From a virus: DNA of 36,611 nucleotides. Location: the IMG/VR virus record IMGVR_UViG_3300043410_000257, positions 1-36,611 of that record. One strand, given 5' to 3'. Numbering within the stretch: the first letter of the stretch is position 1; the number at the start of each line of letters is the position of its first letter. This document shows positions 1 through 36,611 of this stretch, in pieces. A model generated the notes under the pieces. The model was not told where the DNA came from and made no database searches. It worked only from the letters and a program-made list of their open reading frames with translations. A program made the translations under genes and the position numbers.

Positions 1-58
1 CTTGATGCGCTGGTTTTGCCGCACGCGCCACTGCGTTGAGTAAGTCTAGAAAGTTCAT
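1..58 (-). CDS. N-terminal fragment of an unidentified phage protein (cut by window edge)
   Basis: An ATG at 58-56 opens a frame that runs off the left end of the window and begins MNFLDLLNAVARAAKP. Its ATG overlaps the TGA of the upstream 78-aa gene (ATGA, 55-58), the coupling used throughout this operon. Only 19 residues are visible, so no function can be assigned. Its place after the nozzle-like gene suggests another virion or DNA-ejection protein, which is inference only. Confidence 0.55.
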   Translation of the reverse strand, partial: MNFLDLLNAVARAAKPAHQ

Positions 59-291
59 TGTGCCCCCACATTGAGAATGCCGACCGCTTGTTCAGCCCAG
101 TCGAACCAGTTTTCAAATCCTCTGGAGTCTGGCAAGCCCGATTGCTCAAGTCCACCAAACACAGAGAACGCATCGACCCACTCCCTCCAATGCTCTTCGC
201 CTACGGCGGCAAGCTGTCGAGATGCAAATAACTCGCACATCAGTTTGCAGTACTGATCCCAAGTCATTCCGCGAGGGTCATAGGCAACCAT
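55..291 (-). CDS. Conserved small phage protein, function unknown (78 aa)
   Basis: A 78-aa acidic protein rich in Trp (W11, W35, W38, W62, W65), with no signal peptide or membrane segment. Its start touches the stop of the 672-aa tail protein (both use base 291), and its stop overlaps the next ATG, so it is translationally coupled on both sides. I recall similar Trp-rich proteins of about 80 aa after gp10-like genes in podovirus genomes, but I know no function for them. A small virion or chaperone role is possible but unsupported. Confidence 0.7.
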   Translation of the reverse strand: MVAYDPRGMTWDQYCKLMCELFASRQLAAVGEEHWREWVDAFSVFGGLEQSGLPDSRGFENWFDWAEQAVGILNVGAQ

Positions 292-2309
292 TATGGATTA
301 CCTGTGCCACGTACATCACCAGTGTCTACGCTGAGGAGGACACGACCCATGAAGTAGTCGCCATTCGAGGTGTTGCTTCTAAAGCGCAGGCGCATTTCGC
401 GTCGTTGCTCACGCATGTCTACCTTTAAGGTAGTGGGGTCGAAGGTGTAAGGGGTCGAGTCCTGATCTGTTTCGTCAGCGTATCCCTTACCAGTGACCAC
501 CACGGTCATCTCGCCTGATTGCACGAAGTCGGGTTCGATGCGCTCACAGCGAGTCCAGACGTTGTCGCCGGGCTGTTCGACCGCGCCCACCAAACCTGCA
601 CGCGCACCGATCACGTTCGTCTCAAAGAACGAGTCGATAGCGTTCACGCGATTGGTGTAGACCTCATTGGTGCCTGTCTCGTGTTGCCACAAGGTGTACT
701 GCCCAGCGTTGTTGACCTGATTGCCAGCCCAAATTGGCTTGCGAAACACCTCAGAGAACACGCCAGCCGAGCGGCGTGCGCCAATGGCCTGCCCTGCGTC
801 GTACCAACACTTCTCACGCACGTTGTAGATGATCGCGTCGTTGCATTCTTCGCTGTCGCCAGATGGGAAGAACCACCAAATCTCACCCCAACGTGGAACC
901 TTGCTGACCCACACCTTTTGGCGTTGGACGTAGTTGAGGTTGTCGAAGAAGTAGTTGAAGTTTTGCTTGTTGTCCACCTCTTGCACAACGCCGTTGTACA
1001 TGAGGAAGCGATCAGTGCCGACCCAATAGAAGATGCCGTCGTACTCAATGACGCATTGGCTAGACATGATCGACGACTGTTGCGTGATCAAGTCATACTT
1101 CCAATAGAAGGTCTGTGCTCCCACGGTGGTTGGTGAATAGGTGACACGCACCACAGAGTCCAAAGTCCAGAACAGGCCAGCAGGCGATGTCGTACCGCCG
1201 CGCACTGGCAGGCCCTTAACCACCTTGGTGGAGGCCACGCTGTTCTCGTTTGAATCGGCTGAAGTCCAATTGTTGAAGTCGCCTGCCGCGCAGTTCTTGA
1301 TCAAGCCGTTGTTGCCATACGCAAAGAGGTATGGGAACAGCATCACAATGCCGCCAGACACTGACACGTTGTTGTCGAAAGTCAGATCGACCGTGCCAGA
1401 GGCTGTTGCGTTGTTGCTCAGTGTCACCGTCCACACGCCACCCACTTCAAGTGCCGACACGATGGTGGTGTTGGCAGGTATGCCAGTGCCTGTCACGGTC
1501 AAGCCTGCGCCCATTGCGGCATAGGTCTGAGTGAAGGTGACAGTTGGTGAGCCGTTTGTGGTGGTGCCAGAGGCTTGGAAGATGCCCACAGGGGTCAATG
1601 TGGTGCCAGTGAATGGCCCATACATTGGACGAGTGTTGACGGTGTTGGTGATGTCGTTGAGGTTGAGGCCGGGGTGCGCAATGAGGTTGTTCTCGCCATT
1701 CCCATATGCGTCATAGCCAATGTCGAACTGCCACAGCGTGCTTGGGCTTGGGTTGTACGTTGTCAGCGCCGAGACGTAACCTGCAAAGCCAGAACCCGTG
1801 CCACCGATGTCGGCTGGGTCAATCGTCACTGACTCGTTGTGAACGTAGTCCACGCCGCCACCAGTGATCTCGACACTGAAAACCAAGTTGCTGGACACCA
1901 CGACGGTCGCCACGGCGCCTGTGCCGTCTGCCGCTGTGATTGGCACGTTGGTGTAGGAGCCGTTGGTGTAGGCCGAGCCTTGATCTGTGATCTCGATGGT
2001 TGCGATTGGGCCAACGGCGTTGATCGCCACGGGGCCAAAGCCCACGGCGTCATCGTTGTCAGTCGTCCACTGCTCGACCCCGTCGCTCCAACCAGAGATC
2101 ACGTAGTTGAGACCTTCTTGGGCACTCATGATCATTCCACGGCTTATCCCCGATGCGTCCAAAAACGACCCGTTGTACCCACCGATCTTGCGAGGACGAG
2201 CGTATTGGAAGCGCACCCATTTGCCGTTCACGTAACTCACTGACGCGAACTGGGTGCTGTCGCGTTGAATCCCCGGCCCGACTTGGAGGGTTACGACTTT
2301 CGCGGTCAT
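291..2309 (-). CDS. P22 gp10-like tail nozzle / packaged-DNA stabilisation protein
   Basis: A 672-aa beta-rich virion protein. The N-terminus (about 10-50, with GPGIQRDSTQF and GKWVRFQYARPRKIGGYNG) and the C-terminal half have the style of gp10-like 'DNA stabilisation' proteins, which form the nozzle at the end of short tails and close the portal channel. Two beta inserts are visible. Residues about 98-182 carry Gly/Tyr-rich repeats (GSAYTNGSY, GGGVDYVHNES). Residues about 245-312 carry an Ig-like module with VTGTGIPANTTIVS and a closing VTLSNNATASGTVDLTF. Its ATG at 2309 overlaps the stop of the GIY-YIG gene. The family assignment rests on remembered sequence style and context, so it could be another tail protein. 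Confidence 0.65.
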   Translation of the reverse strand: MTAKVVTLQVGPGIQRDSTQFASVSYVNGKWVRFQYARPRKIGGYNGSFLDASGISRGMIMSAQEGLNYVISGWSDGVEQWTTDNDDAVGFGPVAINAVGPIATIEITDQGSAYTNGSYTNVPITAADGTGAVATVVVSSNLVFSVEITGGGVDYVHNESVTIDPADIGGTGSGFAGYVSALTTYNPSPSTLWQFDIGYDAYGNGENNLIAHPGLNLNDITNTVNTRPMYGPFTGTTLTPVGIFQASGTTTNGSPTVTFTQTYAAMGAGLTVTGTGIPANTTIVSALEVGGVWTVTLSNNATASGTVDLTFDNNVSVSGGIVMLFPYLFAYGNNGLIKNCAAGDFNNWTSADSNENSVASTKVVKGLPVRGGTTSPAGLFWTLDSVVRVTYSPTTVGAQTFYWKYDLITQQSSIMSSQCVIEYDGIFYWVGTDRFLMYNGVVQEVDNKQNFNYFFDNLNYVQRQKVWVSKVPRWGEIWWFFPSGDSEECNDAIIYNVREKCWYDAGQAIGARRSAGVFSEVFRKPIWAGNQVNNAGQYTLWQHETGTNEVYTNRVNAIDSFFETNVIGARAGLVGAVEQPGDNVWTRCERIEPDFVQSGEMTVVVTGKGYADETDQDSTPYTFDPTTLKVDMREQRREMRLRFRSNTSNGDYFMGRVLLSVDTGDVRGTGNP

Positions 2310-2839
2310 GCTGGGGCTCCTGATGCTTGTTTGATTGCTCGTTGTGCGGCATATCTTGCTTTTTGAGCCAAAACCATTTTGGCTTTTGTTTCTTCTGAAT
2401 GAACTGCACCTTTGCGGTTGCTAGGCTTGCCTTTTTTCGTTGCCGACATTTTTGCAACGCTCTCTGGGTTGCTTGGCTTTCCTTTGTTGTGCGCAGGCTT
2501 TCCTTTTTTCGCCGCAGACATTTTTGCTCGTGACTCTTCCGACATTACAAATCCACCATCGCCACCAGTTGTCATGTTGTATCCATGGGGCGCAATTGTG
2601 TTTTTTTCCTCAATCAAAAGGCGCTCAATAGTGCATGCCGCATCTTTGTCAAAAGCGTCTGCAATATGAGTAAACACAAAATTATCCACTCCGTATTTTT
2701 TGAATGCAGAGTAAAGCGCGATGCAGTCGCCGTTCATCATCTTGTGCTCAGTCCATCTACGATTTAATCGTTTAGTGATGCCGACATATTGTTTGCCGTT
2801 GACTTTGTTCGTGATGATGTAAATGGCGTAGGCTGTCAT
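2306..2839 (-). CDS. GIY-YIG homing endonuclease with NUMOD3 repeats
   Basis: A 177-aa protein. Residues 4-22 hold the GIY-YIG core in variant form (YAIYIITNKVNGKQYVGIT), followed by conserved R27-R28 and E32. The C-terminal half carries three NUMOD3-type DNA-binding repeats (S/E-E-S/T-xAKM-xxxxKGKP, about residues 100-155), typical of free-standing phage homing endonucleases such as the Seg type. The gene sits between two tail genes and overlaps both neighbours by 1-4 bases, so it was inserted without breaking the operon. Its DNA is visibly more A/T-rich than the flanking structural genes, consistent with separate acquisition. It would nick or cut a related phage at a site near this insertion. 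Confidence 0.9.
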   Translation of the reverse strand: MTAYAIYIITNKVNGKQYVGITKRLNRRWTEHKMMNGDCIALYSAFKKYGVDNFVFTHIADAFDKDAACTIERLLIEEKNTIAPHGYNMTTGGDGGFVMSEESRAKMSAAKKGKPAHNKGKPSNPESVAKMSATKKGKPSNRKGAVHSEETKAKMVLAQKARYAAQRAIKQASGAPA

Positions 2840-4056
2840 TAGAACGCTCCACCGTTGATACCCACAGGAAGAAGTAGACCAGACGACGTTAATTGACCTG
2901 CCGCCAAACCGTCGACCGCAAAGCCAAGCTGATTGGTGGCGGCGAGGTACAAGCCTGTCTGAGCATCGCTTTGGAACGACAAAGAGGGGGCAACAGCAGA
3001 GCCGTCACCCAATGTCAGTGCGTTGATGAATGACGATGTCGATGTCTGTGCGTTGTAGACGTTCGTGCCATCACAGATCGCAATGATCGTTTGGTTCTGA
3101 GGCAGTGTGATGGTCAATGCACCAACGGCCCCAGTGCTGAATGTCAGCGTGTACGAGCCGCTTGTGTTGTTTCGGAATGAGTACAACTGCACTGTTGGAG
3201 GCAAGATGATCGTGCAATTCGATGTCAAGGTGCCGAAGTACTCTTGAATGATGTTTGACGCTTCAGCTTGCGACAAAGTCACAGTGCCGCCAGTCACACT
3301 CTTTGCAAGCTGTGTGAAGAAGAACTCGGCAGACTGACCGTATGCATAAGTGACGTAGTTTGTGCCTGTTGACACCACAACAAACGACTCAGCAATTTGC
3401 AGTTGAGCACTTGAGTTGCCATCGATGGTGTCGGTACCAGTCAGGCTGATGTCCAAGATGCCAGTGCCGTTGTTCTTGATGATCACAAACCAATTCACGC
3501 CAACGTCTGCGGCAGAAGGCAAGATGACTTCACCTGCACCACCTGACCACACATACATCGATGCGCGATCAGCAGGGGTGAATGTGTAAGTCGATGCAAC
3601 AGTGTTTGGAGTGATCGCGCTGTTGAGCGTGGTGTTGATCGCTTTGAGGCCATATCCAGCCAGTGTGGCGGCATTGGCAGACGATGTGCCAGCACCAAAG
3701 GTCACGGTCTCCCACACGCCGTCAACAGTGGTGTTGTCGGTCACATAGATGTACTCGGCGATGCCAGAGGCGATGGTCACAATGGTGTTGCCACCAATGT
3801 CGGTCACCGTGAAGCTGTTCGAGCCAATATTTCGGATCAGCGTGCTTTGCCCCACAGACACTTGCGTGGCTGGAGGCATGATGAGGGCCAAGCCACCAGT
3901 TGTGGCAGTGACCTCGATGATGTTCGCAACGACGCTATCAGTATTGCCGTTGATGGGCCACTCCAAAAAGGTATCGGCAGAGATGGACAGTTGCTCGTAG
4001 CCCACTTGCGATGGGCTGATCGTCTGACCTGTGTAGGGGTTGGTGTAATTTGTCAT
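2839..4056 (-). CDS. Tail-associated beta-repeat protein (fibre/appendage-like, 405 aa)
   Basis: A 405-aa protein low in charge and rich in Thr, Gly, Val and Asn. Three tandem modules are visible at about 55-120, 175-240 and 280-337. Each has a hydrophobic-LP(P/S) strand, an I(R/K)N-N-x-(S/T)G turn and a closing strand around DG/TGT-N-(Y/V). The C-terminus (about 345-405) resembles the terminal segment of many tail fibres (SFQSDAQTGLYLAATNQLGF, ending in GGAF). The other fibre gene at 9457 also ends in GGAF. It is probably an exposed tail appendage or collar protein. It lies between the adaptor-like gene and the homing endonuclease. Confidence 0.6.
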   Translation of the reverse strand: MTNYTNPYTGQTISPSQVGYEQLSISADTFLEWPINGNTDSVVANIIEVTATTGGLALIMPPATQVSVGQSTLIRNIGSNSFTVTDIGGNTIVTIASGIAEYIYVTDNTTVDGVWETVTFGAGTSSANAATLAGYGLKAINTTLNSAITPNTVASTYTFTPADRASMYVWSGGAGEVILPSAADVGVNWFVIIKNNGTGILDISLTGTDTIDGNSSAQLQIAESFVVVSTGTNYVTYAYGQSAEFFFTQLAKSVTGGTVTLSQAEASNIIQEYFGTLTSNCTIILPPTVQLYSFRNNTSGSYTLTFSTGAVGALTITLPQNQTIIAICDGTNVYNAQTSTSSFINALTLGDGSAVAPSLSFQSDAQTGLYLAATNQLGFAVDGLAAGQLTSSGLLLPVGINGGAF

Positions 4057-4058
4057 GA

Positions 4059-4703
4059 TTAGGAATCCACTGCGACGGCTTGACGATCACCAACACGCGC
4101 CACATCCTCTGCTTTGAGGGATTGGAGCGACTCGGTGTACTTTTGTTGGAAGATTTGACGTTGATCGTTCTTCAAGAACTGCATGGCCTGCAATAGCGTG
4201 CCAAATAGCATGGCGTTGGGCGCGTTTTGGGTCAGCCAATTGGTTTGGTTGGTCGAACTCAGCGGCGCGATGCGCTCGTAGTAGAGCACCTCAAACGCAT
4301 AGTCTTGATCTGGTGTTGGGGCGATGTACCAATGCTCCCAATCGGTATCGGCGTAGTACAGCGGAACGTCAGTGGCTGTGTCGTCAGGCCAATAGTTCTT
4401 GAGGTATTCGTACTTGCGCAAGTAGACGGGCTGTTTTTTGCCTGCCACCGTGATGCTCATCGACACCGTCTTGCGCCAACGTGCAGGCTTTTGCAACAGC
4501 GCATTTTCGGCTGTCATATTGGCCTCAGCCACCTGCAATTGACCCAAGGTCTTGATCTCTTGAGCAATCTCGAACTCAGCCAACGAAATGAAGGTGGGAA
4601 TGGCATTTACGACGGATGCGTCTTGACGTTCCAAGTACTGAAGCACCATGGATGTCAAACTGTCGTAGGTCATTACCCAAGAGGGCGTGTTTGTGGTTGC
4701 CAT
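4059..4703 (-). CDS. Head-tail adaptor-like protein (214 aa)
   Basis: A 214-aa protein with an alpha-helical N-terminal half and a beta-strand middle (about 85-150: VYLRKYEYLKNYWPD, then WYIAPTPDQDYAFEVLYYER). It ends in helices containing P-N-A-M-L-F-G-T-LL-x-A-x-x-FLKNDQR. This pattern matches adaptor/gatekeeper proteins of short-tailed phages (SU10-type adaptor, T7 gp11-like), which dock on the portal and begin the tail. The call is from memory of the family. A similar C-terminal pattern (WPAPSN, then YSRQ, then P..F..AI..ML) is present in the 352-aa protein at 12085. The ATG at 4703 is preceded by AAGGAC on the coding strand. Confidence 0.6.
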   Translation of the reverse strand: MATTNTPSWVMTYDSLTSMVLQYLERQDASVVNAIPTFISLAEFEIAQEIKTLGQLQVAEANMTAENALLQKPARWRKTVSMSITVAGKKQPVYLRKYEYLKNYWPDDTATDVPLYYADTDWEHWYIAPTPDQDYAFEVLYYERIAPLSSTNQTNWLTQNAPNAMLFGTLLQAMQFLKNDQRQIFQQKYTESLQSLKAEDVARVGDRQAVAVDS

Positions 4704-4750
4704 TTCAGTCCTTCATTTTCGGGTTATTTTCTCACCAGACGCTCTCGCCA

Positions 4751-5227
4751 TCAAGCGTAAGGTCTGCCATTCGGGGTCTGGGCGTCGATGATCATTTTGT
4801 TCATGCGGCCCTTGGCACCCTCCATGGGGATGGCAATGTGAGTCCAACGGTCAAATTCACGAATGACTTGCTCAAATTCGATCCCGCTGTCAATGATGGC
4901 CTTGGTGACTTGGTCTGGGGTCATGCCGTCCACCTTGATGTCTGCGGCGCATCCACGACGATGGTCGCTGGTGTCCTTGCTCTTGACGGCGGTGTTCACG
5001 TCGTGTGAGCGAAAACCACTGCTGACAAACACAGCCTTGCCGCCAAACACTTCAAACTTGAGTTTGCCCAAGAATTGAGACAGGCGAGGCAGGTTCGCCA
5101 CGGCATTCACCAAGACCTCTTTGCCGCCGATGATGCACTTTTCAGTCTCAGTGGGGGTGTTGTCGAACTCGCGGTGGTCAGTGTGAACCAACTCGCTGTA
5201 TGGGAAATTGGGGTGAAATTCGCTCAT
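4751..5227 (-). CDS. Peptidase M15-type endolysin (158 aa)
   Basis: Residues 68-74 (FVSSGFRS), 88-98 (DHRRGCAADIK) and 128-132 (WTHIA) form the M15A zinc-peptidase pattern. H89, D96 and H130 are the likely Zn ligands, and an acidic pair around E118-E123 is the likely general base. Family members cut the peptide cross-links of peptidoglycan. No signal sequence is present, so release would depend on a holin. The next upstream genes are a small unknown and a two-TM holin-like protein, and spanins follow further upstream, so this is the lysis cassette. The length (about 160 aa) suits a single-domain phage endolysin. Confidence 0.85.
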   Translation of the reverse strand: MSEFHPNFPYSELVHTDHREFDNTPTETEKCIIGGKEVLVNAVANLPRLSQFLGKLKFEVFGGKAVFVSSGFRSHDVNTAVKSKDTSDHRRGCAADIKVDGMTPDQVTKAIIDSGIEFEQVIREFDRWTHIAIPMEGAKGRMNKMIIDAQTPNGRPYA

Positions 5228-5484
5228 GATTGTTCCTTTTGGGATTCGTTGTACTTGTCGATTGCCATGCCGACCAACTCAGCGCCGACGAAGGGCAAGC
5301 CCATGTTCATCAGCACCTTGATGGCGATCTCGCCCATGTGGTCTTCGGCATATTGCTCTGCGGCCTTTTGGAGGCCACCCTCTTGATGGAGGGCATCAAG
5401 GGCCTCTTTGGCGTTTTGGAGTTCTGTGGTGCCCTCTGCGGCGTGATCAATCACGGCATGGCACAGGTTCAAGAGGTCGCTCAT
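5224..5484 (-). CDS. Small helical protein in the lysis cassette, unknown (86 aa)
   Basis: An 86-aa mainly helical, acidic protein without a clear membrane segment. A short Gly-rich hydrophobic stretch (about 57-75, NMGLPFVGAELVGMAI) could be amphipathic. It overlaps the endolysin start and the holin-like stop by 4 bases each (ATGA). A regulator or accessory of lysis is possible from position alone. I do not recognise the family. Confidence 0.65.
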   Translation of the reverse strand: MSDLLNLCHAVIDHAAEGTTELQNAKEALDALHQEGGLQKAAEQYAEDHMGEIAIKVLMNMGLPFVGAELVGMAIDKYNESQKEQS

Positions 5485-5837
5485 TTTTTCACCTCTTCGG
5501 TCAGAGTTGGGATTTCAGGCGTGGGGTCAACGATGACGGTTTGCTCAACCTTTTGGTTGTTGTCGTTGTTGTTGCCGCGCCATTCGTCCAACTTTTCCTT
5601 GCCCTTGATCGCCAACATGGTGCCCAAGGAGCCCAAGATGTACTTGCTCATGTCGGACAGGAGGAAAAAGAACTGCTTGTCGGCTGGGGCGATGTTGTTC
5701 ATGGGGTTTTGGCCCCACACCAACGAGTACATCGACAAAAAGATCATGTTCAAAATTGCCACGCAAAACGTGATCGCAATAGACAGCTTGATGAACGAGT
5801 CCACTTGTTCGCTGGTCATGTTGAATTCGATTTTCAT
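5481..5837 (-). CDS. Putative holin, two membrane segments (118 aa)
   Basis: Two hydrophobic segments are visible (about 16-41 and 56-78), separated by a short polar loop (NPMNNIAPADK). A charged, Asn/Glu/Lys-rich C-terminal tail follows (about 80-118). This is the layout of a class II-like holin or a holin-like inner-membrane protein. It lies directly upstream of the small 86-aa gene and the M15 endolysin, and just downstream of the spanin pair, all coupled by 4-base overlaps. The assignment is from topology and context only, and I do not recognise a named holin family. Confidence 0.55.
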   Translation of the reverse strand: MKIEFNMTSEQVDSFIKLSIAITFCVAILNMIFLSMYSLVWGQNPMNNIAPADKQFFFLLSDMSKYILGSLGTMLAIKGKEKLDEWRGNNNDNNQKVEQTVIVDPTPEIPTLTEEVKK

Positions 5838-6019
5838 CGCACGTCACCTTTCAATGTTTCGGGTTTGATTAAGTCTTCGGGGCATGTTTGCGTAACAGTG
5901 CAGACAGGAGGCTTGCATTCGGCCTTTTCCCAGTTCTTTGGGTCTTGGCAGGGGTAACGGTAGTAGTCACTGCACCCGTTAAGTATCAAGACGGCAAAAA
6001 TAAGTATCAAGTGCTTCAT
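5834..6019 (-). CDS. Outer-membrane lipoprotein, o-spanin (Rz1-like, 61 aa)
   Basis: Residues 1-16 form a lipoprotein signal peptide with lipobox L-N-G-C, so C16 would be the lipidated residue. The mature part is short (45 aa) and rich in Cys and Pro (YRYPCQDPKNWEKAECKPPV), as in many o-spanins. It lies immediately downstream of an inner-membrane coiled-coil gene and overlaps it by 4 bases, the standard i-spanin then o-spanin order. Together they would fuse inner and outer membranes at the last step of lysis in a Gram-negative host. Confidence 0.75.
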   Translation of the reverse strand: MKHLILIFAVLILNGCSDYYRYPCQDPKNWEKAECKPPVCTVTQTCPEDLIKPETLKGDVR

Positions 6020-6237
6020 TCTTCTTTCTCCTCCACCTTCAACGACTTCAATAATTTTTCCAATTTTTCACGCTCATCCCTGAGCACCAACGCCGACTTG
6101 TTTGCCTCGCGTTGGTGATGTTCCAACTGCTTATCGGTGGTCATGAGCCTCAACAACGTGTAGGCCAATAACACCGTCAAGATCAGCACAAAAAAGATCA
6201 AAAGGGCGATCACTGCATTGTCTTCGTGTTTAGCCAT
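6016..6237 (-). CDS. Inner-membrane spanin (i-spanin, Rz-like, 73 aa)
   Basis: Starting at ATG 6237, the protein has a short N-terminus, one membrane segment (about 8-31) and a charged coiled coil to the end (about 35-72), which is the i-spanin layout. An in-frame upstream start at 6285 would add 16 residues (VVDFGLVLLDDDGHR), but these would lie wholly inside the preceding gene. The start at 6237 gives the expected N-in topology. Even so, the gene overlaps the 3' end of the 251-aa gene by 28 bases. Its stop overlaps the o-spanin start. Confidence 0.75.
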   Translation of the reverse strand: MAKHEDNAVIALLIFFVLILTVLLAYTLLRLMTTDKQLEHHQREANKSALVLRDEREKLEKLLKSLKVEEKEE

Positions 6238-6965
6238 ACGATGCCCATCATCATCCAAAAGAACCAAACCAAAATCAACGACCAAAGGATGACCATGTTT
6301 CGGTCTATACGGTCACTACGAATTTGCGCGGCCTGCGCTTCCAACCTTGCTTTCTCGCGGCGTTGCCTCATCTGCCTCGCCGCCTGTCCAGCCTTCACTT
6401 TGTCCTGCATCTCTTTGAACTGAGTCCAAATCGGCCCTAGTTGCCATGGCGCCCCAGACATCAAGGTGCTGAGTGTGGGAAACGCGCTGTCAAGTTCGGC
6501 TTGCAGTTGGGTCAGTTCAAGCACTTCTTTTGAGTTGATCTCGTCCTTTTCAAAAACTTCTTTGTATCGATGCTCGGCGTACTCTTTCAGTTTGCCGTAA
6601 TTCTCAAACCACACCCCAAGGTGTTCAATGAACTGTTGGACAACATCGTCCTGTGTTGGGATGTAATTGGTGTATTCGTCTTTTTTACTGGCTTTCTTTT
6701 GCGCCACAGGCTCGGCAATTGCGACCGTGGTACTTGGGGCTTGTTTGGGCTGTTCTGCGGCTCCGAAGAGCCCTTTGAGCCATCCCCAGAGGCCAGTAAC
6801 CTCTCGATAAAGTGCCTTGGCACTCTCCACCCCTTGGGTGACTTCTTTCTTGACCCGCTGTACCTCAACGGTGCCTTCTCGAAGGCTTTCGCAACAGTAC
6901 TGGATGCCACTGTAGGCGGCACGCATAGCCCCAAGGGCGACCTGTATGCTGATTGGGTCAAGCAC
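6210..6965 (-). CDS. Tail-anchored membrane protein with coiled coil, unknown (251 aa)
   Basis: The protein starts with small-residue helices (about 1-70), has a low-complexity A/P/K linker (about 72-96) and then a long charged helical region (about 105-220) including a strong Arg/Gln/Ala coiled coil. It ends in one very hydrophobic segment (about 225-245, with WSLILVWFFWMMMGIVW). It is therefore a C-terminally anchored membrane protein. It sits in the lysis cassette directly upstream of the spanins. It could be a lysis regulator or a superinfection/membrane factor. I do not recognise it. Confidence 0.65.
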   Translation of the reverse strand: MLDPISIQVALGAMRAAYSGIQYCCESLREGTVEVQRVKKEVTQGVESAKALYREVTGLWGWLKGLFGAAEQPKQAPSTTVAIAEPVAQKKASKKDEYTNYIPTQDDVVQQFIEHLGVWFENYGKLKEYAEHRYKEVFEKDEINSKEVLELTQLQAELDSAFPTLSTLMSGAPWQLGPIWTQFKEMQDKVKAGQAARQMRQRREKARLEAQAAQIRSDRIDRNMVILWSLILVWFFWMMMGIVWLNTKTMQ

Positions 6966-6968
6966 ATC

Positions 6969-7169
6969 TTAAAAACCAAATAGCTTCTTGGCGAACTCAG
7001 CGGCGGCGCCGGGCCCCAACAGTTGAATCATGATCGCCACATAAATGAGGTACTCGATCTTTGTCATTCGCTTGTCGCCAGCAGTTAAAGAGCCATCTAT
7101 GCGGTTGTATCTCTCCGCACAGATGGCCTCATGAACAGCCAACTTGGTCTCAACTGACTGTTCGCTCAT
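6969..7169 (-). CDS. Small membrane protein, XhlA-like topology (66 aa)
   Basis: The polar N-terminus has the pattern ETKLAVHEAICAERYNRIDG, followed by a basic stretch. One hydrophobic segment follows (about 40-60) and the protein ends in KKLFGF. This resembles small phage haemolysin/holin-accessory proteins of the XhlA type, with a cytoplasmic helix and C-terminal TM, but the match is by shape. Only 3 bases separate its stop from the downstream 251-aa gene start, and 2 bases lie between its ATG and the stop of the 54-aa gene. Confidence 0.55.
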   Translation of the reverse strand: MSEQSVETKLAVHEAICAERYNRIDGSLTAGDKRMTKIEYLIYVAIMIQLLGPGAAAEFAKKLFGF

Positions 7170-7171
7170 GC

Positions 7172-7336
7172 TTACTCCGCAGGCTTGTCTTCAGGTGCGG
7201 CAACAGGTTGAGCGCCTTGCTTGGCGGCTTCTTGTTGCACGCCTTGGATCAGGCCAGCAACTTCAGCAAAAGGTTTTGAACCCAAGTACTGCAAGATTGC
7301 GTTGACAAGTTGTGTGCTCAGTTTGATTTCATCCAT
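7172..7336 (-). CDS. Small unknown protein (54 aa)
   Basis: ATG at 7336 with GGAG about 8 bases upstream on the coding strand opens a 54-codon frame ending at TAA 7174-7172. The protein begins MDEIKLSTQLVNAILQYLGS, continues as a short amphipathic helix and ends in an Ala/Pro/Glu-rich tail. Its stop lies 2 bases before the start of the 66-aa membrane protein gene, which fits operon packing. It follows a hairpin terminator-like element after the tail-spike gene. Function is unknown. Confidence 0.65.
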   Translation of the reverse strand: MDEIKLSTQLVNAILQYLGSKPFAEVAGLIQGVQQEAAKQGAQPVAAPEDKPAE

Positions 7337-7350
7337 TTTTCATCTCCATG

Positions 7351-7380
7351 AAAATTTGCCACCAAGATGGAGTGGTGGCA
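7351..7380 (-). terminator. Hairpin after the S74 tail-spike gene, weak terminator
   Basis: On the minus strand, TGCCACC (7380-7374) pairs with GGTGGCA (7363-7357) across a 10-base loop and is followed by AATTTT (7356-7351). The short U-tract suggests a partial terminator or mRNA 3' stabiliser between the fibre genes and the lysis cassette. The rest of the 7337-7413 gap shows nothing else clear apart from the ribosome-binding site of the 54-aa gene. Confidence 0.5.
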
Positions 7381-7413
7381 TCCCCTTTTTGATTATGCCA
7401 AGTCAATTTGTCA

Positions 7414-9447
7414 TCAAGGATGAGACGCCTTGTATGACTCAAAGTCAGCTTTAAGCGCCTCAAACTTTTGCTTGAACTGTTGCAACATCTTAATTGCGAC
7501 AACACCTGTTCGGTCGTAGAACATTGACTGAGTGATCATGTTTCCATGATCGTCAACAGCATCTTTTTGCCCGCGAACCAACTCACCAATCACAGCTTGC
7601 GCCTCATGCGCAATCATGCCAATTTCTCGTGGTGATTCATTGGGCGTGCCGTCTTCATCATCAGGTTGAATGATGTTGTAGTAAACGGGACGGAATTGAT
7701 CGATCAGTTCATAAACATCGAGATCAAAATCAACCACGTTTTCCTTCAGTCGATGGTCTGATGGTGGAGTGATGTACGCTTTTAGGTAGATATAGCTTCC
7801 AGACCAAGCCATGCCGCCGCCAGTGAAGGAAAGTCCACCAATGCGGAGAGTGTTATCTGCTGCGCCAGTATCTGTACCAAAGCCCCATGTGCCACTTGAG
7901 GCCCAGTTACCCCCGTAGTAAGGCAACCCAGCAGAAGATGAGTATCCGATTTGATATATGCCGCCATAGTTTGTTGTTGCGCTTGTTGAGGCTGGGCCCG
8001 GTGTTGCAATGCCGCTTGTACAAGTTTTTCCTGCGCCACCGACGTTGACGCTTTCGGCGGTGAACAAATCGCTTGCAAGATTCCAATCTTTGTTGAGATC
8101 AATGTATCCAGCGTAACCATCGGCGATGCCAAACACAATACGTTGATTTCCAGAGTTCCAAAGCACTGAGTCATACGCACTCAATGTTGCGCCGCCAGCG
8201 CCTGTACCAGCTGAACTTACACGTCCCACATAGAAAGAACCGCTGCCAGCGTTGTCTAGCACCCAACCAGAAGACTGAGTGGTTGTTACTGGAGAAATAA
8301 TGCCTTGGAAATATGCGGCACTTCCACCGTCATACAAAACCTTAAATGGACGATTACCGTCAATAGGAGGGTTGCTTGAGCCAAAGGCAACTGAACCACT
8401 GGCGCTCATTTTCATGAAGTAAGTGCCAGTGTCAATACCGAGGGCAAAATACGGCGTTGCGCCAGCGGACAATTTCCACAAGCCAAAGTCATTGCCGGGG
8501 CTTGATCCAAGACGGATGCCACCATAAGAAGTGTTTGATCCGTTGGCACTTGCATCGTAGACTGTAATTAGACCGCCTCCAGACGTTCCTACGCCGCTAA
8601 CAATACCAGAACCTTGCGCACGAATTGCAATGTTGTTGCTTTGACCCAATGCGTAAAGCTGAACCCCAGATACGCTTGGACTATTAATACCAACCCGTTG
8701 AGCAGAGTCAATCTGAATAGCACGAGTGTTATTCGTGCCAATTTCAATTTCTACCGCGCCTGTATTCCAGATGTAGGAAGAATATGCACCAAGCGTTGTG
8801 CCAGAACCAGTACCCAAAGAATTTGAGCGACCCAACAAGAAACTGCCAGCACCAGAGTTGGTGAAGATCATCGACGCGCCGTTTGTGCCAGTTGCTGGAA
8901 CAACTGAAATAGATGGCGATGTTGATGTTGCTGGGTTCAAGGTAATGTCAAGCGCAAACGAAGGAGCGCCACCAATACCTACATAACCACCTGTGACAGC
9001 AGTGCTCGACAGGTACAGTTTTCGTGGACGAGTTGCACCTGATGCACCAATGTCGTAGGTGTTGTCGGTGAAGATCAGGTTTGATGTGATCGTTCCGTTT
9101 ACTGTGACCGTGTCAGCGGAGGCGTCGCCAAGCACCGTGTTTCCAGTAATGCTCAAGCCAGTCGATGTGACTTTGGTGCCATCCCAAGTCAGGTTTGCTG
9201 ATGCGCCAAAGACGCCGCTGTTGTTAAACTGAATCTGAGTGTTTGATCCTGCAACAATGCCAGTGCCACCTTTGCCAGCCAACACCTGCACGTTGCCTGA
9301 AGCATCCTTGTAAAACAGCTTGCCGTCGAAATAGTTCAACGCCAATTCAGCGCCTGAAGCACTGCTGGTCAAGTTTGCGGCTAAGGGCGTGTTTCCAGTC
9401 GTGCCGCTTGCGTAGATCAGGATGGGTGTGTATCCAGTTTGTGCCAT
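7414..9447 (-). CDS. Tail fibre/spike with C-terminal S74 intramolecular chaperone (677 aa)
   Basis: The N-terminus (MAQTGYTPILIYASGTTGNT, then GKLFYKDASGNVQ) is the common attachment module of phage fibres. The central 100-550 region is a Gly/Ser/Asn-rich beta repeat. From about residue 563 the sequence S-DHRLKENV begins a peptidase S74 domain. It continues with VYELIDQFRPVYYN, EIGMIAHEAQ and a final helical coiled coil (about 645-677). S74 domains trimerise fibres and then cut themselves off at the Ser, with a nearby Lys in the dyad. S563 and K568 fit that. This is the probable receptor-binding protein. Confidence 0.88.
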   Translation of the reverse strand: MAQTGYTPILIYASGTTGNTPLAANLTSSASGAELALNYFDGKLFYKDASGNVQVLAGKGGTGIVAGSNTQIQFNNSGVFGASANLTWDGTKVTSTGLSITGNTVLGDASADTVTVNGTITSNLIFTDNTYDIGASGATRPRKLYLSSTAVTGGYVGIGGAPSFALDITLNPATSTSPSISVVPATGTNGASMIFTNSGAGSFLLGRSNSLGTGSGTTLGAYSSYIWNTGAVEIEIGTNNTRAIQIDSAQRVGINSPSVSGVQLYALGQSNNIAIRAQGSGIVSGVGTSGGGLITVYDASANGSNTSYGGIRLGSSPGNDFGLWKLSAGATPYFALGIDTGTYFMKMSASGSVAFGSSNPPIDGNRPFKVLYDGGSAAYFQGIISPVTTTQSSGWVLDNAGSGSFYVGRVSSAGTGAGGATLSAYDSVLWNSGNQRIVFGIADGYAGYIDLNKDWNLASDLFTAESVNVGGAGKTCTSGIATPGPASTSATTNYGGIYQIGYSSSAGLPYYGGNWASSGTWGFGTDTGAADNTLRIGGLSFTGGGMAWSGSYIYLKAYITPPSDHRLKENVVDFDLDVYELIDQFRPVYYNIIQPDDEDGTPNESPREIGMIAHEAQAVIGELVRGQKDAVDDHGNMITQSMFYDRTGVVAIKMLQQFKQKFEALKADFESYKASHP

Positions 9448-9456
9448 GTTTTTTCC

Positions 9457-11712
9457 TTAGAAAGCGCCGCCAGCAATGCCGCCTGTCAGCTTGCCTGTGC
9501 TGGGATTTACCGTTACCGAAGAGTTTACCAATTGTGGGAGGTTTCCAGTAGTCGCAGAAACGAATGTGAGGTAGTTGTCTGCGTTTGTGGAATCTGCTGT
9601 GATTGCCGTGTTTGTGGCATTTGTTGCCGATCCAACCGACAGTGTGCTTTGGGCCACGTATTGAGGCGCAGAGACCCCCGCAGTGAGCACGTAGTTGGTT
9701 GTGCCCAACGCCAAGAACGATGTCGCACCTGACCCTGTGTTGTATGGCAACGAGCCTGCCGCACCGCCTGCAATGTTGGTGGCTGTGCCCACAGTGATGC
9801 CAGTTGGGTTTGACCACTGAGGGCCAGTCCCGCTGGATGTCATGATGTAGGTGCTGGTGCCAATCGCCAACTTGTTGAGCGCAGACGAACTCGATGCGTA
9901 CAGCATGTCGCCTGTGGTGTAGCTGGTGTAGCCAGAGCCGCCCAATGCCGCTGTAACAGGCGCTGTGAGGCTGAATTGAGTGCCTGTGAGGGTTAGCCCT
10001 GTGCCAGCCGTGTAAGTGCCTGCGCCGCTGAATTGAGACCATGTGACGGCGGTGACGCCCAAAGTGCCGCCGGGGTTGACCGTACACACCCAGCCCGTGT
10101 CGCCAAGCGTTGCGCCATCTTCCACGAACACGAATGCCGAAACCAATTCGTTCCATGTGTTTGCGTCTGTCGTGCGAGTCCAACCCAACGCAGAGGCGGC
10201 GTAGATGCCGTTCTCTGACGCCGTCAATTGGTTCTTGACCAAGATGCGATCACCTGCGGTCAGCGTGCCAGTCCATTCGCCGCCAGCCTGAGTCGTCAAC
10301 CCAGTCAGCAAGATGTTGCCAGTGGTGCCCCACAAACAAGCCGTCTTGACGTTCAAGCCCTGAGCGACGTTGTCAACGTACTGCTTGGTTGCCAATTGCA
10401 GATCGGATGTTGGGTCTTGGGTGACCGTGACCGATGTCAAGCCAGCCAGAACCAACGAGGTGTCGCCCAAGTTGAATGTGGTCGTGCCTACAGTGATCGA
10501 ATGATTCGTGATCGCTGAGTTGGGGATGTTCGACAGTGTGTTTGTTGAGCCGCTGATCGACACACCAGTAAGGGTTGAAAGCGTGCCACCCAACGACACC
10601 GATGTGGAGCCAATCGTGATCGCGCTATTTGTCAGCGACGAGTTTCCAATGTCGGTGAATGTGTTGCTCGACCCAGACATGGTCTTGTTGGTCAGAGTCT
10701 CGCCGCCAGACAAGGTTGCCAATGTGCCTGAGTTTGGCAAGGTCACGTTGGTGTTGCCAGTCGTGGTCAACGTCAGCGAGTAAGCGCCTGCGGTGCTGAA
10801 GTTGCCAGCCGTGGTCACAGCACCTGCGGTCGTCATTGCGCCGCCAGTGACGATGTCACCACCCAAAGTGATGGTGGTGGTGCCGTTGTCGACGCCAGTG
10901 CCGCCATGGGCAGGATTCAGGATGCCATCAAGTGTCACAGCGCCAGAGGTGTCTGTGCTTGGGCTGAAGCCTGTTGTGCCTGCGCTGAATGATGTCACGC
11001 CACCAGTCAATGAGAATTCTTGCCACCCAGTGTTGGTGTAGCCCTCGAACACTTGGAGGCTTGTGTTGTAGCGAACGGCGCCCAAATTGTTGACGCGCTG
11101 ACCTGTGGTGCCTTGAGGCAAGGTGACGCTACCTTGGCCCGGCAACACAGCGTTGCTTGCCAAAGCCACCGTCACATCACCCGCTCCATCACCGTTCGTG
11201 ATACTAATCTGATTAGTAACACCTAAGATGTCAATTTTGGCTGGTGAGCCAGATTGCAAGGCCAAGATGCCTGTGCCAGTCTGGGAAACAAGCTGTTGGA
11301 GGAAGGTGCCAAGGGCCACAGTGGGGTTCCCAGCCACTCCATCACCGTCGGTGATACCCAAGCCTGTCCCAACCTCGATTTCGCGTGCTGTGACCGTATT
11401 TGCGCCTGTCTTGACTTGCAAGCCAGTGCCGCTTGAGTTGAGCGACATTGCCGCGCCAATCAAGTTGACCTGCAAAGTACCTTGGGCGCCGTTGTCGGTC
11501 AGCGACAAACCGTCGTTGGTAGACAGGTAGCGAGATTGGGCCAAGCCAGAAGTTTGTCCAACGGTCAGGAATGGATAGTTGAGTGCTCCAGCACCAGAGA
11601 TCGCACTCGTGGTGGTTTGCACCGTCACGCCATTTTGGACGATTGGTACTGATTCGTTGCCAGTTAAGGCCCCCGCTTGGGGTAGTTGTGTGATGGTTAC
11701 TTGTCCAGACAT
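9457..11712 (-). CDS. Large tail fibre protein (751 aa)
   Basis: I start it at ATG 11712 (MSGQVTITQLPQAG), one base from the stop of the upstream gene. The longer in-frame start at 11823 would overlap that gene by about 110 bases. The body holds Ser/Thr/Gly-rich beta repeats, including near-tandem units with NSSLTNSAITIGSTSVSLGG and NSAITNHSITVGTTTFNLGD. A well-known fibre module follows (ATKQYVDNVAQGL, GDRILVKNQLTASENGIY, then SAFVFVEDGATLGDTGWVC). The C-terminus ends GGIAGGAF like the 405-aa protein. An odd feature is one copy of the 17-bp palindrome (11202-11218) inside the gene, encoding TNQIS. Confidence 0.82.
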   Translation of the reverse strand: MSGQVTITQLPQAGALTGNESVPIVQNGVTVQTTTSAISGAGALNYPFLTVGQTSGLAQSRYLSTNDGLSLTDNGAQGTLQVNLIGAAMSLNSSGTGLQVKTGANTVTAREIEVGTGLGITDGDGVAGNPTVALGTFLQQLVSQTGTGILALQSGSPAKIDILGVTNQISITNGDGAGDVTVALASNAVLPGQGSVTLPQGTTGQRVNNLGAVRYNTSLQVFEGYTNTGWQEFSLTGGVTSFSAGTTGFSPSTDTSGAVTLDGILNPAHGGTGVDNGTTTITLGGDIVTGGAMTTAGAVTTAGNFSTAGAYSLTLTTTGNTNVTLPNSGTLATLSGGETLTNKTMSGSSNTFTDIGNSSLTNSAITIGSTSVSLGGTLSTLTGVSISGSTNTLSNIPNSAITNHSITVGTTTFNLGDTSLVLAGLTSVTVTQDPTSDLQLATKQYVDNVAQGLNVKTACLWGTTGNILLTGLTTQAGGEWTGTLTAGDRILVKNQLTASENGIYAASALGWTRTTDANTWNELVSAFVFVEDGATLGDTGWVCTVNPGGTLGVTAVTWSQFSGAGTYTAGTGLTLTGTQFSLTAPVTAALGGSGYTSYTTGDMLYASSSSALNKLAIGTSTYIMTSSGTGPQWSNPTGITVGTATNIAGGAAGSLPYNTGSGATSFLALGTTNYVLTAGVSAPQYVAQSTLSVGSATNATNTAITADSTNADNYLTFVSATTGNLPQLVNSSVTVNPSTGKLTGGIAGGAF
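11202..11218. repeat. 17-bp palindrome, copy 1 (TACTAATC-t-GATTAGTA), intragenic
   Basis: A perfect odd-length palindrome with 8-base arms around a central t, located inside the large tail-fibre gene. The same arms recur at 26280-26296 and 32791-32807 with different central bases. No promoter-like elements flank this copy on the coding strand. Confidence 0.85.
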
Positions 11713-11713
11713 A

Positions 11714-12082
11714 TTACGAACTCGGTGAAATGATGTTTGTGTTGCCGTTTTGCAGAGGCACGGTATCACCATTTTCGGTGCTGATGTACCACTCGCTGGG
11801 GTTGCCGTTTGGAATGTTTTCACCCGTGGGTGTCAACACCAAGCCGTCGTCATTCGTAGCCACACTAACATCTGGTCGAGGGAATTGCAACGCAATACGT
11901 TCAGTCTTACGCGCAGGCAAGCGATACGGGTCTTTTTCGTCGGCACAACCTTGTTGGCAGACTTTGAGGCCGGGGAAGTTCGGATCGGGCATCGCCTCAA
12001 TAATTGGACGCTTCATGCGACAGCGGTCGCAAATGAAAATCGCTATTACTGCGTTGCCTCTGGTGTCTAGGAATCTTGGCAT
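11714..12082 (-). CDS. Zn-finger-like phage protein, unknown (122 aa)
   Basis: The N-terminal half holds two Cys pairs: C18-x2-C21 (CDRCRMKRP) and C42-x3-C46 (CQQGC), which fit a zinc ribbon. The pattern DPYRLPARKTERIALQFPRPD follows, then a polar tail with no charge clusters. I recall proteins of this type next to structural genes in related podoviruses without a known role. It sits between the 352-aa adaptor-like gene and the fibre genes. A small virion component or assembly factor is possible. Confidence 0.65.
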   Translation of the reverse strand: MPRFLDTRGNAVIAIFICDRCRMKRPIIEAMPDPNFPGLKVCQQGCADEKDPYRLPARKTERIALQFPRPDVSVATNDDGLVLTPTGENIPNGNPSEWYISTENGDTVPLQNGNTNIISPSS

Positions 12083-12084
12083 GA

Positions 12085-13143
12085 TTACCTTGTGTAGACG
12101 CTGATATTTGGGCTGTAGTAGATCGGTGACTTGTCGCGGTTCTCGTTCTCAGCCATGGTGAAGTACTTGTCGGCTTGGCCTTCGAGGTACTGCACACGGG
12201 CCAAGTCGACACCCGGCAAGATCAGGCTCATTTGGTGAGCCAACATGCACTGAATTGCTTGGTAGAAGTACTGTGGGATTTCCAACTCGTCGTACAAGTC
12301 GCCCACATCCATCACTTGGCGTGAGTACCAAATTGTCATCTGCACGAATGGGTTGCTTGGAGCAGGCCACAAAGTGATCTTCGCTTGAGGGATCGTGCGA
12401 TTGAACCAGTATTGGTACGGCTGATTGGCGGTAAAGTTTTTGTTGGGCAGGTTGGTGTAGTCGTCACGGTTCAAACGAGCCATGGTGACTTCGGTCGAGT
12501 TGTTGCCGACGTAGAACTCGCGCACTGCGAGTGTGTTGCCACCAGTCTCTCGCATGCGGTAGTACTGGACGTTGGCGCCGGGGTCGATGTCGTACCACAG
12601 CCACTCGTTGTCCACCCACGTCTCAACGCCACAGTCCTCCAACAAGTTCCATGTCGAGCCGTCGGTCGATGTCTCAAGCAAGATGTGGAACGAGCCGCTG
12701 GTGCCGGGCAAGATGCCAATCGAGCCAGCGTAGATCGGATTGTCCGTGCCGTAATTGATCGCAATGTTGCCGTTGGGGGCTGACTGCACATCGATGGTGG
12801 TGATGTCGCCGTCAGTGGCGTAGGCGGCTGTGCCAGACGATGCCGACACAGAACCAGAAGGGCGATTCATCGTGCGATACAAGGCGTTGAGCACGTCGTT
12901 GCCACCGAGGGGTAGCAAGTACTCATATTGGTCAGGCTTGAGGCCGTAGACCTTTTTGCTGATGCACCAATAGTTGACGCCTTGGTTGATCAGGTTCGAC
13001 AGAATGAAGAACAGAGCCTGCTTTGAACCTTGAACCTGCTCGACGGTCAACTCCTCAGCCAATTTGCCCGACATGCGAGCGCCTTGGTCGATGAATTTTT
13101 GTACTGAGACAACTGTTTGTCCAACGGTTCCGCTGTAAGCCAT
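12085..13143 (-). CDS. Adaptor-like virion protein with discoidin-like insert (352 aa)
   Basis: The helical N-terminus (about 1-95, with QALFFILSNLINQGVNYWC) and the C-terminal part (about 228-352: ITLWPAPSN, WYSRQVMD, P-QYFYQAIQCMLAHQ) resemble adaptor/connector proteins. Between them lies a beta insert (about 95-215) with TAAYATDGDITT, LLETSTDGSTWNLLEDCG, YYRMRETGG and VREFYVGN. This is the pattern of F5/8 type C (discoidin-like) carbohydrate-binding folds. The protein could sit at the head-tail joint and display a sugar-binding domain. Family calls are by eye. Confidence 0.55.
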   Translation of the reverse strand: MAYSGTVGQTVVSVQKFIDQGARMSGKLAEELTVEQVQGSKQALFFILSNLINQGVNYWCISKKVYGLKPDQYEYLLPLGGNDVLNALYRTMNRPSGSVSASSGTAAYATDGDITTIDVQSAPNGNIAINYGTDNPIYAGSIGILPGTSGSFHILLETSTDGSTWNLLEDCGVETWVDNEWLWYDIDPGANVQYYRMRETGGNTLAVREFYVGNNSTEVTMARLNRDDYTNLPNKNFTANQPYQYWFNRTIPQAKITLWPAPSNPFVQMTIWYSRQVMDVGDLYDELEIPQYFYQAIQCMLAHQMSLILPGVDLARVQYLEGQADKYFTMAENENRDKSPIYYSPNISVYTR

Positions 13144-13150
13144 GTTTACC

Positions 13151-13675
13151 TCACCAATTTACCTTGCCGCCCTTTTTGAAGGGTGCTGGCTTGCCACTAC
13201 CGATCTTTTCAGACCACTCTTTACGCAGACCTTCGGCCTTTGCTTTTTCGCCGCGCTTCTCAGCGCCTTGAGTGAATGTCTTCAAGCGATTTGACTCGCC
13301 ACGACGTTGCAAACGACCCCATTGTTTTTCAGCCTCAGGTTTGTTGCCAGACGCTGTCGCAATGTCAGCCATTTTACGGTTTGCGGTGAGTTTATTGACG
13401 AGTTGTTTGCTCTTATGTTTCTCGATGCGAGACATTTTTGGAGCCAAGTCTGGGCCGTCATCGTCTTCGTCACCACGAGGGTCACCGACCGCTTTGTAGT
13501 AGTCCACATCGCTGTCGTAGTCGTAAGGGCTCATCGAGCCACCACGAGCCTTCTTGGCGGCACGCTTGGTGCTGTAGGCAATCGCCACGGCTTGCTTTTG
13601 AGGCTTGCCAGCGGCGATCTCTGCCTTGATGTTGGATTTGAACGCTTTGTCAGATTTGGACTTCTTCAAAGGCAT
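13151..13675 (-). CDS. Basic virion-module protein ending in KKGGK motif (174 aa)
   Basis: I start it at ATG 13675 (MPLKKSKSDKAFKSN), 2 bases after the stop of the upstream gene. The in-frame start at 13765 would overlap that gene. The protein is Lys-rich, with a helix-like AAGKPQKQAVAIAYSTKRAA (about 22-41), an acidic patch (GDEDDDGPD) and a charged coiled-coil second half. It ends APFKKGGKVNW. An ARGGSMS motif precedes the acidic part. The (K)KGG motif recurs in three other proteins of this module. The start resembles small basic proteins with a 'KKAVAIAYS' helix common in phage genomes, function unknown. Confidence 0.7.
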   Translation of the reverse strand: MPLKKSKSDKAFKSNIKAEIAAGKPQKQAVAIAYSTKRAAKKARGGSMSPYDYDSDVDYYKAVGDPRGDEDDDGPDLAPKMSRIEKHKSKQLVNKLTANRKMADIATASGNKPEAEKQWGRLQRRGESNRLKTFTQGAEKRGEKAKAEGLRKEWSEKIGSGKPAPFKKGGKVNW

Positions 13676-13677
13676 GA

Positions 13678-14457
13678 TTAAGGCCCATTCTTGATCAAGA
13701 TGATGTTGAAGTACGAACTCACTGCGTTGTTTGCCGAAGCGCCAATTGCGGTTGCCCCCACGCAATTCTTTTCTGGAATTTGGTAAGGCTGTTCAAACTG
13801 AAACACAGCGGCGCCGTTGTTCACAGTGGTCACAGCGCCAACGCGAACGATACCGTCTGTGCCGTGTTGCCTTAGAAAACCAGTCACAGAAGTTGCGCCA
13901 GACGCTTGCCCAGAAGAGAACAATCCCTCTGTCATGTAGCCTGTGTAGCCTGCGGGAACACAGTAGTGACCAGTGGTGCGATTGTTGTATCCAGTAGCGA
14001 TGATGTCGTACAGCACGGCTGGAACGCCTGCTGTGACAACGCCAGTGCCTGCATTGATGTTGCCTGCGTTTGCTCCACCAGAGCCAACGGTAGACACATA
14101 GAAGCTGTTCACATACAGATACGAGTTTGTGGTGTTGACCGCTGTTTGACCATTCAATGTCACGGTCTCGCTGACCACATCGTAGTTGCCGTCCAAGCCT
14201 TCGATGTACACGGTGCGTGCACCAGTGCCAGCCGATGTGTCATCAGTGCTGGATGAACTGATCTTCAGAACTGATGCAACAGTTGGGTGTGGAATCGTGC
14301 CGCCATCGGGCCACACCGACTCTTCGGTTGTGTCCACATCTGGGTTGTAGCCAAACACGATGACCGTGCTGTGGCCTTGAATTTGACCGCGAGAAACCTG
14401 CAAGCCAAACGGCTCAAAGGTGCCTTGACGGGTAATGGAAGAAATAGTTGTTGACAT
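13678..14457 (-). CDS. Decoration-like virion protein (259 aa)
   Basis: ATG 14457 (MSTTISSITRQGTFEPFGLQVS) has GAGGA about 9 bases upstream, inside the trailing part of a terminator. A longer frame would need TTG at 14472. The protein is beta-rich, with the pattern VYIEGLDGNYDVVSETVTLNG and NTTNSYLYVNSFYVSTVG. I recall this pattern in head/virion structural proteins of marine and freshwater podoviruses. The same G-x-D-x-Y...SE.(I/V)...G pattern occurs in the 326-aa protein at 15787. Low charge and no Cys-rich region fit a capsid-surface or neck protein. Confidence 0.62.
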   Translation of the reverse strand: MSTTISSITRQGTFEPFGLQVSRGQIQGHSTVIVFGYNPDVDTTEESVWPDGGTIPHPTVASVLKISSSSTDDTSAGTGARTVYIEGLDGNYDVVSETVTLNGQTAVNTTNSYLYVNSFYVSTVGSGGANAGNINAGTGVVTAGVPAVLYDIIATGYNNRTTGHYCVPAGYTGYMTEGLFSSGQASGATSVTGFLRQHGTDGIVRVGAVTTVNNGAAVFQFEQPYQIPEKNCVGATAIGASANNAVSSYFNIILIKNGP

Positions 14458-14470
14458 GCCGTCATTCCTC

Positions 14471-14497
14471 AAGAAAAGCGGGGGCCGAAGCCCCCAC
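14471..14497 (-). terminator. Strong intrinsic terminator after the Lys/Gly-repeat protein gene
   Basis: On the minus strand, GGGGGC (14495-14490) and GCCCCC (14485-14480) form a perfect stem closed by a TTCG tetraloop, followed by GC and TTTTCTT (14477-14471). It lies 5 bases past the stop of the 423-aa gene and just before the ribosome-binding site of the next gene. This is a textbook Rho-independent terminator. Some read-through must feed the downstream genes, or an unseen promoter does. Confidence 0.9.
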
Positions 14498-14502
14498 TCG
14501 GT

Positions 14503-15774
14503 TTAGCACTTAGCCGATCCACCGCGCTTGCGTGGCGCCACCGTCACTGATTTCTCAGTTTTGGTCACGCTACCTGCTGGAGGCTTGGACGAAGAGAACA
14601 TGCCCTTGACAGCTTCGTAGGCACGCTTTGGTGCGCCCAAGATGCTTTCACGCATTGCTTCGTTCTCATCCTTCTCGCCTTGTTTCCAACGGTCGTAAGC
14701 GCCGCCTGACATATCGCCACCTTCAGCTTTACGAGCGACTTTGCCGCCCTTTTTGAAAGTGCCAGATTGCAGGCTGTTTGCCACAGGACGGCTGACGAAG
14801 TGACGGGGCATCTTTTCAGCTTTCCCGTCGCTTACGACATTACCCCCCGTGGCAAAGGCTTTTTTTGCTGAACCACCCTTCTTGTAGCCACCAGCATTCG
14901 CCTCTTTCACGCCACCAGTGGTGCCGTTGACTTTGCCGGGCTTAGAAGTGTCGGCGGGACGATTTTCCCAATCGCCGCCTTCGATGGTCTTGCTGGTCAA
15001 GCCGGGCACTTTGCCACCCTTCTTGAAGCCGCCAGCGTTTGCTTCCTTGATGCCACCAGTGCCATGGGCCTTATCGACCTTGGCGGTGTCCATCTTGGTG
15101 TTCACAAACTTGCTGACATTGCCACCCTTGGCATAGCCACCTGCATTGGCTTCTTTGATGCCGCCAGTGCCGTGTGCCTTGTCTTTGTGGGCAGTGTCCA
15201 TCTTGGTCTTGGCGAACTTGCCAGCGTTGCCCTTGATGGTTGTCTTTGTCTCAGCCTTGTCGATGGCGCCGCCAGAGGCTTTGCCATGGGCTTTCGATGC
15301 AGACATTGCTTCGTGATGCTTCAACTCTTTTTCAAGAGCGGCGCATGCGGAGCCACCTTTTTTCATGCCAGTCATTGCTTTACGCACTTGAGCGGCACGA
15401 GCCATACGAGCGGCTGGAGCCATGCCAGCCAAGGCTTGACGACCCATTGCCTGCATTGGGGCAGGGGCTGGGCCAGTCGAACCAGCGACCATGCCGGGCG
15501 TTGCCATGCCACCACCAACTTGCTTGTGAGCGACTTTGCCGCCCTTAGCGTATTGGTTTGGGTTCATGGAACGACGACGCTCTGCCATGGATGGCTTTTT
15601 GGGAGCCACGCCACTTTCGACGCCTTCAAAGACCTTGGCGTTGTTGCTTGCCATGGACTTGAAGCCTTCGGACTGACCAGCGGCCTTAGAGGCCACCTTG
15701 CCGCCTTTTTTGAGTTTCAGGATGACTGAAGGCTCGTCGGTGAACATTTTCACCATTGGTTTGAATTGACCCAT
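14503..15774 (-). CDS. Lys/Gly/Ala-rich repeat protein with KGG motifs (423 aa)
   Basis: A low-complexity basic protein. The motif (K/A)KGG(K/S/N) occurs at about residues 22-26, 76-80, 138-142, 215-219, 251-255, 298-302 and 341-345, often after a Tyr or Phe. Three longer repeats at about 202-220, 238-256 and 284-303 share G-G-(I/V)-KEANAGG-(Y/F)-(A/K)KGG. It follows the 326-aa virion gene and is itself followed by a strong terminator, so it is probably a high-copy late protein. A positively charged virion-internal or DNA-binding role is plausible. I know no characterised homologue. Confidence 0.7.
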   Translation of the reverse strand: MGQFKPMVKMFTDEPSVILKLKKGGKVASKAAGQSEGFKSMASNNAKVFEGVESGVAPKKPSMAERRRSMNPNQYAKGGKVAHKQVGGGMATPGMVAGSTGPAPAPMQAMGRQALAGMAPAARMARAAQVRKAMTGMKKGGSACAALEKELKHHEAMSASKAHGKASGGAIDKAETKTTIKGNAGKFAKTKMDTAHKDKAHGTGGIKEANAGGYAKGGNVSKFVNTKMDTAKVDKAHGTGGIKEANAGGFKKGGKVPGLTSKTIEGGDWENRPADTSKPGKVNGTTGGVKEANAGGYKKGGSAKKAFATGGNVVSDGKAEKMPRHFVSRPVANSLQSGTFKKGGKVARKAEGGDMSGGAYDRWKQGEKDENEAMRESILGAPKRAYEAVKGMFSSSKPPAGSVTKTEKSVTVAPRKRGGSAKC

Positions 15775-15786
15775 GTTGCCCTCCTA

Positions 15787-16767
15787 TTAGGCTTGAGTTA
15801 CGCCGAGTGCACCTTGGCGAGTTGCGTTAGGGCCAACAGCGATTGCAGGCAACAGGATACCGACCACCAGACGCTTGATGCCATCGCACGCGCTAGAAGG
15901 GAGGTATGTGCCACGAACGTCGCCAGTGGATGTGGTTGCAGTGGCAGTCGCGGCGGCGGCAAATGTGCCAGCGTCTTCAGCCAATGTGTTGTCCCAACCG
16001 ACACGAGCCAAGTAGCCAGCGTTGGTCACGCGCACGGGCAAACCGATGATGTCGGTAGTACCAACAGACACGGTGCCACCGCAGTCACCTGCAACAGCCA
16101 CGCTCGACACTTGGAAGAAGGCTTTCTTGCCGTTCACAGTGGTCGATTGGGTTGTGCCAGTGGAGATCACTTCGCTCATGGCTTGACCATAGATGTCGTA
16201 GCCAGACACGGTGATGTTGGTCGCGGCAATAGTGCCAGTACCGATGGTGATGCTCACAGCGCGAGGCACATCGAGTTGGTACACGGTCGAGCCAGCGGCA
16301 TTGCGCACGGCCTTCACGCTTGCACCAGCAGTCAAGGTTGCGTTTGCGGCAGACGCATAAGATGCGGCGGCAGACAAAACAGCGGCACCCTTGGCTTGAG
16401 GGATGGCGTCGAACACATAGATGCGACCCAGAGGGCCAACACCAAGGCTCATAGGCGCTGGGTTTTGGAATGCACCTGCATCCAAGTTGCCATACAGCGT
16501 GGCGCTGGATTGGCTAACAGATTGGTTGATGGTGTAGGTGCCAGTGCCGCCAGAGCCAGTGCCGAAGCCAGTGATGTATGTGCCGTTGGTGACTGAGCCA
16601 CCATCGATGAACATACCCACTTGAATTGGGTCACCAGACAGCATTGCTGTCACGGTCAGAGTAGTTGAGGACATCGAGCCAGTGAACACGACGGTGTCGT
16701 TTTCGTAGCCAGTGCCCATGTACGTTTGGGCTGGGCCCAAGAACAGGTCATCACTAAATTGAGGCAT
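15787..16767 (-). CDS. Beta-rich virion structural protein (326 aa)
   Basis: Residues about 28-92 form an Ig-like module ([41 protein letters not shown]) similar in pattern to the insert in the nozzle-like protein at 291. The middle (about 165-220) carries [18 protein letters not shown] and [12 protein letters not shown], the pattern also seen in the 259-aa protein. It is Ala/Thr/Gly-rich, with few charged residues. It directly follows the major capsid gene and its terminator, so a head fibre, decoration or minor capsid protein is likely. No enzyme motif is seen. Confidence 0.6.
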
Positions 16768-16801
16768 TGATCTTCTCCTTGAAAAGCATGATCAGTATTT
16801 A

Positions 16802-16831
16802 CAAAAAAGGGCTGGCTTTTACACCAGCCCC
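16802..16831 (-). terminator. Strong intrinsic terminator after the major capsid gene
   Basis: On the minus strand, GGGCTGG (16830-16824) pairs with CCAGCCC (16815-16809) across an 8-base loop, followed by TTTTTT (16808-16803). It begins 9 bases past the capsid stop. A terminator here would make the capsid message more abundant than the downstream genes. The rest of the 16768-16838 gap holds the ribosome-binding site (AAGGAG) of the 326-aa gene and no clear promoter. Confidence 0.92.
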
Positions 16832-16838
16832 TGTCACT

Positions 16839-17753
16839 TTAGACGCCGGGAGTGCCGTAAGCACAGCGTGGGTCGGTGAAGCCGAGGTCATAACGCTCGG
16901 TCGCCTTGTAACGCATTGTGTCGGTCTCGAAGTCGCCTTCCATGGTCTTCTCCAAACGACGACGCATCAAGAGTTTGAAGCCCTCTGGTGCATCAGTTTG
17001 AACCCACCATGCAGTGCTTGATGTCAAGCGAGACAAGACAGCGGCACCTTCGTCCAGCAAACCGATAGATTTCACTGGGTTGATGTCGTTGTTTGCGTTG
17101 CCTGTACGAAGCACAGACTTCAACAGCACTTCAGCTTGGAAGATGTTGCCGGGGGCCACGATCAATTGACGTGGAACCAAACGAATCTTCTTGCCGTTGT
17201 TGTCCACTGCTTGACGAATTTGGATCAACATTTGTTCCAAAGAAGTCTGAGACAAGTTAGCGGCAGTCGCCAATTGGTTGCTGAAAGTACCGTTCACGAT
17301 TGGGTGAGCGGTGTTGATCAGAGACACGCCGTCGCCGCCAGCATAGCTGGAGTTGAAAGCAGTGTTCAACACGTTGGCGGCAAGCAATTCCTTGGTTTCA
17401 ACCAAAGATTGTGCCAAGTGACGTGCGTACACCTGACCGATACGAATGTGGTCACCGTCTTCAACCAAAACTTTGGTCAAAGCAAATGCCAAACCGTATA
17501 CCTTGTACAGGTAACGCTTCAAGAAGAGGACGCCACCTTGTTGGTAGGTCACGGGCGTACCGTCAGGTAACTGAGGTGCGGCGCCGAAACCGTACAAGAC
17601 GGGTTCTTCATGGTAGTTGCGAGGGATGCCATCTTCTTCACGGAACACACGGCTCCATTCGTCGGCACGTTGGTCATAGACTCCGTCAAAGCACTCATTC
17701 AAGATGGGTTCAACGATTGAACGGAAGTCCGTACTGCGCATTGGTGCGGCCAT
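16839..17753 (-). CDS. Major capsid protein, HK97-fold type (304 aa)
   Basis: A 304-aa protein with the recognisable flow of phage major capsid proteins. An N-terminal helix (RSTDFRSIVEPILNECFDGVYD) is followed by a QGGVLFLKRYLYKVYGLAFA strand region, a spine helix (GQVYARHLAQSLVETKELLAA), and GGDGVSLINTAHPIVNGTFSN. The A-domain strand is RLVPRQLIVAPGNIFQAEVLL, with a closing DAPEGFKLLMRRR. Residue use is balanced and there is no protease domain. It sits between a decoration-like gene and a strong terminator, downstream of scaffold and portal, as expected. It would assemble around the scaffold-like protein at 18945. Confidence 0.88.
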   Translation of the reverse strand: MAAPMRSTDFRSIVEPILNECFDGVYDQRADEWSRVFREEDGIPRNYHEEPVLYGFGAAPQLPDGTPVTYQQGGVLFLKRYLYKVYGLAFALTKVLVEDGDHIRIGQVYARHLAQSLVETKELLAANVLNTAFNSSYAGGDGVSLINTAHPIVNGTFSNQLATAANLSQTSLEQMLIQIRQAVDNNGKKIRLVPRQLIVAPGNIFQAEVLLKSVLRTGNANNDINPVKSIGLLDEGAAVLSRLTSSTAWWVQTDAPEGFKLLMRRRLEKTMEGDFETDTMRYKATERYDLGFTDPRCAYGTPGV

Positions 17754-17770
17754 TTTTTACTCCTTGGCTA

Positions 17771-18367
17771 TTAAGCAATCGCGGTGACAGCACCGAAGAA
17801 TTGCGAGTTAGCGTTCACGACACGCACGATTGTGTATGCGTCGCCCCAGTCATTGCCCGGATAAGGAGCAATATCAACCACACGCATTTGACCTTGAGAG
17901 CCATTGCCCACGGCAGTTGCAGAGCCCAAAGTGGCTTGCGACAAACCTGTGGTTGTGGAACCAGCAGTCACGTTTGTGAAGTTGTACTCGTTGCCGATGG
18001 TCGTTTGAGCCATCGAGCCGTCAGCTTGGATTTCGTACACGATGTTTTGATCGTTGTAGAAGTAAGCGACGCACGAGCCTGTGGTGTACGCAGTGTTGGC
18101 AGGCCAGTAGTTAGACACACGGGCACGACCTGTGGTGTCAGTCCATTGGACGCCTGCGAAAGCGCCAACCCAAGCACCAGAAGTGGTGGCGGGGGTGATG
18201 GTGCCGAGAGTACCGCCGATGGCAGTAGTTTGATAACGGACAGGCTGACCTTTGAGAATGTCAGTGTTGAAGCCCGAAGGGATGCCGCCAGCCAGCGCCT
18301 GAGCACGATCCAAACCAGAGGGATGGAACGCAGGACGCAAGCCAAACGGAGCAGAGGTTGCACTCAT
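17771..18367 (-). CDS. Head decoration-like virion protein (198 aa)
   Basis: The N-terminus APFGLRPAFHPSGLDRAQAL followed by FNTDILKGQPVRY and AFAGVQWTDTTGRARVSNYW is a signature I recall from structural proteins beside major capsid genes in many podoviruses and siphoviruses. It is sometimes annotated as a decoration protein. The central part has YFYNDQNIVYEIQADGSMAQ, and the C-terminus is beta-rich. It lies immediately upstream of the capsid gene with only a ribosome-binding site between them. A trimeric or monomeric capsid-stabilising role is likely by position. Confidence 0.65.
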   Translation of the reverse strand: MSATSAPFGLRPAFHPSGLDRAQALAGGIPSGFNTDILKGQPVRYQTTAIGGTLGTITPATTSGAWVGAFAGVQWTDTTGRARVSNYWPANTAYTTGSCVAYFYNDQNIVYEIQADGSMAQTTIGNEYNFTNVTAGSTTTGLSQATLGSATAVGNGSQGQMRVVDIAPYPGNDWGDAYTIVRVVNANSQFFGAVTAIA

Positions 18368-18380
18368 AATTTACTCCTTG

Positions 18381-18926
18381 TTAGCCCGTAAACACGGGTG
18401 TTCGGTTGGGTTGCTGATCAAGAGAGCCAATACCTTCACCCTCGACACTCGCCAGCGAACGACCGTTGGAGTCACGTTGACCTTGGAGGTTTTCCACTTG
18501 AACACGAATCTTTTCAGCTTCTTCACGAGGTTTGTCGTGATGTTGCAGAGTCATGATCTCTTGGTAAATATCCATGGGCAATTTGAACAACAACATCTCG
18601 TTGCAAGAGATGTAGCCAACATGCTCACCTGACTTCACACGGTAGTTCTCATAGCCGGGCAACTCATCCGATTTAACGGGAACGTAGCCGAGGCGAATCC
18701 TCTTATCGATGGAGTCGTAACTGTTGGTTGTCGAAAGCCAGCAAAGGTGCCACCCGTCCATGTCGGGCAGTTTTGGCAATGCTGATTGCGTCCACTCCTC
18801 ACTCCACATCTTGCGACGTTCCTGTGCAGAAATGAACTTATCCTCAGGTGCAGAGCGACTAGCGTCCTCGCGTGAGCGATCATTGCGACCACCTGCATTG
18901 AGAGATTTTTTGAGACGTGATTCCAT
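18381..18926 (-). CDS. Conserved head-module protein, unknown (181 aa)
   Basis: The polar, Arg/Ser/Glu-rich N-terminus (about 1-40) is followed by a compact part with PKLPDMDGWHLCWLSTTNSYDS, a Tyr/Gly region (GYVPVKSDELPGYENYR) and GEHVGYISCNEMLLFKLP. A helical, Gln-rich tail follows. Proteins of this shape sit between scaffold and capsid genes in related genomes. A capsid-assembly accessory or head-vertex protein is possible. I know no function. ATG 18926 has AAGGGG 10-15 bases upstream on the coding strand. Confidence 0.65.
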   Translation of the reverse strand: MESRLKKSLNAGGRNDRSREDASRSAPEDKFISAQERRKMWSEEWTQSALPKLPDMDGWHLCWLSTTNSYDSIDKRIRLGYVPVKSDELPGYENYRVKSGEHVGYISCNEMLLFKLPMDIYQEIMTLQHHDKPREEAEKIRVQVENLQGQRDSNGRSLASVEGEGIGSLDQQPNRTPVFTG

Positions 18927-18944
18927 GATGTTTTCCCCTTAGAT

Positions 18945-19946
18945 TTAGTTGCGGCGACCGTTTTGGCGGTCGAATTCAATGAACTGCTTGACCATTCGAG
19001 CCTTGCGCTCTGGGTTGTCCCACGCGCCCACTTCTTTCATCGCCTTCACACGTTCGGGCGACAAAACAAATTGGGTGCGGTTAGAACCACCGTAAGCGGC
19101 TGAAGCCTCGCGTCCTGCACTTCCCACAACATTCCTTGGTCGTCTGACATCACGGGTATCGTCGTCATTGGAATCATTGTAGCGGTGTGGTAACTCCTTT
19201 TGCAAGCGGCTTTCCAATTCGTCCCAATAATCTGGGTCGGATGGGTTCCACCCTTGAGTCACCATCAATTCGTCAATCTTCTTCGCCACGCGACTGTCTG
19301 CATCACCACCGTTGGGGTTGTACCACTTGTTGCGGTTCATCCACTTGGCGGCAAGGCGTTGCACGTCTGGGTCTGGAACATTGACGTTTTGGTTTTGTTG
19401 AGGTTGTTGACGCAATTCGCGGTCTGCTTGTTGACGCAGAGCCTGCAATTGACGTGCTTCCTCTTGAGCGGTCTGCCACAGAGTTTGGGCTTCGACCATT
19501 GCCTCGCCGTCACCGTTCTGAGTGGCCTCAGACAGCTTCATCTTGGCGTATTCGAGGCGCACTTGGGCGTCTTCAATGCCCTTGTCGATGCGAACGAGGT
19601 CGGCAGACTTGGTGTTGCGCTCCAATTGAGTCAAGCGACGCTTGAACTCTTCGTTTTCGCGTTGGAGTTGTTGAAGGCGAAGGTCTTTTTCCTGATTCGT
19701 CTTGCGAATTAAGTCCTTTTTGGCGCGACGACGACCACGTTTTGCGGCGCGTAACTCTTCATCGTCGTCTGGATGGTCGGCATCGTCGTCATTGACGCTT
19801 CCACCGTCGTTTTTGGCCTCTTGGGAGGCGTTTTGACCGTCCCCTTCGATGCCGTCGAGCATGTTTTCGGGCAAATCGACTGTTGCAGAGCCGTCTTGGC
19901 CCTCAATCACAGCGATGTCGTCCTGATTATCTTTTGGATCAGCCAT
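18945..19946 (-). CDS. Scaffold-like protein, acidic coiled coil (333 aa)
   Basis: The very acidic N-terminus (1-65) is followed by a basic hinge (AKRGRRRAKKDLIRK, about 68-82). A long Gln/Glu/Arg coiled coil (about 83-190) and a polar tail ending in VKQFIEFDRQNGRRN complete it. This is the composition of internal capsid scaffolds, which position capsid subunits and leave or are cut. It lies between the co-chaperonin and the capsid-proximal genes. Its first 27 residues match the portal N-terminus at 17 positions without gaps (see findings), which supports a shared assembly or location signal. Confidence 0.68.
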   Translation of the reverse strand: MADPKDNQDDIAVIEGQDGSATVDLPENMLDGIEGDGQNASQEAKNDGGSVNDDDADHPDDDEELRAAKRGRRRAKKDLIRKTNQEKDLRLQQLQRENEEFKRRLTQLERNTKSADLVRIDKGIEDAQVRLEYAKMKLSEATQNGDGEAMVEAQTLWQTAQEEARQLQALRQQADRELRQQPQQNQNVNVPDPDVQRLAAKWMNRNKWYNPNGGDADSRVAKKIDELMVTQGWNPSDPDYWDELESRLQKELPHRYNDSNDDDTRDVRRPRNVVGSAGREASAAYGGSNRTQFVLSPERVKAMKEVGAWDNPERKARMVKQFIEFDRQNGRRN

Positions 19947-19958
19947 TGTTCCCTCCTG

Positions 19959-20414
19959 TTAGACGTAGGCTTTGAAAGAAAGTGGGTTTGACGTGACCGT
20001 GGCGATCAACTCGTGATCATTCAAGGTCATGAACAACACTGGGTCTTCGTTCTCTTCGTCGCTTGGGTCACGAATTTCCCAACGATCACCGCCCCACTTG
20101 GGGACTCGAACGTAGTCGCCCACCTGCGCCCATGAACCCTCAGGCCATGACTGCATGGTGTCGCGGTTTTTGTACGCCAATGGGCCCAACGCGACGACTT
20201 TGCCAATCATGTTGTTCCACTTCTCGTTTTCTTTGGTCTCTTCGACCAAAACGATGCGTCCAGTTTTCTTTTTGATGCGTCGCAGTTGAACGATTACTCG
20301 TCCACCCAGCGGCGCCATGCCCGGCTTCACGTCGGGGAATGCCCACGCCAACTCCTCAGGACTTGGTGTGTCGTCAGTCGCTTCAAACGTGACGATCTTT
20401 TTGCCTTCGCTCAT
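19959..20414 (-). CDS. GroES-like co-chaperonin (Cpn10 fold, 151 aa)
   Basis: The core (about 32-125) follows Cpn10. PLGGRVIVQLRRIKKKTGRI forms the first strands, ETKENEKWNNM takes the place of the mobile loop, and GKVVALGPLAY and VGDYVRVPKWGGDRWE are the conserved barrel strands. An N-terminal extension of about 30 residues and a C-terminal extension (about 126-151) are phage-specific. Phage co-chaperonins such as T4 gp31 replace GroES on host GroEL to fold the capsid protein. No GroEL gene is seen here. The position next to scaffold and capsid genes fits that role. Confidence 0.82.
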   Translation of the reverse strand: MSEGKKIVTFEATDDTPSPEELAWAFPDVKPGMAPLGGRVIVQLRRIKKKTGRIVLVEETKENEKWNNMIGKVVALGPLAYKNRDTMQSWPEGSWAQVGDYVRVPKWGGDRWEIRDPSDEENEDPVLFMTLNDHELIATVTSNPLSFKAYV

Positions 20415-20452
20415 CTTCTCTCCTAAACACCATATCTCAGGTGCATCGTTAT

Positions 20453-20488
20453 GCGCTTTTTCAGCGCGGTCTCGCCACGGAGTGTGGC
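20453..20488 (-). other. Two small hairpins in the gap before the co-chaperonin gene
   Basis: In the 75-base gap 20415-20489, the minus strand forms GCCAC/GTGGC (20488-20474) and GCGCT/AGCGC (20467-20453), each with a 5-base loop. No U-tract follows, so neither is a convincing terminator. They could slow polymerase or be mRNA processing or stability elements between the portal cluster and the groES-like gene. Confidence 0.4.
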
Positions 20489-20489
20489 T

Positions 20490-20669
20490 TCAATCTTGAT
20501 TTTTTTCTTCGTCCAACATGGAGTCGATGATGTCCAAGGTTTTTTGCAGTCCTTGGTGCTCTCCCACCATGCGTTGGTAGCCGTCCCAAGTTGCAGGAAT
20601 GCCATTACCCATGGCTAACTGCAACTCGGCTTGGCGTACCTTGATCCTATGGATCAGTTGCTCAATCAT
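20490..20669 (-). CDS. Small helical phage protein, unknown (59 aa)
   Basis: ATG 20669 opens a 59-codon frame beginning MIEQLIHRIKVRQAELQLA, then GIPATWDGYQRMVGEHQGLQ and an acidic end. It is all-helical, with no membrane segment. Its start overlaps the TGA of the 50-aa gene (ATGA, 20666-20669). The helical pattern and the coupling make it convincing although it is short. I recall similar proteins near portal genes without a known role. Confidence 0.7.
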   Translation of the reverse strand: MIEQLIHRIKVRQAELQLAMGNGIPATWDGYQRMVGEHQGLQKTLDIIDSMLDEEKNQD

Positions 20670-20818
20670 TTTTTCTTGGCTTGAGACAAACCACCAGCAG
20701 GCTTACCTTGGCTACCGCCTTTGGATTGCATGCTTTGACCAGACAACTTCTCACCCATGGCGAGACGTTTGTGCTGGGGCACGTTGATGCCTTTTTGCTC
20801 TTGATCAGATGTTGCCAT
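20666..20818 (-). CDS. Small KGG-motif protein (50 aa)
   Basis: ATG 20818 lies inside the 3' end of the portal gene (14-base overlap). The 50-codon frame is Lys/Gly/Gln-rich and contains QSKGGSQGKPAGG, then ends AKKK. The KGG motif matches those of the 423-aa, 174-aa and 906-aa proteins of the same region. Its TGA overlaps the start of the 59-aa gene. The bases before ATG include GGAG (from GAAGGAGCCCCAA), a suitable ribosome-binding site. Confidence 0.62.
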   Translation of the reverse strand: MATSDQEQKGINVPQHKRLAMGEKLSGQSMQSKGGSQGKPAGGLSQAKKK

Positions 20819-23258
20819 TTGGGGCTCCTTCGGTTGGTTGCGCGGGTTCTACCGCAGGTTGTTGAGCCGATGCCACCTGTTGAATGGTCTCGTGCGTCAA
20901 TTTCGCATTTTCGATTGCAATCTTAGTCTGATTGTCTTCGATGTGCTCTTGCATGTCCTTCTGCAACTTGGCTTGCGACAGTTGCTGATCGGCTTGATCC
21001 TTCGCGGCCTTGCGCTGTGTTTCAGCCATGCTGGTGTCCTTGACCACTTGGGCGTCAGGCGGCAGGGGCTGTGGTTGGTTCTTGCGCTGTTGGGCCATCT
21101 GTACGAGGGCTTGCAAGGCTTGTTGGAACTGACCAAACACTTGTTCGCTGTCCAACATAACGTGGGCACCCACAGTGGTGTACACCTTGTCGATGGTGGA
21201 GGTGAGCGATGGATCGTCGTAGTTGTCCACGGGCTTGCCTGTGGACTGCTCCACGTAGCCATTCGAGCGATTGAGGTACCACAACGTCATGTGTTGCTTC
21301 AAGTGCTCGATCAGGTTGTTCAGGTAGTTCGGGTCTGCGAATGGCGATTGGCCCAAGAATGGGTTGAGCGCGAATTGCAGATGATCCTGAATGTGGGCGA
21401 TGTGATCCTGTTGTAGGTACGCATACGCTGGCTGACCAATGAGCAATGCGGCGTTCTCGTCGGCGCTGGTGCGTTGCTCTGGGGCTGGTGTGTCCTTGAG
21501 CAACTCGTTGATGTTGGGCACCTTCAATTGCTTCAAGAAGCGTTGCTCGACGGCTTGTCGGTTGTACAGATCAGGCGACTTGTCTGAGCGTGCCAACACA
21601 GCCTGAATCTGAGCCATGCGTTGGGTCTCAGAGAAGATGTGTGGATCACTGACAGGCACCACGTCGGTGTTCTTGTCGAAGTCTTCGCGGGTGATTTCCA
21701 AGTCGGCAACCACGTCGCCCTTTTGCATCTCGTCAAAGTGCCAACGATTCAAGCGGCACAAGATTTTGAGCACACGCTTTTGGCTGTCATGCATGCGTGC
21801 ATGGATCGATGAGAAGACTGCGGCGCCTTGCTCGATCAAAGCCTGTGTGGTGCCCACTGGTGCGTTGGCGTTGACATCAGCGATCTTCTCTTCCGAGGTG
21901 CTGACCACGCCCTTAGCGGCCTTGTCCAACCATCCCAACAACTCGAACAGCACTTGGCTGGGTGGGTTGAAGGGCATGGGCATGGCGATTTGGCGAATGT
22001 CCTGCACGCCGGGGGCGCCCTCGATCTCCACGATCTGTGTCACGTCCACTTGCTGTGACTGACCGCTGATCTTCGCGCCCTTCAGCTTCAACATCGTTGC
22101 CGTGTTGTTGATGTGCGCCGTGTCCAACAAGGCACGCAGAGCGCCCGTCAAGGCCGCGCTGAGGCCACCGATGAGGTGAGGCAAGCCAATGGCGTATGCA
22201 CCGCGCCATGGGATGAATTTGAACTCCACAACCCAATCCAACTTGGTTCGTGTCTTGTCGCCCTCTTCCCAATTTCGATACAGGCCCACAACTTGATTGT
22301 CGAGTTCGTCGATCATCAAGATGTAAGGTGCGCTCTCACCCTTGGTCTTCTTGTCGTCTTCCAACTCCAAGTGGGTGTAGATGTGATAGACCTTGCGCAG
22401 GCCGTCTTTGTTGTCCTCGAACTGCTTGCCTTCGACTTTGTTGTTGGCCTTCTCGACTTTGTTTTGATCCAACGTCATGCTGGCTTTCACAAAGTTGATG
22501 TCGCGGTACATGCCAACACGAATGCGACGCTCGAACTCGAACTGAGTGATCTCGTGAATTTCAGCGGCACGTTGGGCCGTGTAGAAGTTTGTCGCGGCGA
22601 AGGGGAGGATCACACGATCAATTGGCAAGAACTCAACGCATGGGCGCTTCTTCTCTTCGTCGAACCACAGCTTGAAGTACTGTGAGCCACCCAATGGCAA
22701 TTGAGTGAGCAACTGCTCTTGCTCGTCCTTGAACTCTTCGATCTGCTCGGTGATCTGCCAATTCATGAAGTCGCGCTTGCGCTCGGACTTCTGAGCCTTG
22801 ATGTCGTCCATCTTGCCCAAGACCTTGGTCTTGACTGGGCCGTCTGGTGGGAACATCTCTTTGATGGCGCGTGAGGCGAAGTCGACACAGCCCTCAGCCA
22901 TGGCGGGGTGCACCACTTTGCTGGCGCCCATGAACGTCGCGCCGCCGGGGGCATCATTACCCATGCCCGTGCGTCGAATGCCCTCTTCATACTGCTTGTC
23001 GCGCAGTGAGCGTGCCTCTTTGTCCGTCTCCAACAAGTCGAGGTAACGGAAGGCGAGGGTGCTCAACTCACTAGAGTCAATGCTGTCTGCGAGGTTGTCG
23101 TAGAAGTCAGGGTTGAACTCTGGGCCGTCTTCAATCGTGACAATGGCAGAGCCGTCATCTTGCTCTTCCATCTCGATCTCAGGCAAGTCAACGACAGCAC
23201 TGCCGTCTTCTTGCTCTTCGATTGGATAGTCGTCTTGATTCAAATCTTGGTCTGCCAT
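20805..23258 (-). CDS. Portal protein (P22-like, 817 aa)
   Basis: I start at ATG 23258, since a GTG directly before it is also possible. After an acidic N-terminus with two DGSA(V/I)V peptides (1-45), the body has recognisable portal segments: GGATFMGASKVVHPAMAEGC, EEKKRPCVEFLPIDRVILPF, YAIGLPHLIGGLSAALTGAL (crown/wing region) and LLDTAHINNTATMLK. The long helical C-terminal part (about 690-790) is Gln-rich coiled coil, like the barrel of large P22-type portals. The dodecameric portal is the DNA channel to which TerL and the adaptor bind. The gene follows terL and the 906-aa gene and precedes the scaffold. Confidence 0.88.
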   Translation of the reverse strand: MADQDLNQDDYPIEEQEDGSAVVDLPEIEMEEQDDGSAIVTIEDGPEFNPDFYDNLADSIDSSELSTLAFRYLDLLETDKEARSLRDKQYEEGIRRTGMGNDAPGGATFMGASKVVHPAMAEGCVDFASRAIKEMFPPDGPVKTKVLGKMDDIKAQKSERKRDFMNWQITEQIEEFKDEQEQLLTQLPLGGSQYFKLWFDEEKKRPCVEFLPIDRVILPFAATNFYTAQRAAEIHEITQFEFERRIRVGMYRDINFVKASMTLDQNKVEKANNKVEGKQFEDNKDGLRKVYHIYTHLELEDDKKTKGESAPYILMIDELDNQVVGLYRNWEEGDKTRTKLDWVVEFKFIPWRGAYAIGLPHLIGGLSAALTGALRALLDTAHINNTATMLKLKGAKISGQSQQVDVTQIVEIEGAPGVQDIRQIAMPMPFNPPSQVLFELLGWLDKAAKGVVSTSEEKIADVNANAPVGTTQALIEQGAAVFSSIHARMHDSQKRVLKILCRLNRWHFDEMQKGDVVADLEITREDFDKNTDVVPVSDPHIFSETQRMAQIQAVLARSDKSPDLYNRQAVEQRFLKQLKVPNINELLKDTPAPEQRTSADENAALLIGQPAYAYLQQDHIAHIQDHLQFALNPFLGQSPFADPNYLNNLIEHLKQHMTLWYLNRSNGYVEQSTGKPVDNYDDPSLTSTIDKVYTTVGAHVMLDSEQVFGQFQQALQALVQMAQQRKNQPQPLPPDAQVVKDTSMAETQRKAAKDQADQQLSQAKLQKDMQEHIEDNQTKIAIENAKLTHETIQQVASAQQPAVEPAQPTEGAPNGNI

Positions 23259-25978
23259 CACTTAGCCTTTTTGTTTGTCAGTTCAAGACGCATGTCGTCC
23301 ATGTTCTTGTGAATGCTCACGCCCTTTTTGTGGGCTGAATGATACTTCGCTTGCGCTTCGTCTTCACCTCGACGCATCGCCAAGTGACGTTGCGCCATGA
23401 TGTTTTGCTCTGGGAAAGCATGGAAGTCGTCATGACCAAAGCCATGGTGACGACTGCCGACACTGCCGCCTTTTGCCAACTTGATAGTGCTTGGCAACTT
23501 GATCGCCATTGGCTGTCGATACTCTTTCCCCGCCGCTTTGATTTGCTCTTCTGGCTTGTCAATCTCGTACTCTCCTTTGTTCGCCATCGCGTGCTCGATG
23601 TGCTTTTGATTCACATGGTGAGTGAACGATGTCTCATGGCCCAAGTTGCTTGTCGACTCGGTGGGTGTGGTCATCAAGATGTGACCAGCCTCTTTGCCGT
23701 TCTTGGTCTTGAAGCGATTCTTGGGCAAGAACTCAGTGTCTTTGAAACGTGAGTCCGTTGGGATCATGTGAGGCGTGCCATCTTTGTTGGTGCCCACTTG
23801 AACCAAGCGAGGGTGCAACACGTGCTGGCGCTGGTAGTCGAAGCGTTGGTCTTTGACTGTGCGATGACCGTAGTGGGCTTTGTCTTCGCTTGTGGCCTTG
23901 CCGCTTGGGCCGAAGTGACCTTCTGGGCCCTCTGCCTTTTCCTCTTCGCTCAACTCGCTCACAGGACGACCTGTCGACCAGTACTTGGCGTGAGTGATGT
24001 GCTCTTCCATCTTCTTAGCCATGGGTGAGCCGCGCTTCACGTCGGTGACCATGTACGAGCCCTTGGGTGGCGTCTTGTTGCCTTGCTCGTTCTTGAAGTC
24101 GCCTTTGTTGTCTGCCGCCAAGATGGTGTTGCGAACACGTGCCTTGTCGCGTGCGATGTTCTCGCTGACTTGCTCACCCTTCTTGACCTTGGGGCCGACG
24201 TTCGAGTGAGTGACGTAGTAGCCATTCTCTGGGTCGTGCAACTCGTTGGTCTTGCCATATGAGTTGGCGATGATCGGTGGCTTGCCCTCGGCCTTGCGTT
24301 GCTCGTTCAAGTGACGTAGGACGTGACGTGAGGACACGTCGGTCTCGTCCACCACGTTGGGACGGAACAGAAGGCGTTGGTTCTTTTTGTCTGCACGGTT
24401 CGCGGCGTTACGCAGTGAGTGGGTGTGGGCCAGAATCCAATCGTTGGTCATGGCTGGGTCGTGCTTGGCTTGCTCGTGAGCGGCACGGCGCGTTGCGGCG
24501 CCGGGGTACTGGCTCTCGGCGTTCGGTGCAAAGCACGTGCCCTTCTTGGTGTCCACGATGCCCTCGGCGTCTTTGCCACCGCCACATCCCTCGGTCTGAC
24601 CGGGGCAGGTGTTGATCACGTGGTACTTGGTGTCCTTGCCGTGGCCCGATGTGTACAAGGCATGGCCTGCCACACCTTTGGAGGCATAGCCTACATGGGA
24701 GCGCCCCTCTTCGTCGTACTCATGGCGCACAGTGTCCAACTTCTCGGACTCGTCCAAGGTGTCTGCGTCCTTGCCCAAGTGCTTGGCTTGACGCAGGCGA
24801 CCTAGTGCGGCCTTTTCTGCTTCGATCTGCTCTTCGGGTGATTTGCCGAAGTGCTCTGCCAATGTCTTCTTGTGGGCACTGCCGATCTTGCTGATCGTGA
24901 GTGGCTCACGGTGCTCAGAGCCGTACACGCCTGCACGCGCCTCGTTCATCTCATGGATGCCCACAGCGCCTGACTTGGCGTTGCCTTCCAACGTGTGGCG
25001 TGGTACGACCAACCCTTTCACACCGCCTGAGCCTTCTGCACGTATCGTCACGCGCTTACTCTCTTCGACGGGTGCTTTGGCCTTCTTGGGTTTCTTGCCA
25101 AGAATCAATTCAGCCTTCATGTCGTCCGCAGACATCGAGCCACCCTTTGCCATTGGCTTTTGTGGGGCGTTCTTGTCGCCGGGCTCCATCGCTCCCATGG
25201 CTTGGCCTTGTGGCGTCATCGACAGCATGTTGCCCATGGGTGGTGTTGGGCCTTGAGGCGCCGCACCTGCTTGTGGTGGCTGACCGCCTTGTGGGGGTTG
25301 GCCTGCTTGGGGCTGTTGACTTGGTAGGCCCTGAGGCATGAGTTGTTGACCGCCCTGCATGCGATTGGTGTCGATGCCGCCGATGGGCATGCCGTTGGGG
25401 GTTGCCACGCCGCCGGGGGTGGGGATGCCGCGCTGTTTCATGTCAGGCGCAAAGAACATCTTCGGCGCCATGCTCGGCGCCTCATTGATGCCAATGTTCT
25501 TGAGCGAGATGGGGTTTGTCTTCTTTGACAGCGCCATCTTCATTTGGGCCATCGATGGTTGCACGTTGCCGCCACCTGCCTTGTTGATGGGGTGCATCTG
25601 CTTGCCCGTCTTCTCTTGGATGTAGTACGAGTCATGGCCTGCACGCTTGATCGCTGACTGCATGCGTGGGTCTTCGATGTACTTGTGACTGCCTGTGCCC
25701 AATATCTCAGCCATGTGCTTTTGCGACTCTGGGTGAATGTTGAACTCTTTGTGTCGCATGAGGTGCCCAGCTACGTTGTGCGTGTGCTCTGGGTTCTGAT
25801 AGTCGAATGGGTTCTTGTGCACTTGGCCTCCTTGGGCTTTGTTGGGCGGCTGGTTTCTATTGGCGATCTGCTCTGCATTCCATACTGCCTGAGCCTTGCG
25901 TTGGGCATCATTGGCTGGCTGCTGCATCAAAGCCTTGAGCCGCTCTAATTCGGCAATGCGTTCAGGTGTAAGTGCCAT
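23258..25978 (-). CDS. Large unknown protein between TerL and portal, with Cys core and KGG motifs (906 aa)
   Basis: Regions in order: a helical N-terminus (1-45); a His-rich part (50-130); a Pro/Gln/Gly low-complexity stretch (about 180-270); a basic linker (285-325); an alpha/beta core (about 340-600) with C458-x6-C465-x16-C482, SQYPGAATRRAA and FRPNVVDETDVS; and a His-rich C-terminal part. Motifs KAQGGQV (47-53), KAGGG (133-137), AKGGS (277-281) and LAKGGSV (834-840) tie it to the KGG proteins. The Cys core resembles the uncharacterised phage GP88 family in pattern. It may be an internal or ejected virion protein; position and composition only support that weakly. Confidence 0.6.
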   Translation of the reverse strand: MALTPERIAELERLKALMQQPANDAQRKAQAVWNAEQIANRNQPPNKAQGGQVHKNPFDYQNPEHTHNVAGHLMRHKEFNIHPESQKHMAEILGTGSHKYIEDPRMQSAIKRAGHDSYYIQEKTGKQMHPINKAGGGNVQPSMAQMKMALSKKTNPISLKNIGINEAPSMAPKMFFAPDMKQRGIPTPGGVATPNGMPIGGIDTNRMQGGQQLMPQGLPSQQPQAGQPPQGGQPPQAGAAPQGPTPPMGNMLSMTPQGQAMGAMEPGDKNAPQKPMAKGGSMSADDMKAELILGKKPKKAKAPVEESKRVTIRAEGSGGVKGLVVPRHTLEGNAKSGAVGIHEMNEARAGVYGSEHREPLTISKIGSAHKKTLAEHFGKSPEEQIEAEKAALGRLRQAKHLGKDADTLDESEKLDTVRHEYDEEGRSHVGYASKGVAGHALYTSGHGKDTKYHVINTCPGQTEGCGGGKDAEGIVDTKKGTCFAPNAESQYPGAATRRAAHEQAKHDPAMTNDWILAHTHSLRNAANRADKKNQRLLFRPNVVDETDVSSRHVLRHLNEQRKAEGKPPIIANSYGKTNELHDPENGYYVTHSNVGPKVKKGEQVSENIARDKARVRNTILAADNKGDFKNEQGNKTPPKGSYMVTDVKRGSPMAKKMEEHITHAKYWSTGRPVSELSEEEKAEGPEGHFGPSGKATSEDKAHYGHRTVKDQRFDYQRQHVLHPRLVQVGTNKDGTPHMIPTDSRFKDTEFLPKNRFKTKNGKEAGHILMTTPTESTSNLGHETSFTHHVNQKHIEHAMANKGEYEIDKPEEQIKAAGKEYRQPMAIKLPSTIKLAKGGSVGSRHHGFGHDDFHAFPEQNIMAQRHLAMRRGEDEAQAKYHSAHKKGVSIHKNMDDMRLELTNKKAK

Positions 25979-26040
25979 GTCGATCTCGATGAGGGAATTG
26001 CCTCAATTATGCCTTTGTGGGGCAGTCAGTACAACGTCCA

Positions 26041-26256
26041 TCACTCTGGCACACGCCCAGACACTTGCATGACCTGAGCATTGCGCCATCTAATCCAATC
26101 GCGCAGTGCTTGCATGGTTTGCTCTTCGTGCAACTCTGCCGTGGGCTTGGTGAGGATTTCAAATCGATGGGCGCACACTGTGGTTTGCACGCCGTTGATG
26201 TGGGTGATCTTTTCATAGTCTTTGCCTGTCGTAACGCTGATGAAGTCGTCGCTCAT
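26041..26256 (-). CDS. Small unknown protein downstream of TerL (71 aa)
   Basis: ATG 26256 has a clear AGGAG 6-10 bases upstream on the coding strand. The protein has a beta-like N-terminus (MSDDFISVTTGKDYEKITHI), a VCAHRFE(I/L) middle and a Trp/Arg-rich helix (TMQALRDWIRWRNAQ). Directly upstream lie two overlapping inverted repeats (26279-26314) and a possible promoter, so it may be the first gene of a new transcript. A 24-codon Cys-rich frame overlaps its end (see findings). I do not recognise the family. Confidence 0.6.
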   Translation of the reverse strand: MSDDFISVTTGKDYEKITHINGVQTTVCAHRFEILTKPTAELHEEQTMQALRDWIRWRNAQVMQVSGRVPE

Positions 26257-26262
26257 GTTGTC

Positions 26263-26305
26263 TCCTAAGGGTTTCTACTTACTAATCCGATTAGTAATCA
26301 ATTGT
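26263..26305 (-). promoter_or_regulatory. Possible promoter with the 17-bp palindrome as spacer
   Basis: On the minus strand a TTGATT (26303-26298, -35-like) is followed after 18 bases by TAGAAA (-10-like, 26279-26274). The spacer consists almost wholly of the palindrome ACTAATC-N-GATTAGT. The AGGAG and ATG of the 71-aa gene follow at once. Each box matches the sigma70 consensus at 4 of 6 positions, so this is a weak or activator-dependent promoter at best. Confidence 0.4.
26279..26297. repeat. 17-bp palindrome, copy 2 (19 bp perfect: TTACTAATC-c-GATTAGTAA)
   Basis: A perfect palindrome with 9-base arms in the 54-base gap between terL and the 71-aa gene. It shares its left half-site with a second inverted repeat (26291-26314). 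This is the only copy wholly outside coding sequence, and therefore the best candidate for a working operator. Confidence 0.9.
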
Positions 26306-26314
26306 GATTACTAA
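26291..26314. repeat. Second inverted repeat overlapping copy 2
   Basis: TTAGTAATCA (26291-26300) and TGATTACTAA (26305-26314) are perfect 10-base arms around ATTG. It covers the terL stop (26311-26313) and overlaps the 19-bp palindrome by 7 bases. In RNA only one of the two hairpins could form at a time. In DNA they look like two overlapping sites for one dimeric protein. Confidence 0.85.
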
Positions 26315-27747
26315 GCACCGTATGGGTTCTCTCTGCCACGCATGTTGTAAATCTCAGCGTCTGTGATGTCCTCTTGATCCAACTCTTCGCGTCGTGGGAA
26401 GTCGATGCTGATCCATCCACCGTCGCGCAAGTATCGCAAGCCTTGGCTGATGCAGTCAACGAATTCGTCATGCACTGTGCCCTCAGGGAATGAGCACACC
26501 TGACTGACCATGCCCTCAGCCCAATCGCGCACGTAGCCCTTGCGTTGGCTGTGCTCTGGCACCCATACGCGCCCTGCCTTGATGATGTTGGCGACGATGC
26601 TGAGGCGTTGGACTTTGTCGGCCCTGCCGGGGTTATATCCCGTCACTGGCAGGTGCGCACGTTGCAAGTCTTGGATCAGCGACGTGCCTGCCGCCTTGTC
26701 CTCGATGAGGATCAGGTCGACCAACTTGCGTTCCTTGCCCTCGCCGTACACCGTCTCGAACTCGTCAATCACTTTGGGGCGAAGGTCTGGGTACTGAAGG
26801 CGCTCTTGCCAACAGTCGATGACCATCACGCACATGCCTGCATCGATGGGCTTGAACACCCCAAAGGTGATGCACCCAGTGGGGTCGTTGTAGTCGTTGT
26901 CCTTGAACGCGCAGTCGTATGACTGGATCACGTACTCGAACTTGGGGAAGGGCTTGTCAGCAGGCCATAGACGGAACCACTCGCGCTTGACGATGCCGCC
27001 CTCTTCGGGGTCGATGATCTCGGCGTGAATCTCTTGGCGTCCAAGGTCGGTGCCCTCGTACTGCAAGATTTGCTTTTGGAACGACTTCGCAAGGTTCTTG
27101 ATGTTGGAGTACGTGCTGGCGCGTGTGATCACCACGTCGTCGCCTTCGCGCTCGATCAACTCCATCACCACTTCTTTGGGCTTTGGCGTGGTCGAGCAGA
27201 TCAGCTTGGTGCGCTCACCGAGACGAATGCCGAACATGATCATGTCCCACGACTCGCGCAGGTACTCCCATGCCGCCAACTCGTCTAGCCACCCACCATG
27301 GAACTGTGGGCCACGGAAACGCTCAGGCTCGGACGCTGGGATGCCCTTGATGAACGATCCATTGATCAGGTGTATCTCGTGCAGGCTTGAGTTGTACTTG
27401 GCGATCAGGCCATCGGGGATGACCTTGAGTAGGCCAGAGTCGCCCTCAAAGCATGTGCCCTTCAAGTCACCGCTCGTGGGGGCCGACACCAACCATCGTG
27501 TGTTGGGTTGCTCCCATGCCCATGCCGCCAAGGTCTCTGCCGCCGCACGTGTCTTGCCTGCGCCGCGCCCTGCCAACATGAGCCATATGTTCCACCAATC
27601 GCCCACTGGCTCGATCTGATGCTTGTGGGCCGTGGCGTACCACGCTGACTGCCAATTGACCACCAATTGGGCAATGGGCGTCAGCTTGTTGAACTCCTCT
27701 GCGAGGTACTCCTTGTCTTCAAGGATTTCTTCGACGGCTAGGGTCAT
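26311..27747 (-). CDS. terL: Terminase large subunit TerL (478 aa)
   Basis: The N-terminal ATPase has Walker A GRGAGKT (60-66, K65), Walker B GGWLDE (151-156, D155/E156) and the coupling motif CSTTPKP (184-190). The C-terminal RNase H-like nuclease has D278 (QSYDCAF), an acidic pair E349-D350 (LILIEDKAAG) and D427/D431 (VHDEFVD). Both domains look complete. TerL cuts concatemeric phage DNA and pumps it through the portal. The length is normal. The gene overlaps the TerS stop by 4 bases (27744-27747). Confidence 0.95.
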   Translation of the reverse strand: MTLAVEEILEDKEYLAEEFNKLTPIAQLVVNWQSAWYATAHKHQIEPVGDWWNIWLMLAGRGAGKTRAAAETLAAWAWEQPNTRWLVSAPTSGDLKGTCFEGDSGLLKVIPDGLIAKYNSSLHEIHLINGSFIKGIPASEPERFRGPQFHGGWLDELAAWEYLRESWDMIMFGIRLGERTKLICSTTPKPKEVVMELIEREGDDVVITRASTYSNIKNLAKSFQKQILQYEGTDLGRQEIHAEIIDPEEGGIVKREWFRLWPADKPFPKFEYVIQSYDCAFKDNDYNDPTGCITFGVFKPIDAGMCVMVIDCWQERLQYPDLRPKVIDEFETVYGEGKERKLVDLILIEDKAAGTSLIQDLQRAHLPVTGYNPGRADKVQRLSIVANIIKAGRVWVPEHSQRKGYVRDWAEGMVSQVCSFPEGTVHDEFVDCISQGLRYLRDGGWISIDFPRREELDQEDITDAEIYNMRGRENPYGA

Positions 27748-28337
27748 TCTTCAAGCTGTCGCTGTTGCTTGATGGCCTTCAGTAGGTCACCGAACACGTT
27801 GAGGTTGTGCTCCACCACCACTGGGGCGTTGTCGTCTCCACCATGGGTGACTCGATCACCGTACTTCTTGGGGTTGAACTTTGCCAACAGCTTGAGGCGT
27901 GTCTCGATCCTCAGCTTGGATCGCTGGATGTGCTCACCGTTGGCCTCCCAGCCAGCAGACCTGCCCTCTTCATCGAATCGCTCCATCCAATCATTGTTGG
28001 CGTTGTCGGCGATATCAAGGCATTCCTCTGCCAAGGCGTCGTACCCCACGTCACGCGCATGCGCGATGGCTGTGGAAAGGTCGGGGTCTTTCCCCATCCA
28101 GTCGTACACCGTTCTCCACGCTGGGAAGCCTTCTTGTCTGCATATCTCCCTCAGTGGTATCCCCTCACTGAGTTGTTCACACATCTGTCTGGCTATCTCA
28201 GGGTCGTACTTGGATGGTCTCCCTCCCTTGTTTTTGGGCGGCGCGGGTTTTGTCGCGGGGAGGTTTTGTGCCGTCTCACTCTCTGGTGCCACCACCACGA
28301 GGCTTGGCTCTTTGGTCTTCGTCTTCTTGTCGGTCAT
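27744..28337 (-). CDS. terS: Terminase small subunit TerS (197 aa)
   Basis: A disordered Lys/Pro/Ala N-terminus (1-36) is followed by an AT-hook-like GGRPSKYD (38-45) and a helix-turn-helix (about 57-83, GIPLREICRQEGFPAWRTVY). A helical oligomerisation region ends in LKLLAKFNPKKYGDRVTH, a hallmark of Sf6-type small terminases. It then ends in a helical TerL-contacting tail. It would recognise the packaging site and load TerL. The ATG is directly preceded by a potential long hairpin (28339-28381). Confidence 0.9.
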   Translation of the reverse strand: MTDKKTKTKEPSLVVVAPESETAQNLPATKPAPPKNKGGRPSKYDPEIARQMCEQLSEGIPLREICRQEGFPAWRTVYDWMGKDPDLSTAIAHARDVGYDALAEECLDIADNANNDWMERFDEEGRSAGWEANGEHIQRSKLRIETRLKLLAKFNPKKYGDRVTHGGDDNAPVVVEHNLNVFGDLLKAIKQQRQLEE

Positions 28338-28338
28338 A

Positions 28339-28381
28339 TTCCAGTCCTTTGTCGCGCAGTCATTTCAGCGCATAACTGGAA
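28339..28381 (-). promoter_or_regulatory. Hairpin over the terS ribosome-binding site
   Basis: On the minus strand TTCCAGT (28381-28375) pairs with ACTGGAA (28345-28339), and GCGC (28371-28368) pairs with GCGC (28357-28354) inside it. The likely ribosome-binding sequence AAGGA lies within the lower part of this structure, and the terS ATG begins one base after the closing arm. There is no following U-tract, so it is not a terminator. It may limit terS translation or be bound by TerS itself. Confidence 0.5.
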
Positions 28382-28390
28382 GTTTAACTC

Positions 28391-28639
28391 TTACAAGGTT
28401 TGCTTGTGAAGATGTTCTGCCACCATGGGGTAGTCTTCTTTGAGGGTTTGCAGTTCGTGCTGGAGTTCGTCTGCGCGTCGGATTGCTTTTGCGGAACGGA
28501 TCAACTTGTCTGCCGATGACTCGATGTGCCGGGTTGCCACATCGATGTCGAACTGGTTTTCTTCATCTTTTCTGGCGTGCATCATGATCAGGGCTCTCAC
28601 CTGACCTTCCAGCTTGTCTATGCGCTCTTGGTCTGTCAT
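28391..28639 (-). CDS. Small coiled-coil protein, unknown (82 aa)
   Basis: An all-helical charged protein (MTDQERIDKLEGQVRALIMM at the N-terminus, with heptad-like Leu/Ile spacing to about residue 75). No membrane segment or catalytic motif is visible. It overlaps the 65-aa gene upstream by 4 bases and is the last gene before the terS leader. Function is unknown. Confidence 0.65.
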   Translation of the reverse strand: MTDQERIDKLEGQVRALIMMHARKDEENQFDIDVATRHIESSADKLIRSAKAIRRADELQHELQTLKEDYPMVAEHLHKQTL

Positions 28640-28833
28640 TTGATCTCCACTGAGTTTTCTGCGGCGAACTTCAAGCCCTCCGCAAGTTGGGCGTACTCCT
28701 CAATGGGCACCACGCTCATAACGGGGCCTTGAGGGGTGTTGACGATCTTGAGCACGCCCATGCCGTACAGCAGGGCGTTTGCATAGGCGTCGCTGAGGGT
28801 GAGGAATTCCTCATCAACTGGTTTCTCGTCCAT
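28636..28833 (-). CDS. Small unknown protein (65 aa)
   Basis: A 65-aa acidic protein (MDEKPVDEEFLTLSDAYANA, then YGMGVLKIVNTPQGPVMSVV and a helical end). The pattern is a helix, a beta hairpin and a helix. Its ATG directly abuts the stop of the upstream gene and its stop overlaps the next start. I see no motif that tells its job. Confidence 0.65.
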   Translation of the reverse strand: MDEKPVDEEFLTLSDAYANALLYGMGVLKIVNTPQGPVMSVVPIEEYAQLAEGLKFAAENSVEIK

Positions 28834-29022
28834 TTAGAGTTCCTCTGGGTTGTAGCCCACTTCGACCAAGAAGTCGCTGATGAGTCGATGCACTCTGCCC
28901 TCTAGATGCTTTGGAACCCTGCGCTCGACGTAGGTTGTCTCCACATCTGGTTTTTCTGGAGGCTTGCCCATGCCATAGTCCACGGGTTGGCCTCCACCTT
29001 TGATTGGGGCTTTGTCAAACAC
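28834..29022 (-). CDS. Small unknown protein, probable GTG start (62 aa)
   Basis: The open frame reaches back to 29106, but that part overlaps the 62-aa gene upstream. I choose GTG at 29022-29020, with GGAG 7 bases upstream and the codon overlapping the end of the preceding gene (stop 29017-29015). The product begins MFDKAPIKGGGQPVDYGMG, with a charged helix-rich end (VPKHLEGRVHRLISDFLVEV). ATG 28971 is the alternative, giving 45 aa. Function is unknown. Confidence 0.55.
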   Translation of the reverse strand: MFDKAPIKGGGQPVDYGMGKPPEKPDVETTYVERRVPKHLEGRVHRLISDFLVEVGYNPEEL

Positions 29023-29203
29023 CTTCGATCTCCAATGGCACATCGCGCCACTCGCCTTTGGGTTGGAATTCCCCACCGATGAATTTGCTGACATGGCTCC
29101 ACCCAAAGTCTTCCCACCATTGTTGGAGGATGCGCACGGGCTTGTGGTCGCCGTTGACTTCGATCTCGCGCTCCACGAAGCGCAGTTTTGGTGTTGGTTT
29201 CAT
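29015..29203 (-). CDS. Small unknown protein (62 aa)
   Basis: A 62-aa protein, MKPTPKLRFVEREIEVNGDH followed by KPVRILQQWWEDFGWSHVSK and GEWRDVPLEIE. It has the compact beta-strand pattern of small DNA-metabolism accessory proteins. The opening LRFVERE and QQWWED.....GEWRDVP are a pattern I recall from many phage proteins of unknown role. It overlaps its upstream neighbour by 4 bases. Confidence 0.7.
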   Translation of the reverse strand: MKPTPKLRFVEREIEVNGDHKPVRILQQWWEDFGWSHVSKFIGGEFQPKGEWRDVPLEIEGV

Positions 29204-29490
29204 GGTCGTGTTTTCCCTTCTTCAAATCCACGTTGATACTCTTGCTCAAGGCGACCCTTGAACACTTTTGCAATGTAGTCCACGAATGCGATGGCGCTCT
29301 CGTTGGCATTGCCCTCGAATGCTAGTCCATCGCCGTTGAAGTCCAAGCGTCCGATCTCTTCGTTGCCACTGTTGTGGAAGATCAAGGTGTAGTTGGGCTT
29401 GGGCACCTCAAACTTCTTGATTTGCGAGTGCGGTACGTGGCACTCTGCGCCCTCATAGTTCACTTTGTATGGCTCACTCTGCGCTGACAT
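29200..29490 (-). CDS. Unknown protein (96 aa)
   Basis: I start at ATG 29490 (MSAQSEPYKVNYEGAECHV), giving a 17-base overlap with the histone-like gene. The longer frame to 29670 would lie inside that gene and has unlike composition. The protein is beta-rich (YTLIFHNSGNEEIGRLDFNG) with a helical, charged C-terminal third (VDYIAKVFKGRLEQEYQRGF). I see no enzyme or metal-binding motif. Confidence 0.65.
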   Translation of the reverse strand: MSAQSEPYKVNYEGAECHVPHSQIKKFEVPKPNYTLIFHNSGNEEIGRLDFNGDGLAFEGNANESAIAFVDYIAKVFKGRLEQEYQRGFEEGKTRP

Positions 29491-29770
29491 TGAGAATCCT
29501 CCGTTCTGCGAATTTTCGGTATGCCTTGAGGTCTTTGTTCTCTTGCTCCAAACGCTCCACGCGCCCTTTGAGGTGGTTGATGGTGCTGTTTGCACGCTCG
29601 ATCCACTCTTTGACCTCTTGAGGCATGGCAAACATCTCGTCACGTTTTGCGCTGGCGATGGTGCGCTCACTCACAAGCACGCGCTTGACGATTTTCTTGG
29701 TTGGCGCCTTCTTGGCTACAACCTTCTTGGCTGGGGCCTTCTTAGCGGCTGGTTTCTTGGCAGTTGCCAT
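29474..29770 (-). CDS. Histone H1-like Lys/Ala-tailed protein (98 aa)
   Basis: Residues 1-30 are a tail of AKK/KKAPAKK/KKAPTKK repeats like the H1 C-terminal tail and bacterial Hc1/AlgP proteins. Residues 51-90 are a coiled coil (EWIERANSTINHLKGRVERL). It may bind DNA or RNA through the basic tail and dimerise through the helix. The tail sits at the N-terminus, the reverse of eukaryotic H1. The gene is flanked by small unknown genes with overlaps on both sides (29742-29770 and 29474-29490). Confidence 0.65.
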   Translation of the reverse strand: MATAKKPAAKKAPAKKVVAKKAPTKKIVKRVLVSERTIASAKRDEMFAMPQEVKEWIERANSTINHLKGRVERLEQENKDLKAYRKFAERRILNVSAE

Positions 29771-29930
29771 TGCTGATCTCCTTGGGTTGGTAAACGATGT
29801 CTGGCGCGTATGCGCACAGGATGATGAACATGACCAGCATCATGCCAATCACGATCTTTTGCCAGATGGTCTCAGGCGGCTGTTGGCTGGGCAGGCGGCT
29901 CATCATGTCGTCGATGTCTTGTTTGTTCAT
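29742..29930 (-). CDS. Small single-pass membrane protein (62 aa)
   Basis: The polar N-terminus (MNKQDIDDMMSRLPSQQPPE) is followed by one hydrophobic segment (about 23-43, IWQKIVIGMMLVMFIILCAY) and a polar tail. It overlaps the histone-like gene by 29 bases and the upstream 124-aa gene by 4 bases. A membrane-located early function is possible, such as host takeover or superinfection exclusion. Nothing specific shows it. Confidence 0.6.
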   Translation of the reverse strand: MNKQDIDDMMSRLPSQQPPETIWQKIVIGMMLVMFIILCAYAPDIVYQPKEISNGNCQETSR

Positions 29931-30301
29931 GTGTTCTTCTCCTTGAGTTTGGCTTCGATTTGTCGTATTTTGTCTATGTATGTTCCTGCGGGAGGGTCGT
30001 CATACCACACAGCCCTACATTCCTCATCCGTCAGCCCAACCCATGTGCGTTGTTGTGGTGTGGTGTAGAGCTTTGTGCCAACGTCAGGAACATAGCTAAT
30101 CCAATCAACACCAACCCTTTCAAAATCATTAGGCCAAGCAACCACTTCTCCAACAGGCTCACCATGCTCTTGCTTGGCTAGTGCTTCTTCTAGGGCTTTG
30201 ATGGCTTTACGCGCTGAAGGCTTGTGCTGATAGACATAGCCAGTACCAGCAACAACATCTTCCAATTCTTTTAACGCCAGCTTCATTGCTTCTTTACTCA
30301 T
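29927..30301 (-). CDS. Conserved phage protein, unknown (124 aa)
   Basis: A helical N-terminus (about 1-45) is followed by the motif EPVGEVVAWPNDFERVG, then GTKLYTTPQQRTWVGLTDEE and a helical end. This 'E-P-V-G-x-V......G..LYT.P' core recurs in many small phage/prophage proteins of Burkholderiales and other Proteobacteria, with no known role. Its ATG overlaps the stop of the 35-aa gene. Confidence 0.7.
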   Translation of the reverse strand: MSKEAMKLALKELEDVVAGTGYVYQHKPSARKAIKALEEALAKQEHGEPVGEVVAWPNDFERVGVDWISYVPDVGTKLYTTPQQRTWVGLTDEECRAVWYDDPPAGTYIDKIRQIEAKLKEKNT

Positions 30302-30405
30302 AGCGGAGCCTCAGGTAGTTGGTTACGTTGTTGCGCTTGGTAGTCGCGCTCTTGCTTGGCAGTCCACGGGACTGGGCCCGTGGGTGGTGGGAAGGGCCAT
30401 GACAT
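30298..30405 (-). CDS. Micro-protein, first gene of promoter P1 transcript (35 aa)
   Basis: ATG 30405 has AAGGAG 6 bases upstream and opens a 35-codon frame (MSWPFPPPTGPVPWTAKQER, then a Gln/Asn-rich end). Its TGA overlaps the start of the 124-aa gene. The Trp/Pro-rich N-terminus followed by a charged helix is like small host-interacting phage peptides, though that is a loose comparison. It lies about 40 bases downstream of the promoter block P1. Confidence 0.65.
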   Translation of the reverse strand: MSWPFPPPTGPVPWTAKQERDYQAQQRNQLPEAPL

Positions 30406-30420
30406 ATCTAACTCCTTGTT

Positions 30421-30465
30421 TAAACCTGCGACCTTGCAGTGGCTTGATTCTAACACGAAGTTAGA
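30421..30465. repeat. Duplicated promoter/leader block, copy 1
   Basis: This block shares with 32672-32717 the parts TAAACCTGCGAC, TGCAGTGG, ATTCTAACAC and AAGTTAGA (plus-strand reading). Within it TCTAAC-N5-GTTAGA (30449-30465) is an inverted repeat, and CTGC-N6-GCAG gives a short hairpin near the expected 5' end of the transcript. Confidence 0.8.
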
Positions 30466-30477
30466 TTGTGATGTCAA
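30447..30477 (-). promoter_or_regulatory. Promoter P1 with overlapping operator
   Basis: On the minus strand TTGACA (30477-30472) is a perfect -35. A 19-base spacer leads to TAGAAT (30452-30447), preceded by TG at the extended -10 position (TG-T-TAGAAT). The palindrome TCTAAC-TTCGT-GTTAGA covers the spacer and -10, so a bound dimer would block polymerase. Spacing with TTAGAA as -10 would be 18 bases. It would drive the genes from 30405 leftward. Confidence 0.65.
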
Positions 30478-30791
30478 TGCTTATTTGGTGGTCTGCAAGT
30501 GCCGTCACGGGCCTTGCTGATGGCTACCAACGACTCCACAGCGGCGATGCCCTCCTCCACCTTGCCGTCGATGGCTTTGTAGGCCACCAATTGGATGTGG
30601 GGGCGCACCTCTTCGTGAACCATGATCAGGGCCTTGGCGATCAGGCTGGTGCCCACGTTGACCAACACGTTGGTGGCTATGCCCATGTGGTGCTCTTCCA
30701 ACACGTCGCGCATGGCCTCCATGACTTGGTATTCAAGGTCTTCGCAGATTTCCTTGATGATCTCGATGTCTGGGTGGTTTTCCATGGTCAT
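30474..30791 (-). CDS. Unknown acidic protein (105 aa)
   Basis: A helical, acidic protein (MTMENHPDIEIIKEICEDLE, YQVMEAMRDVLEEHHMG, then a hydrophobic IATNVLVNVGTSLIAKALI). The hydrophobic stretch resembles that of the 86-aa protein at 5224 (MGEIAIKVLMNMGLPFVGAE), so the two may be distant relatives. Its stop lies inside the -35 region of promoter P1. Function is unknown. Confidence 0.6.
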   Translation of the reverse strand: MTMENHPDIEIIKEICEDLEYQVMEAMRDVLEEHHMGIATNVLVNVGTSLIAKALIMVHEEVRPHIQLVAYKAIDGKVEEGIAAVESLVAISKARDGTCRPPNKH

Positions 30792-31042
30792 TGCCTCTGT
30801 GATGGGATGCGGTTCAAGATGGCCTCTGCAAGGTCTGCATGGCCTGCTTCACGTGCCATGTCTGCACAAGCCTCACGTTCGATCAGCAAGGCCGTCTTGG
30901 TGGTTTGGATAGCCACAGTCATGATCTCGGCCTTGGCGAGGGTCAGAGCCTCGTCAAATTCGCTTTGGGTGAAGGTCTTGATGTGGCCTGCGCCACCCAA
31001 AATGGTTTTTGCCAATTGGCTCAGTTCTTTTTTCTCAGTCAT
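30788..31042 (-). CDS. Small unknown helical protein (84 aa)
   Basis: An 84-aa helical protein with a basic start (MTEKKELSQLAKTILGGAGH), then TFTQSEFDEALTLAKAEIMT and a Cys/Ala helix (TALLIEREACADMAREAGHA). The C-terminus 'ERE.CA.....AGH..LA.AI..R' is a pattern common in small phage proteins of unknown role. It overlaps both neighbours by 4-8 bases. Confidence 0.6.
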   Translation of the reverse strand: MTEKKELSQLAKTILGGAGHIKTFTQSEFDEALTLAKAEIMTVAIQTTKTALLIEREACADMAREAGHADLAEAILNRIPSQRQ

Positions 31043-31244
31043 TTTGCTCTTTCAGTTTTGCTACTTTCACTCGAATATGCCCCTCACCCATGTGCCACAT
31101 GAGTCGGTGCAGGAACTCGGACGACATCTTGGTGGTGTCGATCTCGATGTGGGCTTCGTGACACAGCCTAAGGCCATCCACGATGACCTTTGGATTCTCG
31201 TGCGTCACCGTGCTCTCGTGGACGCTGAATGTTGGCAATTCCAT
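31035..31244 (-). CDS. Small unknown protein (69 aa)
   Basis: I start at ATG 31244 (MELPTFSVHESTVTHENPKV), just after the stop of the 25-aa membrane peptide. The longer frame to 31271 would overlap that peptide. It has a beta-rich N-terminal half and a helix with KMSSEFLHRLMWHMGEGHIR. No motif is recognised. Confidence 0.6.
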   Translation of the reverse strand: MELPTFSVHESTVTHENPKVIVDGLRLCHEAHIEIDTTKMSSEFLHRLMWHMGEGHIRVKVAKLKEQND

Positions 31245-31245
31245 G

Positions 31246-31323
31246 TCAGTTCTTTGCGAAGTAGTAAGCAAGGGCGATCAGGATGATCACCCCCACCGTT
31301 TTGACGATGGGGTTCAGTTTCAT
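31246..31323 (-). CDS. Membrane micro-peptide (25 aa)
   Basis: ATG 31323 overlaps the TGA of the upstream 137-aa gene and opens a 25-codon frame (MKLNPIVKTVGVIILIALAY, ending YFAKN). It has a Lys-flanked hydrophobic helix that would span the membrane once. Its stop lies 1 base before the next ATG. Short size limits certainty, but the coupling and amphipathic ends suggest that it is translated. Confidence 0.55.
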   Translation of the reverse strand: MKLNPIVKTVGVIILIALAYYFAKN

Positions 31324-31733
31324 TTGTCGTCTCCCTTCACCAAGGCCAACACGCGAGGATCAGCGCCAGTCAGGAATTGTTGGGCGTAGGCTTGGCGTGC
31401 ATTGCGATGGTAGGACTGAGCCAACATGTTCTCGATCTCTTTGTTGCGCTGTTGGTTGGCGTGCGCGGCGTCTTTGTCGATCACGTCCACCACCCACTTG
31501 TACTTGATGTCGGCGTTGGGCTCGATGTCCAACTCTTCGTCCACCGACATGACCTCGCAGATTTTCCAAAGGTCATTGCCACCAGAGGGCACGACCACGA
31601 AGTCGCCCACCTTCACGTTGAGGTGCGTGATGTAGGTGTAGTTGCGGCTACTTGGCATTCCGTTCTCGTTGGAAAATTGAACGCTGATTGTTTTGGTGTC
31701 TTCGCGCAAGATGGCGGCGATGTTCTTGTCCAT
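31320..31733 (-). CDS. Unknown protein (137 aa)
   Basis: ATG 31733 has AAGGAG 8 bases upstream and begins MDKNIAAILREDTKTISVQF. The longer frame to 31796 lies inside the upstream gene. The middle has a beta-barrel-like KVGDFVVVPSGGNDLWKICE followed by acidic strands. The C-terminal part is helical, with HANQQRNKEIENMLAQSYHR. The pattern suggests a small SH3-like barrel plus helices. I do not recognise the family. Confidence 0.65.
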   Translation of the reverse strand: MDKNIAAILREDTKTISVQFSNENGMPSSRNYTYITHLNVKVGDFVVVPSGGNDLWKICEVMSVDEELDIEPNADIKYKWVVDVIDKDAAHANQQRNKEIENMLAQSYHRNARQAYAQQFLTGADPRVLALVKGDDK

Positions 31734-31743
31734 GGTGTTCTCC

Positions 31744-32025
31744 TTAGGCTGTGTATTCGATGGCTTGCAGTTTGCTGATGCGGTCGTTGATGTCATTGAC
31801 CGTGGCTTGGTAGTCTGCCCTTGCTTTTTGTTTTTGGGCCTCTAGCGCGGCGATCTGGCTGGGGCGCGGGTCAAAGTTTTCTGGAACTTCAATTTCCAGT
31901 TCTTGGCTGTTTACGTAAATCATGGTGTCAGTGCTATCGACTTTTGCGTAAAACAACAAGTATTCGCCTTTGTCTTCCCATCTGTATTTGTTGTAGTAAA
32001 CGTGTGCTGTGAGTTTGACTTTCAT
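31744..32025 (-). CDS. Unknown protein (93 aa)
   Basis: ATG 32025 has AAGGGG upstream and begins MKVKLTAHVYYNKYRWEDKG. The longer frame to 32181 runs through the upstream gene and is rejected. The first half is beta-rich. The second half is a coiled coil (AALEAQKQKARADYQATVND). An internal parallel is the 104-aa neighbour, also a small beta-then-helix protein. Function is unknown. Confidence 0.65.
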   Translation of the reverse strand: MKVKLTAHVYYNKYRWEDKGEYLLFYAKVDSTDTMIYVNSQELEIEVPENFDPRPSQIAALEAQKQKARADYQATVNDINDRISKLQAIEYTA

Positions 32026-32035
32026 GATGATCCCC

Positions 32036-32350
32036 TTAACCGATGTGAATGATTTGCAGTTTGCCCATTGCTTGGGCGGCTTGCATGAGTGTCTTGACTT
32101 CTTTGACTGCTTGGCGACGAATGTCGTTGAGTTCTTTGGCAATGTCGTCACCGCCGATCTCTTTGATCCATCCAGAGCCATACCAACAATCTTGGTGGTC
32201 GTGGTAGTTCAACTCGATCCAGTTCTCACCCCAACGAATGTCAAAGTTTCTGCCGCCTTGCTTGATGTACTCGCCCAAGGTGCGCATGATCAAAGCCCGT
32301 GAAGGCTTGCGGTTGTAGTCGATGCCAATGACTGGGTATGTGTTGCTCAT
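32036..32350 (-). CDS. Unknown protein (104 aa)
   Basis: ATG 32350 with AGGAGG upstream begins MSNTYPVIGIDYNRKPSRAL. The frame to 32545 lies in the preceding gene and is rejected. A Trp-rich middle (DIRWGENWIELNYHDHQDCW) is followed by a helical C-terminus ending LIQAAQAMGKLQIIHIG-like. No motif suggests an enzyme. Confidence 0.62.
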   Translation of the reverse strand: MSNTYPVIGIDYNRKPSRALIMRTLGEYIKQGGRNFDIRWGENWIELNYHDHQDCWYGSGWIKEIGGDDIAKELNDIRRQAVKEVKTLMQAAQAMGKLQIIHIG

Positions 32351-32363
32351 GATGGCCTCCTGA

Positions 32364-32657
32364 TTAACGTGATGTTGTCTTGATGCTGAACACAGCAGTG
32401 GTGCTGGTGAACTCAGCGATCTTGTCGGCAGGAATAGACAAAGCCTCTGCCAATGCTTTCCAATCGGTGACTGAGCGGTTTGACTCGACGTATGTGCATT
32501 TGAACAATGAACCCTCGAAGACTTTGTTGTCGCCCTTGCTGGCAACGTCTTTCATCGCATCTTTGATCTTGTCGGCTTGCTTGGTGAGCGTAGCGATCTG
32601 TGCCAACAATGTGCCGAGTTCGTCAGCGGAAGCGGGGGTGGTAGTGATAGTTGTCAT
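32364..32657 (-). CDS. Unknown helical protein, first gene of promoter P2 transcript (97 aa)
   Basis: ATG 32657 has AGGAG 7 bases upstream and begins MTTITTTPASADELGTLLAQ. A frame to 32741 would extend across promoter P2 and is rejected. A long helix (IATLTKQADKIKDAMKDVAS) is followed by a beta segment (KVFEGSLFKCTYVESNRSVT) and a KALAEALSIPADKIAEFTS end. I recall this layout in small phage proteins beside recombination genes, with no known role. Confidence 0.65.
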   Translation of the reverse strand: MTTITTTPASADELGTLLAQIATLTKQADKIKDAMKDVASKGDNKVFEGSLFKCTYVESNRSVTDWKALAEALSIPADKIAEFTSTTAVFSIKTTSR

Positions 32658-32671
32658 TTGATACTCCTGAA

Positions 32672-32717
32672 TAAACCTGCGACTGTGCAGTGGAAACAAT
32701 TCTAACACCAAGTTAGA
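32672..32717. repeat. Duplicated promoter/leader block, copy 2
   Basis: The second copy of the block at 30421-30465. The inverted repeat TCTAAC-N5-GTTAGA lies at 32701-32717 and the CTGC-N6-GCAG hairpin at about 32677-32690. The copies differ in the spacer bases and by one insertion between -10 and the CCACTGC leader. Confidence 0.8.
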
Positions 32718-32750
32718 GTCTGTTGGCGAGTTTTTTTTCAAATATTTTTG
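32699..32750 (-). promoter_or_regulatory. Promoter P2 with operator and UP-like A-tracts
   Basis: The -10 is TAGAAT (32704-32699) with an extended TG. The aligned -35 is TCGCCA (32729-32724), a 4 of 6 match. Directly upstream on the minus strand is an A/T-rich tract (32750-32731, AAAATATTTGAAAAAAAA-like), typical of an UP element. The palindrome TCTAAC-N5-GTTAGA overlaps spacer and -10. It would drive the genes from 32657 leftward. Confidence 0.6.
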
Positions 32751-32785
32751 TAGGTGCTTTCCCTAAGTTACGGAATGAATACCAA

Positions 32786-33058
32786 TTATTTACTAATCAG
32801 ATTAGTAAAGACGTTGCGAATGGTCACATTCAAGGCGTCGTTTTCGTCCATCTTTGCAATGGCCCATGCCCTCTTTTGCCCGTGCCATCCCATCATGGAG
32901 CCTTGGTGGCAGGACTTGCACAGGGCCACGCATGTGTAGTGGTTGCCCTGCTTGATATGGTGGGCGTCTGAAGGCCCTGCGGCCTCACAGACAGAGCAGG
33001 GTTGCTCTTTGACCAACTGCACCCATGCACGCTCACTCTTGTTGTAACTGCCGTTCAC
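32786..33058 (-). CDS. HNH nuclease, Ref-like (90 aa)
   Basis: C21-x2-C24 and C47-x2-C50-H51 form the zinc knuckles around the HH motif (A-H33-H34-I). H59 lies in MGWHGQKRAWA. The pattern PCSVC...DAHHIK...CKSCHQG...GWHG resembles P1 Ref, a RecA-dependent HNH nuclease, though it is only the core domain. Its last residues (TNLISK) are encoded by copy 3 of the 17-bp palindrome, so the palindrome is part of the coding frame. It overlaps the upstream gene by 4 bases. Confidence 0.75.
   Translation of the reverse strand: MNGSYNKSERAWVQLVKEQPCSVCEAAGPSDAHHIKQGNHYTCVALCKSCHQGSMMGWHGQKRAWAIAKMDENDALNVTIRNVFTNLISK
32789..32809. repeat. 17-bp palindrome, copy 3 (TTTACTAATC-a-GATTAGTAAA)
   Basis: A perfect palindrome with 10-base arms at the 3' end of the HNH gene. 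It lies about 60 bases upstream (minus strand) of the -35 of promoter P2, so a protein bound here could act on P2. Confidence 0.88.
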
Positions 33059-33396
33059 ATGACCGCCTTGTCAAAGGTACGATTGTTTGCCTGCTCTGAC
33101 CTCCAACAGTCGATTCGTGCCTGTGCCGACACCAATCCCCAGCGCAACTCTTCTTCGCGCTCTACAGCCGCTTCCAGCCCCTTGAGCACCTCGATGTACG
33201 CAGGGTCTGCGTATGCCTCGATTTCAGCCACTGCCGCTGACTTGGCACGACCGTCTGCGAGTGCGGCCTTCATGAGCATGGCCTTCTGGCTTTTGCGGTA
33301 TTCCTCTAAATACACACGATGCGCTTTTGCTTCTGCGTATTTGGCGCCATGGGTGTACAGGTAGTCCACAGCATCATTGATTGATTTTTGGCTCAT
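33055..33396 (-). CDS. Conserved helical phage protein, unknown (113 aa)
   Basis: An all-helical protein, with KSINDAVDYLYTHGAKYAEA, HRVYLEEYRKSQKAMLMKAA and an ending E-E-L-R-W-G-L-V-S-A-Q-A-R-I-D-C-W-R-S. This pattern (EAYA.P.Y...L.GL..A....E.LRW.L..AQ..I..WRS..A) is widespread in small phage proteins close to recombination genes, with no known role that I can recall. It is coupled to the HNH gene by overlap. Confidence 0.7.
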   Translation of the reverse strand: MSQKSINDAVDYLYTHGAKYAEAKAHRVYLEEYRKSQKAMLMKAALADGRAKSAAVAEIEAYADPAYIEVLKGLEAAVEREEELRWGLVSAQARIDCWRSEQANNRTFDKAVM

Positions 33397-33397
33397 G

Positions 33398-33829
33398 TCA
33401 GTACATCCCTTCGAGGTTTGGTGGTGTGTAGGTGGGGCCCTTCATGATCTTGCCGTTCTCATTGAAGATTGGGTTGCCCTCAGCGTCGTATTTGCTCCAA
33501 TTGCTTCGATCGACTTCTTTCACTGCGGCACGCATGTCCATCTTTGCGCAGTGGCCTGTGCCCACGGCGGTGACGACTTGATCTGCGAGGCCATCTAAGA
33601 ACTCTTTGCGGTCGATGATGTTCATCTCAATTGCTCCAGACTTCAAGAGCACAGCGAGTGTGTTCATGGCCTCCATTGCATCTTGCAAGAGTCGAGGGTC
33701 GTTGCATTCGAGTGCGCTCATCGTTTCGTGAATCTCTTCAAAGTGACAGCCGAGTTGCACTTGGAAGTTTTCGTTGATCGGGTCTGGTCGGGCACGCTCG
33801 TGCCACTGTGCGATTGAATTGATGCTCAT
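33398..33829 (-). CDS. MazG/PRA-PH-like nucleotide pyrophosphohydrolase (143 aa)
   Basis: The acidic cluster E31-E32-x2-E35 (HFEEIHET) and D79/D83 (EFLDGLADQ) match the metal-binding helices of all-alpha NTP pyrophosphohydrolases. These hydrolyse (d)NTPs or nucleotide alarmones to monophosphates. The C-terminal VDRSNWSKYDAEGNPIFNENG then GPTYTPP is a signature of the phage branch of this group. It is followed by the helical protein at 33055. It probably adjusts nucleotide pools or removes unusual nucleotides. Confidence 0.78.
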   Translation of the reverse strand: MSINSIAQWHERARPDPINENFQVQLGCHFEEIHETMSALECNDPRLLQDAMEAMNTLAVLLKSGAIEMNIIDRKEFLDGLADQVVTAVGTGHCAKMDMRAAVKEVDRSNWSKYDAEGNPIFNENGKIMKGPTYTPPNLEGMY

Positions 33830-34017
33830 TTGTTCATCTCCTCAATAAGCGCCGCACACAGTTGTCTTGCGGCATCGTTTCCATAGTGGACTGAGATCAC
33901 GACTGTGTCCCCTTCCACGCGAACGCCTCGCATCAATCCAGCCCAGTCACGCTTGGGTTCTAGGTCGTACTTGCCAGCACGCATCACGATCTTGTCTTTG
34001 TGTATTTCCATTGGCAT
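33826..34017 (-). CDS. Small unknown protein (63 aa)
   Basis: ATG 34017 has a strong AGGAG and a good spacer (AAAAAA). The ATG at 34068 overlaps the resolvase stop but has no ribosome-binding site, and would add 17 residues. The product begins MPMEIHKDKIVMRAGKYDLE and is beta-rich, with RDWAGLMRGVRVEGDTVVIS and a helical end. I do not recognise it. Confidence 0.6.
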   Translation of the reverse strand: MPMEIHKDKIVMRAGKYDLEPKRDWAGLMRGVRVEGDTVVISVHYGNDAARQLCAALIEEMNK

Positions 34018-34064
34018 TTTTTTCTCCTGTCTGAAGGGCGCTGTCAGCCCTATTGGTTTTCGTG

Positions 34065-34514
34065 TCATGACCCATGCTTTGCGATGAGTGCGGCGTCAGC
34101 CAGTGCTTGGCCTTTGCCCTTCTTGTGCAACTCTTTCCACTGAGGCCAGAGTTGTATTGCTCGTGCTCGTGCGGCGTCCTTGTCGGTGCCAATGAGGCCC
34201 TGCGACTTCTTCCATGCCTGCGGTGTCACCAGCGTGCAGGGAATGCCCATGGCGCCCAACACGCCCATGATGGTGCCCGTGCTGTGACCGAAGTTGAACA
34301 TCGACGACACGCCTTGGCCCGGCATCGCTCCAACCTGCTCAACGAACACATGGTCACACAGTGACGCGCCCATGAAGTCAGCCACTGCCGCCGCATTCAC
34401 GCGAGTGGCAGAGCCGACTTTCATCGTGGGCATCTCCATCCATTCAATGGGTGTGCCGTCTTCCAACAAAACCAGTGCGCCTGTCGCGCCCGGATCAATA
34501 CCAACGACTCGCAT
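34065..34514 (-). CDS. RuvC-like Holliday-junction resolvase (149 aa)
   Basis: An RNase H-fold nuclease. D7 (GIDPGATGA) is the first catalytic Asp, E59 (VFVEQVGAMPGQG) the second acidic residue, and D140 (LADAALIAKHG) the last. VTPQAWKKSQG (97-107) and GTDKDAARARAIQLWPQ (109-125) match conserved RuvC family parts. It would resolve four-way junctions during phage recombination and before packaging. It lies directly downstream of the RtcB-like gene, whose stop is adjacent. Confidence 0.88.
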   Translation of the reverse strand: MRVVGIDPGATGALVLLEDGTPIEWMEMPTMKVGSATRVNAAAVADFMGASLCDHVFVEQVGAMPGQGVSSMFNFGHSTGTIMGVLGAMGIPCTLVTPQAWKKSQGLIGTDKDAARARAIQLWPQWKELHKKGKGQALADAALIAKHGS

Positions 34515-35711
34515 TTAATTTCCTTTCACGCAGAGCACCTGCTTGAGTTGGTGGACAACCTCAACGAGGTCGGTTTGGTTTGCCATCACTTGGTCGATGT
34601 CTTTGTACGACGCTGGGATTTCGTCGATGACTGCCTCGTCTTTGCGGCACTCGACGCCTTCGGTTTGAGCGATGAGGTCAGTAATGCTGAAACGCCTTTT
34701 AGCTTCAGCTCTGGACATAACCCGTCCTGCCCCATGTGAACAAGAACAATAGGATTGCAAGTCACCCTTTCCACGGACAATATAGCTTCTCTGCCCCATA
34801 GAACCCGGAATAATTCCGAGGTCTCCGGATCGCGCACGAATAGCTCCTTTACGAGTAACCCACATGTTGCGACCAAAGTGATTCTCCTTCTCGACATAGT
34901 TGTGATGGCAGTTGATTGCCTCTTGTGTGATGGTGAATGGTTTGGTGATGGACTGCTTCATGGCCTCGATGACCTGCTCCATCATCAAGCGGCGGTTCTC
35001 AAGCGCGTAGTTCTGCGCCCAGCCCACTGCCGTCATGTAGTCGTTGAATTCCTCTGTGTCCTCTGGGAAGTACGCAAGGTCGTCGTCTGGCAATGAGATG
35101 AAGAACTTCTCCATCTTTCGCTTTGCTTTTGCGATGTAGTGCGTGCCAATCATGTTGCCGATGCCACGCGAACCAGAGTGCAACATGATCCACACATCTT
35201 GGTTCTCGTCGATGCACACTTCAATAAAGTGGTTGCCCGATCCCAGCGTGCCAAGTTGTGGGCCTGCCTTTTTCCAGTACTCGCCAGCGATCTCGTTGAG
35301 GTTTTGACACAGGTAAAAATCCGTATCTGGCAAGCGCTTGTATCGCTCGTTCAAGTCCTCTTCTTTTTGCAAACGACCACCAGCACCCAATGGCACGCGC
35401 TTCTCGATCTCGTCACGAAGGGGCTTGAGGTTGTCTGGCAGGTCGGTGGCCTTCAAAGACAAACGCACGGCGTTCATGCCGCAACCGATGTCTACCCCTA
35501 CCGCCGCAGGAATGACGGCCTTCTCGGTGGCAATAACGGTGCCCACGGTCGATCCGATGCCAGCGTGCACATCGGGCATGCAGGCCACGCCATTGCTGTT
35601 GATGAATGGCAGGCGTGACAGATTCTTGAGTTGGGTCAGTGCTGACGCCTCAACTTCGTCTGTCCAAATTTTGATTGGGCGTGAACCCTCTTCTTGAATA
35701 ACTTGTTTCAT
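34515..35711 (-). CDS. rtcB: RtcB-type RNA ligase (398 aa)
   Basis: Mn/GTP-binding motifs are present: CMPDVHAG (44-51), VGVDIGCGMNAVR (71-83, with D74 and C77), GSGNHFIEV (157-165, H161), LHSGSRG (177-183, H178), and the guanylation motif SCSHGAGR (323-330, H326 the likely nucleophile). RtcB joins 3'-phosphate or cyclic phosphate ends to 5'-OH ends of RNA, as left by anticodon nucleases. In phages it may repair host tRNA cut as a defence. The length (398) is slightly below the E. coli enzyme (about 408), and all core motifs are intact. Confidence 0.93.
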   Translation of the reverse strand: MKQVIQEEGSRPIKIWTDEVEASALTQLKNLSRLPFINSNGVACMPDVHAGIGSTVGTVIATEKAVIPAAVGVDIGCGMNAVRLSLKATDLPDNLKPLRDEIEKRVPLGAGGRLQKEEDLNERYKRLPDTDFYLCQNLNEIAGEYWKKAGPQLGTLGSGNHFIEVCIDENQDVWIMLHSGSRGIGNMIGTHYIAKAKRKMEKFFISLPDDDLAYFPEDTEEFNDYMTAVGWAQNYALENRRLMMEQVIEAMKQSITKPFTITQEAINCHHNYVEKENHFGRNMWVTRKGAIRARSGDLGIIPGSMGQRSYIVRGKGDLQSYCSCSHGAGRVMSRAEAKRRFSITDLIAQTEGVECRKDEAVIDEIPASYKDIDQVMANQTDLVEVVHQLKQVLCVKGN

Positions 35712-35986
35712 TTTTTACCTTTCAATTCAAAGTGGTCACACCGTTGAAGGATGAACCTCAATGGCATGGTTGGTTTTCCGTATTTGTCGCGGTACTTTGT
35801 GCAGTGCTTCGCCACGTAGTTGCGGCATTCAAAGCACACCCTTCGGTCGTCTTGTGGGTCAAGGTCTCTGTCCCACATCTGGTCTGCCAGTTGCCACGCT
35901 TGGCCTTCGCACAATCCTTCGTCTGTGAATGTCTTGAAACGTCGGGTGTGGCGGTCAATTGCTTTTTCGATTTCTTCTTCTTTCAC
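35708..35986 (-). CDS. Cys-rich Zn-ribbon protein, unknown (92 aa)
   Basis: The charged helical N-terminus (about 1-47) is followed by CFECRNYVAKHC (C51, C54, C62) and a C-terminal CDHFELKG. The four Cys fit a zinc finger. The final PLRFILQRCDHFE is typical of small phage/plasmid zinc-ribbon proteins of unknown function. Its stop overlaps the rtcB ATG by 4 bases, so the two are coupled. Confidence 0.7.
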   Translation of the reverse strand: MKEEEIEKAIDRHTRRFKTFTDEGLCEGQAWQLADQMWDRDLDPQDDRRVCFECRNYVAKHCTKYRDKYGKPTMPLRFILQRCDHFELKGKK

Positions 35987-36174
35987 TTATTGAATCCTCC
36001 GTAGTGCCTGCTGACGTTGTGCAAAACAATTGCTTTGATCATCTCTTGCACGACTGGCTCCAATGCTTGAAACTCTTCGTTCTTTTCAAACACCTCGTCA
36101 AAGATTTCTTTGAAAGATTTACCCAGCGCCAGCGTATATGCGCGACTGCGTGCTTCGCATTCTTCGTCTGTCAT
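35983..36174 (-). CDS. Small unknown protein (63 aa)
   Basis: A 63-aa helical protein (MTDEECEARSRAYTLALGKS, then FEKNEEFQALEPVVQEMIKA). No motif. It overlaps both neighbours by 4 bases. Function is unknown. Confidence 0.6.
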   Translation of the reverse strand: MTDEECEARSRAYTLALGKSFKEIFDEVFEKNEEFQALEPVVQEMIKAIVLHNVSRHYGGFNK

Positions 36175-36329
36175 GTTTTCACCTTTTTGATGTCACCGCA
36201 TTTTTGGCACTGAAGGATGAAATGTTGCTCAATTGGCATTGAGTCTGTTTCACGCTCCATCTTCTTGACGACCTTGATAATCTTCCATCGATGACGGCAT
36301 GGTCGAAACAGTAGGTACAGCCACTTCAT
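36171..36329 (-). CDS. Small zinc-ribbon protein (52 aa)
   Basis: ATG 36329 overlaps the TGA of the upstream gene. The frame reaching 36359 would add 10 residues without a ribosome-binding site. The N-terminus MKWLYLLFRPCRHRW and C-terminus ILQCQKCGDIKKVK give C11-H13 and C43-x2-C46, a one-domain zinc ribbon. Such proteins are common in phage early regions, with unknown partners. Confidence 0.65.
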   Translation of the reverse strand: MKWLYLLFRPCRHRWKIIKVVKKMERETDSMPIEQHFILQCQKCGDIKKVKT

Positions 36330-36611
36330 AGAGATAACGCCGAGTTGTCTGGTTTGCACTTGCCTGTGAGGATGTCGTTCACGCGCTTCTCTGTGAGTCT
36401 GTGTGCTGTGATCATGGTGCGTGCTGACAGGTGCTCACCCACCATGGCGTAGTCATCGATCACGCCACGAATTGTGGTGAAGTCTTTGCCATCGAAGCGA
36501 ATGGGCACCTGCTGTGTGAGGTGACGATTACCAGCCTTTGCAAGGGCCGCTACAGCGTCGCCAATGAGGTCGTCAGGGTCTTGCACCTCGCCCATCTCCA
36601 ACAAGGTCTCC
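36326..36611 (-). CDS. Unknown phage protein, 5' end cut by window edge
   Basis: The frame stays open to the right edge, so the true start is probably outside. The visible part contains GEVQDPDDLIGDAVAALAKA, NRHLTQQVPIRFDGKDFTTI, VIDDYAMVGEHLSARTMITA and a Lys/Asn-rich end. The 'IDDYAMVGEHLSARTM..AHRLTEKRVNDI' part looks like a helix-turn-helix-type helical region, so a small DNA-binding protein is possible. The stop overlaps the next ATG. Confidence 0.5.
   Translation of the reverse strand, partial: ETLLEMGEVQDPDDLIGDAVAALAKAGNRHLTQQVPIRFDGKDFTTIRGVIDDYAMVGEHLSARTMITAHRLTEKRVNDILTGKCKPDNSALSL

Follow-up and report, generated by a model that had tools for sequence, protein, structure and literature searches.

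A dispersed palindrome of related phages changes its letters in step with a ParB-like protein, its probable binder

The closest described systems to the one considered here are built on proteins of the ParB fold, and not all of them serve partition. In plasmid RK2 the ParB-fold clamp protein KorB is used for control, has several dispersed palindromes (its OB operators) and is partnered by a small HTH protein, KorA (PMC11790492). ParB with parS and Noc with NBS share this fold, and in Caulobacter ParB base 1 of the site is assigned to Q173 and cytosine 6 to R201 (PMC7383237). Many phages carry orphan ParB-fold proteins, most of them uncharacterised; the survey in question concerns domains and nucleotide binding, and its main text, from which the string "Palindrom" is absent, was not seen to give cognate sites for its phage proteins (PMC12704722). 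Many copies of one operator across a phage genome are known from the stoperators of mycobacteriophages (PMC9283540).

The DNA analysed here, which we call the window, is a stretch of 36,611 nucleotides from the viral record IMGVR_UViG_3300043410_000257, for which a sequence-only reading had reported the same palindrome in three places. That report is borne out: TACTAATC-N-GATTAGTA is present in three exact copies (11202-11218, 26280-26296 and 32791-32807, unstranded), none of 100 dinucleotide shuffles yielded three matches, and allowing three mismatches added no weaker copies in the window. Site 1 (TACTAATCTGATTAGTA) lies within a minus-strand ORF of the ORF list (9457-11823), where it is translated as ...VTNQISIT, and this ORF is identified as a tail-fibre gene by the annotation of its MW202545.1 counterpart and by PHROG 11518 (tail fiber, E 1e-12). 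Site 2 (TACTAATCCGATTAGTA) is placed between the stop of terL (listed ORF 26311-27747, minus strand; Pfam Terminase_6N, E 1.3e-25) and the start of the adjoining minus-strand ORF 26041-26256. Site 3 (TACTAATCAGATTAGTA) forms the final codons (...TNLISK stop) of a small listed minus-strand ORF, 32786-33058, of uncertain family, the counterpart of which is at 61-333 in MW202545.1. The positions assigned to the copies, two in genes and one in the gap downstream of terL, were thus correct, whereas the HNH label given to the small ORF could not be confirmed, its Pfam match to DUF968 being sub-threshold and its PHROG, 1588, being of unknown function. Neither Pfam nor PHROGs gave a known function for a divergent gene with an acidic C-terminal tail, to which we gave the working name "SSB-like".

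In MW202545.1, the nearest relative with a name, the palindrome takes a symmetric variant form, TACTAGTC-N-GACTAGTA, and all eight copies carry the paired symmetric substitution. Two of these copies are within its ParB-like gene and three are at places homologous to those of the window: TACTAGTCTGACTAGTA at site 1, TACTAGTCAGACTAGTA at site 2, with a partner 29 bp off that is absent from the window, and TACTAGTCAGACTAGTA at site 3. The idea of a shared site would have been weakened by loss of the motif from these places in close relatives or by its being frequent everywhere; MW202545.1 has sites at all three, and 74 of 81 viral stretches with the exact motif match MW202545.1 at the protein level (in 69 of the 81 the matches cover 20% or more of the stretch; 7 have none). 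Among the 26 of 31 records with an assigned variant, the record's own variant occurs in the fibre gene or at most 300 bp away in 6 of the 14 records with that gene (window and MW202545.1 included), at most 90 bp from the terL 3' end in 13 of 17 with terL, and at the 3' end of the small gene of site 3 in 15 of 24 with it. Evenness of spacing was mixed over nine records (P 0.003-0.77 for the smallest gap, 0.004-0.54 for the largest) and, since the sites are homologous between records, we conclude only that they are spread out. In the record type of loci L125-L127 (G019), eight further sites with one mismatch, most of them with one CCAGTT half, suggest a broader half-site. Titles and abstract openings yielded no prior description of such sites.

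No parB homologue was found in the window. In MW202545.1, with which the window is collinear, parB is at 9886-10704, and on that basis the parB of the window phage should belong to the part of its genome that the window lacks. The gene order in relatives is YdaS-like - parB - helicase - primase, with the YdaS-like gene a neighbour of parB in every mapped record but the window, which lacks the region (16 of 17), and parB - helicase - primase likewise in 16 of 17, the primase sometimes being more distant; the family assignments of helicase and primase were confirmed in MW202545.1. A prophage-like region of Zeimonas arvi has the same parB - helicase - primase order, with a Toprim-domain ORF as primase. 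This region does encode an integrase. Acidovorax phage AP1 was considered as a kin system and rejected: the C-terminal domain and the order of helicase and primase are shared, but the N-terminal part is different, the gene contains no arm-6 odd palindrome, and AP1 has only two unrelated ones that recur, twice each.

The ParB-like proteins match PHROG 1033, "ParB-like partition protein" (E 1e-8 to 1e-20), and Foldseek with an AlphaFold2 model (mean pLDDT 82, pTM 0.54) gave ParB as top match (E 3.8e-7), then Noc and KorB. VIA-align placed the model on KorB 8qa9_B (Z 12.2, rmsd 6.4, 157 aligned) and on ParB-parS 6t1f_B (Z 10.5, rmsd 4.8, 152 aligned). Both the predicted structure and PHROG 1033 point to an N-terminal ParB/Srx fold followed by an HTH, as in ParB, Noc and KorB, and the full layout would be a ParB/sulfiredoxin-fold N-terminal domain, the HTH, a variable linker and a C-terminal coiled coil. 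With E allowed up to 0.1, no ParB-domain family of Pfam matched any of three proteins, and no NCBIfam ParB-domain model was above cut-off for four proteins, the best being the Noc model (E 3.6e-5, L218). The nucleotide-binding boxes are divergent: a Box II-like DGFHR is invariant in the alignment, its GFHR resembling the GCHR of the sulfiredoxin match, and the Box III-like stretch is N..HG, where the classical Box III is ENLQR; the ligand could therefore be CTP, ATP or neither. PADLOC had no match for the ParB-like or the YdaS-like protein.

The link between palindrome and protein begins within parB itself. In 71 of 90 homologous genes, partly from the best 80 of 573 relatives, the linker stretch between HTH region and coiled coil holds a genome-specific odd palindrome; redrawing synonymous codons gave a mean of 2.1 of 90 and at most 7, and elsewhere along these same genes odd palindromes amount to 0.034 per equal length. 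The 71 genes thus share a feature of ParB, Noc and KorB, a palindromic cognate site (here a candidate) within the gene or close to it. The 90 genes comprise 51 of the 55 loci of a first set (L138, L139, L140 and L142, which match part of the query only, were dropped), 34 of 39 new loci from those best 80 (five on contigs already used were dropped), 3 of 24 loci of another set, MW202545.1 and G024, a partial locus (L102) being dropped. In the other 19 homologues the arm-6 odd palindrome is absent from the linker stretch, at least three of them having recurrent palindromes of different spacing, and in a second held-out scan, covering 22 of 80 loci, it was missing from 15 of the 19 on new contigs and present in the gene in 4. 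Of those four, three agree at bases 4 and 6, residue 151 having been read by eye in two of them; L327, among the three, has a second variant too, and the fourth, L335, is seemingly unrelated.

Outside the gene, a genome's own parB variant was found in 55 copies, against 6 for all other listed variants combined, over 24 records that include the near-duplicates G018/G019, G002/G008 and G010/G027. Protein similarity supplied 22 of these records, the motif scan added G024, and DNA similarity brought in MW202545.1. In L218, two copies read GGAATC and one GGAGTC. Since a distance of about 100 bp separates the HTH from the in-gene site, recombination could move both together, but the copies outside parB argue against this as the whole account of the co-variation described below.

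In dozens of related phages the site and the ParB-like protein vary together, the letters of the one going with the residues at three positions of the other. A scan of alignment columns in 53 dereplicated proteins (scan, tree and code were limited to genes with a site) gave residues 132, 133 and 151, located in and beside the recognition helix, as the best partners of bases 1-2, 3-4 and 6, respectively, and residue 132 stands right behind the conserved Ser131, just as residue 173 comes next to Ser172 in Caulobacter ParB. At residue 133, S/T goes with G at base 4 and P/H/K with A in 53 of 53 proteins, or 52 of 53 if the alternative is chosen for L097, where two variants overlap and one was assigned by position. 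At residue 151, K/R goes with C at base 6 (34 of 35), V/L/M/I with T (17 of 17) and D with G (the single case). L125, with its copies L126 and L127, departs from the rule at base 6. On a tree from which the HTH and linker columns were omitted, base 4 changed 14 times and the residue class 14 times. Where supported branches gave independent pairs, 8 of 8 shifted in the same direction (p = 0.0078). The three-residue rule was fixed before later homologues were gathered, and in these it fitted 5/5, 11/11 and 18/18 dereplicated proteins at residues 132, 133 and 151, residues beyond the rule (T, K and H at 133; D, E, G, H and S at 132; I at 151) being uncounted.

We computed where the sites lie, how they co-vary with the protein and which fold is predicted for it; from these sequences we infer that the palindrome is very probably bound by the phage-encoded ParB-like protein. 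The sequence-only reading had proposed a dimeric DNA-binding protein, which is now supported by the dyad with its variable centre, by the paired changes in the two arms, by the agreement of copies within a genome and by the co-variation with an HTH protein. It had also held the binder not to be identifiable, and here a likely one can be named, its gene being absent from the window. The palindrome would be a loading site, analogous to parS or a KorB operator, at which a dimer would read two half-sites around the variable base, residue 132 with bases 1-2, 133 with bases 3-4 and 151 with base 6. Usually parB itself contains one or two sites, and the rest are dispersed over the genome. The dimer may then shut as an NTP-dependent clamp and slide onto flanking phage DNA, both of which are probable by homology. 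As to purpose, since no ParA was found in the 12 records searched, we infer that control or organisation of phage DNA in the manner of KorB is likeliest, ahead of partition.

Other uses of the same binder have to be weighed. It is unlikely, though worth keeping in mind, that the sites serve as a replication origin or for primosome loading, with the ParB-like protein marking DNA, in the manner of lambda O, for the helicase and primase encoded downstream. The conserved gene order, shared with Zeimonas arvi, favours this, as does the linker position of the in-gene site, given that the iterons of lambda O lie within the O gene; yet the palindromes are single or paired and dispersed among late genes with no iteron clusters, the extremes of cumulative GC skew are not at parB in the six records tested, and the fold is that of ParB/KorB. 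A centromere for ParABS partition of a plasmid-like prophage, improbable in our view, would suit a ParB-like protein with sites inside its own gene, as in some classical parB loci. Against it, the sole ParA model used (PF13614) matched 0 of 12 records, with the control matching 14 of 14 genomes, and tyrosine integrase (PF00589) was found in none of the same 12; as 11 of these are contigs of 49-56 kb of no stated completeness, only MW202545.1 being recorded complete, such absence is not proof.

It is much more doubtful still that the sites are operators of a separate phage repressor, used as stoperators or dispersed operators. The YdaS-like HTH protein is one candidate, encoded next to parB, and the divergent promoter region by its gene holds a conserved dyad, TAACACA...TGTGTTA. 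That dyad, however, is its likely operator, in 15 other records the protein keeps 68-88% identity to its MW202545.1 counterpart though the site letters vary, and it is ParB residues that these letters track; stoperators, moreover, are asymmetric (PMC9283540), and the sites here are perfect palindromes with a variable centre. An RNA hairpin or terminator is scarcely credible: paired changes are also compatible with a stem, but the C and G flanking the centre would be loop bases and yet obey the code, the sites are within coding sequence in three genes, no T run follows them and a scan of sites 2 and 3 gave no terminator-like match over either. A motif of the host chromosome (dif-like, restriction site or similar), for which the symmetry and the seven motif-bearing stretches with no match to the phage group might speak, is hardly to be believed given the 74 that do match, letters that vary between related phages, and a Zeimonas variant found just twice in 3.8 Mb, both times in the parB-like gene.

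If the ParB-like protein is the binder, the probable targets of dozens of orphan ParB-like proteins become readable from sequence, and the three-residue code yields a prediction for a point mutation, namely that P133S should turn a preference for TACTAATC into one for TACTAGTC. The amino acids encoded by the tail-fibre gene shift with the DNA site, which points to selection at the DNA level within coding sequence, and the whole set amounts to a natural library on the evolution of DNA specificity. The broadest picture, to which we give even chances, is of a ParA-less, phage-wide ParB-like clamp system in which each lineage has private parS-like letters, the site is mostly in the gene's own linker, a natural code (132/133/151 to bases 1-2/3-4/6) sets specificity, and loading at dispersed sites would serve the silencing, organisation or replication of phage DNA. 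The YdaS-like protein would perhaps hold the clamps at promoters, in the way that KorA locks KorB.

Of the systems set out at the start, stoperators differ further in that their repressor is monomeric and unrelated, and the orphan phage proteins of the ParB-CTPase-fold survey are alike in being ParA-less, ParB-like and carried on phages (PMC12704722). In comparison with ParB-parS, no ParA (PF13614) was found in the 12 records searched, mostly contigs of no stated completeness. With ParB and Noc the specificity positions are apparently equivalent, comprising the residue after a conserved Ser and a later residue that pairs Arg/Lys with cytosine 6, but specificities there are uniform within each family (PMC7383237), whereas here the letters are private to each phage lineage. 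The likeness of function would be to KorB, whose small HTH partner may have its counterpart in the YdaS-like gene beside parB, with the conserved dyad in its promoter region. The OB operator, too, is odd, with a central base between its arms. What sets the present system apart from KorB of RK2 is its place on a phage genome, its other half-site letters, the site in the gene's own linker and the divergence of those letters across the whole family.

The sequence-only reading had reported the same palindrome in three places, and this held up: the window holds just three exact copies of TACTAATC-N-GATTAGTA (11202, 26280 and 32791), none of 100 shuffles of the window reached three matches, and searching the window with three mismatches allowed produced no fourth copy. 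The same form is absent from MW202545.1, the nearest named relative phage, whose record is circular, 57,457 bases long and called complete; since the window is a virus record of 36,611 bases, about a third of its phage's genome is probably missing from the record. MW202545.1 carries a symmetric variant, TACTAGTC-N-GACTAGTA, in eight copies (five in its stretch L085, three in L086), and this variant is present at all three of the window's places, i.e., the fibre gene, the terL flank and the end of a small ORF, the last being the one earlier labelled HNH. Two other MW202545.1 sites are missing at the corresponding places of the window, as is the partner that lies 29 bp from its terL site. The window's fibre-gene site translates as ...VTNQISIT, and from the codons the two switched bases would give N to S and I to T; the fibre protein therefore follows the DNA site.

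The MW202545.1 gene at 9886-10704, which bears the annotation "parB-like nuclease domain", contains two of that phage's sites. The dimeric DNA-binding protein surmised from the palindrome's symmetry is supported by the analysis and has a named candidate, the ParB-like protein. Among 90 parB-like genes from viral and bacterial genome contigs, most of them chosen from protein-similarity searches, one of which kept the best 80 of 573 relatives, 71 have a palindrome whose arms span 6 or more bases around one variable centre base in the linker stretch (nucleotides 455-560), compared with a mean of 2.1/90 and a maximum of 7/90 when synonymous codons were redrawn. In the AlphaFold2 model of the reference protein (from locus L088), linker residues 167-189 have pLDDT <50. 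The half-site letters vary among phages (CTAATC, CTAGTC, CTAATT, CTAGTT, CTAATG, GTAATC, GTAGTC, GTAATT, GTAGTT, GGAATC and others). Distant ParB-like genes (L320, L285, L271) have differently spaced repeated palindromes in the same linker, among them GTGGAAGCGCTTCCAC four times at the L320 locus and GTGGAAACAATTCCAC three times in L285.

Within a genome, the dispersed copies agree. The comparison took in the window, MW202545.1 and 29 contigs, 31 records in all, of which 28 have a parB homologue and 24 of these an in-gene variant; in those 24, a record's own variant accounts for 55 copies outside parB, versus 6 for all others of a ten-variant list. In a motif-free count, the commonest such palindrome with arms of 6 belonged to the variant set in 26/31 records (sharing first place with GGAGTT in G012) and lay outside it in G007, G021, G025, G026 and G029. 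Half-sites of 23 records gave centre bases A 30, T 30, G 16 and C 7, with TA directly outside the core at C-type sites. In the prophage-like region of Zeimonas arvi, which encodes a tyrosine integrase, the ParB-like protein, a helicase and a Toprim-domain ORF, the parB-like gene holds both copies of GGAATC-N-GATTCC found in 3.8 Mb.

The half-site letters also co-vary with residues of the helix-turn-helix. When every well-filled alignment column of 53 dereplicated proteins was scored against each half-site base, bases 1 and 2 found their best column at residue 132 (L088 numbering), bases 3 and 4 at residue 133, and base 6 at residue 151, base 5 being T in 53/53; linker columns, encoded by the site itself, scored too, as expected. 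The model places 132-139 in the second helix of the predicted HTH and 151 in the helix that follows. Serine or threonine at 133 accompanies G at base 4 (26/26), and proline, histidine or lysine A (27/27); lysine or arginine at 151 accompanies C at base 6 (34/35), valine, leucine, methionine or isoleucine T (17/17), and aspartate G (1/1). On a tree built without the HTH and linker columns, base 4 and the residue class each required 14 changes, and independent pairs on supported branches were concordant in 8/8 cases (p = 0.0078); base 1 (mean 5.7/6) and base 6 (4.5/5) offered too few pairs to decide alone. The residue-base rule was fixed in writing before held-out homologues were retrieved; 28 of these 37 genes had a site, 19 once dereplicated. 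Of these 19, the rule could be applied to 5 for residue 132, 11 for residue 133 and 18 for residue 151, and it fitted all. G019, the record behind L127, whose phage has glutamate at 132, contains eight extra one-mismatch sites, most pairing a CTAGTT with a CCAGTT half, and its specificity is possibly relaxed.

The model's predicted fold is that of ParB, with matches to Myxococcus ParB (E 3.8e-7), Noc and KorB (8qa9_B: 157 residues, Z 12.2, rmsd 6.4), and the palindromic site lies in the gene in most homologues; curated domain models did not recognise the proteins (three in Pfam at E up to 0.1, four in NCBIfam at its cut-offs), and a ParA partner was not found in the 12 records searched. In published work on Caulobacter ParB and Noc, base 1 is read by residue 173, the neighbour of conserved Ser172, and cytosine 6 by an arginine at position 201 (PMC7383237). 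In the phage proteins, bases 1-2 co-vary with the residue that follows conserved Ser131, and cytosine 6 goes together with Lys/Arg151; judged from order and role, 151 would be the structural counterpart of 201.

In 16/17 mapped records the genes follow the order YdaS-like HTH, parB, helicase, primase, accompanied by a divergent gene that belongs to no known family, the primase lying farther away in some; the window is the exception because it lacks that region. As to purpose, the findings would fit KorB-like control exerted jointly with the YdaS-like protein, organisation of the genome, or recruitment of helicase and primase. Across 26 records with an assigned variant, the own-variant site is inside parB in 24/25, at the terL 3' flank in 13 of 17 having terL, at the small ORF's 3' end in 15/24, and in or near the fibre gene in 6/14. 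A conserved dyad, approximately TAACACA...TGTGTTA, lies at L086 10935-11050 and at the corresponding place in relatives, in the divergent promoter region that separates the YdaS-like gene from its neighbour. The dyad overlaps -10-like elements and is a candidate operator for the YdaS-like protein. Acidovorax phage AP1 (L280 8605-9429) has the C-terminal domain and the parB-helicase-primase order in common, but its N-terminal half differs and palindromes of this kind are absent from L280; the C-terminal domain may be linked with the replication genes. Partition is less likely, as no ParA was found: the PF13614 ATPase was found in 0/12 records, mostly contigs of unstated completeness, and a tyrosine integrase in 0/12 of the same records.

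We infer with high confidence that a ParB-like dimer binds the palindromic sites. Having docked there, it would, with moderate confidence, close as a nucleotide-dependent clamp and then spread on the DNA. The phage protein and its sites would work like ParB-parS, Noc-NBS and KorB-OB.

Follow-up and report, generated by a model that had tools for sequence, protein, structure and literature searches.

The virus record IMGVR_UViG_3300043410_000257, whose full 36,611 nucleotides (36.6 kb) are referred to here as the window, carries its head genes on the minus strand. Along that strand the order is terminase small and large subunits, a 906-aa gene, portal, GroES-like co-chaperonin, scaffold-like gene, two small genes and capsid protein. 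The features that concern us are given below.

20805..23258, minus strand: portal protein, 817 aa (ATG at 23258); phrog_1216 portal, 6.5e-22, and AlphaFold2 fold
23178..23222, minus strand: portal hairpin copy 1, residues 13-27, IEEQEDGSAVVDLPE; predicted strands 14-15 and 21-22, pLDDT about 52
23127..23171, minus strand: portal hairpin copy 2, residues 30-44, MEEQDDGSAIVTIED; predicted strands 30-32 and 38-40, pLDDT about 64
19959..20414, minus strand: GroES-like co-chaperonin, phage type, between the portal and scaffold genes; PF00166 1.8e-5, phrog_3188
18945..19946, minus strand: scaffold-like protein, 333 aa, between the GroES and major capsid genes; AlphaFold2 model
19869..19910, minus strand: putative docking hairpin of the scaffold, residues 13-26, VIEGQDGSATVDLP; predicted strands 13-15 and 21-24, block pLDDT 74-76
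19677..19754, minus strand: basic start of the scaffold coiled coil, residues 65-90, net charge +9, conserved; candidate receptor
18381..18926, minus strand: conserved 181-aa gene downstream of the scaffold gene; relatives have a gene at the same place; no family match in profile searches
17771..18367, minus strand: conserved 198-aa gene upstream of the capsid gene; phrog_37556
16839..17753, minus strand: major capsid protein, candidate receptor; PF25209 3.6e-11, phrog_371

The nearest annotated relative is MW202545, an environmental circular genome of 57 kb whose portal is 87.5% identical to that of the window. After it come Caulobacter phage RW and its kin (portal 49% identical), and further relatives are Roseobacter phage CRP-901, phage DSL-LC04 and the Pelagibacter phages HTVC027P and HTVC023P. 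The 906-aa gene (23258-25978) overlaps the portal start and matches Pfam GP88 (2.2e-6); the DSL-LC04 gene at this position is named PcfJ-like, and phage RW has no gene there.

Both profile and fold place the portal protein among tailed-phage portals (phrog_1216, podovirus portal fold). Its AlphaFold2 model, built like that of the scaffold from alignments of 87-88 relatives with the rows of annotated phage records left out, matches the portals of PaP3, SU10, N4, A4, T7 and P22 with Z of about 20-25 (Foldseek, VIA-align), and a sequence search of solved structures returned no relative. Because the portal body begins near residue 50-60 and alignments to solved podovirus portals start at model residues 55-67, past the tags considered below, these tags constitute an N-terminal extension ahead of the wing, directly preceding its first helix. 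The scaffold-like protein consists of a tag, a disordered acidic linker, a long coiled coil (helices 63-144 and 147-187) and a C-terminal domain, and it shows two hallmarks of a scaffold, the coiled coil and a gene located between those for portal and capsid. Profile searches matched 79 of 88 family members to phrog_28737, which carries no function, and five of the 88 weakly to phrog_8865, 'head scaffolding protein' (best E 6e-4); Foldseek with the model gave no significant fold match. Judged by position, coiled coil and these weak profile matches, the protein is likely to be the scaffold. Annotated records call the gene hypothetical, and in two phages it is named kinesin-like or kinesin motor domain-containing.

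The N-termini of the scaffold-like ORF (18945-19946, minus strand; MADPKDNQDDIAVIEGQDGSATVDLPE) and the portal ORF (20805-23258, minus strand; MADQDLNQDDYPIEEQEDGSAVVDLPE) are identical without gaps at 17 of 27 positions, exactly as described in the original prediction, which was also correct that the portal repeats the core, DDGSAIVTIED, at residues 34-44 (23127-23159). When the 26 residues after Met were shuffled 200,000 times, matches averaged 2.8 and reached at most 11, compared with 16 observed, a result that rules out pure chance as the source of the resemblance. The next best N-terminal pair among the 40 reading frames of the window has 7 matches. The DNA has diverged while the peptide has been kept, again in agreement with the earlier claim, with the same codon at 8 of the 17 identical residues and matches at 48 of 81 bases. 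Translation of the window in all six frames gives three instances of DGS after D, E or Q, namely the scaffold site and the two portal sites. Among relatives the MAD..NQDD leader varies, and the conserved unit is E..DGSA.V[DE][LMV]P. Its core, E..DGSA.VDLP, is predicted by the models to form a beta-hairpin in all three places, with low confidence in the portal (pLDDT 52-64, monomer model).

On both proteins the peptide is a genuine module that is conserved in its own right, and the shared hairpin marks a large group of phages, most of them uncultivated. All portals in 71 near genomes contain two or more copies, 17 (rarely 19) residues apart, and all scaffolds contain one copy at about the same position. 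E15, D18, G19, S20 and A21 are invariant across dereplicated sets of about 50 portals and about 50 scaffolds, as are D35-A38 in the portals, and neighboring positions of the acidic arms vary freely in the same sets. Entropy is zero at E, D, G, S and A in all three copies, with the E of copy 2 at nearly zero. In the wider clade, where portals are 51-72% identical to that of the window and most scaffolds only 35-54%, 119 of 120 distinct genomes encode the DG hairpin core in both proteins; the single exception (L551) has a degenerate EGGN in its scaffold. The tag is kept in both proteins even with scaffolds that are only about 35% identical, and L479-group scaffolds keep 8 of 12 tag positions identical versus 31-36% identity outside the tag. 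Selection acts on the peptide rather than on the DNA, because DGSA is encoded by 31-44 different DNA 12-mers with both AGY and TCN codons for Ser. A DNA-level signal is thereby ruled out as the reason for conservation.

To judge from its distribution in sequence, the peptide is nearly restricted to portal and scaffold. A frame-independent DNA pattern of the DGSA.V type, which allows Thr or Trp for Ser, matched the portal twice, at sites separated by 51-57 bases, and the scaffold once, about 3.3 kb further on, in 15 of 15 relatives' records, and a reversed-pattern control gave no matches in these 15 records. Eight extra matches, some of which may not encode the peptide, are scattered across six of the records. 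Two of them (G005:50079 and G010:26073) are identical, GATGGATCAGCATCGAT, and lie upstream of the portal; the remaining six are in G004, G005, G007, G008, G010 and G014.

The tag is not a trait of all relatives. Scaffolds of the DSL, HTVC027P, CRP-901 and RW types have other N-termini with no significant own-pair match, and phages of the RW, DSL-LC04 and HTVC027P types have no clearly shared tag. Portals of the RW-type sister clade have DGGA, but its scaffolds have just a strand, for example DEFEIIEGEEPV, similar to the first tag strand in the window (IAVIEG). Sharing by both proteins is thus not obligatory, because RW-type relatives keep the portal hairpin without a scaffold hairpin. The original prediction had named, as an observation that would count against it, relatives that assemble normally with the peptide on only one of the two proteins; RW-type phages supply the one-sided distribution, and Caulobacter phage RW is a cultured phage. 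HTVC027P-type and DSL-LC04-type scaffolds (L198-L277 and L118-L197, respectively) have conserved N-terminal islands of their own, TVDIDTSGPAMDVDVPE in the former and LEFKIGEDE.PATVE in the latter, that resemble hairpins but differ in sequence.

Portal copy 2 is almost universal: in 87 portals that are 26-94% identical, its glycine (G36) is invariant and its aspartate is present in at least 90%. The full copy 1 is found in the window's clade and some neighbors and is missing in the L479 group, which joins the window's clade in the portal tree with support of 0.997. Because copy 2 is near-universal, copy 1 is patchy and the RW-type scaffold has no hairpin, portal copy 2 is most likely the ancestral element. 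The scaffold hairpin is common to the whole window-side clade, and portal copy 1 probably arose later as a duplicate. The portal does carry two copies, as originally stated, but the copy then called second (residues 30-44) would be the ancient one and the N-terminal copy the late addition. Portals of L082 and L358-L433 have a recurrent GE[MV][VF][ED]LPE upstream of DGGA, about where the window has copy 1, and this stretch is perhaps a degenerate first copy.

With intermediate clades included, scaffold tags tend to follow changes in the portal core, a covariation that is suggestive of a common receptor without amounting to proof. With portals cut at a fixed point near residue 60, as for the portal tree, own portal-scaffold pairs have an N-terminal score of 60 versus 29 for shuffled sequences, and 49 of 49 exceed the 95th percentile; within the closest clade, own pairs score no better than swapped pairs (60.0 versus 60.7). 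Of 14 readable DGSV portals, 13 are paired with a DGSV, DGTV, DGSI or DGTL scaffold; one of these, L535 from a separate lineage, has DGSV in both proteins. L537 has DGGA in both. After removal of whole-portal distance, portal and scaffold tag distances give a partial Mantel r of 0.27 for the core (p 0.0005), a test that is lenient with related sequences and draws here on few independent tag changes. A tree-aware branch-placement test of co-change was not significant, with two of three portal changes on the same branch (P 0.15).

A docking or targeting signal common to both proteins, the function first proposed for the peptide, is the natural reading because the module is conserved on each of them and selected as protein. 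Conservation in 119 of 120 genomes and protein-level selection bear out the module, and docking itself is what we infer from them. On balance we favor a model in which portal and scaffold display one docking hairpin that is read by a common receptor in the procapsid, with the portal being taken up as scaffold would be. The acidic beta-hairpin E-x-x-D-G-[SGT]-[AV]-x-V-[DE]-[LMV]-P would be the docking ligand in the assembling procapsid. Each scaffold molecule would bear one hairpin on a flexible N-terminal arm, and each portal subunit would bear one or two on the N-terminal extension before the wing domain, hence 12-24 copies on a 12-mer ring. The same receptor would read both, so that the portal would enter the scaffold/capsid lattice just as scaffold does, a mode of uptake that would favor a portal-containing start of assembly. 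Conjectural parts of this model are the sharing of one receptor and the consequences for portal incorporation.

As to the receptor, the conserved basic helix of the scaffold itself (residues 65-90) is quite possibly the site, a proposal made from charge complement only: the two acidic N-termini have net charges of -18 and -20 versus +9 for the helix, and the scaffold tag sits on a low-confidence acidic arm ahead of this basic coiled-coil start. The inner face of the capsid protein is a more tentative candidate, suggested by analogy with HK97, in which a scaffold strand joins the capsid P-domain sheet (PMC10275583). The portal wing, for which P22 and HK97 provide precedents of a wing cleft, or another protein is an unlikely receptor. 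A bolder form of the favored model has the portal posing as scaffold, with core and single portal vertex both built through one receptor site and the duplicate peptide on the portal raising avidity; it is less likely than not.

Alternatively, the hairpins might bind the portal itself, with the portal arm resting on the neighboring wing and the scaffold arm occupying the same cleft, in which case the scaffold would mimic the portal. The portal hairpin is more widespread than the scaffold hairpin and probably older, the tag lies just ahead of the first wing helix, and in P22 and HK97 scaffold occupies a cleft between portal wings (PMC12005531; PMC10275583). However, the hairpins are poorly defined in the monomer model (pLDDT 52-64) with no sign of firm packing, and we regard this arrangement as rather improbable.

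In T4 and giant phages, the head protease removes N-terminal head peptides, and a peptide that is N-terminal, exposed and acidic could be cut off in a similar manner or could mark its protein for removal during maturation. Protease removal, which the original prediction had raised, finds no support here, since profile searches recognized no protease in the head cluster, in which two genes are without a family of known function. Moreover, the invariant residues are those of the hairpin turn, and portal copy 2 is close to the folded core, all of which makes a processing or degradation signal a poor prospect. Recognition of the tag by the phage co-chaperonin or a host chaperonin, aiding the folding of portal and scaffold, might be suspected from the position of the GroES gene between the portal and scaffold genes in related phages. 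The co-chaperonin, an originally suggested partner, is nevertheless unlikely because the tag is absent from Pag-Yong1 and QDWS535, in which the GroES and scaffold genes stand in the same order; the HTVC023P portal also lacks the DG core, and we consider the chaperonin explanation very improbable. Recent duplication or functionless convergence of similar acidic disordered N-termini can be set aside: both N-termini are strongly acidic and other clades show compositional similarity only, but a core of zero entropy across about 50 dereplicated portals and about 50 scaffolds, its presence in 119 of 120 genomes and the many synonymous codings leave this explanation almost no likelihood.

The docking model that we favor has partial parallels in known systems. 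In T4, the capsid targeting sequence (CTS) is cleaved by the head protease. This short conserved peptide directs several internal head proteins to the scaffolding core (PMC3012670), and the peptide described here is likewise short, N-terminal and common to at least two head proteins. Unlike the CTS, which is reported on internal proteins and not on the portal, it is carried by portal and scaffold, is a predicted hairpin and is accompanied by no recognized protease; we do not claim membership in the CTS class. In P22, scaffold drives formation of the portal ring, which serves as the nucleation site (PMC9320234). The direct meeting of scaffold and portal that starts assembly in P22, HK97 and phiBB1 resembles our model, but the contact there is between the portal wing and scaffold helices or C-loop, and the accessible parts of those accounts describe no peptide common to both partners. 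The helix-turn-strand of the HK97 delta-domain offers, through strand addition to the P-domain sheet, a possible mode of binding for the hairpin; unlike the tag, that domain is part of the capsid polypeptide, and the first 50 residues of the HK97 portal are not visible. The N-terminal whisker of the T4 portal touches the capsid, and loss of 3-4 of its residues is lethal (PMC9958956). It is similarly an N-terminal portal extension at the wing, but comprises six residues, with no scaffold counterpart described in PMC9958956. We found no published account of a peptide common to portal and scaffold in the open-access literature, and within that literature, although the principle resembles that of the T4 CTS and portal whisker, a single peptide common to these two proteins appears to be new.

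How exactly one portal ring enters the growing procapsid is only partly understood in P22, HK97 and T4. The shared peptide provides a precise handle on this process, with four invariant residues to change and natural variants among many relatives (DGSA, DGSV, DGGA, one or two portal copies, no scaffold copy). If the portal does pose as scaffold, the peptide would constitute a rule for portal recruitment that can be read from sequence. The analysis also names the likely scaffold of a large phage group whose gene is annotated as hypothetical. Elsewhere in the window, a GIY-YIG and NUMOD3 protein of the homing-endonuclease type lies among the tail-side genes (2306-2839), and positions 34515-35711 hold a phage-encoded RtcB RNA ligase (6e-131).
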